A model generated the notes under the pieces. That model saw only the letters and a program-made list of their open reading frames with translations, was not told the DNA's origin and did no database searches. The position numbers and the translations under genes were made by a program. Positions 1 to 37,460 of a DNA stretch of 37,460 bases are shown here, piece after piece. The DNA is from an uncultured Ruminococcus sp. (lineage in GTDB: Bacteria > Bacillota > Clostridia > Oscillospirales > Ruminococcaceae): the NCBI GenBank assembly GCA_902788785.1, contig CADALT010000052.1:1-37460 (forward strand). The letters are read 5' to 3'. How positions within the stretch are numbered: position 1 is the first letter of the stretch; each line of letters starts with the position of its first letter.

Positions 1-118
1 CCGTCATCTTTCCCAAATTTTCCTTGAAAGGCGTCAGCCTTCCTGCGTCAAATTTAGAAAACCTGACGAAAAATCTGACGGCGTGTCTGGTACACAATGG
101 TTGTGCGGTGTTGCCTTA

Positions 119-145
119 AAGTTGTACGTTTTCGTGCAACTTTTT
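119..145 (+). terminator. terminator-like hairpin upstream of the first gene
   Basis: A 10-bp stem (AAGTTGTACG with CGTGCAACTT, one G-U pair in RNA) closes a TTTT loop and runs into TTTTT. It lies about 20 bases before the RBS of the gene at 181, so it is either the terminator of a gene left of the window or an attenuator in the leader of that gene. The remaining bases 1-118 carry no gene I can support; they contain several CTGACG/CGTCA copies of unknown meaning. Confidence 0.55.
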
Positions 146-180
146 GGGTGGCACAGGCTGTAAGTAAGGAGGGATGACTT

Positions 181-900
181 ATGTCGGAGAAAAAGAAAAG
201 TTTCATATTGTATAACGATTACCGCAAGCACATCGGTATGCTGAGCGATGAGGACGCAGGCAGACTGTTCAAGGCGATCTATTGTCTGGTGAACGGTGAG
301 GAGCCGCTCAATCTCTCGCCAATGGCGCAGATGGCGCTTAGCTTTATCAGCGAACAGCTGGAGCGTGATGCCAAAAAGTGGGAAGAAACACGCAAAAAAC
401 GCTCGGAGGCGGCTAAACTTCGTTGGGATAACACAAATATGGCAAACAAGGCTATCCAAAACGATGCAAATGATGCAAATGCATACGGGGCTGTGCAAAG
501 CGATGCAAACGATGCTGTTAATGACACTGTAAATGATAATGTTAATGAAGATGTTAATGTCAGTGCTAATGAATATGTTAATGATAATATAAATGAAAGT
601 GTTTTTGTGACTGACGACGGGACTGTAAATGACGGTGTGCCCATGACGGAGAAACAGATGGCGGAGCTTGTGGGTCTGTCGTCTGTGTCGTCTGCAGAAA
701 ACTATTTAAATAAGTTATCTCTTTGGCAGAAACGCACAGGCAAGCATTGCCACGACCCGTATTCTACCATAAAAAGGTGGATATTGCAGGATAAAGCAAA
801 CTCAAAGGATGCTGATGAGTACGAAAAGCCCAGCTATGATCTTGATGAGTTTGAAAAATTTGCCATGGGTACAAGGTTCGCAGGTGAGCAGAAAAATTGA
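181..900 (+). CDS. DUF6291-like protein with Asn/Asp-rich linker
   Basis: 239-residue protein. Residues 1-80 (KSFILYNDYRKHIGMLSDED, then ALSFISEQLERDAKKWEETR) match the DUF6291 type of domain found in phage- and mobile-element-associated proteins of Firmicutes. Residues about 88-155 are a low-complexity Asn/Asp/Val/Ala linker made of degenerate short DNA repeats of the form GTTAATGAT. The C-terminal part (about 160-205) resembles the YLNKL..WQ...G..C.DPY.TIK.WI.QD segment seen at the ends of phage replication/primosome proteins. The start has a strong RBS, AAGGAGGG at 166-173. A role in replication of a mobile element is an inference; no other phage gene lies beside it, so it may be a remnant or a domesticated gene. 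Confidence 0.75.
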   Translation: MSEKKKSFILYNDYRKHIGMLSDEDAGRLFKAIYCLVNGEEPLNLSPMAQMALSFISEQLERDAKKWEETRKKRSEAAKLRWDNTNMANKAIQNDANDANAYGAVQSDANDAVNDTVNDNVNEDVNVSANEYVNDNINESVFVTDDGTVNDGVPMTEKQMAELVGLSSVSSAENYLNKLSLWQKRTGKHCHDPYSTIKRWILQDKANSKDADEYEKPSYDLDEFEKFAMGTRFAGEQKN

Positions 901-949
901 TGTAAGTAAATTTCTGAGGGTAATATTTTAAAAATTATTAAAAATATAC

Positions 950-978
950 TGGACAAATCGAAAGAAATATTGTATAAT
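950..978 (+). promoter_or_regulatory. promoter for rsmD-coaD
   Basis: A -35 box TGGACA (950-955) and a perfect -10 box TATAAT (973-978) are separated by 17 bases. The start codon of rsmD follows 30 bases downstream, with RBS TAGGAG. This makes rsmD-coaD a separate unit from the gene at 181. Confidence 0.75.
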
Positions 979-1008
979 AGTAGTATCGTTTGATATAGGA
1001 GAGCTGAT

Positions 1009-1557
1009 ATGCGAGTAATTACAGGTTCAAGACGTGGCAGGAAGCTTAAAACTCTTGACACATTGGATACAAGACCAACTACAGATATGGTCAAGGAGGC
1101 GGTATTTTCTGCCATACAGTTCGATGTGCCCGGGGCTAAGGTGCTGGATCTTTTCGCAGGCAGCGGTCAGATGGGTATAGAAGCCCTCAGCCGTGATGCC
1201 GAGCACTGCGTTTTCGTGGACAATAATCCTGCCGCTGTACAGATAATAAAGGATAATATCTCCGACTGCAAATTCGTGGCGGAGTCAAGGGTGCTCAATA
1301 TGGAGAGCCTTGAATATCTCAAAGTGGCTAAGGGCGAGTTCGATATAGTACTGCTGGACCCGCCGTATTCAAAAGGCACACTTGAGAAGGTGCTGCCCAT
1401 GCTGGACAGGATACTGAGCGACCGTGCGGTGGTGGTATGCGAGCATGAGAAGGAGCTGGAGCTGGCGGATGAGTACGGCAGGCTCGTAAAGCACAAGCGT
1501 TATAAGTACGGCAAGATAGCCGTCACGATCTTTAAAATACCGACAGAGGAAGAATAA
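1009..1557 (+). CDS. rsmD: 16S rRNA (guanine(966)-N(2))-methyltransferase RsmD
   Basis: 182 residues, normal length for RsmD. It methylates the exocyclic amine of G966 in 16S rRNA using S-adenosylmethionine. The N-terminal MRVITGSRRGRKL segment and TRPTTDMVKEAVFSAI are family signatures. VLDLFAGSGQMGIEALSR is the SAM-binding motif I and VLLDPPYSKG is the DPPY catalytic motif IV of amino-methyltransferases. The next gene, coaD, begins 5 bases after the stop; rsmD-coaD is a common conserved pair in Firmicutes. RBS TAGGAG lies 6-8 bases before ATG. Confidence 0.95.
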   Translation: MRVITGSRRGRKLKTLDTLDTRPTTDMVKEAVFSAIQFDVPGAKVLDLFAGSGQMGIEALSRDAEHCVFVDNNPAAVQIIKDNISDCKFVAESRVLNMESLEYLKVAKGEFDIVLLDPPYSKGTLEKVLPMLDRILSDRAVVVCEHEKELELADEYGRLVKHKRYKYGKIAVTIFKIPTEEE

Positions 1558-1562
1558 GCGTA

Positions 1563-2054
1563 ATGAAGATAGCTGTTTGTCCGGGCAGCTTTGACCCGAT
1601 AACTCTGGGACATCTGGATATCATCGAGAGAGCCTCGAAGCTTTTTGATAAGGTGATAGTGCTGGTGTCCTTCAACAGGAACAAGAACAGAGCCGTTTTC
1701 TCCACTAAGGAGAGGATGGAGATGATAATCGCCGTGACGAATAATATGGATAATGTGGTGGTGGACTGCTATGACGGTCTGCTGGCGGATTATTTGCAGC
1801 TGCGTGGGGCGGAGGTCATCGTAAAGGGTCTGAGAGCGGTCTCGGATTTTGAGTATGAGTTCCAGATGGCGCTGGCGAACAAGAAGCTTTACAACGGCGC
1901 TGAGACAGTCTTTCTGACCACTGCGGGAGAGAATATGTTCCTCTCGTCCAGCGTGGTCAAGGAGATAGCGAGCTTCGGCGGTGATATATCGGGCTTTGTT
2001 CCGCCCGAGGTACACGATGTTATAAAGAACAGGCTGTGTCCGCCGCAGGAATGA
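1563..2054 (+). CDS. coaD: phosphopantetheine adenylyltransferase CoaD
   Basis: 163 residues, typical for bacterial CoaD, which transfers AMP from ATP to 4'-phosphopantetheine, the fourth step of coenzyme A synthesis, in the cytoplasm. PGSFDPITLGHLDIIERA contains the nucleotidyltransferase TxGH-type motif, VKGLRAVSDFEYEFQMALAN is the substrate-binding region, and FLSSSVVKEIASFGGD is the C-terminal ISSTxxR-like signature of the family. It is translated with rsmD (5-base gap; RBS AGAGGA within the end of rsmD). Confidence 0.96.
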   Translation: MKIAVCPGSFDPITLGHLDIIERASKLFDKVIVLVSFNRNKNRAVFSTKERMEMIIAVTNNMDNVVVDCYDGLLADYLQLRGAEVIVKGLRAVSDFEYEFQMALANKKLYNGAETVFLTTAGENMFLSSSVVKEIASFGGDISGFVPPEVHDVIKNRLCPPQE

Positions 2055-2127
2055 TAAAAGTCACCTACCCGAGAAACACGGAGTATATGGGTAAAAATAC
2101 AAGTATTAACTGAAAGGATGAAATACC

Positions 2128-2700
2128 ATGAGCGATAACACACAGGAGTACACCCCTCTTAACGAGCTGCTGCTGAGAATAGATGAGACCATCGACAGTG
2201 GTTCGACAGTACCTTTTTCAAACAAGAAGATGATCGACGCAGATCAGCTCCACGAGCTTATCGACGAGATCAGGATCAGTATGCCGCCCGAGATAAAGAG
2301 GGCGCAGGAAATGGAAGCCCAGAAGAAGGCTATCCTCGACAACGCCAAGCAGGAGGCTGACGAGATAAAGGCTGCTGCACAGAGCGAGAAGGACAATATC
2401 ATCAAGGAGGCTAAGGCTGAGGCTGACAAGCTGGTATCCGAGCAGGATATAATCCAGAGGGCTACAGAGTATGCCAAGAGAGAGGTGGAGACTGCCAACC
2501 AGGAGGCTAACGAGATAATCTCGAAGGCACAGGCTGAGGCAGACAGCACCATCAGCGAGGCAAGGACCAAGGAGAAGGCTATCAGAGAGGCTATGGTATC
2601 GAACATAGAGTCCACTCTGGCTGAGGCTTCACAGGTGCTTGAAAAGAACCTTGACGCTGTAAACAAGATAAGAGATGCTATCGCTCATATCGGCGAGTAA
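2128..2700 (+). CDS. coiled-coil protein, DivIVA/V-ATPase-subunit-like
   Basis: 190 residues with no signal peptide or membrane segment. Residues about 60-180 are a continuous Ala/Glu/Lys-rich heptad pattern (KAEADKLVSEQD, AQAEADSTISEARTKEKA) predicting a long coiled coil. The N-terminus (YTPLNELLLRIDETIDSGS...PFSNKKMIDADQLHELIDEI) recurs in clostridial proteins annotated as DivIVA-like or ATPase-like, downstream of rsmD-coaD. Its function is not known. RBS AAAGGATG; a strong terminator follows the stop. Confidence 0.8.
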   Translation: MSDNTQEYTPLNELLLRIDETIDSGSTVPFSNKKMIDADQLHELIDEIRISMPPEIKRAQEMEAQKKAILDNAKQEADEIKAAAQSEKDNIIKEAKAEADKLVSEQDIIQRATEYAKREVETANQEANEIISKAQAEADSTISEARTKEKAIREAMVSNIESTLAEASQVLEKNLDAVNKIRDAIAHIGE

Positions 2701-2717
2701 GATCATAAAGCTGAACT

Positions 2718-2750
2718 ATGCCCCGTTTTTACGGGGCATTTTTTGTTTTT
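2718..2750 (+). terminator. Rho-independent terminator after the coiled-coil gene
   Basis: Nine-base stem ATGCCCCGT with ACGGGGCAT, loop of four T, followed by a T-rich run (TTTTTTTGTTTTT). It ends the rsmD-coaD-coiled-coil unit 18 bases after the stop codon. Confidence 0.92.
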
Positions 2751-2786
2751 TACAGAATGGCATAAATAACAATATGGTTACATCGG

Positions 2787-2815
2787 TTGACAAACTGTTC
2801 GTTTTTTTGTATAAT
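2787..2815 (+). promoter_or_regulatory. consensus promoter of the S8 protease gene
   Basis: Perfect -35 TTGACA (2787-2792), 17-base spacer and perfect -10 TATAAT (2810-2815), 38 bases before the protease start. This is one of the closest matches to the housekeeping consensus in the window. Confidence 0.88.
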
Positions 2816-2852
2816 TGACATAAGATGAACTTCGAGGACAAGGGGTGATTTT

Positions 2853-5800
2853 ATGGCAGATAAGGCTTTGCGCAGGGCTTGCTGTGCGCTGTGTGCAGCG
2901 GTGACTGCGCTGAATTTCACGGTGCAGGGCAGAGCCTTCGAGGATAAAAAAGATGAGCCCACCGAGGCGGTCAGGGTGATAGTCGAGCTGGACGATGTGC
3001 CGCTGATGGGCAGCGAGGAAGCTGTCAGCATGGGCATGGACTATCTCGATACCGAGGCAGCGCAGATACGCAAGCAGGAGATCTCCGAGGACACCGACAA
3101 GGCGCTGGAGCTGATGCGCACTATCTACCCCGAGACAGAGTGCGAGATGCGCTATGATACGCTGATGTGCGGATTTTCGGCTTATCTTCCAAAGGAGCTT
3201 ATGGACGATGCGGAAAGCTTCAGCCTGATAAAAAGCGTGACACCTGTGCTTAACATAGAAACGGATATGTCAGATGCCGTTTATCAGGGTGGCATAGCGG
3301 ATTTCTCCGAGATAACGGGATTAAAGGGCGAGGGTGAGGTCATTGCGGTCATCGACAGCGAGCTTGACCGCAGCCACAATATGTTCGCTGAACTTGATGA
3401 TGATGTGGACGTTAAGCTGACCGAGCAGGACATCAGGCGTGCGCTGGCGGAACGTTCGCTCAGCAGGGACATCGACCCCGACAAGGCTTACTATAACAGC
3501 AAGGTGCCCTTTGCGGTGAACTATACGGGCGATGATATGTACAAGACCGAGAACAGCGGACTTTACCACGGCACCCACGTCACGGGCATAGCCGCAGGCA
3601 ACAGGGTATATAACAGCGTGTCCGATACCTACGTGCAGGGCGTTGCCCCCGATGCGCAGATACTGTTTTTCGGGGCATTCTCGAAGCTGGATAAGGATAA
3701 CAAGGCTACGGCTTCGAGCGACGTGGTCATTGCCGCCATGGAAGATGCGGTGAAGCTCGATGCGGACGTGATAAACCTCAGCTTAGGCTCACGCTCCTTC
3801 GACCTGAAAGGCACCGAGATGTATCAGAACATAATAAACATCACCGAAAAACTGGGCATAGTGGTGTGCTGTGCCGCAGGCAATGACGGCGAGGAAAAGT
3901 CCTCTCCCGAGGAGCCCGATAACGGCACCATAGGTGAGCCTGCATCCATAGGGGCGGTATTCTCGGTGGCGAGCTGTGATGCGTCGATGGACTATGTGCA
4001 TACCTTCCTGACCGACGAGGGTAAGGATGTGCCTTTCACGGAATGTTCCGATGAGAGCATCGAGGCTAAGTTCAAAAACAAGCCCACGGACTATATATAC
4101 TGCGGTGATGGTGCAGAGGACAGCTTTAGCGATGCAGAGGGCAGGATAGCCCTGTGCGAGATGGGCGGTACGGACTTTGCACAGATGGCTGAAAATGCCA
4201 AAAAAGCAGGGGCTGTGGGACTTATCGTGTGCAGCGGCAGGACCGACCTTTCCACCGATGTGCTGCCTGCCTGCATCATAAGCAAGCGCAGCGGCACGGC
4301 TTTGATAGATAAGACCACGGGACAGGTGACTTTCAACGGCAGGTATACAAAAGTGCCTGCGCCCACGAGCGTCAGCAGTTTTTCTTCAAGGGGAGCTTCC
4401 GACGCTCTGGAGATAAAGCCCGAGATAAGCGGTATCGGCTCGGCGCTGATGTCCGCAAGCTATGACGGCTTTGCTTCGCTTTACGGCACGTCCATGGCTA
4501 CGCCCTATGTGGCAGGCTGCTGCGCACTGGCTGACAGCTATCTGGACAGTCTGGGACTTGAAATGAAAAGCGATGTGAGGGTGCAGTATATAAAAAATCT
4601 GCTGATGGCATCGGCTGTGCCTGCGGTGAACGGTGAGCTGTACGAGTCTCCGAGAGCACAGGGCGCAGGTCTGGCAGACCTTTCGAGAATGATGGACGAC
4701 AAGGTGATACTGACCTCGCAGGACAACAAGGCTAAGCTTGAACTGGGCGACGAACTGGGACAGAGCTTTGCTTTCGATGTGTGCGTAAAGAACCTATCAA
4801 ACGAAGATGTGACCTTTGAAAGCGCTAAACTGGCGCTGACCACCGACGGCACGACCACCGAAAAAGGCAGAGAAATCACCTCGGGCGTGGAGGAGCTTTC
4901 GGCTCGGGTGGATATCCCCGATGATATGAAGACCGTGGCAGCATGGGAAGAAAAGGTGCTGACGGTCAGTGTGGATATTGATGCAGAGCAGTATAGCGAG
5001 CTTTCGCAGAAGTTTACAAACGGCTTTTTCGCCGAGGGCTATCTGATGCTTTCGGGGGCGGAGAACTGCTGTGATATATCGGTGCCTGTCATGGGCTTTA
5101 CGGGCGACTGGGAGAGCATACCTGTTTTCCACGAGGACTCGATAAGCTCGGGCAGTGAAACACTGAGCAGTTACATGATGACAAATTTTTACAGCTATAT
5201 GATTCCTGCGAGCATTTCGCTGGCTTCGCTGGTGGAGGCGAGGGATATGCTCGTGAGCGAGGACGGCAGTCTTGAAAGATACAAGCAGGCGATCTACGAT
5301 GCATCACATCAGAAATATGTGGTGTCCCGCAACAGCGACCTGGTTGGTGACGATATAGGCTACAGGACGACCCCCATGAGAAACATAGCCATCGACGAGA
5401 TAAACTTCACCGATGCAAAGGGCGTAAGCTTCGGCACAAAGCCCGATAATAAACTGCTGCTCAAAGGTCAGAGCAGCGACGTATATTATTTCGACCGCCG
5501 AGAATTGCCCGAGGGCAGCTACAGCTGTGATATCACGGGGCATATACTGCGTGACGGTGCGGAAAATTCGCCGCATAAGATAAGCTTTGACTTTGAGGTG
5601 GACTGTACACCGCCTGTGATAAGCGACCTTAAACTCACCGAAAAGGACGGACGGAAGATACTGACATTCACCGCACAGGACAAGAACCTTGACGGCATAT
5701 TCGTCATAGGCAACGCCAGTGACGGCGTAGCTTCGCCGAAAAACATAGGTGCGGTGGACGACGTGCTGGGCTTGTTCACGCAAACAGCTGAACCGACCAT

Positions 5801-6626
5801 GTCAGGCGAGCAGAAAAGCGGTATCTTTGACTGCGGCTATCTGGACGTTATCGCACTGCACCCCGATGGGGACGGCAAAGCTAAATTCAGCTACGATGTG
5901 ACCGACCTGACGGAGTATACGGTGTCAGTCTCGGACAGGGGCTATAATACGGCAGAATATAGCCCGGGACACCCGATGATAGGCAAGCTGGACACACCTG
6001 CGCCCACGAAAAAGGGCGGTATCATCGACCTTAAAGCGCCGAAGGTCAGCAGCGACACAGAGATCACCGAGCAGGGCTGGGAGATAAGCGCAAACGGTGC
6101 GGAGTGGAAGAAATTCGATCCGAAAACAACCATGAGTGCGAAGCTGCATAACAATTTCGTCCGCTACTATGCAATAAGCGGCGGCAAGAGGACATACAGC
6201 AACCCTGTACGCATAAGCATGGCGAGCGTCCCATTTATGAACATACAGGTGATACGCAGCGGACGGGTGGTATCGGAATTCAAGACCGACAGCTGTGTAT
6301 TCGATATAAGCAGTTACGGCACGGGAAAGACGAGGATACGAGCGACCGCCGAAGGGTATGTAACGAGGGAATACTCGGTAAACATCAGGGACGAGAGTGA
6401 CGGAGAAGTAGTGATAGAACTTTATAAAAGCGGAGATGTAAACGGTGACGGAGCGATAAACGTAACGGACATAGCAATAGTTGCAGCGCATATAAAGGGT
6501 ATAAGAGCGTTGGAGGCATATTCTGCTGTAGTAGGGGACATAAATAACGATAGGGCGATAAATGTAACGGATATAGCCTTGACAGCGGCGCATATCAAAG
6601 GAGTCAAGGCGATTGAAAACCAGTAG
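2853..6626 (+). CDS. secreted S8 subtilisin-family protease with C-terminal dockerin
   Basis: 1257 residues. The N-terminus (basic residues, then a hydrophobic Ala/Leu/Cys stretch, residues 1-28) reads as a signal peptide. The subtilase triad is visible: Asp168 (AVIDSELD), His239 (YHGTHVTG) and Ser547 (YGTSMATP), with oxyanion Asn344 (AAGND). A protease-associated (PA) domain (about 405-475, ending GAVGLIVCSG) is inserted between Asn and Ser, as in the lactocepin/C5a-peptidase group. Large Ig/Fn3-like regions follow to about 1190. Residues 1194-1257 hold two dockerin repeats (GDVNGDGAINVTDIA; GDINNDRAINVTDIA), so the enzyme should bind a cohesin on a cellulosome-type scaffold outside the cell. 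It has its own promoter. The last 400 bases switch to codons ending in A or G as the palindromic repeat is approached. Confidence 0.95.
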   Translation: MADKALRRACCALCAAVTALNFTVQGRAFEDKKDEPTEAVRVIVELDDVPLMGSEEAVSMGMDYLDTEAAQIRKQEISEDTDKALELMRTIYPETECEMRYDTLMCGFSAYLPKELMDDAESFSLIKSVTPVLNIETDMSDAVYQGGIADFSEITGLKGEGEVIAVIDSELDRSHNMFAELDDDVDVKLTEQDIRRALAERSLSRDIDPDKAYYNSKVPFAVNYTGDDMYKTENSGLYHGTHVTGIAAGNRVYNSVSDTYVQGVAPDAQILFFGAFSKLDKDNKATASSDVVIAAMEDAVKLDADVINLSLGSRSFDLKGTEMYQNIINITEKLGIVVCCAAGNDGEEKSSPEEPDNGTIGEPASIGAVFSVASCDASMDYVHTFLTDEGKDVPFTECSDESIEAKFKNKPTDYIYCGDGAEDSFSDAEGRIALCEMGGTDFAQMAENAKKAGAVGLIVCSGRTDLSTDVLPACIISKRSGTALIDKTTGQVTFNGRYTKVPAPTSVSSFSSRGASDALEIKPEISGIGSALMSASYDGFASLYGTSMATPYVAGCCALADSYLDSLGLEMKSDVRVQYIKNLLMASAVPAVNGELYESPRAQGAGLADLSRMMDDKVILTSQDNKAKLELGDELGQSFAFDVCVKNLSNEDVTFESAKLALTTDGTTTEKGREITSGVEELSARVDIPDDMKTVAAWEEKVLTVSVDIDAEQYSELSQKFTNGFFAEGYLMLSGAENCCDISVPVMGFTGDWESIPVFHEDSISSGSETLSSYMMTNFYSYMIPASISLASLVEARDMLVSEDGSLERYKQAIYDASHQKYVVSRNSDLVGDDIGYRTTPMRNIAIDEINFTDAKGVSFGTKPDNKLLLKGQSSDVYYFDRRELPEGSYSCDITGHILRDGAENSPHKISFDFEVDCTPPVISDLKLTEKDGRKILTFTAQDKNLDGIFVIGNASDGVASPKNIGAVDDVLGLFTQTAEPTMSGEQKSGIFDCGYLDVIALHPDGDGKAKFSYDVTDLTEYTVSVSDRGYNTAEYSPGHPMIGKLDTPAPTKKGGIIDLKAPKVSSDTEITEQGWEISANGAEWKKFDPKTTMSAKLHNNFVRYYAISGGKRTYSNPVRISMASVPFMNIQVIRSGRVVSEFKTDSCVFDISSYGTGKTRIRATAEGYVTREYSVNIRDESDGEVVIELYKSGDVNGDGAINVTDIAIVAAHIKGIRALEAYSAVVGDINNDRAINVTDIALTAAHIKGVKAIENQ

Positions 6627-6628
6627 CA

Positions 6629-7410
6629 GAGCGAACACTAAGCCGTAAAAGCAAAAGACGCTCCGAGCGCAAAAACGGGCACCAAAGCAAAAAGTGGTGA
6701 CGAGGCAAAGCGCAGGGTCAAGCCGGGCGCTAGACGGCTTGCAGGGGGTGTGGGGGACAGAACACGGGCGGCGATGAAGCAAAAATCCTGAACGTCTGCC
6801 CACGTACCCGTACAAACAAAAAGGCGTGCGAGTGACATCGCCGCCCGATGACTTCAAACAGCGATAGCGAATTTGAAGTCATTCGCAGCGTTAGCTGCGA
6901 CACCTTGCCATCATCTCCATATCAAGATAAGAACAACAAAACATTAACCCCCACAGGATAACGCAACACCTGTGGGGGTTATTTGTCTTTTAGTCAGTTG
7001 CATGAACTTTTGCTTGGCATACCCGAGCCGTATTTTCGCTGGGCTTATGGACGGTTTTGTTTGGGTGAATAGATCGCTGCCGTCGCCCCTTACGGGTCGA
7101 AGAGGTCAAAAGCACTTCGTTGTTTGACCTCTGACGGGCGGCGATGTCGGTCGCACTTGTCTTTGCTTGTACGGGTAGATTGAGCACGTTCAAGAGGTTT
7201 GCTCCATCGCCGCCCGTGTTATTTGCTTTGCTCTCCCTGTTTTGTGGAGAACGCACTTTTTGTGCCTTGATGTGAGGGCTCTGCCCTCACACTCCCGCAA
7301 GCCGTCTAGCGCCCGGCTTGACCCTGCGCTCTGATTCGTCACCTCTTTTTGCTTTGGTGCATGGTTTGGCGCTCGGAGCTTTTTTTGCTTTTACGGCTTC
7401 GTTTTCGCTT
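6629..7410. repeat. large nested palindromic repeat, copy 1
   Basis: First of five related elements. The outer arms (AGCCGTAAAAGC at 6641 and GCTTTTACGGCT at 7387-7398; GCTCCGAGCGC against GCGCTCGGAGC) are inverted repeats reaching almost to the stop codons of the convergent protease and DegV genes. Internal modules in order: hairpin B closed by CGGGCGGCGATG/CATCGCCGCCCG (6765-6847), hairpin C ATGACTTCAAA/TTTGAAGTCAT (6848-6882), hairpin D TCGCAGC/GCTGCGA (6883-6900), terminator-like hairpin E CCCCCACAGG/CCTGTGGGGG (6948-6978), hairpin G GAGGTCAAA/TTTGACCTC (7102-7131), then an inverted B and the right arm. The left arm lacks about 60 bases present in copy 2. No gene is supported inside. Confidence 0.93.
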
Positions 7411-7426
7411 TGCCACTGATTATGTT

Positions 7427-8305
7427 TTACCTATAATCACCCTTGAAAAACAATGCTAATGTCCCGGGTCCCGAATGCGCACCTATTACAGGTCCCGTAT
7501 ATGCTATCACTACTTCCGTGTCCTCGCCAAATATCTCTTTTAACATCTTCTCTGCATATTTGGCATCTTCTATACAGTCCCCGTGACTCATAGTTACTAT
7601 CTTATTCTCGTTATTGCCCTTACGCTCTCTTATCATGTCGCCCAGCCTGTTTATCGACTGCTTTCTTCCCCTGACTTTATCCTGCGGTATCAGATGCCCG
7701 TCGTTATCTACGTTCAGTACAGGCTTTATCCCCAATACCGTTCCTGCCAGCGCCGCTGCCCTCGATACTCGTCCGCCACTGAACAGGTACTTTAAATCGT
7801 CTACTGTAAATACATGGCAGATCTTATAGCGGTTAACTTCTATCCAGGCTTCCAGCTGGTCGATGGTCAAACCCTCTCGCTTCTTCTGCTCTGCATATAT
7901 CAGCAGCAATCCCTCGCCAGAGGACGCACTCAGCGAGTCTACTACCACGATCTTTGCTTCGGGATATTTTTCCATAAGGTTGTTCTTCGCTATGTTCGCA
8001 CTGTTGTATGTGCCGCTAAGTCCCGACGAAAATGCAAGATACAGCACATCTCTGCCGTTTTTTAGCTCTTCCTCAAATGCATCTTCGCATACCCCGACTG
8101 CTATCTGCGAGGTCTTTGTTACTGCGTCTTCTCTCATCCTGCGGTAGAATTCCTGCATGGATATGTCTGCGGTGGTGTACGGCTTGCCGTCGATCTCAAA
8201 GGTCAGCGGCAGCAGCTTGCAGTCCATTTTAGCCAGTCTCTCCTCGGGAAGGTCACAAGTCGTATCGCAAAAAAGGGTGTAAGGTCTGTTTGCCATTTTC
8301 ATCAC
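7427..8305 (-). CDS. DegV family fatty-acid-binding protein
   Basis: 292 residues, normal for DegV/FakB proteins, which bind a fatty acid in a deep pocket. In other Firmicutes FakB hands fatty acid to the FakA kinase for phospholipid synthesis. Family signatures: FCDTTCDLPEE near the start, TSQIAVGVCEDAFEE (the TSQP-like motif), LAFSSGLSGTYNSA, and GPVIGAHSGPGTLALFFKG at the C-terminus. No fakA-like gene is next to it. The 3' end lies 17 bases from the palindromic repeat and uses mostly A/G-ending codons on its own strand. Confidence 0.95.
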   Translation of the reverse strand: MMKMANRPYTLFCDTTCDLPEERLAKMDCKLLPLTFEIDGKPYTTADISMQEFYRRMREDAVTKTSQIAVGVCEDAFEEELKNGRDVLYLAFSSGLSGTYNSANIAKNNLMEKYPEAKIVVVDSLSASSGEGLLLIYAEQKKREGLTIDQLEAWIEVNRYKICHVFTVDDLKYLFSGGRVSRAAALAGTVLGIKPVLNVDNDGHLIPQDKVRGRKQSINRLGDMIRERKGNNENKIVTMSHGDCIEDAKYAEKMLKEIFGEDTEVVIAYTGPVIGAHSGPGTLALFFKGDYR

Positions 8306-8374
8306 TCCGTTTAATATTTTTATAGTTCTTTATATTATTACCAAATACATATGCACTATATATGTATTTATATT

Positions 8375-8403
8375 ATTATATCACGCATTGGCTCTGATTG
8401 CAA
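8375..8403 (-). promoter_or_regulatory. promoter of the degV-like gene
   Basis: On the minus strand, -35 TTGCAA (8403-8398), 17-base spacer, -10 TATAAT (8380-8375), about 70 bases before the DegV start. The interval 8306-8457 is otherwise AT-rich, with no clear terminator for the small-gene operon that runs into it. Confidence 0.7.
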
Positions 8404-8457
8404 TAGTTTTGGTGATATTTTTTTGACAAATGTATAAAATTTTTACTCATGTCTTTA

Positions 8458-8733
8458 TCACAATATCAGATAAGCCAGCCCCACCAGCAGCTTAATGTCC
8501 GCACCTTGCTTATAAAGAATGTAGATGAGCATTGCGATAAGCGCCTTTTCTTCGTCGATGGCGAGGTTTTTAAGTATCCCCCCGAGCGATGCCGTGGGAG
8601 CCGTTGGTGCGCTCTCAGTGATCTCCTGCGGACTTTGCGCCCCCACTGCCTCACGGGAACGCCGCTGCATCTCCTGCACACGGCGTATAGCGTCCTCCTG
8701 CATCCTGCCAAAGCTGCTGTCAGAGTTCTCCAA
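8458..8733 (-). CDS. small hypothetical protein with hydrophobic C-terminus
   Basis: 91 residues, not recognised. The N-terminal half is polar (MENSDSSFGRMQEDAIRRVQ; Arg/Gln-rich, amphipathic) and is followed by a Pro/Thr/Ala linker. Residues about 63-91 contain two short hydrophobic stretches (ALIAMLIYILY and LLVGLAYLIL) that could associate with the membrane. Starts at TTG with RBS GGGAGG 8 bases upstream and overlaps the end of the preceding gene by 14 bases. It is the third gene of a three-gene operon of small unknown proteins. Confidence 0.75.
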   Translation of the reverse strand: MENSDSSFGRMQEDAIRRVQEMQRRSREAVGAQSPQEITESAPTAPTASLGGILKNLAIDEEKALIAMLIYILYKQGADIKLLVGLAYLIL

Positions 8734-9085
8734 GCAGATCGCCTCCCAAAAGGCTTTGTTTCAAGGCAGGATAGAGGTTCATAAGCTTATACAGCTTTAT
8801 CACACGGTCAAGCTTAGGCTGAGTTTCCTCTTTAAGCAGAGGTCTGAGCGCCGCCAGCAGCCGCAGATTGTTGTCCTCCTGCGAAGCGCTTTGCAGAAGC
8901 TGACCCAGCTGCATCAGCTTTACCGTGTCGATACCCGTATCACCGAGATCTGGCAGAGCCTTGACATTTTCCGCTGTAGCAGAGTTTTCCGCCCCCTGCC
9001 CCAGCATACCTGCAAGCTCACGTATCTGCGCCATGCTCTCCTCATCGTTGAGCACCGCCTGAAGCTTATTCATAAGATCGTCCAA
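8720..9085 (-). CDS. small hypothetical helical protein
   Basis: 121 residues, not recognised. The sequence is almost entirely helical in composition (MDDLMNKLQAVLNDEESMAQ, LMQLGQLLQSASQEDNNLRL), with no signal peptide or membrane segment. The start is TTG with a very strong RBS, AAAGGAGG, 7 bases upstream; no ATG is better placed. Middle gene of the three-gene operon. Translational coupling to the downstream gene is suggested by the 14-base overlap. Confidence 0.78.
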   Translation of the reverse strand: MDDLMNKLQAVLNDEESMAQIRELAGMLGQGAENSATAENVKALPDLGDTGIDTVKLMQLGQLLQSASQEDNNLRLLAALRPLLKEETQPKLDRVIKLYKLMNLYPALKQSLLGGDLLGEL

Positions 9086-9113
9086 TATCCCACCTCCTTT
9101 GAAATTTTACCGT

Positions 9114-9350
9114 TTATTTTCCCGAAAGCTTTTTGTAGAGCGCCTGAGCCTGTGGTGAACTCAGTATGCGCTCGCAGGTCGCCTTATCGGAAAGTGCCTT
9201 AGTCAGCATAGCCGCCTCAGCGGAAGGCATATTTTTCAGCGCTTTTTGGAAAGTGCCGTCATTCAGCTGGCGCATAAGCACATCGGGTGTAGTACCGAGT
9301 TTTTTTGCAGCCGCATCAATGAGCGCCTGCTTGTTGTTAAAATTGCCCAT
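9114..9350 (-). CDS. small hypothetical protein, first gene of the small-protein operon
   Basis: 78 residues from the ATG at 9350 (MGNFNNKQALIDAAAKKLGT). This start is chosen over an upstream in-frame codon because AGGAGAG lies 7 bases before it. Helical and soluble; residues 10-35 (AAAKKLGTTPDVLMRQLNDG) look like a short helix-turn-helix-like bundle, but I do not recognise a family. Together with the two genes downstream it forms a compact operon read away from the YfcE-type gene. The function is unknown. Confidence 0.78.
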   Translation of the reverse strand: MGNFNNKQALIDAAAKKLGTTPDVLMRQLNDGTFQKALKNMPSAEAAMLTKALSDKATCERILSSPQAQALYKKLSGK

Positions 9351-9420
9351 AATATATCTCTCCTTTTTGTGCAATAATAAGACTTCGTCCGTACAGGAGA
9401 CTAAAACTCCCTAAAAAGCT

Positions 9421-9449
9421 ATCATACGGAAGATGAAACTATTTGTAAA
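9421..9449 (-). promoter_or_regulatory. promoter of the three-small-gene operon
   Basis: On the minus strand, TTTACA (9449-9444), 17-base spacer, TATGAT (9426-9421), leaving a leader of about 65 bases before the start at 9350. It is divergent from the promoter at 9475-9503. Confidence 0.6.
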
Positions 9450-9474
9450 CATTTATTTATATATTCTATCTCTC

Positions 9475-9503
9475 TTGATTTTTTTGATGAAATATGCTAT
9501 ACT
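9475..9503 (+). promoter_or_regulatory. promoter of the phosphodiesterase gene
   Basis: TTGATT (9475-9480), 17-base spacer, TATACT (9498-9503), with the gene start 35 bases further on. This supports the start at 9538, because the longer reading frame from 9433 would begin upstream of the promoter. Confidence 0.68.
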
Positions 9504-9537
9504 CAATATAGTAAAGAAAACAGGGGGAGGGCGGCTC

Positions 9538-10017
9538 ATGAGGATCGTCATTTTTTCAGATACACACGGTAATTATGCCGCCATGCATAAGATAATCAAG
9601 CGAAACGGGGATGCCGACCTTTTTGTATTTTTAGGTGACGGGTTATCGGAGTTCAAGAAGCTCAAAGCGCACTACATAGACTGTAAGATGATAGCGGTGA
9701 AGGGCAACTGTGACTTTGACCCTGACCTGCCCGACCACATGGTATACGAACTACCCAACGGCAAGCGAATGTTTTTAGCGCATGGTGACAAATGGAGTGT
9801 ACGCACTTCGGTAGATGCGATATATGAGAAAGCGAGGGAACTGGACTGTCAGTTTGCGTTTTTCGGGCACACGCACGTAAGGTATTACGAGCAGCGAGGG
9901 AACATACTGATATTAAACCCGGGCAGTGCAGGACAGCCGAGGGATGACAAGCCTGCGTGTTATGCGTGGTTAGAGATAACCTCGACGGGGATAATATACA
10001 ACCATGTAAACTTATGA
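9538..10017 (+). CDS. YfcE/MJ0936-family metallophosphoesterase
   Basis: 159 residues from ATG 9538 (MRIVIFSDTHGN), preceded by a GGGGGAGGG RBS. It contains all the binuclear-metal motifs of the YfcE/MJ0936 phosphodiesterase family: SDTHGN (D-x-H), FLGDG (GD), KGNCD (GNxD), LAHGD and FGHTH (GHTH). The family hydrolyses phosphodiesters in vitro; the physiological substrate is usually unknown. The gene is rich in codons ending in A or G, as are others running into the palindromic repeats. A small hairpin terminator follows the stop, and copy 2 of the repeat lies about 115 bases downstream. Confidence 0.93.
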   Translation: MRIVIFSDTHGNYAAMHKIIKRNGDADLFVFLGDGLSEFKKLKAHYIDCKMIAVKGNCDFDPDLPDHMVYELPNGKRMFLAHGDKWSVRTSVDAIYEKARELDCQFAFFGHTHVRYYEQRGNILILNPGSAGQPRDDKPACYAWLEITSTGIIYNHVNL

Positions 10018-10018
10018 T

Positions 10019-10066
10019 ACACAGCGCACTTTACCACAGATAAGTGGTAGGGTGTGTTTTCTTTTA
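10019..10066 (+). terminator. probable terminator after the phosphodiesterase gene
   Basis: A bulged stem (ACAC...ACCAC pairing with GTGGT...GTGT; inner stem 10033-10037/10044-10048) is followed by TTTTCTTTTA. It lies between the stop codon and palindrome copy 2, so this gene need not depend on the palindrome for termination. Confidence 0.55.
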
Positions 10067-10130
10067 TATAGAAATTATATGCGAGGGAGTGGCGAAAGAT
10101 GCTTGGGCGATCAAGAATTTCGGCGAGCGA

Positions 10131-10948
10131 GCACGTAGCCGTAAAAGCAAAAGAAAGCTCCGAGCGCAAAAACGGGCACCAAAGCAAAAAGGGGTGACGA
10201 GGCAAAGCGCAGGGTCAAGCCGGGCGCTAGACGGCTTGCAGGGGGTGTGGGGGACAGAGTCCTCCACATCAAGGCACAAAAAGTGCGTTCTCCACAAAAC
10301 AGGGAGAGCAAAGCAAACAACACGGGCGGCGATGGAGCAAATCATTGAACGTCTGCCCACGTAACCACCCACACAAAATATCGTGCGAGGACATCGCCGC
10401 CCGATGACTTCAAACAGCGATAGCGAATTTGAAGTCATTCGCAGCGCTAGCTGCGACACCTCGCCACCATCTCCATATCGAGATAAGAACAACAAAAATA
10501 AAAACCCCCACAGGATAACGCAACTCCTGTGGGGGTTCTTTGTGATTTTGTCCGTTGCTCGGAATTTTGCCATACTTACCAGAGCGATTTTTTGTTTGGC
10601 TTATGGACGGTTTTGCTTTAGTGGAAAGATCGCTGTCGTCGCCCCTTACGGGTCGAAGAGGTCAAAAGCGTTTCACTGTTTGACCTCTGACGGGCGGCGA
10701 ATTTATCCGCACGAAGATTTATGGGGACGTGTTCAGATGCTCACGCACTGATTTTTGCTATTCGCCGCCCGTGTGGGTAGCTTTTCTCTCCTCGTTTTGT
10801 GGAGAACGCTCTTTTTGTGCCTTGATGTGAGGGCTCTGCCCTCACACTCCCGCAAGCCTTTCGTGAAAGGCTTGAGCCAAAGCTTGCCTCGTCACCGCTT
10901 TTTGCTTTGGTGCATAGTTTGGCGCTCGGAGCTTTTTTCTTGCTTTTT
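10131..10948. repeat. large nested palindromic repeat, copy 2
   Basis: Same modular order and orientation as copy 1, filling the space between convergent genes and ending 3 bases before the stop of the transporter. The left arm uses the AAGCCG/CGGCTT hairpin; the right arm uses the alternative CAAGCCTTT/AAAGGCTTG hairpin (10853-10874). Terminator-like hairpin E is at 10503-10537 and hairpin G at 10658-10687. Its right-hand B module is closed by CGGGCGGCGAAT/ATTCGCCGCCCG (10691-10702/10760-10771), differing from other copies by changes on both sides of the stem. The B interior is also unrelated to the other cassettes. Confidence 0.93.
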
Positions 10949-10951
10949 GAA

Positions 10952-12346
10952 TTACAAAAGCCCCAATGATCCAACCAATAACAGCAATAAAAGTACAGGC
11001 TCAATAAATTTTACCATTACTATATATAGATGCTTACGCCCAAATCTCTCGCCGTTCTTCGTAGCTTCGTCTACTATCGTACCGGGCTTCACTATCCAGC
11101 CTATCAGTATACAAGTGCTTATTGCTACTACCGGCATAAGTATGTTATTGCTGATGTAGTCGAATATGTCCAGTATCTGCCCTACACTTCCGTTCGGCAG
11201 CTTTAACTCAAAGTAGAATGCATTGTAGCCTAAACATATCAGTATGCCCAGCCCTAATGCTACTGCGGATTCTATTACAACCGCTTTCGCTCTCGACCAG
11301 CCAAAATGGTCGATGAGTCCCGATACTATCGCTTCAAGTATCGACATCGAACTCGTTAATGCCGCAAACAGTACCATCAGGAAGAACGCTGCGCCTATTA
11401 CATTGCCTATGGGTCCCATTGCCGCAAATACCTTCGGCAGCGCTACAAACATCAATCCCGGTCCTGCGTTTTGCAGTCCCTCGTCTCCAAGGAATGCATA
11501 TACCGCAGGTATTATCATCACACCTGCCAGAAATGCCACAACTGTGTCAAATATCTCGATCTGGTTTACTGACCTCATCAGGTTGTCCTCATCTTTGAAG
11601 TACGAACCATATGTTACCATTATGCCCATGGCTACGCTGATACTGTAGAAAAGCTGTCCCATGGCATCAAGCACAACTGTGAAGAAGCCCTTTGCGTTCA
11701 TGCCCGAAATATTGGGTATAACGAATATCTTGAAGCCTTCGATACCTGTTCTTCCGTCCGCACCCTTTAAGGTCAGCGAGAATATCGATATGCCTATGAT
11801 AGCCACCAACAGCAGGGGCATCAGCACTTTCGAGATCGCCTCGATACCTTTGTTTACGCCCTTGTAGATGATGAATGCCGTTGCCGCAAGGAAAATGATG
11901 TCAAACGCTATGGGCGAGATGTGGCTTGTTATAAAGCCCGTGAAATAGCCGTCTTCCGCAGCCTGTACACCGCCGCCCGTCGCGAATGCTGTGAAATATT
12001 TGAGCACCCAGCCGCCGATAATGCAGTAATAAGGCAGTATCATAAAGGGTACTATACTTGCGAAAACACCTATCCAGCCCGACTTTTTATTGAGCTTGCC
12101 GTATGCTGTAAGACAGCTTTGTTTGGTCTTTCTGCCTATAGCGACTTCTGTTACCAGCAGGGTGAAACCAAAGGTCAGTGCCAGGACTATGTACACTGCC
12201 AGAAAAGTTCCGCCGCCGTTTTTAGCCGCAAGATAGGGAAATCTCCAGATGTTTCCAAGTCCCACCGCAGAGCCTGCCGCAGCGAGGATAAATCCCATGG
12301 AGCTTGAAAACGAATTACGCTTTGCGCTTTCGGTATGCTTTTCCAT
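10952..12346 (-). CDS. SNF-family sodium-dependent (amino acid) symporter
   Basis: 464 residues from ATG 12346, chosen because AGGAGAG lies 9 bases upstream; the longer frame to 12379 has no RBS. About 11-12 hydrophobic segments are visible. TM1 carries the hallmark FILAAAGSAVGLGNIWRFPY, the unwound helix that binds Na+ and substrate in LeuT/MhsT, and TM6-8 regions follow the same pattern (GQLFYSISVAMGIMVTYGSY). It probably imports an amino acid with Na+ across the cytoplasmic membrane; the substrate cannot be read from the sequence. It has its own promoter. The 3' end adjoins palindrome copy 2 and is rich in A/G-ending codons on the coding strand. Confidence 0.94.
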   Translation of the reverse strand: MEKHTESAKRNSFSSSMGFILAAAGSAVGLGNIWRFPYLAAKNGGGTFLAVYIVLALTFGFTLLVTEVAIGRKTKQSCLTAYGKLNKKSGWIGVFASIVPFMILPYYCIIGGWVLKYFTAFATGGGVQAAEDGYFTGFITSHISPIAFDIIFLAATAFIIYKGVNKGIEAISKVLMPLLLVAIIGISIFSLTLKGADGRTGIEGFKIFVIPNISGMNAKGFFTVVLDAMGQLFYSISVAMGIMVTYGSYFKDEDNLMRSVNQIEIFDTVVAFLAGVMIIPAVYAFLGDEGLQNAGPGLMFVALPKVFAAMGPIGNVIGAAFFLMVLFAALTSSMSILEAIVSGLIDHFGWSRAKAVVIESAVALGLGILICLGYNAFYFELKLPNGSVGQILDIFDYISNNILMPVVAISTCILIGWIVKPGTIVDEATKNGERFGRKHLYIVMVKFIEPVLLLLLLVGSLGLL

Positions 12347-12390
12347 TTTCTGTAACTCTCCTAAAAAATTATTTTTCAACTATAAAGTTA

Positions 12391-12419
12391 ATTATACCAT
12401 ACATTTCAGACATTTACAA
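12391..12419 (-). promoter_or_regulatory. promoter of the Na+ symporter gene
   Basis: On the minus strand, TTGTAA (12419-12414), 17-base spacer, TATAAT (12396-12391), giving a leader of about 38 bases. Confidence 0.75.
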
Positions 12420-12470
12420 GAGAAAATGAAAAAAAGTCATTTTTTACCATTTGAATAAAACAGCGGACGT

Positions 12471-12492
12471 GTGGCAATAATACGAATGCCAC
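12471..12492. promoter_or_regulatory. inverted repeat in the lipoprotein gene leader
   Basis: GTGGCA (12471-12476) and TGCCAC (12487-12492) form a perfect 6-bp inverted repeat 30 bases before the lipoprotein start. It could be an operator or a leader hairpin. I see no convincing 17-base-spaced promoter beside it, so the promoter of the lipoprotein gene is undecided. Confidence 0.4.
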
Positions 12493-12522
12493 GATAATAA
12501 GGCAAAGAAAGGAACGATACGA

Positions 12523-12918
12523 ATGAAGAGATATTTAGCAGTAACGATCTGTGCGCTTTCGTTAGCGGCGGCGGTGACAGCGTGTTCTGTAGGGGACAAG
12601 AACGACCCTGACTATAAGCAGGGCAACTATGAGGAGAGCAGAGGGATGACGACAACAGAGAGCAAGGCAACGACAACGAAGGAACTATCCTCGGTAAAGG
12701 AAACAACAGCGAGCCGCAGGGACGAGCCATCATCCAGGAGAGAAGAGAGTTCGAGCAAGCGAGAGGAAACGGCATCTAAGGCAGATAGGGGCTCATCGAA
12801 TGACGAATCGGGAGGACTGATGAGTAAGGCGAGGGAGACGATAGATGATGTAGTCAGCGGCGCAGGAGAAGTAGTAGACGATACACTGGATACAGGAGAA
12901 GACATTGTAAATTCATAA
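12523..12918 (+). CDS. small Ser/Thr/Glu-rich lipoprotein
   Basis: 131 residues. MKRYLAVTICALSLAAAVTACS is a lipoprotein signal peptide with lipobox AVTAC, so Cys21 should be lipidated and the protein anchored outside the membrane. The rest is low-complexity and highly charged (runs of Ser, Glu, Arg, Lys, Thr) with no domain I recognise; the last 35 residues (ARETIDDVVSGAGEVVDDTL) could be an amphipathic helix. RBS AAAGGAACG. Codons end predominantly in A or G throughout, and palindrome copy 3 begins at the stop codon. Confidence 0.82.
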   Translation: MKRYLAVTICALSLAAAVTACSVGDKNDPDYKQGNYEESRGMTTTESKATTTKELSSVKETTASRRDEPSSRREESSSKREETASKADRGSSNDESGGLMSKARETIDDVVSGAGEVVDDTLDTGEDIVNS

Positions 12919-13758
12919 AGCAAGAAAAAAATAAAGCTCCGAGCGCAAAAACGGGCACCAAAGCGAAAAGTGGTGACGAATCAAAGCGCAGGGTCAAGCC
13001 GGGCGCTAGACGGCTTGCGGGAGCGTGAGGGCAGAGCCCTCACATCAAGGCACAAAAAGAGCGTTCTCCACAAAACAGGGAGAACACAACTAAATAAACG
13101 GGCGGCGATGGAGCAAAATTCTTGAACGTCTGCCCACGTAACCACCCACACAAAATATCGTGCGAGTGACATCGCCGCCCGATGGTTTTAAACAGCGCAG
13201 CGCTTTTAAAACCATTCGCAGCGCTAGCTGCGACCACTTTCCTCTATCTCCATATCGAGATAAGAACAACAAAAATACTAACCCCCACAGGATAACGCAA
13301 CTCCTGTGGGGGGGTTCTTTATTATTTTGTCCGTTGCTCGGAATTTTGCCAGACATACCCGAGCCGTATTTTCGCTAGGCTTATGGACGGTTTTGCTTGG
13401 GTGGATAGGTCGCTGTCGTCGCCCCTTACGGGTCGAAGAGGTCAAAAGCGTTTCACTGTTTGACCTCTGACGGGCGCGTTTCACTGTTTGACCTCTGACG
13501 GGCGGCGATGTCACTCGCACGCCTTTTGGTTTGTACGGGTAATTAGGCAGACGTTCGATGATTTGCTCCATCGCCGCCCGTTTATTTTGCTTTGCTCTCC
13601 CGTTTTAGCTGTTAGTCCTAGCTTTGTGCCTTGATGTGAGGGCTCTGCCCTCACACTCCTGCAAGCCGTCTAGCGCCCGGCTTGACCCTGCGCTTTGCCT
13701 CGTCACCGCTTTTGCTTTGGTGCCCGTTTTTGCGCTCGGAGCGTCTTTTGCTTTTGCC
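12919..13758. repeat. large nested palindromic repeat, copy 3
   Basis: Fills the space between the lipoprotein gene and the convergent AraC gene, same orientation as the other copies. Hairpin C here is ATGGTTTTAAA/TTTAAAACCAT instead of ATGACTTCAAA/TTTGAAGTCAT: several base pairs changed on both sides. The left arm carries GTGAGGGC-AGA-GCCCTCAC (13025-13043), where copy 2 has GTGGGGGAC-AGA-GTCCTCCAC. Hairpin G is at 13438-13467, followed by a perfect 28-bp tandem duplication (13448-13475 and 13476-13503). Central hairpin E has extra G residues. Confidence 0.93.
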
Positions 13759-13773
13759 TTATGTTAATTGCTT

Positions 13774-14592
13774 TCAGTCCCTCGTGAATTCCTTTCGGTA
13801 TTCGCCCGGTGTCGTATTCTCATATCGCTTGAATAGTTCACACAAATACCCCGGTGTGCAAAATCCCGTCTCCTCCGCTATCTGCTCAATGGGTCGGTCC
13901 GAATTCGCAAGCATTGTCTTCGCTGCCCGGATACGTCGCTTAGCTACATATTCCGTCGGTCTGCAATCCAGCGACTTGCGGAATAATCTGCATAAATGCT
14001 GCTTTGATACCCCCGATACGTCACATAACTGCTCCAGCGTTATCTTATCCCTATAGTTTACGTTTATATAGTCGATGGCTTTTACTAAAGGTCCCGTCGG
14101 CTCGCCGCTCTCGTATTCGCCCGTAAACACCCTATAAAAGTCTATCAGGAAACTGTATAACTGCGCCGATGCCCGATAATTGCCGAATATCGTGTCCTCG
14201 GACAGCGCTTCGTGCATCTTCATGAAGTCTTCCTCTAACACGTTTACGTCGCTCAGTCGGAATACTCTCGCTTCCTTTAATCCGAATTCTTCAAGCATCC
14301 TCGCATACCCGTAGCCCCCTGCGGTTATCCACCTAGTGTCCCACTCATCCCCTGTGGTGTAATATTCGTGCGGTACGTTCGCAGGAAGAAAAAAGCCCAT
14401 GTTCGGCGTTATGCGATAGCTCGCATCACCTACATTGAGCATTCCCGTCCCTTTGGTACAGTATATTATCTGCGGATATCTAAAGCCTTCGGGACGGCTT
14501 ACATGGATCTGGTATTCGTTTTGCCCGATAGTTATTACATATATCGGCAGTCTGCTCTCGGTGCCGACGATGGGATAATCGTCAAAAACCAT
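13774..14592 (-). CDS. AraC-family transcriptional regulator
   Basis: 272 residues from ATG 14592, preferred because AAAGGGAGG lies 8 bases before it; the ATG at 14616 lacks an RBS. The N-terminal half is an AraC-type cupin effector domain (PQIIYCTKGTGMLNVGDASY, ..FFLPANVPHEYY). The C-terminal 100 residues hold two helix-turn-helix units (LEQLCDVSGVSKQHLCRLFR; IEQIAEETGFCTPGYLCELF) ending in the family signature ENTTPGEYRKEF. Such proteins commonly sense sugars or related ligands; the target genes are unknown and no sugar operon is adjacent. Its 3' end faces palindrome copy 3 and is strongly A/G-ending in codon use. Confidence 0.94.
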   Translation of the reverse strand: MVFDDYPIVGTESRLPIYVITIGQNEYQIHVSRPEGFRYPQIIYCTKGTGMLNVGDASYRITPNMGFFLPANVPHEYYTTGDEWDTRWITAGGYGYARMLEEFGLKEARVFRLSDVNVLEEDFMKMHEALSEDTIFGNYRASAQLYSFLIDFYRVFTGEYESGEPTGPLVKAIDYINVNYRDKITLEQLCDVSGVSKQHLCRLFRKSLDCRPTEYVAKRRIRAAKTMLANSDRPIEQIAEETGFCTPGYLCELFKRYENTTPGEYRKEFTRD

Positions 14593-14628
14593 AACAGAGA
14601 CCTCCCTTTGGTTCATATTGTTATATCA

Positions 14629-14657
14629 ATTTTATCATAAAATTAACATTCTGTCAA
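14629..14657 (-). promoter_or_regulatory. promoter of the araC-like gene
   Basis: On the minus strand, perfect TTGACA (14657-14652), 17-base spacer, TAAAAT (14634-14629), leader of about 30 bases. Confidence 0.8.
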
Positions 14658-14757
14658 GAGACTTTTGACTTGCGTACAAAAATACCACATTTTATCCAAT
14701 ATAACTCAGTTTTGTTTGTACATTTCAACAAAGATGAATTTTTTTGAGCCAAAAGTG

Positions 14758-14787
14758 TTGACAAGAATAGTTGTCATGTGGTATACT
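14758..14787 (+). promoter_or_regulatory. promoter of the duplicated-domain membrane protein gene
   Basis: Perfect TTGACA (14758-14763), 18-base spacer, TATACT (14782-14787). The distance to the start codon at 14876 leaves a leader of about 80 bases, which contains the phased repeat array. Confidence 0.78.
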
Positions 14788-14807
14788 AGCATCAGTGACA
14801 AGGAAAG

Positions 14808-14876
14808 TTGTCAAAAAGAAAACAGAAGTTGTCAAAAAGAAAAACATTATTGTCAGAATGAAAGGAAGTATTGTCA
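14808..14876 (+). repeat. 21-bp phased TTGTCA repeat array in the leader
   Basis: TTGTCA occurs at 14808, 14829, 14850 and 14871, exactly 21 bases apart, and once more at 14771 inside the promoter spacer. The first two units share GTTGTCAAAAAGAAAA; the later two keep the hexamer and an A/G-rich tail, and the last one overlaps the start codon. A period of 21 bp equals two helical turns, which suits a protein binding one face of DNA; a repeated RNA site is the alternative. The array is open in frame, but an upstream start would lie within the promoter, so it is read as leader. Confidence 0.7.
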
Positions 14877-15877
14877 TGTTTGGTTACATCGAAGATCACA
14901 AGGTAGTAAAGGTTAAAATGAAGCACGTAAACGCTGAGGGTTTTGCAGACAGACTCGCAGGTGAGGTAAGCGCTGAGGAGATAAAGGCTAAGTGCACCGA
15001 GGCTCTTAACAGCAAGGGATTCGTTTTCGGTCTGATGGAGAATAAGAGCAAGTCGTTCACCAGCATCTACTGCTTCAGAAAAGAGATAACAGTTACACCT
15101 CAGTTAAAGCGCAAGATCAAGAAGCTGATAATGAGCGCACACTTCTTTGCAGAGGACTGCGAGAAGACCGACAAGCAGTTCGCAAAGCTTGTTAAGAGCG
15201 AGCTGAAAGAGATACTTTACCTTTACGATGTAAACGCCCTGGAATGGGAAGGCGAGAGCAAAGACGTAAACAGAACGATGTACGACTGTGTTCTTGAGCA
15301 GGTCAAGGGTCACGACGTACAGAAGATCAATGTCAGAAAGCTGAATAAAGAGGGCTTTGGCGTGGGTCTTTCCGAGACAGACAGCCCCGAGGACATCAAG
15401 GCTAAGTGCATGGAAGCGCTGGAGAGCAAGGGCGTTGTATACGGACTGAAAAACAACAAGAGCGGTAAGTATGTATCCCTGTACATCTTCAAGAAAGTAC
15501 GTGACGGACTGTATTTCAGGCTTGAACTGCTGGACAGCTACTGTGCAGAGGGCAGCGAGGAAGCTGATGACAGATTTGTAGATCTGCTTGAACAGGAGAT
15601 CTATGAGATGATGATATTCACGGGCGTCCGCTCGGTGGATTGGGACGGCAAGATCACCACTTACGAAGAGGTCAACAAAGAGATCAACAGCCATTTCAGC
15701 TTTAATTTCGTAACATTCATGTGCCTGGCTATAGTATGGTATTTCGTATTCCACAGTGTGCTGATCGCCGTACTGTTCGCATTGTCTGCATTTACATCTT
15801 TGTCAGGCAATGTCTATAAAATGGCAAAGCGCAAGAATTACGAAAAAAACATTGTAAAGGACAAGGCGGAGATATAA
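14876..15877 (+). CDS. hypothetical protein with internal duplication and C-terminal membrane anchor
   Basis: 333 residues from ATG 14876 (MFGYIEDHKVVKVKMK), with GAAAGGAAG upstream. Two homologous units of about 120 residues follow each other: the first includes HVNAEGFADRL, EEIKAKCTEALNSKGFVFGL and ALEWEGE, the second KLNKEGFGVGL, EDIKAKCMEALESKGVVYGL and SVDWDGK. After them come two hydrophobic segments (FVTFMCLAIVWYFVFHS, LIAVLFALSAFTS) and a basic tail, so the duplicated part is probably cytoplasmic and anchored by its C-terminus. I do not recognise the family. The XRE-DUF3169 pair downstream may belong to the same unit. Confidence 0.85.
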   Translation: MFGYIEDHKVVKVKMKHVNAEGFADRLAGEVSAEEIKAKCTEALNSKGFVFGLMENKSKSFTSIYCFRKEITVTPQLKRKIKKLIMSAHFFAEDCEKTDKQFAKLVKSELKEILYLYDVNALEWEGESKDVNRTMYDCVLEQVKGHDVQKINVRKLNKEGFGVGLSETDSPEDIKAKCMEALESKGVVYGLKNNKSGKYVSLYIFKKVRDGLYFRLELLDSYCAEGSEEADDRFVDLLEQEIYEMMIFTGVRSVDWDGKITTYEEVNKEINSHFSFNFVTFMCLAIVWYFVFHSVLIAVLFALSAFTSLSGNVYKMAKRKNYEKNIVKDKAEI

Positions 15878-15939
15878 GCAAAAAAACTCAGTCAGACAAA
15901 AGAAAGAAATAAAAAATAAAGACAACAAATAAAGCTTAT

Positions 15940-15967
15940 ACCACCCTGCGCAAAAACGCTCGGTGGT
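15940..15967 (+). promoter_or_regulatory. hairpin between the membrane protein gene and the XRE gene
   Basis: ACCACC (15940-15945) pairs with GGTGGT (15962-15967), with an inner GCG/CGC step around an A-rich loop. There is no T-run behind it, so it is more likely an operator or mRNA processing/attenuation structure than a complete terminator. It sits 34 bases before the XRE start. Confidence 0.45.
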
Positions 15968-16000
15968 CGAAGCTGTATAAAAAGAAAAGGAGCAAAAACG

Positions 16001-16249
16001 ATGATTACTACAGTTAGGAGTGATGATATGCCGCTATACAACCATTTAAAAGAAATGCGGGCAAGACTTAACGTCAATCAGGCAGAGATGGGCAAACTGG
16101 CAGGCACATCAAGGCAGACCATAAGTCAGATAGAGCGTGGGGACTACTCACCTTCTGTAACACTGGCATTGAAACTGGCGAAGATCTGCAAGGTGAAAGT
16201 AGAGGATATATTTGAGTATGAGGAGGATGAAGATGAAGAAAAAGTTTAA
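16001..16249 (+). CDS. XRE-family helix-turn-helix regulator
   Basis: 82 residues. Residues about 16-66 form a Cro/C1-type HTH (LNVNQAEMGKLAGTSRQTIS, QIERGDYSPSVTLALKLAKI) of the short YgzD-like class, followed by VKVEDIFEYEED and an acidic tail. Two starts are possible: ATG 16001 (AAGGAG 8 bases upstream, used here) and ATG 16028 (TAGGAG only 4-5 bases upstream). It overlaps the next gene by 17 bases. Such regulators commonly precede DUF3169 or similar small membrane proteins and probably repress their own operon. Confidence 0.92.
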   Translation: MITTVRSDDMPLYNHLKEMRARLNVNQAEMGKLAGTSRQTISQIERGDYSPSVTLALKLAKICKVKVEDIFEYEEDEDEEKV

Positions 16250-16985
16250 GAACTCGGTACTGCTGAAAGCGGCAGGACTGTGTCTGGGGCTTTTCATATT
16301 GGGATTTTTCGTAGGAGGTGCGGCAGGCAAGCTGATGAAGGGCGTGGATTTTGCAGACCTCTTCAAAGTCGATCACCTGGTCGCAGGCATCACGCTGACG
16401 GTCATACAGACAGTTGTTACCATCGGCGGACTGTTGGCGGCGGCGCTGATACTCAGCAAGACGGGCAAGCGAGCCGAGCTCTGGGACGGAGAAGACGAGG
16501 ACGAGATAGATGACATTGAGGAAAAGCTGAACTATCCTGTGCTGCTGTGTTCGACAGTAATGATATTAGACATCATGCTGTTTTCCTGTGCGGTATATTT
16601 TCTGCCGAAGGAGAGTGTATTCTGGGACGTGCTATCGGTAGTGGTATTTCTGATAGGCATGATATTTTGCAGTGTGATAAACGAGAAGACCATAATAGTA
16701 GAGAAGAAGTTAAATCCCGAGAAGAAGGGATCGAGCTTTGACTTACAATTTGTAAAGAAGTGGATGGACTCATCAGACGAGGCAGAGAAGCAGATAGTAT
16801 GGCAGGCAGGGTTTAATGCATATAAGGCAGGCAACACAGCTTGCATGGTCATCTGGATTATAGTATTTCCGTTGCAGGTACTTTTTAAGACGGGAATATT
16901 GCCTGTAGTGAGTGTAGGGATAATATGGCTGATAATGAACACAGCGTATGTACAGAGTGCGGCGAAGCTTTCGAGAAGGCGATAA
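16233..16985 (+). CDS. DUF3169-type integral membrane protein
   Basis: 250 residues from ATG 16233, placed by AGGAGG 6 bases upstream; other in-frame ATGs at 16218 and 16227 lie on or before that RBS. Four or more hydrophobic segments are visible (AGLCLGLFILGFFVGGAAG; TLTVIQTVVTIGGLLAAALIL; LLCSTVMILDIMLFSCAVYF; VVVFLIGMIF; two near the C-terminus). Architecture and its place behind an XRE regulator fit DUF3169, a family of unknown function. The 3' part shifts to A/G-ending codons and the stop adjoins palindrome copy 4. Confidence 0.85.
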   Translation: MKKKFKNSVLLKAAGLCLGLFILGFFVGGAAGKLMKGVDFADLFKVDHLVAGITLTVIQTVVTIGGLLAAALILSKTGKRAELWDGEDEDEIDDIEEKLNYPVLLCSTVMILDIMLFSCAVYFLPKESVFWDVLSVVVFLIGMIFCSVINEKTIIVEKKLNPEKKGSSFDLQFVKKWMDSSDEAEKQIVWQAGFNAYKAGNTACMVIWIIVFPLQVLFKTGILPVVSVGIIWLIMNTAYVQSAAKLSRRR

Positions 16986-16986
16986 A

Positions 16987-17800
16987 GCAATAAACACGAA
17001 GCAAAAGCAAAAAAAAGCTCCGAGCGCAAAAACGGGCACCAAAACAAAAAGGGGTGACGAATCAAGCTTTGGCTCAAGCCTTTCACGAAAGGCTTGCGGG
17101 AGCGTGAGGGCAGAGCCCTCACATCAAGGCACAAAGCTGGGACTAACAGCTAAATCGGGAGAATGAAACTATTAAAACGGGCGGCGATGGAACAAAAATC
17201 TTGAACGTGCTCAATCTACCCGTACAAGCAAAGACAAGTGCGAGTGACATCGCCGCCCGATGACTTCAAACAGCGATAGCGAATTTGAAGTCATTCGCAG
17301 CGCTAGCTGCGACCACTTTCCTCTATCTCCATATCGAGATAAGAACAACAAAAATAACGACCCCCACAGGATAACGCAACTCCTGTGGGGGTTCTTTGTC
17401 TTTTTGCCCGTTGCTCGGAATTTTGCCATGCTTACCAGAGCGTATTTTCGCTGGGCTTATGGACGGTTTTGCTTGGGTGGATAGGTCGCTGTCGTCGCCC
17501 CTTACGGGTCGAAGAGGTCAAAAGCGTTTCACTGTTTGACCTCTGACGGGCGTCGCACGATATTTTGTGTGGGTGGGTACGTGGGCAGACGTTCAGGATT
17601 TTTGTTTCATCGCCGCCCGTGTTGTTTGCTTTGCTCTCCCCTGTTTTGTGGAGAACGCTCTTTTTGTGCCTTGATGTGGAGGACTCTGTCCCCCACACCC
17701 CCTGCAAGCCGTCTAGCGCCCGGCTTGACCCTGCGCTTTGATTCGTCACCACTTTTTGCTTTGGTGCATGGTTTTGCGCTCGGAGCCGTTTTTTTTCTTT
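16987..17800. repeat. large nested palindromic repeat, copy 4
   Basis: Same orientation and order as the others, but this copy lies between two genes that both read rightwards, so it is not a convergent-gene separator. The left arm has the CAAGCCTTT/AAAGGCTTG hairpin (17075-17096) and the AGCTG/CAGCT hairpin; the right arm has the AAGCCG/CGGCTT form. Hairpin G is at 17514-17543. The right-hand B module lacks part of its closing stem. The left B cassette matches the right B cassette of copy 1 rather than its own partner. Confidence 0.93.
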
Positions 17801-17877
17801 TCGGAGCTGCTTTCGCCCTTTACTGTGACTTTTTTTGTACTCTTTTCGCTTCAATGCAAAATTCTCCCGTTTTTCTG

Positions 17878-17906
17878 TTGTAAATCGTAAATAAATGTGC
17901 TATAAT
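17878..17906 (+). promoter_or_regulatory. promoter of the AAA-DUF5682-VWA-SWIM-DUF4132 operon
   Basis: TTGTAA (17878-17883), 17-base spacer, TATAAT (17901-17906), 37 bases before the AAA start. Because it sits just right of palindrome copy 4, the operon is insulated from transcription arriving from the left. Confidence 0.78.
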
Positions 17907-17943
17907 CAGTTAAAAGATATTTTCTTATGGAGGTTTTTTGCTA

Positions 17944-19050
17944 ATGTCTGCTGATCTTATTAAACCACCCGTCGAAGTCCGCTTCGCCGATCAACTTAAA
18001 CTCCTCGCTGATAATGATGTGGGTAAACGTCCCCAAAATTGGAAACTATCCCCTAAAGCCGTCAGAACTTTTATCCTCGGCGGTGATGTCGATACCCCAC
18101 AGGGTAAGGTCAATATCCCCCGTAAATTCTACGGTAATGATGCCCTCGTCGAACGCTGCATAATCACCCTCGCAGGCAGCCGTGGTCTGATGCTCGTCGG
18201 TGAGCCCGGTACTGCTAAAACTATGCTGTCAGAACTCCTCTCCGCTGCCTGCTGCGGTGTCAGCACTAATACTGTACAAGGTACGGCAGGTACTACCGAG
18301 GATATGATAAAGTACAGCTGGAACTATGCTCTGCTTTTATCTAAAGGTCCTTGCCGTGAAGCGCTGGTGCCCTCTCCCCTGCTGATAGGCATGAAGAACG
18401 GTATCTTCGCCAGGTTTGAGGAAATTACCCGTACCCCTGCCGAGATCCAGGACAGCCTTATCTCCGTGATGAGCGACCAGATACTAAATATCCCAGAGCT
18501 GGGCGACGAAGGTCTTGTGCAGGCAAGGCGTGGCTTCAACATAATCGGTACTGCAAACACCCGTGACAAGGGCGTTAACGAGATGTCGGGTGCGCTCAAA
18601 AGGCGCTTTAATTTCGAGACAGTTGAGCCTATCAAAGATGTTAGGCTCGAAAAAGAGATAATCGTTCGTGAAGCCGAAGACTTAGCTAAGTCGGGTCACA
18701 TCGACTGTCCTATCGACACTGATGTGGCTGAACTGCTGGCTATTACTTATCACGAACTGCGTGAGGGCAAAACTGCCGAGGGTACTATAGTTGAAAAGCC
18801 CACGGCTGTCATGAGTACTGCGGAAGCTGTTTCGGTATTCTACCAGACCATAAGCCACGCTTGGTATTACGGCGACGGCAGAGCAGATCTGGGTATGCTG
18901 ACCGAGAACCTGATGGGGGCGGTCTGCAAGGAGAACAAGGACGATCTTGAAAAGCTCAAAGCTTATTTCAGGACGGCGGTGAAGGAGAAGGCTAAGAAGG
19001 TTGGTGGCGCATGGAAGGCTTATTCGGAGAGCGCAGCATTGCTGAAATAA
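17944..19050 (+). CDS. MoxR-type AAA+ ATPase (E. coli YehL-like)
   Basis: 368 residues from ATG 17944, with GGAGG 10 bases upstream. Walker A GEPGTAKT (86-93), Walker B with acidic pair FEEI (158-161), sensor 1 Asn205 in IIGTANTRD, and Arg-finger-like ALKRRF (217-222). The arrangement is that of MoxR/RavA-like ATPases, which work with VWA-domain partners to remodel or load substrates. It starts a five-gene operon with the same gene set as E. coli yehL-yehM-yehP-yehQ-yehI. The first 130 codons favour C- or T-ending codons (CTC, GTC, GCC, CGT), unlike the end of the gene (CTG, AGG, AAG). Confidence 0.93.
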   Translation: MSADLIKPPVEVRFADQLKLLADNDVGKRPQNWKLSPKAVRTFILGGDVDTPQGKVNIPRKFYGNDALVERCIITLAGSRGLMLVGEPGTAKTMLSELLSAACCGVSTNTVQGTAGTTEDMIKYSWNYALLLSKGPCREALVPSPLLIGMKNGIFARFEEITRTPAEIQDSLISVMSDQILNIPELGDEGLVQARRGFNIIGTANTRDKGVNEMSGALKRRFNFETVEPIKDVRLEKEIIVREAEDLAKSGHIDCPIDTDVAELLAITYHELREGKTAEGTIVEKPTAVMSTAEAVSVFYQTISHAWYYGDGRADLGMLTENLMGAVCKENKDDLEKLKAYFRTAVKEKAKKVGGAWKAYSESAALLK

Positions 19051-21431
19051 CAGGCAAAGATCTCAGACTGCCTGCATATGACCCCAAGGGCAGGCTGATG
19101 CTGTTCCCTGTGCGACACCACAGCCCTGTGTGTTCGTGGCAGCTTATCCGTGCCATAAACGAGTTCAGACCCGATGTTATACTCATTGAGGGACCCGAGA
19201 ACGCCAACGAGCTCATACCTGTGCTGACCGATGAAAACACGGTCATGCCCTGCGCTGTATACTATTTCTACAAGGACAAGAAAAAGCTTGTGAACAAAGA
19301 ACCCCGGGACTACAAGTGCTACTACCCTTTTATAAGCTCGTCCCCCGAGTACAATGCCATGGCGGAGGGCAGAAGGCTGGGGATAGAAACAAGGTTCATG
19401 GACCTGCCCTACAGCGAGATACTGATAAACACCGCCGAGAACAAGGGTCTGCGCAAGGAGCAGGACAAGCACAGCTACACCGATGAGACAAGGCTCACAA
19501 GGTCGCAGTTTTATGCAAGGCTCTGTGAAAAGACGGGTATACGCAGTTTTGAGGAATTCTGGGAGAAATATTTCGAGATAGAGGGGCTAAAGCTGACCCC
19601 CGAGGAATTCTGCAAGAATATGCACACCTACTGCGTGCTGGTCAGGAGTGAGGAGACTGCGCAGGAACTGGCTTGCGACGGCACTCTCGCAAGGGAGCGC
19701 CACATGGCGCACAGGATCAGTGAAGCCTTGGACAGCGGCAAACGTGTGATTGCGGTAACGGGCGGACTGCACAGCGCAGGTCTTGCAGAACTGCTTGAAA
19801 AGGGCGATACTGCCACTGTCAAGCTGCACAAGATACCCTTTGATATGGAGGGCTGTTACCCCATGGCGTATTCCTACGAGGCGGCAGACGCTTTGCACGG
19901 CTACGCATCGGGCATGAGCTATCCGTATTTTTACGACACCATCACAGCAAAGCTGAAAAGCGGTGCTGATACTGCATCGGTCTATGATGAAGCGGCGCTG
20001 GAACTGCTGATAAACACTGCAAAAGAAACTGCAAAGAGAGATGTATCGGTATCAATTGCGGACGTGACTGCGGCTAAGTCTATGATGACGGGGCTGGCGG
20101 CACTCAGGAACATCTCGCAGTGCGGCATTTACGAGGTCGAGGACGGTATCACCTCGTCATTCATCAAGGGCGAAAAGACCATTGCCGCCGCCCTGCCCAT
20201 AAGCGTGATGCACAGGCTCGCCACAGGCGACAGCGTCGGACATATCGGTGACAGCAGGCACACTCCGCCGCTGATAGCGGATTTCCAAAAGCAGTGCGAG
20301 GCTTTCAAGCTCAAATACGCAAGTGTCACCCCCCACGAAGCGGACGTTCAGCTTTTCTCGGGTGAGAAAGGTCCTGCGCTTAGCAGATTTTTCCACAGAA
20401 TGGAATATCTTGGCACGGATTTCTGCAATATGCTCAAAGGACCCGACCTGCACCGCAGCCGTGACAGGAGCAGGGTGCGTGAACAGTGGAGATACCGCAG
20501 AACTCCCAAGGTCGATGCGGTACTCATCGACCACACCACGGACGGTTTCACCATCGAGGAAGCCTGCGTAAACACGGCGGCAAGGGCGCTTATGGACCGC
20601 AGGCGCAGTGCTGATGCGGCACAGACGGCGGTGGACTGTTTCCTGATGGGCGTGGATATGACCGATGAACAGCAAAGGCTGATAGATGCCATGATAGCGG
20701 CAGACGGTGACTTTTTCTCGCTGGGCGAGGGTCTGGGCTGTTTTGCAAGACTGCATGAGTTGAGGGAACTGTACAATATATCGGACAATTCTTCCTATGG
20801 ACACATGGACAGCTGCATGGGCAAGCTAATGTCGGCACTGCCTGCCATGGCGAACGTGCCCTCGGAAAACGCAGAGGACACGGTCAAGGTGATCCGCAGG
20901 ATGTTCAGCCTGACAGGGGGCGTTATGGCGCACTGGCGTGACACGCTGGAAGAAGAACTGCTGACGCTGACAGCCGCACGGGACAAGCAGGCAGAGGTAT
21001 ACGGGGCAGCCATGGGACTTTTGTATGCAATGGATCATTCACGCAGGGGCGAGACAGAAAATGCCATGAGGGGCTATCTCAAAGGTTCATCGGAGGTGCG
21101 CAAGCAGGGTGCGGCTTTCTTAAAAGGGCTGTTTTCAACGGCAGGCGACATAATGCTGGCGGACGACTCTTTCATACGCATGACCGACGAGCTGCTCACA
21201 AGCTTATCTCATTTGGATTTTCTGGAGATACTGCCCTCGATGAAGCTGGCATTCGGGTATTTCACACCCTCGGAGATACGTGAGATAGCAAGGTCTGCCG
21301 CAGCCCTGCACGGTGCAGACGACACAGATATAACAAACGCAGAGATAATAGACGAGGGACTTTTCGTTTACGGCAGAAAGCTTGATGAAGAGATAGCTCT
21401 GAACCTGAAAGGAGGCAGCAGACTTGGATGA
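19011..21431 (+). CDS. DUF5682-family protein (E. coli YehM-like)
   Basis: 806 residues. The N-terminal 300 residues carry the family hallmarks: LFPVRHHSPVCSW (His36-His37-Ser38-Pro39), VILIEGPENANELIP and a later ITGGLHSAGLAELL-type segment. They recall ChaN/TraB-like folds in pairing a conserved HH/E-rich face with a GGLHS-type motif; whether it is enzymatic is not known. The rest is helical with no signal peptide. The chosen ATG overlaps the AAA gene by 40 bases, which is long; a start further in would lose the conserved HHSP region, so the overlap is probably real. In MoxR-VWA systems this protein accompanies AAA, VWA and SWIM proteins. Confidence 0.9.
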   Translation: MEGLFGERSIAEITGKDLRLPAYDPKGRLMLFPVRHHSPVCSWQLIRAINEFRPDVILIEGPENANELIPVLTDENTVMPCAVYYFYKDKKKLVNKEPRDYKCYYPFISSSPEYNAMAEGRRLGIETRFMDLPYSEILINTAENKGLRKEQDKHSYTDETRLTRSQFYARLCEKTGIRSFEEFWEKYFEIEGLKLTPEEFCKNMHTYCVLVRSEETAQELACDGTLARERHMAHRISEALDSGKRVIAVTGGLHSAGLAELLEKGDTATVKLHKIPFDMEGCYPMAYSYEAADALHGYASGMSYPYFYDTITAKLKSGADTASVYDEAALELLINTAKETAKRDVSVSIADVTAAKSMMTGLAALRNISQCGIYEVEDGITSSFIKGEKTIAAALPISVMHRLATGDSVGHIGDSRHTPPLIADFQKQCEAFKLKYASVTPHEADVQLFSGEKGPALSRFFHRMEYLGTDFCNMLKGPDLHRSRDRSRVREQWRYRRTPKVDAVLIDHTTDGFTIEEACVNTAARALMDRRRSADAAQTAVDCFLMGVDMTDEQQRLIDAMIAADGDFFSLGEGLGCFARLHELRELYNISDNSSYGHMDSCMGKLMSALPAMANVPSENAEDTVKVIRRMFSLTGGVMAHWRDTLEEELLTLTAARDKQAEVYGAAMGLLYAMDHSRRGETENAMRGYLKGSSEVRKQGAAFLKGLFSTAGDIMLADDSFIRMTDELLTSLSHLDFLEILPSMKLAFGYFTPSEIREIARSAAALHGADDTDITNAEIIDEGLFVYGRKLDEEIALNLKGGSRLG

Positions 21432-22569
21432 TACGCTTGAAAAGCAGCTTTCGGTGAACCGCTGGAGACTGGTGCTTGGCGGCGGTGCGGACAGAGAGCT
21501 GCAATTTAGCGGCGATGAGGAAACGCTGCGTACTTTCGAGGATATGGAAGAGCTGCTGGACTACCTCTACGGTCGGGCAGGCGGCGATGATATACGTGAA
21601 GAGCAGGAACGCTTAGGCGGAAACGGACCATCGGTGCTGACGGCTGCAAAGTGGATAAACAAAGTGCGTGAACTTTTCCCGAAACAGACCGCAGATGTGC
21701 TGGAGCGCCATGCTCTTGACGAATTTAAAATGACAGAGCTGCTCACTGACAAAGAGGTGCTCAAAAAGATGGAGCCCAGCATGGAGCTTCTCAAAACGAT
21801 ATTGCAGCTAAAGCACCTGATGAAAGGCGAAGTGCTGGGTGAAGCCAGGCGCATAGCGGCAGCCGTGGCGGAAGAACTGCGCAAAAAGCTGGAAAACAGC
21901 GTAAGGCGGTCGGTCATGGGGCGCATAGACCGCAGTACATCAAGCCCCGTACACAGCGCACGAAATCTCGACATAAAAAAGACCATACGCCGCAACCTGA
22001 AAAACTATGATAAGTCAAGCGGACAGCTGATACTACAGGATATATATTTTTCAAACCGTGTGCGCCGCTATAACAACAAGACCGTCATCATAGCCATCGA
22101 CGAGAGCGGTTCGATGGTTGGGTCGGTGATATACAGTGCGGTCATGGCGCAGATATTCTCGAAGCTGCCCTTTGCAGACGTTAAGCTGGTCATATTCGAT
22201 ACGAGCGTTGTGGATCTTACGGGCTATGCGGACGAACCTGCGGAGATACTCATGAGCGTGCAGCTTGGCGGCGGCACATACATCGGCGGCGCACTGAGCT
22301 ACTGCGAGAGCCTTATCACCAAGCCGTCGGAGAGCGTGATAATATGCGTCACCGACCTGTACGAGGGCGGACCTGTGGGCAGGCTTATGAACATAAGCCG
22401 AGGCATAATCGAAAGCGGTGCAAAGCTAAGCTTTCTCACGGCACTGGATCAGGATGCGAATGCGGTATACGATAAGTCGCTGGGGCAAAAGCTGGCTGAT
22501 CTGGGCGCATTCGTCGGGGCAATGACACCCGAACAGCTGGGTGACTATATAGGCAGGATCTTCAGTTAA
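21424..22569 (+). CDS. VWA-domain (MIDAS) protein (E. coli YehP-like)
   Basis: 381 residues. TTG start at 21424, supported by AAAGGAGG 8 bases upstream and overlapping the previous stop by 8 bases. The N-terminal 180 residues are helical. From about 218 a von Willebrand A domain of the CoxE type begins: MIDAS motif DESGS (226-230), Thr285 in GGGTYIGG and Asp311 in CVTDLYEGG complete the metal site. By analogy with RavA-ViaA and MoxR-CoxE pairs, it should bind its cognate AAA ATPase and present substrates or partners. It is expected in the cytoplasm, since no signal sequence is seen. Confidence 0.93.
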   Translation: MDDTLEKQLSVNRWRLVLGGGADRELQFSGDEETLRTFEDMEELLDYLYGRAGGDDIREEQERLGGNGPSVLTAAKWINKVRELFPKQTADVLERHALDEFKMTELLTDKEVLKKMEPSMELLKTILQLKHLMKGEVLGEARRIAAAVAEELRKKLENSVRRSVMGRIDRSTSSPVHSARNLDIKKTIRRNLKNYDKSSGQLILQDIYFSNRVRRYNNKTVIIAIDESGSMVGSVIYSAVMAQIFSKLPFADVKLVIFDTSVVDLTGYADEPAEILMSVQLGGGTYIGGALSYCESLITKPSESVIICVTDLYEGGPVGRLMNISRGIIESGAKLSFLTALDQDANAVYDKSLGQKLADLGAFVGAMTPEQLGDYIGRIFS

Positions 22570-22579
22570 GAGGTAAGTT

Positions 22580-24370
22580 ATGAAAAGTGACATCAGAAAG
22601 ATCTGGGAAAAGATAGCGTCGGCAGACGAAGGGACGCTGACAGATCTGGCTAACAAGGGCACATACAAGCGTGCCTGCAAGGACAGCGACGGACTTTCGC
22701 CGCAGTTTTGCGAGGGCGAGGACAGCATAGCTGTCACGGTGGGCGGCGAGACAGTCACCGTAGTGGACGACCTGACAAAATGCCGCTGCAGCTGTCCGTC
22801 AAGGGCGATATGCAGGCATATACTGGGCGGACTCATCATGCTCAAAAGTGTCGTGCCCGAGGACATCACTGTTGAGGAAAAGTCCGAAGAAGCACCGCCT
22901 GTGAGTGAAGCGCCAAAGGAGGAAGCCCCCGAGGAAGTTCTTCCCGAAGCAACCGAGGTCACAGCAAAGCTGCTTTCATACAAGGACAAGTGCAGGGTCA
23001 GGGAGTGCGCTAAGCTATGCAGGGGTCTTTTGGAGGAGATACTGACAGACGGGCTGATGCGCATATCCGAGGATATGCCCGCAAGGCTCGAAGGTGCGGC
23101 GGTGCGCTGTCACGGAGTCAGGGCGGCACGGGCTGAACGGGCTATGCGTGAACTGGGCAGCAGGCTGACACAGCATATCGAGCGCAGGGCTGCCTTTGAC
23201 GGTCAGATGTTCGCAGAAAAACTCTGCCGATGCAGCCGACTGCTGGACGAACTGGATAAGGAAGTGCTGACCGAGGACGACCTTGGCAAGTTCCGCCGCA
23301 GCTACGAGGAGATACCCCAGCCCATGACTCTGCTGCCCGTGGGCGCAAGAGAAGTCACCGATGGCGATTACAGGGGCGAGACCTACTATTTTCTGGATAT
23401 CGAGGGCGTATCGGGGCGGCAGTTCCTGACATTTTCGGATCTGCGGCCGATATTCTACGAGAACTCACGGCAAATGCGCCCGACCAAAGCGGCACCCTGG
23501 GATCAAGCCATACCGATCGATGGGCTGATGAAGAGCAAGCTGGTACTGAAAAATGCCAAAATAAGCGACGGCAAGCTTTCCTCATCGGGTGAGACAAAGC
23601 TCATCGGCCAGACCAAAATGACACTCAACTGCCCCGAGATATACAAGCTGATAATCAGCGATTTCAGGCAGATAGCGGTTGAACTGGGCAAGGGCAGCAA
23701 GGACGGACTGTTCTTCGTACACCCCGACAAATGCGTGATGCACCGCTTTGACAAGTACGAGCAGAAATACATCATGACCATCGAGGACGTAAACGGCTGT
23801 CAGATAACGGTCAGTGCGAAGTTCAAGGCGGAGACAAAGGATTTCGTGGAACTGCTGGAGATGATAGGCTCAAAGATGGTGCGTGAACCCGACAGGTATT
23901 TCACACTGCTTGTGAGAGCATATATGGATAACGGCGAACTTACGCTGTTCCCCATCGAAATATACGGGCACATTCTCCCCTTTGAGGACAACGCCTATGA
24001 ACTCCCCGAGGAGTACAAAAACTTCATACAGGACGAAGTCTATGCACGCAGGATACTGGAGCTGTTTTCAGATCTCAGGGAGATGCTGTACTTTATAGTG
24101 CACTGCGGACTGCGCTCGGATATACGTGATGAGGACAAGCTGGTGAAGACCGCCGAAAACTGCGGCATGGAAAACCTTACAAGGCTCACGAAAGGTCTGC
24201 TGGGAAAGGCGGCAGCTTACCGCCACGATATGAGGGGCGACCCGAGGGAGATAATGGCGCTTATGACGGCGCTGTATGACTACATAAAAACAGGCGAAAG
24301 AAAACTCGGCACTATCAGCGCACTGGCTGAAATGTCGATGAACAGGATACAGGAAGGAGCAATGATATGA
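22580..24370 (+). CDS. SWIM zinc-finger protein (E. coli YehQ-like)
   Basis: 596 residues; RBS AGAGGTAAG, 10 bases after the VWA stop. Residues 68-80 (CRCSCPSRAICRH) give the SWIM motif C-x-C-xn-C-x-H with Cys70, Cys72, Cys78 and His80, a zinc-binding fold linked to nucleic-acid or protein binding. A Glu/Pro/Ala-rich linker (about 95-125) follows, then a large helical and beta-rich region without a recognised enzyme signature. SWIM proteins accompany MoxR-VWA gene clusters. It ends in a 4-base overlap with the DUF4132 gene, implying coupled translation. Confidence 0.9.
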   Translation: MKSDIRKIWEKIASADEGTLTDLANKGTYKRACKDSDGLSPQFCEGEDSIAVTVGGETVTVVDDLTKCRCSCPSRAICRHILGGLIMLKSVVPEDITVEEKSEEAPPVSEAPKEEAPEEVLPEATEVTAKLLSYKDKCRVRECAKLCRGLLEEILTDGLMRISEDMPARLEGAAVRCHGVRAARAERAMRELGSRLTQHIERRAAFDGQMFAEKLCRCSRLLDELDKEVLTEDDLGKFRRSYEEIPQPMTLLPVGAREVTDGDYRGETYYFLDIEGVSGRQFLTFSDLRPIFYENSRQMRPTKAAPWDQAIPIDGLMKSKLVLKNAKISDGKLSSSGETKLIGQTKMTLNCPEIYKLIISDFRQIAVELGKGSKDGLFFVHPDKCVMHRFDKYEQKYIMTIEDVNGCQITVSAKFKAETKDFVELLEMIGSKMVREPDRYFTLLVRAYMDNGELTLFPIEIYGHILPFEDNAYELPEEYKNFIQDEVYARRILELFSDLREMLYFIVHCGLRSDIRDEDKLVKTAENCGMENLTRLTKGLLGKAAAYRHDMRGDPREIMALMTALYDYIKTGERKLGTISALAEMSMNRIQEGAMI

Positions 24371-27300
24371 TATACGGCAACGACTTCACAGGCTACGGCG
24401 AGCTTACGGCTGAACTTGCGGCAATAGGTGCAGACAGCAAGACCATCGACATTATGCTCAACTACCTTGATACGGACAAAAAACGTGATGACAGGCTGCT
24501 AAAAAAGATAAAGTGCCGCAGCTATTACGGCGGCAAAGAAATAAATAACAGCAAATACCGCAGTGCAGTAAAAAAGTGCGTGGCTGATAAGCAGGATGAT
24601 GAACTCACAAGCAGGTACATCTGTTTTATGTATGCACTTTTCGGCGCATCGTGCAGTGAGGTGCTGATATATCTGTCATCAAGCGCCAATGCAAAGGATC
24701 TTTATGAAAAACTGCGCAGGGGCATGGTGCCATGTTACGGTGAGAAAGCAGCGGAGCTGTATGCACTCGCCTGCGCCTGCAACTATGAGACAGTAAGGCT
24801 CACCATACCCAAAAATGATGGTCTTGTGGCAGCGCAGCCTGCACAAAATCTGGCTGAAGCGGCGGAGGTGATATTCCCTGTGAACAGATTCGCAGGCAGA
24901 CTCATCGCCGCAAGGGCGCTGGATAAACTCGACGGCACCGATGTGCCCTCGTGGGTAAAGGGGCTTTGCAAGCTGGTGCTTGGAAATATGCCGAAACAGA
25001 TCCCAAAGGAGGCAAATGACAGCACATGGCTGGCAACATTCACGGTGCTGGCGGAGGGCTCGTTCTATTCGGATAAAATGAAAAAACTGCTGTGCGAATA
25101 CATGAAAGCTACAGACAGCTATAAATTCGGTCCCGGGTATGCGGTGCGCAAACACTGCCCGAAGGTGCTCGACGCCATCGAAGCGATACCCGATCTGGTG
25201 AACGGCAAGTTCATAAGAGCAGTGTGCGAGCCTTATAAGGGTATGGACAAGATACGTCTTGTACACATGGAAAAGCTGGCACGGGAATACACTAAGCTTT
25301 TCACTCACAATGTAAAACAGGCAGAATCTCTTGATACCATGATGGAGATGAAAAATACCCTTGAAAAGCTGGGCGAGCCATGCTATGATATAAAGCCTGT
25401 TGCAAGGGAACGTGGCATTGAGATCATTACGGAGATAGCAGGCAAAAAAGCGCCTGCGCTCACGGACTTCGTATCGGGCAGGCTAAACATTGAAGATGTG
25501 CTGGAGGAACTGAGCGATCTCAGGATATTCGACCTTAGGACCAGAAGCTACCACTACTACAAGATCTTCGGCGCTGATGAATTTTTCGCAAGGTACTTCA
25601 CTGTCATCATGATGGGTGACTCGGGCTATTCAAAGCAGTGGTTCGTACAAGGTTCCACAGGGCTTTCAGTGAATGATGAACCCAAGGAAGCAGTCAGGCT
25701 TATGCTCAGCACAGGGCTGCCCGTGGAGCTTATGCTAAAAGGTATCGCTGAGTATGCAGACTCGTACAGCTCAGTTTTAGTCGTTGATAATGCGGCAAAA
25801 GCCCTTGCAGCATATCCCGATAAGCTCATCGGCATCGACGTGAGCAAATACTCCCCCACCGCAAGGCTCATAGCTGTTAAAGCACTGGCGGAGAACGCTG
25901 AGAATTTCAAGTCGGAGCTGATGGCAATGACCGATGACACAAGCAAGCAGGTAAAGGCGGTGCTGTCATACACATTTGGACTATCTTCGGCTTTCAGGGA
26001 CGAGACTATAGAGCTGCTCGGCGCTAAAAAGGCTGCAAAGCGTGAGCTGGCTGTGTCTGTCATCGAAAAGCAGGGTGCGCAGGGATATATGGACGAGCTT
26101 AAAGCTGCCTTCGAGAAGGAGAAGTCTGCCAAACTCAAAGACAAGATAGCCGCACTCATCGGGGCGGAGGTATCGCAGGCTGACATTGCAAAGGGCACTG
26201 AAGCCATCGACACCGTGGCTGAACTTACAAAGGGCGCAAAGCTCAAAAAGGTGCAGTGGGTGTTCGATAACGGCTACGCACCGCTGCATTACGCTGACGG
26301 CACCGAAGCAGAAGAAAGGTATGCTGCCGCCATATGTCTGTGCTATGCGAACATGACCGACTTCGGCATAAGCGGCACAGCAAAAGCGCTGGCAGAAAAG
26401 CTCGTGTCTAAAGAGGTCGAGAGATTTGCGAAGTTCGTATTAACAAGGTGGGCCGAACTGGGCGCACAGGCAAAGCAGAAGTGGGTGCTGTACTTCGCAG
26501 CGATACACGGCGGCGAGGACATTATCGACCACCTTATGTCCTACATCAAGGAGTGGAGCGACCATTCCCGTGGGCTGATAGCTGCGGAGGCGGTACGTGC
26601 AATGGCACTCAGCGGCAGCACCACCGCACTGATAAATGTGGACGGTCTTGCACGCAAGTTCAGGAACAAGCAGGTGCGCAAGGCTGCAAACGAAGCGCTT
26701 TCCGATGCGGCGGACAAACTTGGGCTCACCACCGAAGAACTGGCAGACAAGATAGTGCCCGACCTGGGCTTTGATGAGAAGATGTGCCGTGTGTTCGATT
26801 TCGGCACAAGGCAGTTCGATGTGTATCTCTCGGGCGGCGATACGCTGGAGATATTCTGCGGCGAAAAGCAGATGAAAAATCTGCCGAAACCCGGTGCAAA
26901 CGATGACAAGGAAAAGGCTGAACAGGCGGCTGCCGAATTCAAGGAGCTGAAAAAGCAGTTGAAGACCGTGGCGGCTAATCAGCGTGCAAGGCTGGAATAT
27001 GTGCTGATGTGCGACAGAAAGTGGACTGCCTGCGGCTGGAAAGAGCTGTTTGTGAAAAACGCAGTCATGCACGGTTTCGCCACGGGACTCATCTGGGGCA
27101 TATACAGCGAAAGCGGCGCATTACAGCAGACCTTCCGCTACATGGAGGACGGCAGCTTCAACACCGCCGACGAGGAGGAATTTGAGATCCCAAAGGACGC
27201 TTCCATAGGGCTGGTACATCCGCTGGAACTCACCGAGGAAGAGCTTTCCGCATGGAAAGAACAGCTGGAGGACTACGAGATAACTCAGCCCTTCCCACAG

Positions 27301-27720
27301 CTTTCCCGCAAGGTGTACCGCATGACCGAAGCCGAAAAGCAGAGCGATGCCGTCACAAGATTTGAGGGCAAAACATTCAACTCGCTGTCACTCATCAGCA
27401 AGATGACGGCACGGGGCTGGTACAAGGGCAATGCGGAGGACGGCGGATGGTTCTACTTCTTCTACCGCAGCGACCTGAGCCGCAGAGAAAAAACTCCCGA
27501 CGGCAGCTACCGTTCGGTAGGTATGCGCACCGAGCTGGAATTTTCGGGCGCAAGCATAGTAGCTTATGACTATGATGGTGAGGAAGTCACCCTCAAAAAG
27601 CTGAAATTCTACGACCCGCAACATAATCCCTACAGCGGCGAGCCCATGTGCATAGACGAAGTAAGCCCCAGATATTACAGCGAGATCATGATGCAGCTCA
27701 CTGATTTCCTGGGCGAGTAA
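24367..27720 (+). CDS. DUF4132-family large protein (E. coli YehI/MolR-like)
   Basis: 1117 residues; starts in an ATGA overlap with the SWIM gene and has AAGGAG 8 bases upstream. Most of the protein is helical, with degenerate HEAT-like repeats (for example 560-640, KKAAKRELAVSVIEKQGAQG, and 730-790). The C-terminal 300 residues form the DUF4132 domain (PLELTEEELSAWKEQLEDYE, ITQPFPQLSRKVYRM, GWYKGNAEDGGWFYFF). E. coli YehI and MolR belong to this family; the molybdate-related name of MolR is historical and no molybdenum genes are here. Probably the scaffold or target component of the AAA-VWA system. No codon skew at its 3' end. Confidence 0.9.
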   Translation: MIYGNDFTGYGELTAELAAIGADSKTIDIMLNYLDTDKKRDDRLLKKIKCRSYYGGKEINNSKYRSAVKKCVADKQDDELTSRYICFMYALFGASCSEVLIYLSSSANAKDLYEKLRRGMVPCYGEKAAELYALACACNYETVRLTIPKNDGLVAAQPAQNLAEAAEVIFPVNRFAGRLIAARALDKLDGTDVPSWVKGLCKLVLGNMPKQIPKEANDSTWLATFTVLAEGSFYSDKMKKLLCEYMKATDSYKFGPGYAVRKHCPKVLDAIEAIPDLVNGKFIRAVCEPYKGMDKIRLVHMEKLAREYTKLFTHNVKQAESLDTMMEMKNTLEKLGEPCYDIKPVARERGIEIITEIAGKKAPALTDFVSGRLNIEDVLEELSDLRIFDLRTRSYHYYKIFGADEFFARYFTVIMMGDSGYSKQWFVQGSTGLSVNDEPKEAVRLMLSTGLPVELMLKGIAEYADSYSSVLVVDNAAKALAAYPDKLIGIDVSKYSPTARLIAVKALAENAENFKSELMAMTDDTSKQVKAVLSYTFGLSSAFRDETIELLGAKKAAKRELAVSVIEKQGAQGYMDELKAAFEKEKSAKLKDKIAALIGAEVSQADIAKGTEAIDTVAELTKGAKLKKVQWVFDNGYAPLHYADGTEAEERYAAAICLCYANMTDFGISGTAKALAEKLVSKEVERFAKFVLTRWAELGAQAKQKWVLYFAAIHGGEDIIDHLMSYIKEWSDHSRGLIAAEAVRAMALSGSTTALINVDGLARKFRNKQVRKAANEALSDAADKLGLTTEELADKIVPDLGFDEKMCRVFDFGTRQFDVYLSGGDTLEIFCGEKQMKNLPKPGANDDKEKAEQAAAEFKELKKQLKTVAANQRARLEYVLMCDRKWTACGWKELFVKNAVMHGFATGLIWGIYSESGALQQTFRYMEDGSFNTADEEEFEIPKDASIGLVHPLELTEEELSAWKEQLEDYEITQPFPQLSRKVYRMTEAEKQSDAVTRFEGKTFNSLSLISKMTARGWYKGNAEDGGWFYFFYRSDLSRREKTPDGSYRSVGMRTELEFSGASIVAYDYDGEEVTLKKLKFYDPQHNPYSGEPMCIDEVSPRYYSEIMMQLTDFLGE

Positions 27721-27732
27721 ATATAATAAAAA

Positions 27733-27955
27733 CGGACAGACTTTAAGCGCAGCAGCAATAAAGAAGTATTTGAAACCTACAGCTGTTGCGTGCTGCTGCT
27801 AGATGAAAAGTGAATAATGAATAACTAATAGTGAATAGTTAAGGTATCGCCTTTGGCGATATATTGAAATATGTCCGCAAAGCGGACACCTTGACTATTC
27901 AACAGAAGTGTCTGAATAAAACTTCTTTATAGAGCCTGCGCTTAAAGTCTGTCCG
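27733..27955. repeat. cloverleaf-type palindromic intergenic element
   Basis: Different from the 800-bp family. A perfect 20-bp outer inverted repeat (27733-27752 with 27936-27955) and a second perfect 10-bp pair (27758-27767 with 27921-27930) enclose a nearly perfect 13-bp stem (27833-27845 with 27888-27900). Inside that stem three hairpins stand with no unpaired base between them: ATCGCC-TTT-GGCGAT, ATAT-TGAA-ATAT and GTCCGC-AAA-GCGGAC. GCAGCAGCA (27749) and TGCTGCTGC (27791) offer an alternative pairing that competes with the outer stem. It separates convergent genes, ends in TTTTTT on the plus strand, and can terminate both. A repeat or MITE-like origin is likely. Confidence 0.85.
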
Positions 27956-27966
27956 CTTTTTTGTAC

Positions 27967-28377
27967 TTAAATTATCCTGCCTTCAAGATGGTCGCACTCG
28001 TGCTGGATTATCTGCGCTGTAAATCCCGTGAAATCGCTCCTGTGCTTTTTGAAGTCGCTGTCCAGATACTCCACGGTGATGCACTCGTAACGCTTTACGG
28101 GGCGCACACCCTCCAGCGAAAGGCAGCCTTCCTCGGTGTCATAGGGCTTTGACTTCTTCACGATGACGGGGTTCACCATGATGATATCCATTATGCCTGC
28201 GGTAAATATGATGATGCGCTTGTTAAAGCCTATCATGTTAGCCGCCATGCCCACGCACCTTTCATGGTTGGCTTTCAGTGTATCACGCAGGTCGGTGATG
28301 ATCTGCTTGTCTTTAGTATCCGCTTTTATGGACTTTTTACTCAAAAACTCCACATCATGCACTATATCTCTAACCAT
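27967..28377 (-). CDS. def: peptide deformylase homologue with altered motif I
   Basis: 136 residues. Peptide deformylases remove the formyl group from nascent Met. Motif II EGCLS (Cys85) and motif III HECDH (His126, Glu127, His130) supply the metal ligands and catalytic Glu. Motif I, normally GxGxAAxQ, reads VGMAANMIG: the oxyanion-stabilising Gln is Met48 here. It is also shorter than typical Def (about 150-190 residues) because the C-terminal helix is missing. It starts 4 bases after uvrC ends, so it is the last gene of the NYN-uvrC-def operon. It may be a secondary deformylase or may act on other formylated substrates. Confidence 0.85.
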   Translation of the reverse strand: MVRDIVHDVEFLSKKSIKADTKDKQIITDLRDTLKANHERCVGMAANMIGFNKRIIIFTAGIMDIIMVNPVIVKKSKPYDTEEGCLSLEGVRPVKRYECITVEYLDSDFKKHRSDFTGFTAQIIQHECDHLEGRII

Positions 28378-28381
28378 TATA

Positions 28382-30226
28382 TCAACTCATTTCATCAATT
28401 ATCTTTTTAAGTTCAGCCGCAGCCTCGGCACTGATGCCTGCCGCCGCACGCAGTTCTTCCTCGGTCGCAGCTTTCAGCGCATCCTTGGTCTTGAATGCGG
28501 TTATGAGCTTTGCGGCTTTCTTGTCGCCTATGCCCCTGACCTTGGTAAGTTCAAGCCCGAAGGCGCTCTTTTTGCGCTTGAGCTTCTGGTAGGTTATGGC
28601 AACACGGTGTACCTCGTCCTGTATCTCCGTGACCAGGTTGAAGGCTGCCCTGCTTTTTAACAGCGAGATCTCGCCGTCACCCGTGGCGATGGCACGGGTC
28701 CTGTGGCGGTCATCCTTGACCAGTCCGTACAGCGGCACCTGTATTTTCAGCCTTTCCAGCACAGGACGTATGGTGTTCACATGGCCGTTGCCGCCGTCTA
28801 AGAGTATCAGGTCGGGCAGCTGCGAGAAGCCCTCGTCCTCGCCCTTGAAATATTCAGCAAAGCGCCTCTCGATGACCTCTGTCATGCAGGCATAGTCGTT
28901 CTGCTCGAACACGGTCTTTATAGAGAATTTCTTATAGCGTTTGCGGCAGGGTCTGCCGTTCTCGAACACAACCATGCCTGCCACCATATCGCTGGAAGCC
29001 AGGTTCGATATATCGTAGCACTCGATGAACCTCGGGGGTTTTTCCATGCCCAGCGCACGGGAGAGTTCCTCCAGCCCTGCCACTTCCCTGCCCGTTCTGC
29101 CGACCCTTACGGAGATAAACTCGTTGGCATTGTTCTTGGCAAGGGCGGTCAGTCGGAGCAAGTGACCCTTTTTAGGTACAGTTACATATATGGCGTGGTC
29201 GTACCTTTCCCTGAGATACTGCTGTAGCATAGGTATATCCGTGGGTTCTTCCTCCAGCAGTATATTCTTGGGCGCACTGTCTTTCATGGCATAGTAGCTG
29301 AGCACGAATTCCTCCATCATCTGCGCAGGTTCAGCCCTGTCGCCCAGGAAGTAGTCCGCCTTATCCACCAGCCTTCCCCCACGGTACATGATGACACTGG
29401 CGCAGGCGATATCCACATTCTGCGAGATTGCGATGATGTCGCTGTCGGGAATGGTCTCGTCTATTATCTTCTGGCTTTCAGCCGCTTTCTGTATGGCGGC
29501 TATACGGTCACGCAGTCTTGCGGCAAGCTCGAACTCCAGCGCTTCCGCCGCACGTTCCATCTCCTCGGTCAGCCTGTCCACGGACTGTTCCGAGCCGTTT
29601 TTGATATAGTCCACCGCCTGTGCGACCACCGCCCTGTACTCCTCCTCGGAGAAATTCCCCGTACAAACGCCCATACAGCGCTTGATGTGGTAATTAAGGC
29701 AAGGGCGCTGTTTTCTTATATCCCTTGGGAATACCCGTGTGCAGGTGGGCAGCCTGAACACACGGTTAGCCTCCTCCACCGCCTGTTTCACCGCAAACGA
29801 GCTGGTGTAGGGACCTATATATTCCGAGCCGTCCTCGGTCCTTTGCAGTACCGCCTGTATCCTGGGATAGGGCTCGTTGGTCACCCTGATATAGCTGTAG
29901 CCCTTATCGTCCTTTAGCAGGATATTGTACTTGGGCGTATGCAGCTTTATCAGCGAACATTCCAGCACCAGCGCTTCAAACTCGCTGTCCGTGACGATGA
30001 ACTCATAATCGTTGACGTTCGATACCATCTTCCATACCTTTGGCAGATGGTCCTGTCCCTTGCGAAAATACGAGGTAACACGGTTTTTGAGGTTTTTCGC
30101 CTTGCCTATATAGATTATCTTGCCGCTTTTATCCTTCATTATATACACCCCGGGGGAGGTGGTCAGCTTAGAGGTCTTATCCCGCAAAAACGGCAGTCTC
30201 GGGTTGTGCTCATCGGTGATGTACAT
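28382..30226 (-). CDS. uvrC: excinuclease ABC subunit UvrC
   Basis: 614 residues, full length. UvrC makes both incisions around DNA lesions after UvrA-UvrB recognition. The N-terminal GIY-YIG nuclease (PGVYIMKDKSGKIIYIGKAK, residues 25-44) makes the 3' cut. A UVR/UvrB-binding helix pair (RLTEEMERAAEALEFELAAR) is near residue 210. The central RNase H-like endonuclease region (IECYDISNLASSDMVAGMVV, LILLDGGNGHVN) makes the 5' cut, and a C-terminal HhH2 pair (LTKVRGIGDKKAAKLITAFK; LRAAAGISAEAAAELKKIID) binds DNA. RBS AAGGAG 6 bases before ATG. It lies between an NYN/PIN-like gene and def. Confidence 0.97.
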   Translation of the reverse strand: MYITDEHNPRLPFLRDKTSKLTTSPGVYIMKDKSGKIIYIGKAKNLKNRVTSYFRKGQDHLPKVWKMVSNVNDYEFIVTDSEFEALVLECSLIKLHTPKYNILLKDDKGYSYIRVTNEPYPRIQAVLQRTEDGSEYIGPYTSSFAVKQAVEEANRVFRLPTCTRVFPRDIRKQRPCLNYHIKRCMGVCTGNFSEEEYRAVVAQAVDYIKNGSEQSVDRLTEEMERAAEALEFELAARLRDRIAAIQKAAESQKIIDETIPDSDIIAISQNVDIACASVIMYRGGRLVDKADYFLGDRAEPAQMMEEFVLSYYAMKDSAPKNILLEEEPTDIPMLQQYLRERYDHAIYVTVPKKGHLLRLTALAKNNANEFISVRVGRTGREVAGLEELSRALGMEKPPRFIECYDISNLASSDMVAGMVVFENGRPCRKRYKKFSIKTVFEQNDYACMTEVIERRFAEYFKGEDEGFSQLPDLILLDGGNGHVNTIRPVLERLKIQVPLYGLVKDDRHRTRAIATGDGEISLLKSRAAFNLVTEIQDEVHRVAITYQKLKRKKSAFGLELTKVRGIGDKKAAKLITAFKTKDALKAATEEELRAAAGISAEAAAELKKIIDEMS

Positions 30227-30245
30227 TTTCTTCTCCTTACAAACT

Positions 30246-30269
30246 ATCCCCTGTCCGCAGACAGGGGAT
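30246..30269 (-). terminator. perfect hairpin between the NYN gene and uvrC
   Basis: ATCCCCTGTC and GACAGGGGAT form a perfect 10-bp stem with a 4-base loop, placed 6 bases past the NYN stop and just ahead of the uvrC RBS. There is no good T-run (ATAGTTTG follows on the minus strand). It is therefore more likely a partial terminator or an mRNA-stability hairpin that sets different levels for the two genes. Confidence 0.5.
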
Positions 30270-30274
30270 CAGAC

Positions 30275-31828
30275 TTATTTCTCGCTGAGGGCAGTATATT
30301 CGCCCTTTATCACATTGTAGAACTTGCAGCCCTTGGTCTTGCCGAACAGCTTTATCATCCTGATATAGAACTGCTGCTTGGTGGGGGCTTCGATGAGCAG
30401 CTTGCCTATCTGCTCCAGTTCCTCTGCGCTGCATATGCCGTCAAGCAGTTCACCCAGTCTGTCCTTTTCAGCCTTGGGAACTTCTGTCTGCTCGGGTGCA
30501 GGCTTGGCAGGCTCTTTCTTTGCAGGGGCTTTCGTTTTAGCTTCCGCCTTTTCCGCAACAGGCTTGGGCTCCTGCTTTGGCTCCTGAACATTTTCCTGTG
30601 CTGCCACCACTTCGTTGGGGTCAACATACTCGGGATGTTCCTCTGCATACATCTCTTTGAGTCTAAGATATCTGGGTCTCAAAAGCTTGTACAGGTCGGT
30701 GGCATCCTGCTTGTAATCCTTGGCGAGCGCATTGTGCAGTTCTTCCTTAGTCTCGGACTGTATCAGCAGCTGAGAGATATGGTTCACCACATCGGGCTTG
30801 CATTCAGCCTTTTTCAGCGCATCTTTCAGCGCAGCGAAAAATCCCTTGCCCTGCTTTTTGTTCTTCTGCTTGTCCTCGGCAGGTTCAGCCTTCTTCTCAG
30901 CCTTTTCAGCGGCTTTCTTCACGGGCTTTTCTTCCTGCTTCTTATCCTCCTGCTTAGGCTGAGTTTCCGCAGGCTTTTCCGTGGCGGGCTTTTTCTCCTT
31001 AGCAGACTTCTTCTCCTTAACAGGCTTGTCCTCCGCCGCAGGTGCAGGCTGAACATTCTCGTTCTTGTCCGCACTCTTTACCATCATATAGGGCTTGAAT
31101 GCCGCTTCGAGCGCCGCAAGCTCCTCACTGCTCATGCTGATATCGTCGGAAGTTTCCTCCTTGACGGGCTTAGGCTCCTGCTTTTTATCATCAGCCTTCT
31201 TAGCATTCTGCGCTTTTTCCGGCTTATCGCTCTTTGTGCTTTTTTCCTCGGGCTTAGTCTCCTGCTTTGGTGCAGGCTCTGCGGACTTCGGCTCCTCAGC
31301 CTTTTCCTCCACAGGCGCAGCCTCTTCCTCGATAACTTCAACAGTTTCCGCCTGCTCTGCCTGTACATCCTCATCCACACCGCCGAACACAGCGGTATCG
31401 CCCTCGGGCATATCGTCGTCCTCAACAATATGCTTTTTGCCGCCTGCATAGTTTATAGCCTGTGCGATGGTACGTGTGCGGTATACCGTGCAGTCGGGTG
31501 CGGCGATATACTTGCCGTGCCAGAAATCGTGCAGAAAGTCAAAGCTCTTGTCATTGCTGATAACGAAGATATGTGTGTAATAGTTCCTGCTCACCAGATA
31601 GCCAAGCAATGTTGACAGCTGGAAATCCAGCGCATTCTTGCCGCCTACGTGTACCTTGAAATACTCCACCTCGGCTTTTGAGATGAGCACCTTCTGATGC
31701 ATCTCGAAGTTGATGGTATCGGCATTCTCGCTGTAGAAGATTATCACCCTGTCATACTCTGTCAGGCTGTCGATACCTGTCAGTCCCTTTGATTTCACGT
31801 TCTCGAAATCTACCAGATAAACTTTCAT
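30275..31828 (-). CDS. NYN/PIN-like nuclease-fold protein with long Lys/Glu/Pro-rich region
   Basis: 517 residues from the ATG at 31828, chosen over 31834 because GAAAGGAA needs the extra spacing. Residues 1-110 are an NYN/PIN-like domain: VYLVDFENVKS (Asp7, Glu9, Asn10) and FVISNDKSFDFL hold acidic residues as in PIN-fold ribonucleases. From about 140 to 440 the sequence is mostly low-complexity, rich in Lys, Glu, Pro and Ala and probably disordered. Two short helical units of similar pattern (about 275-340 and 470-515: HISQLLIQSETKEELHNALA; QIGKLLIEAPTKQQFYIRMI) follow. First gene of the operon with uvrC and def. RNA as substrate is an inference from the fold. Confidence 0.88.
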   Translation of the reverse strand: MKVYLVDFENVKSKGLTGIDSLTEYDRVIIFYSENADTINFEMHQKVLISKAEVEYFKVHVGGKNALDFQLSTLLGYLVSRNYYTHIFVISNDKSFDFLHDFWHGKYIAAPDCTVYRTRTIAQAINYAGGKKHIVEDDDMPEGDTAVFGGVDEDVQAEQAETVEVIEEEAAPVEEKAEEPKSAEPAPKQETKPEEKSTKSDKPEKAQNAKKADDKKQEPKPVKEETSDDISMSSEELAALEAAFKPYMMVKSADKNENVQPAPAAEDKPVKEKKSAKEKKPATEKPAETQPKQEDKKQEEKPVKKAAEKAEKKAEPAEDKQKNKKQGKGFFAALKDALKKAECKPDVVNHISQLLIQSETKEELHNALAKDYKQDATDLYKLLRPRYLRLKEMYAEEHPEYVDPNEVVAAQENVQEPKQEPKPVAEKAEAKTKAPAKKEPAKPAPEQTEVPKAEKDRLGELLDGICSAEELEQIGKLLIEAPTKQQFYIRMIKLFGKTKGCKFYNVIKGEYTALSEK

Positions 31829-31876
31829 ATTCATTTCCTTTCGGTATTTTGATATGAACGGCAGGCAAGTTCCGAC

Positions 31877-32020
31877 AGTGCCTCACACACAGAGCCCCTG
31901 CGCCGGGTAGACATGGATATCATTCGGCACTAGGTCTTCTCCGTGCAGCCGCAGCTATGGATAAATGCACAGACCGTTATGATTTTTGGCGGATAATATC
32001 TGCCTTAGCTGACATTATCC
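31877..32020 (-). ncRNA. candidate structured leader RNA or small RNA upstream of the NYN-uvrC-def operon
   Basis: Downstream of a strong minus-strand promoter lies about 190 bases of non-coding sequence able to form three successive stems: GGATAAT/ATTATCC (32020-31991), GGTCT-GTGCA with TGCAC and AGACC (31975-31933, one 5-base bulge), and AGTGCC/GGCACT (31931-31877). The heptamer ACAGACC occurs twice on the plus strand (31969-31975, 32021-32027). No riboswitch class I know fits well; cobalamin, T-box and 6S RNA were considered and not supported. It could be a regulatory 5' leader or an independent small RNA. Confidence 0.4.
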
Positions 32021-32033
32021 ACAGACCATATAC

Positions 32034-32062
32034 ATTATAACATAAATATTATAATTTATCAA
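32034..32062 (-). promoter_or_regulatory. promoter of the NYN-uvrC-def operon
   Basis: On the minus strand, TTGATA (32062-32057), 17-base spacer, perfect TATAAT (32039-32034). Transcription should begin near 32027, leaving a leader of about 200 bases. I see no LexA-type SOS box beside it. Confidence 0.82.
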
Positions 32063-32441
32063 GTACCAAGCGACGTATAATTCATGATAACCGAAGTTTA
32101 TGATATACTGCTTTATACTCACGAAATTCTCTGCCGATGATGATATATATCAGCATACAGGGCTTACACTTTTTGAAAAAACAGATCTTACTGCGGCAAG
32201 TTATAATACTTTTCAAAGCGGAATAACTTTTGCAGGATTTTCGTTCATAAAATTCATTTCTGCAAAAATTCCTGCAAAATCGGCATTTTCAGATAAACAT
32301 CTGCCATCACATAGCAAAAATCCGAGGGTGACAAGTACACTTGCTTTCAGACTTTTTGCATAAATCCGATGATGTGTTTTCCTCTGTTTATTCCCAAAAC
32401 GATAAAATTTGCGTTTTTTTTGAAATTTTTCAGCCCAGCAC
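32063..32441. other. AT-rich intergenic region, no gene supported
   Basis: Between the divergent NYN and gdhA promoters. Overlapping open frames on both strands (32100-32363 plus, 32213-32500 minus) lack RBSs and recognisable domains, and the minus one runs across the gdhA promoter. It contains scattered GCAAAA/TTTTGC words and no convincing long hairpin. It may hold regulatory sites for gdhA that I cannot identify. Confidence 0.5.
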
Positions 32442-32470
32442 TTGCAAATCTGAAAAAGATATGCTATAAT
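32442..32470 (+). promoter_or_regulatory. promoter of gdhA
   Basis: TTGCAA (32442-32447), 17-base spacer, perfect TATAAT (32465-32470). The leader is about 85 bases and contains a strong hairpin. Confidence 0.8.
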
Positions 32471-32491
32471 AGTAAGGCAGTGTGAGTCCGG

Positions 32492-32509
32492 GACGTACAA
32501 CTGTACGTC
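32492..32509 (+). promoter_or_regulatory. leader hairpin of gdhA
   Basis: GACGTAC-AACT-GTACGTC, a perfect 7-bp stem with a tetraloop, about 15 bases after the expected transcription start. CCG just before it and CGG after it can extend the structure with a bulge. It may protect the 5' end of a highly expressed mRNA or respond to a regulator. It does not match the glutamine (glnA) riboswitch as I know it. Confidence 0.5.
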
Positions 32510-32560
32510 AGTGACGGGCTTGACAATGAAAATTTAATCTATAAGATGGGAGTTTTTACA

Positions 32561-33872
32561 ATGGCATTGAAGAATGAGTACCTCCAGAAGGTATACGAGC
32601 AGGTTGAGAAGAGAAACCCCGGCGAGAAGGAATTCCACCAGGCAGTTTATGAGGTTGATCGACGCAGGCGTATTCGACAGGATCGTTGAGCCTGAGAGAC
32701 AGGTAATGTTCAGAGTGCCTTGGGTAGATGACAACGGCAAGGTACAGGTAAACAGAGGTTTCAGAGTACAGTTCAACTCTGCTATCGGTCCTTACAAGGG
32801 CGGTCTGAGATTCCACCCCACAGTATGCGCATCCGTTATCAAGTTCCTCGGTTTCGAGCAGATCTTCAAGAACAGCCTGACAAGCCTGCCTATGGGCGGC
32901 GGCAAGGGCGGCGCTGACTTCGATCCTCAGGGCAAGTCCGACGCTGAAGTTATGAGATTCTGCCAGAGCTTCATGACTGAGCTTTGCAAGCACATCGGTG
33001 CTGATACAGACGTTCCCGCAGGTGATATCGGTGTAGGCGGCAGAGAGATCGGCTACCTCTTCGGTCAGTACAAGAGACTGAGAAACGAGTTCACAGGCGT
33101 TCTGACAGGTAAGGGTATGCAGTACGGCGGATCCCTCATCAGACCTGAGGCTACAGGTTTCGGCGCAGTTTACTATGCAGTAGAGATGCTCAAGCACTTC
33201 GGTGATTCCATCGAGGGCAAGACCTTTGCAGTATCCGGCTTCGGCAACGTTGCTTGGGGTACTATCAAGAAGGTAAACGAGCTGGGCGGTAAGGTAGTAA
33301 CTATCTCCGGTCCTGACGGTTACATCTATGATAAGGACGGCATCAACACTCCCGAGAAGGTAGATTACCTGCTTGAGATGAGAGCTTCCTGCAGAAACAG
33401 AGTTCAGGATTATGCTGACAAGTTCGGTGTACCTTTCTTCGCAGGCAAGAAGCCTTGGGAGCAGAAGGTCGACATCGTAATGCCTTGCGCTACACAGAAC
33501 GAAGTTAACATCGACGATGCTAAGAACATCATCGCTAACGGTGTTAAGTACTATGTTGAGGTTTCCAATATGCCTACAACTGCTGATGCAGTAGCTTACC
33601 TGAGAGAGAACGGCGCTATCGTAGCTCCTTCCAAGGCTGTTAACGCAGGCGGCGTTGCAGTTTCCGGTCTCGAGATGAGCCAGAACTCCATGAGATACAA
33701 CTGGACAGCTGAAGAGGTTGACGCTAAGCTCCACCAGATCATGAAGAACATCTTCTCCGCATCTGTTGAGGCTGCTCACGAGTACGGTCTGGGTGATGAC
33801 CTGATCGCAGGCGCTAACATCGCAGGCTTCCTGAAGGTTGCTGAGGCTATGAAGGCTCAGGGCGTGGTTTAA
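32561..33872 (+). pseudogene. gdhA: NADP-type glutamate dehydrogenase GdhA, disrupted by a 5' deletion/frameshift
   Basis: The normal start is ATG 32561 (MALKNEYLQKVYEQVEKRNP), preceded by GGGAG. That frame reads 32 family-like residues up to EFHQAVYEV and then, near 32655, leaves the correct frame and stops within 15 codons. The rest of the enzyme (LIDAGVFDRIVEPERQVMFR to the end) is intact in the +1 frame, including GPYKGGLRFHP, PMGGGKGGADFDP and the NADP-fold FGNVAWG. Compared with hexameric clostridial GDH (about 450 residues) roughly 13-14 residues are missing and the lost length must be 2 modulo 3. Codon use is strongly biased, as for a highly expressed ammonia-assimilation enzyme. Either a real mutation or a sequence/assembly error. 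Confidence 0.9.
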
Positions 33873-33905
33873 TAAACATTCAGATAATATCCCTGTAAAT
33901 AGGTT

Positions 33906-33945
33906 TGCCCCCGAACGTTTTAATGCGTTCGAGGGCATTCTTTTT
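33906..33945 (+). terminator. terminator of gdhA
   Basis: TGCCCCCGAACG (33906-33917) pairs with CGTTCGAGGGCA (33926-33937) with one mismatch and an 8-base loop, followed by TTCTTTTTG. The reverse strand could also serve the convergent SUKH gene that ends at 33960. Confidence 0.88.
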
Positions 33946-33959
33946 GCTGTTTTGTCAGG

Positions 33960-34370
33960 TCAGCCGTAATGCTTTGAGATATACCCTATGATATCCTCGG
34001 CATAATACTCGCCTTCTTCACCGACATATTCATAAAGATAGATATTCCCATCGGGACGGATAACAAAATAGCCGCCTGCACCATTTCCTGCAAATACGAT
34101 GCCTTCGACGGTGTATAATTCATTGAAGACTTTGGTTTGGGAAACGATCTCATCGAACGGATACAGGATACTGCCGATAACAAAAGGCTTTCCGTCATTC
34201 GCTTTTGGGTGAGTCGTCAGTTCAAGGATACCGTTGCTGACTTTCAGTATTTCAAGCAGATCATTCGGCAGCATGGTCATTGCCTGACTTAACTGCGGCT
34301 CTTCCAGCGGAGGACAAAGCCGATATGCTCCGTATGATCTTTGTTGTATTAGTTCGATCACCTTGTTCAT
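33960..34370 (-). CDS. SMI1/KNR4 (SUKH) family protein
   Basis: 136 residues, RBS GGAGGAG 6 bases before ATG. LPNDLLEILKVSNGI and IVFAGNGAGGYFVIRPDGNI with a C-terminal helix fit the SUKH fold, most of whose bacterial members are immunity proteins against polymorphic or contact-dependent toxins. No toxin gene is adjacent, so this is an orphan: either protection against toxins of neighbours or a domesticated ligand-binding protein. It lies between the LysR terminator and the gdhA terminator as a single-gene unit. Confidence 0.85.
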   Translation of the reverse strand: MNKVIELIQQRSYGAYRLCPPLEEPQLSQAMTMLPNDLLEILKVSNGILELTTHPKANDGKPFVIGSILYPFDEIVSQTKVFNELYTVEGIVFAGNGAGGYFVIRPDGNIYLYEYVGEEGEYYAEDIIGYISKHYG

Positions 34371-34464
34371 GATATCTCCTCCATAAATACTTTTGTGTAA
34401 TTATAGCATAACGCTCCCGATATGTCAACCGAAACGCCTGCACCATTTCTAAAAGCACATAAAA

Positions 34465-34511
34465 ATACCGCATACGGTATTTGACAAAGTGTGATACACC
34501 ATATGCGGTAT
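34465..34511 (-). terminator. terminator after the lysR-like gene
   Basis: ATACCGCATA (34465-34474) and TATGCGGTAT (34502-34511) are a perfect 10-bp inverted repeat; on the minus strand it is followed by TTTTTATG. The left half together with the next bases can also pair on itself (ATACCG-CATA-CGGTAT), giving an alternative fold. It lies 6 bases past the LysR stop. Confidence 0.72.
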
Positions 34512-34516
34512 GATAT

Positions 34517-35464
34517 TTAATCCTCTACTTTCTCGATGCCGTTGCCTATCTCCATGCGAACACGTTCCAGCTCGTCAATGAAAAGCTGGTCTGTTGCACT
34601 GGGACGATAGCTGCTCTGGGAAATGAGCACGTCCTTGTTGGTGCGCTTCACATCAGAGCACTTGCGCTGAACAAGTCCGCAGCGGTCAAGTATCTCCTTG
34701 GGCATGGGCGATACCCACATATAAGAATCGGGACAAGCCGAAAGTATATCGAACTGACTGCCTCGCTCATAAACATAAATATGCCTGCGGTGATCGTTGA
34801 TGCGTGCATTCCTGCGCTGGTATACCGATGATATGTTGGGCACGGTATTGTCGCCGTGGAGTATCTCGATATACTTTTCAAGAGTTTCCTCAGTGATGTT
34901 ATCCACCTTTGCAAGACTGCTCTCAGCGCTCATTATCAGCACATAATCATACTCCCAGCTGCTTAGCACCGCAAGATTTTTCTCCTCCAGCACGGGCAGG
35001 AAAAAGCTCTCGTAAGCAATTGGGTACCTTATCAGACCCAGGTCATACTCACACTCCACCACCGCATTTATAGCGTCCATGGAGTTAGTCTCCTTGATCT
35101 TGATATCCATATACTGTCTGCCGCCTACCTTATTAAGGAAAGCCGTGAACGCATGGGAAACATAGCTTGCTCTTGGCAGCAGCAGCGAAAAGCTGACCCT
35201 GTCGCCGTCATTGTCCTTATAAAGCTGTTCCATCTTGTCCATCTGCACCAATATCGCCTTTGCGTACTGCAAAAATTCCTTACCCTTATCCGTGGGAACA
35301 ACGCCCTTTGCAGACCTCTTGAATATAGGCACGCCCACCTCGTGTTCCATCTCCTTTATCGCCTTGGAGAGGTTCGGCTGACCCATATAAAGGGCTGATG
35401 CCGCCTTGGTTATCGAACCCAGACGCTCGACCTCCACCACATATCTGAGATGTGTCAGATTCAT
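34517..35464 (-). CDS. LysR-family transcriptional regulator
   Basis: 315 residues; RBS TGGAGG before ATG. The N-terminal winged HTH (MNLTHLRYVVEVERLGSITK, AASALYMGQPNLSKAIKEME) is typical LysR, followed by a linker helix and the two-lobed effector domain. The gene is divergent from the sirtuin gene across a 165-base interval, the usual arrangement when a LysR protein controls its neighbour as well as itself. The inducer is unknown. Confidence 0.95.
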   Translation of the reverse strand: MNLTHLRYVVEVERLGSITKAASALYMGQPNLSKAIKEMEHEVGVPIFKRSAKGVVPTDKGKEFLQYAKAILVQMDKMEQLYKDNDGDRVSFSLLLPRASYVSHAFTAFLNKVGGRQYMDIKIKETNSMDAINAVVECEYDLGLIRYPIAYESFFLPVLEEKNLAVLSSWEYDYVLIMSAESSLAKVDNITEETLEKYIEILHGDNTVPNISSVYQRRNARINDHRRHIYVYERGSQFDILSACPDSYMWVSPMPKEILDRCGLVQRKCSDVKRTNKDVLISQSSYRPSATDQLFIDELERVRMEIGNGIEKVED

Positions 35465-35519
35465 TTTACTCTACCTCCATCAATACATCCATATACAATT
35501 ACATATATTTACCATGAAC

Positions 35520-35548
35520 ATTATACTATATTCTTTCTCATATGTCAA
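35520..35548 (-). promoter_or_regulatory. promoter of the lysR-like gene
   Basis: On the minus strand, perfect TTGACA (35548-35543), 17-base spacer, perfect TATAAT (35525-35520). The plus-strand promoter for the sirtuin is less clear: TTGACA at 35569 has its nearest good -10 (TATAAT at 35597) 22 bases away, a spacing that would fit activator dependence. Confidence 0.82.
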
Positions 35549-35629
35549 GCATATACCACGGTATTGACAAAAGATTTAATCTGCGTTAAAATATAATCAG
35601 CAAATAAAAACACAAAAGGAGGTCTTGAT

Positions 35630-36343
35630 ATGACATTGCAGGAAATAATCGACGATTCGCAGCGCATAGTATTTTTCGGAGGTGCAGGTGTTTCCACCGA
35701 AAGCGGCATACCTGATTTTCGCTCGGTAGACGGGCTATATAATCAGAAATATGACTATTCTCCCGAGGAGATACTTAGCCACACATTCTTCATGAAAAAG
35801 ACTGATGAGTTCTACAAATTCTACCGTGACAAAATGCTTTGCCTTGATGCCAAGCCAAACAAAGCCCATCTGAAGCTGGCTGAACTTGAAAAGGCAGGCA
35901 AGCTGACGGCAGTAGTCACACAGAATATCGACGGATTGCACCAGGCGGCAGGCAGCAAAAAAGTTCTGGAGCTGCACGGTTCGGTGCTGAGGAACTATTG
36001 TATGCAGTGCGGCGCACCCTTTAAAACCACGGATATACTGAATAGCGAGGGCACACCAAGATGTTCCTGCGGCGGTATTATCAAGCCCGATGTGGTACTT
36101 TATGAAGAGGGGCTTGACAGCTATACCATGTCCGAGACTATCCGAGAGATAGAAAGCTGTGACACACTCATTATAGCAGGCACATCACTGACGGTGTACC
36201 CTGCGGCAGGACTGGTCAGGTATTTCAGGGGCAAATATCTGGTGCTGATAAACCGTGACCCCACGCCCATGGACGATTCCTGCGACCTTGTCATCCATGA
36301 TAAAGTCGGCGAAGTGCTGGACGGTATAGTAATTCATAACTAA
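35630..36343 (+). CDS. SIR2-family NAD-dependent protein deacylase
   Basis: 237 residues, normal for bacterial CobB-type sirtuins, which remove acyl groups from lysines using NAD+. GGAGVSTESGIPDFR (17-31) binds NAD, TQNIDGLHQ (98-106) and catalytic His116 (ELHGS) form the active site. Zn-binding cysteines are Cys124, Cys127, Cys145 and Cys147 (CMQC...CSC). RBS AAAGGAGG. Divergent from a LysR regulator that may control it. Codons at its 3' end show no purine skew although palindrome copy 5 starts about 25 bases downstream. Confidence 0.95.
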   Translation: MTLQEIIDDSQRIVFFGGAGVSTESGIPDFRSVDGLYNQKYDYSPEEILSHTFFMKKTDEFYKFYRDKMLCLDAKPNKAHLKLAELEKAGKLTAVVTQNIDGLHQAAGSKKVLELHGSVLRNYCMQCGAPFKTTDILNSEGTPRCSCGGIIKPDVVLYEEGLDSYTMSETIREIESCDTLIIAGTSLTVYPAAGLVRYFRGKYLVLINRDPTPMDDSCDLVIHDKVGEVLDGIVIHN

Positions 36344-36369
36344 TAAAATTAGGCATAACGGAAACGCAG

Positions 36370-37275
36370 CCAAAAAGACAAAAGAAGCTCCGAGCGCAAA
36401 ACTAGGCACCAAAGCAAAAAGTGGTGACGAGGCAAAGCGCAGGGTCAAGCCGGGCGCTAGACGGCTTGCGGGAGCGTGAGGGCAGAGCCCTCACATCAAG
36501 GCACAAAGCTGGAACTAACAGCTAAATCGGGAGAATGAAACTATTAAAACGGGCGGCGATGAAACAAAAATCCTGAACGTCTGCCTAACTGCCCATACAA
36601 GCAAAGACAAGTGCGAGTGACATCGCCGCCCGTATGGGTTAAGTCAGCGGTTATCAAAGGCGAAGCCTACGCTTACATTCTTTGAAGATACTCGAATGAA
36701 AAGAATGATAAGCGTATTGATAAGCGCTGACTTAGTACAGCGATAGCGCTTTTAAAACCATTCGCAGCGCTAGCTGCGACACCTTTCCTCTATCTCCATA
36801 TCGAGATAAGAACAACAAAAAAATCAACCCCCACAGGATAACGCAACTCCTGTGGGGGTACTTTGTTATTTTGTCCGTTGCTCGGAATTTTGCCATGCTT
36901 ACCAGAGCCGTATTTTTGCTGGGCTTATGGACGGTTTTGCTTGGGTGGATAGGTCGCTGTCGTCGCCCCTTACGGGTCGAAGAGGTCAAAAGCACTTCGT
37001 TGTTTGACCTCTGACGGGCGGCGATGTCCTCGCACGCCTTTTGGTTTATACGGGTAATTAGGCAGACGTTCAGGATTTTTGTTTCATCGCCGCCCGTTTA
37101 TTTTGCTTTGCTCTCCCGTTTTAGCTGTTAGTTCTAGCTATGTGCCTTGATGTGGAGGACTCTGTCCCCCACACCCCCTGCAAGCCGTCTAGCGCCCGGC
37201 TTGACCCTGCGCTTTGATTCGTCACCCCTTTTTGCTTTGGTGCATGGTTTGGCGCTCGGAGCTTTTTTTGCTTTA
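36370..37275. repeat. large nested palindromic repeat, copy 5 (with nested insertion)
   Basis: Same orientation and outer arms (GCTCCGAGCGC at 36386, GCGCTCGGAGC near 37251), placed between the sirtuin and a convergent minus-strand gene. It is about 100 bases longer than the others because a palindromic insert replaced the left half of hairpin C; only the right half, TTTAAAACCAT, remains. Hairpin G (36982-37011) has the AGCACTTCGTTG loop shared with copy 1, against AGCGTTTCACTG in copies 2-4. Flanking genes are much less skewed than around copies 1-4, which may mean a younger insertion. Confidence 0.92.
36640..36734. repeat. palindromic insertion inside repeat copy 5
   Basis: An 18-bp inverted pair with one mismatch (36640-36657 with 36717-36734) encloses a second imperfect pair (ACGCTTACATTCTTT at 36669 and AAAGAATGATAAGCGT at 36700). 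It is absent from the other four copies. Size and structure resemble a small MITE/REP-like unit that entered the larger palindrome; no clear target-site duplication is visible because the adjacent hairpin half was lost. Confidence 0.75.
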
Positions 37276-37303
37276 TCTTTCAGCTTATTTTTACTGACGG
37301 CTA

Positions 37304-37460
37304 TTATTCTTCCGCTGATGTCTCCTCATCTGTGGGCTGTTCATCAGAGGGTATGAATATCTCCGTAAGTATTTCCTTGAACTCGTCATCATACAATTTC
37401 TTGCCGTCTACCCTGACCCTAGTCGCCCTGATGGACTGATATGCATAGCCGTCATGCATT
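37304..37460 (-). CDS. C-terminal fragment of an unidentified protein (runs off the window)
   Basis: Open frame of 51 residues ending at TAA (37306-37304); the 5' part lies beyond the window edge. Readable sequence includes MHDGYAYQSIRATRVRVDGK and LYDDEFKEILTEIFIPSDEQ followed by an acidic, Thr/Glu-rich tail. No family recognised. It is convergent with the sirtuin gene and separated from it by palindrome copy 5. Confidence 0.65.
   Translation of the reverse strand, partial: MHDGYAYQSIRATRVRVDGKKLYDDEFKEILTEIFIPSDEQPTDEETSAEE

Follow-up and report, generated by a model that had tools for sequence, protein, structure and literature searches.

Five copies of a modular element in one stretch of a Ruminococcus genome

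The window, i.e. the whole stretch of 37,460 nucleotides that was analysed from contig CADALT010000052.1 of an uncultured Ruminococcus sp., carries five copies of an element of about 0.8 kb among genes ranging from an S8 protease gene at copy 1 to a Sir2-type deacylase gene at copy 5 (Table 1). An earlier note made from the letters alone had placed five such copies, and essentially all of its positions were borne out, as were the size far above that of REP repeats and the recurrence and conserved modularity of the element. The note had also seen no credible gene in it, and this stands; a Pfam search (E 0.01) with seven ORFs of 106–169 aa overlapping copies 2, 3 and 4 matched no family. With genes called simply as longest ORFs and with the borders of the earlier note, the copies lie 1–27 nt from a stop codon on seven of the eight sides that face a called stop; the eighth is the left side of copy 2, at 114 nt.

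Each copy is composed of two unlike half-elements of about 330 bp, placed tail to tail around a short centre. The left half runs from an outer GCTCCGAGCGC through hp1, hp2, a long B hairpin and an A hairpin to a Y hairpin; the centre is occupied by a hairpin AACCCCCACAGG..CCTGTGGGGGTT, and the right half then follows as Y', A', B', hp2', hp1' and GCGCTCGGAGC. The common module order proposed earlier holds across the five copies, yet copies 1, 3, 4 and 5 each have an exception; in copy 5 an insert of about 100 bp, a nested palindrome, takes the place of the 5' arm of the left A hairpin. The single palindrome of about 800 bp that had been described kept its size but not its unity, as its halves also occur alone.

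Table 1. Positions of the element copies and of their modules in the window
Feature	Positions	Strand	Remarks
Element copy 1	6629..7410	+	alpha half left, beta half right; left arm lacks the 3' part of its hp2 and the spacer next to it; S8 protease stop (6626) on one side, DegV stop (7427, minus strand) on the other
Element copy 2	10131..10948	+	left end 114 nt past the metallophosphatase gene (10017); right end 4 nt from the SNF-type symporter stop (10952, minus strand)
Element copy 3	12919..13758	+	begins 1 nt past the stop of a 131-aa ORF (12918); short duplication in right half; right end 16 nt from the AraC-family gene stop (13774, minus strand)
Element copy 4	16987..17800	+	begins 2 nt past the DUF3169 gene stop (16985); right B hairpin shortened; followed on the right by the start region of a plus-strand gene (17938)
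Element copy 5	36370..37275	+	27 nt 3' of the Sir2-type deacylase gene (stop 36343)
A hairpin, beta half, copy 1	7101..7132	-	tip AC-GAA-GT
hp1, copy 3	12992..13018	+	AAGCC/GGCTT stem
hp2, copy 3	13025..13043	+	GTGAGGGC AGA GCCCTCAC; both stem sides vary among copies
B hairpin, copy 3	13098..13181	+	12-bp stem, ~59-nt loop; DNA fold z -3.8
A hairpin, copy 3	13181..13218	+	variable stem, tip GC-GCA-GC (GNA rule); DNA fold z -5.7
Y hairpin, copy 3	13216..13233	+	TCGCAGC GCTA GCTGCGA
Central GC-rich hairpin, copy 3	13280..13316	+	T-rich flanks on both strands
Y hairpin, beta half, copy 3	13419..13436	-	CCC GTAA GGG on the minus strand
A hairpin, beta half, copy 3	13437..13468	-	AGAGGTCAAA stem, tip GT-GAA-AC
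B hairpin, beta half, copy 3	13498..13580	-	
hp1 + hp2 unit, beta half, copy 3	13620..13699	-	
Nested palindrome, copy 5	36640..36734	+	TAAGTCAGCG..CGCTGACTTA, own GGC-GAA-GCC tip

As RNA, positions 12919-13420 of copy 3 on the plus strand reach a z of -7.8 and positions 13360-13758 on the minus strand a z of -4.2, with 0 of 100 shuffles as good in either case. The DNA fold of 36620-36750, around the nested palindrome of copy 5, has a z of -8.2. In copy 3, the hp1 loop appears complementary to an AGCGC just upstream and may form a pseudoknot, and the T-rich flanks of the central hairpin suggest a bidirectional terminator.

Local hairpins and their tips

The outer inverted arms of the earlier description are real as geometry, but in all four genomes tested the two arms of an element resemble each other no more closely than arms drawn from different elements do, which rules out one long cruciform. 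What is conserved is a set of local hairpins in which both sides of the stem vary. Both a B stem and an A stem were called in 127 of 171 distinct halves; among shuffled and Markov copies the figures were 3 and 6 of 171, respectively. Of the distinct stems, 26 of 51 for B and 16 of 35 for A pair along their whole length. Taken over all distinct stems, pairing amounts to 93% (B) and 90% (A) against 31% when arms are re-dealt between copies, a value that is high partly by construction, since stems were picked as the best-pairing stretch. Between the A hairpins of the beta halves of copies 1 and 3, for instance, both stem sides are changed and the GAA loop is kept, so that AC-GAA-GT and GT-GAA-AC tips both occur in the window.

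Near-perfect stems could partly stem from template-switch correction of palindromes. Taken to its end, this would make the whole family a mutational by-product without function, in which template switching and gene conversion between copies perfect and shuffle the palindromes; the different A-stem types found among copies at one orthologous site (L105, L131 and L159), the accumulation of nested hairpins and the collapse of a copy to a short hairpin would all fit. Nonetheless, such a process would not be expected to yield the tip rule, the strand bias, the sense orientation or the module order that is constant across species, and we regard it as highly improbable.

Among the 130 A hairpins called (41 of the 171 halves gave none), 114 bear a tip of the form GN(N)A, and 103 of these tips are closed by GC..GC. 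Counted as distinct loops, 36 of 52 fit, versus 6% of shuffled loops, although this fraction overstates independence because the loops are related by descent. By eye, the fit extends to all nine A hairpins that are intact in the window, with tips GATA, GCA and GAA. GNNA loops occur in RNA too. The four-base A tips have a purine as third base in only 6 of 53 cases and therefore do not follow GNRA. According to PMC4686876, DNA mini-hairpins are extraordinarily stable when a GNA or GNNA loop sits on two or more G-C pairs, a description that was applied to hairpin A, which fits it. Tips of the form C-GN(N)A-G on at least three pairs were counted 85 times on the strand read from outer end to centre and 13 times on the other, with 32 on one strand of one shuffle. 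Of the 63 four-base tips in this count, 37 satisfy GNRA as well, most of them being GTAA or GCAA; outside hairpin A the tips thus cannot tell DNA from RNA. Neither rule covers the hp2 loop AGA.

These tips bear on whether the folded molecule is a structured 3'-UTR RNA. On this reading upstream transcripts would enter a half, fold and stop at the centre, and pairs would serve convergent genes as a shared terminator with RNA-protecting ends. The many four-base tips outside hairpin A that fit GNRA speak for it, whereas the A tips do not. G-U pairs would be expected to exceed A-C oppositions in stems kept as RNA, but over 192 distinct stems without Y the two stood at 23 to 14 (p 0.19), leaning to RNA without significance. 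A broader, noisy count, in which the stem classes pointed in different directions, gave 12:5 for hp1, 5:1 for hp2, 20:25 for B, 14:11 for A and 13:17 for Y, and a stricter one 19 to 10, with Y at 1:5; mis-assigned stems were kept in these counts.

Distribution and placement at gene ends

In its own genome the element is represented by 11 near-complete cores of about 300 bp and at least 31 matches of the outer unit. The outer unit is present in at least 26 of the 29 genomes of the genus, and the whole layout was seen in R. albus strains and related MAGs. Relatives of the outer unit of about 75 nt (hp1+hp2) occur in at least 19 of 148 genomes of the family and at least 18 of 123 sampled genera, own included, and the element is therefore not wholly isolated. 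Match numbers per genome are lower bounds, with only part of the candidates scored, and the relatives fetched are the high-scoring copies of five genomes, in addition to the own genome.

Hits fetched from these six genomes comprise 29 pairs, which span 591-782 bp from unit end to unit end, together with 67 unpaired units; of the unpaired units away from an edge, 49 of 61 retain inner modules. All eight pairs of the own genome, but 0 of 21 pairs of relatives, have the central GGGGGTT hairpin. The two halves of a pair are rarely alike: of 25 scorable pairs, a single one has the same inner six A-stem pairs in both halves, versus 7.2 expected (P 0.0008), with one of the scored stems being mis-assigned. 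This deficit may be overstated, as perfect palindromes are places where assemblers break. In the own assembly, contigs stop within copies, and so the copies also limit genome assembly.

A chromosome-organising or supercoiling site, as the earlier note had considered, could be read from the five copies in 37 kb, from most own-genome matches lying on few contigs and from the location of all of the at least 15 G022 matches on the largest contig of that genome. Yet the clustering in the own genome is partly an assembly effect, since contigs end at copies; the G005 matches lie on many contigs, those of G022 are spread along its largest contig, and the contig with the best dnaA match (C19) has no copy among the matches listed. 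We therefore do not favour this reading, which we consider hardly probable at all.

In 41 of 52 independent cases (p 3.6e-5) an unpaired unit follows the upstream gene in sense direction; in tandem context 27 are sense and 6 antisense. The 27 pairs with both neighbours known comprise 8 convergent, 16 tandem and 3 divergent cases. A Pfam survey of 82 of the 85 upstream same-strand genes, long ones being cut to their last 450 residues, revealed no common function, the commonest family being GGDEF (5 of 82). In relatives, the orthologues of two genes that flank window copies are without the element: a unit scan (E 0.01) of the fetched flanks of 28 other Sir2-type loci found none, and 25 other DegV loci gave one weak match (E 0.008, a 51-bp remnant); the scan covered the whole fetched locus, with 3' flanks shorter than 500 bp in L273, L290 and L293, and loci were not turned to the gene, so that the printed flank of minus-strand genes is the start side.

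Presence of the element differs between orthologous sites. At one of them a full element is found in G027 and G012 and none in G022 and G002, while in G005 the same site holds a short hairpin built from the two ends of the element, i.e. a collapsed copy. Relatives without the element have a GC-rich hairpin after the DegV gene (L252) or a hairpin with a T tail after another gene (L367).

For a structured 3'-UTR RNA, the sense placement is as predicted, and the nearness of window copies to stop codons, the central hairpin T-rich on both strands and the gene-end hairpins of element-free relatives agree with it. Against it, only 8 of 27 pairs are convergent and the central GGGGGTT hairpin is confined to pairs of the own genome. 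The read-through RNA suggested in the earlier note thus retains the sense orientation in its favour but faces A tips that fit the DNA rule and a G-U excess short of significance; we consider it rather unlikely, though well worth weighing.

Relation to known repeats and a tentative reading

The closest parallels are REP, BIME and REPIN repeats. Like the element, according to PMC3733652, these are palindromes found at the 3' ends of genes, singly or as inverted pairs, with stem variation on both arms and a proposed single-strand recognition. The strand-specific hairpins would be in keeping with a REP/REPIN-like population whose copies are made by a Y1 (RAYT-type) transposase acting on hairpins of single-stranded DNA, and sub-families with exchanged stems are described for REPs in the same source; in addition, the core of the nested mini-hairpin includes the letters CGTC. 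However, a REP is defined there as a 20-40 bp palindrome with GTAG or CGTC at one end, and a half-element has 330 bp, which makes for a repeat about ten times longer, with five hairpin types in fixed order. Neither tag was present on either strand of the outer-unit consensus, where it was looked for. A search of the own genome for PF01797 (Y1_Tnp) gave no match, with a missed gene possible at 90.6% completeness, and across the genus Y1_Tnp occurs in 16 of 29 genomes and is absent from some that are rich in units, such as G017 with at least 60. A RAYT as the copier was rejected, as its presence does not fit copy number, and membership in this group appears very improbable.

The inverted ends, the dispersed and intergenic occurrence and the presence or absence between relatives would also suit a MITE, a deletion derivative of an IS moved by the IS transposase via terminal inverted repeats, and some copies of the R. 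albus clade have TIR-like TGCCAAGGA ends; ten candidates with TGCCAA-type ends were found in relatives, one of them, of 1094 bp, being doubtful. Prokaryotic MITEs such as QMITE resemble the element, according to PMC10969869, in being non-coding and intergenic with inverted ends and in their graded decay to short remnants, yet the element exceeds the 50-500 bp given there. Moreover, the ends vary between copies and species, no target duplication or sharp end was seen by eye in nine copies, strings of nested hairpins are left unexplained, and no parent IS was noticed, PF07508 recombinases accounting for 3 matches among the 82 upstream neighbours. This origin is improbable; for REP/REPIN and MITE alike, membership fails or cannot be shown.

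Other comparisons are looser. BOX repeats are built as boxA-boxB-boxC over about 0.15 kb, unlike the tail-to-tail element of 0.8 kb. Integron attC sites are folded single-strand DNA right after a stop codon, as the element may be. The outer hp1+hp2 unit is a relative of a two-hairpin intergenic repeat of the bacterial family, for which no published name was found, but inspection by eye of eight loci from other genera showed no B, A or Y modules. With BOX and SPRITE of pneumococci the element shares its modular build, SPRITE being likened to terminators in PMC10969869. The window had no Rfam match at gathering score, and copies 1-4 with six relative loci gave eight weak matches to unrelated families, far below gathering (the best, MIR3454 in one relative, at 37.7 versus 142 bits, E 1e-4). 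No match was found in plasmids, phages or viral contigs, the viral scan being for one exact pattern, nor was a description of the repeat found in the literature searched, where unrelated papers dominated some of the results.

Taken together, the element is an unusually elaborate relative of known bacterial palindromic repeats. Our preferred reading, to which we would give slightly less than an even chance, is a non-coding, non-autonomous interspersed repeat of Ruminococcus that is selected as strand-specific DNA hairpins at gene ends and also acts as a 3' boundary. The non-autonomous mobile element of the earlier note survives here as a non-autonomous repeat, but in the searches made no transposase, recombinase or target duplication could be tied to it. 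The building block would be the string of hp1, hp2, B, A and Y, single or paired. Selection may act on the folded single DNA strand, exposed in replication or as the non-template strand in transcription, and a putative copying or recombination activity acting in trans would recognise this strand. Insertions would be tolerated at gene ends, where the hairpins may take over the 3'-boundary role, joined in this species by the central terminator-like hairpin. Cells tend to cut or delete long perfect palindromes, and the unlike halves of a pair would avoid a perfect palindrome of 0.7 kb.

A bolder proposal, which we think possible but rather doubtful, is that the element represents a new class of DNA element, mobile or maintained, whose folded single strand is what is selected and recognised, with free stems, tips fixed to GNA/GNNA, growth by insertion of mini-hairpins into hairpins, stabilisation through paired unlike halves without a long perfect palindrome, and copying by a non-RAYT activity. 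As a rule, the palindromic repeats of bacteria are short, and whether they rest on DNA or RNA, and on mobility or function, is debated. The natural variants described here, with changing stems and rule-bound tips, allow a direct comparative test between folded DNA and folded RNA as what selection acts on; the full, half and collapsed copies, which in one case occupy the same place in strains related to each other, illustrate how repeats of this kind may gain or lose length.

Half-elements, pairs and copies in the window

Reading of the window sequence bore out the five copies of about 0.8 kb that an earlier note had located (see the table). The module order that it had described is indeed the same in all copies, with local exceptions in copies 1, 3, 4 and 5. 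Its view that the elements carry no credible gene also held, as none of the 7 ORFs overlapping copies 2 to 4 had a Pfam family match. No Rfam family reached its gathering score in the window. Copy 3 folded with z-scores of -7.8 and -4.2 against shuffled sequences (two overlapping parts), and none of 100 shuffles folded as well.

Copies of the element and associated features in the window
Feature	Position	Observation
Copy 1	6629–7410	Loss within left arm
Copy 2	10131–10948	
Copy 3	12919–13758	Short duplication
Copy 4	16987–17800	Right B hairpin shortened
Copy 5	36370–37275	About 100 bp inserted
95-bp palindrome	36640–36734	Within copy 5; own GGC-GAA-GCC tip
hp1 loop and bases directly before the hairpin	12992–13018	Seemingly complementary, pseudoknot-like
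S8-family protease with C-terminal dockerin domain	2853–6626	Adjoins copy 1

In the sequences of relatives, the building block runs from its outer end to the centre as hp1, hp2, a linker, a long B hairpin, an A hairpin and a Y hairpin, and the 0.8-kb element consists of two such half-elements joined tail to tail. The 96 sites scored in six genomes comprised 29 pairs and 67 unpaired units; 51 of the latter had inner modules and no partner, 4 had the partner's inner modules and 12 had no inner modules, and with six units at stretch ends excluded, 49 of 61 retained inner modules without a partner. The halves of one pair usually differ in type. Among 25 pairs that could be scored, one had the six inner base pairs of the A stem identical in both halves, whereas dealing halves at random within each genome would give 7.2 (P 0.0008). 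The outer inverted arms of the earlier note were slightly less alike within one element than between different elements in four genomes (0.66 v 0.70, 0.68 v 0.70, 0.51 v 0.59 and 0.55 v 0.61). With arms no more alike and halves unlike, what is retained is thus not a long palindrome, which may even be selected against or otherwise avoided; assemblies breaking at perfect palindromes could also leave this pattern.

The assembly to which the window belongs (2.95 Mb, 67 contigs, 90.6% complete) holds 11 near-complete cores of about 300 bp and 31 outer units (hp1 and hp2); since several of its contigs start or stop inside a copy, the true number is probably higher. Matches are clustered in this genome (contigs C52, C38, C53, C57 and the start of C7) and in R. 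albus 8 (C119, C71), lie on many contigs in AR67, and are spread in G022, another genus genome, where the 15 found are all on the largest contig.

Local hairpins and their tips

Of 171 distinct halves, 127 allowed both a B and an A stem to be called; in two types of random sequence this held for 3 and 6 of 171. Distinct B stems (n=51) were 93% paired and distinct A stems (n=35) 90%, values that are high partly by construction; re-dealing the arms between copies lowers it to 31%, so both sides of the stems change. Two-sided changes were found at 6 of 8 pairs of hp2. The complementarity at the hp1 loop seems to recur at the equivalent position of relatives, where the sequence varies (GCGC/GCGC, GCGG/CCGC).

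On whether DNA or RNA is the folded molecule, the strand test gave 23 G-U against 14 A-C internal stem mismatches (p 0.19), and we consider the A tip to be more telling. Of the 130 A hairpins called, 114 have as their tip a two-pair mini-hairpin with a GNA or GNNA loop, and GC..GC closes 103 of these; the loops are GAA (44), GATA (26), GACA (11), GTAA, GTA and GCA (6 each), and more rarely GGA (5), GGTA (4), GTTA (3), GCCA (2) and GGCA (1). The pattern fits 36 of 52 distinct A loops, compared with 6% of shuffled ones, and the purine at the third place that the RNA GNRA rule needs occurs in 6 of 53 four-base A loops. By eye, all nine A hairpins that are intact in the window fit it, and copy 5 still has GC-GATA-GC as its left A tip, though the insertion replaces the 5' arm of that hairpin. 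In PMC4686876, precisely such loops, GNA or GNNA closed by at least two G-C pairs, are described as extraordinarily stable DNA mini-hairpins. Across the 171 distinct halves, C-GN(N)A-G tips with at least three pairs numbered 85 on the outer-to-centre strand, in which the half-element is read, and 13 on the other, against 32 in a shuffle control (one shuffle, one strand). Two observations count against reading the element purely as DNA: of the 63 four-base tips so counted, 37 also fit GNRA, and the hp2 loop is AGA.

Hairpins are also nested, and the element may grow in this way. A mini-hairpin with the constant core CGACGCAGTC and the tip GAC-GCA-GTC (again GNA), its five-base stem differing from place to place, was spotted by eye within hp1, A, B, Y and the outer part of various copies in five relatives; 19 occur in 51 kb of element sequence against 3 in the other 264 kb, and none in the window. 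A stem with the sequence of the copy 5 palindrome recurs in another copy of the same genome (L061:8745).

Site turnover and position at gene ends

Empty sites, which the earlier note had suggested mapping, were looked for at the DegV gene adjoining copy 1, matched in 25 other genus genomes (25 loci), and at the Sir2-type gene adjoining copy 5, matched in 26 (28 loci, including at least 3 paralogs of 53–54% identity and one fragment). At E 0.01, the fetched flanks of the 28 Sir2-type loci gave no unit, and those of the 25 DegV loci one weak match, a 51-bp palindrome of element ends. At the site adjoining L108:4513, a full element is present in KH2T6 and the MAG RUI259 and none in G022 and the MAG RGIG4311; AR67 has only the two element ends, fused into a short hairpin. 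The gene segment between two AR67 elements (L109, L358) is inverted in KH2T6 relative to its right flank, the junction retaining a single outer hairpin, so that recombination may take place at the elements. In two loci inspected in element-free relatives (L252, L367), the gene is followed by a GC-rich hairpin. Just outside several element ends of the R. albus clade (flanks of L153, L130, L254 and L355), AATTCATAATTCATAATT-type tails and a TTGGCA..TGCCAA hairpin are seen.

By the borders first drawn, 7 of the 8 stop-facing sides of window copies are within 1–27 nt of the adjacent stop codon, and the eighth, the left side of copy 2, is 114 nt away; of the remaining two sides, one is directed at the start of a gene and the other at the end of the contig. 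Excluding six units at an edge and one with a weak partner left 60 unpaired units, representing 52 independent upstream genes; 41 of the 52 were followed in sense orientation (p 3.6e-5), and units in tandem context were sense in 27 cases and antisense in 6 (p 3e-4). Where the genes on both sides of a pair are known, the arrangement is convergent in 8, tandem in 16 and divergent in 3.

We tentatively read the element as a non-autonomous repeat, resident at gene ends, on which selection acts as folded DNA, a reading we put slightly short of an even chance. It would explain the tips, the strand bias, the local two-sided changes, the nesting and the turnover of sites. Orientation and position would be explained by an RNA role at 3' ends, and such a role may exist besides selection on DNA. 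As for the copying agent of a folded-DNA repeat, no Y1 transposase was detectable in the 90.6% complete own genome, the upstream neighbours of elements share no common enzyme, and nine copies inspected showed no target duplication. The element works like REP/REPIN sequences but would fall outside that group.

Distribution in relatives

A covariance model was built from hp1 and hp2, the outer unit of 74 nt, and run on the own genome and its relatives, in genus and family. Counting the own genome, it matched 26 of 29 genus genomes, with at least 104 matches in the richest, and 19 of 148 sampled family genomes (18 of 123 genera). The whole of copy 3 as DNA query matched 13 of 61 relatives, own included, mainly in the outer unit. 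Scanning named genomes for an exact pattern gave 75 stretches, every one from Ruminococcus (R. albus 8, AR67, KH2T6 and MAGs), and phages, plasmids and viral contigs gave no match. No description of the repeat was found in open-access papers, most subscription journals lying outside the search. In other genera of the family (L163–L171), related two-hairpin units were observed, some then followed by other hairpin strings, for example around AACAGTCC..GGACTGTT; this suggests that the family as a whole has a set of modular hairpin repeats between its genes.
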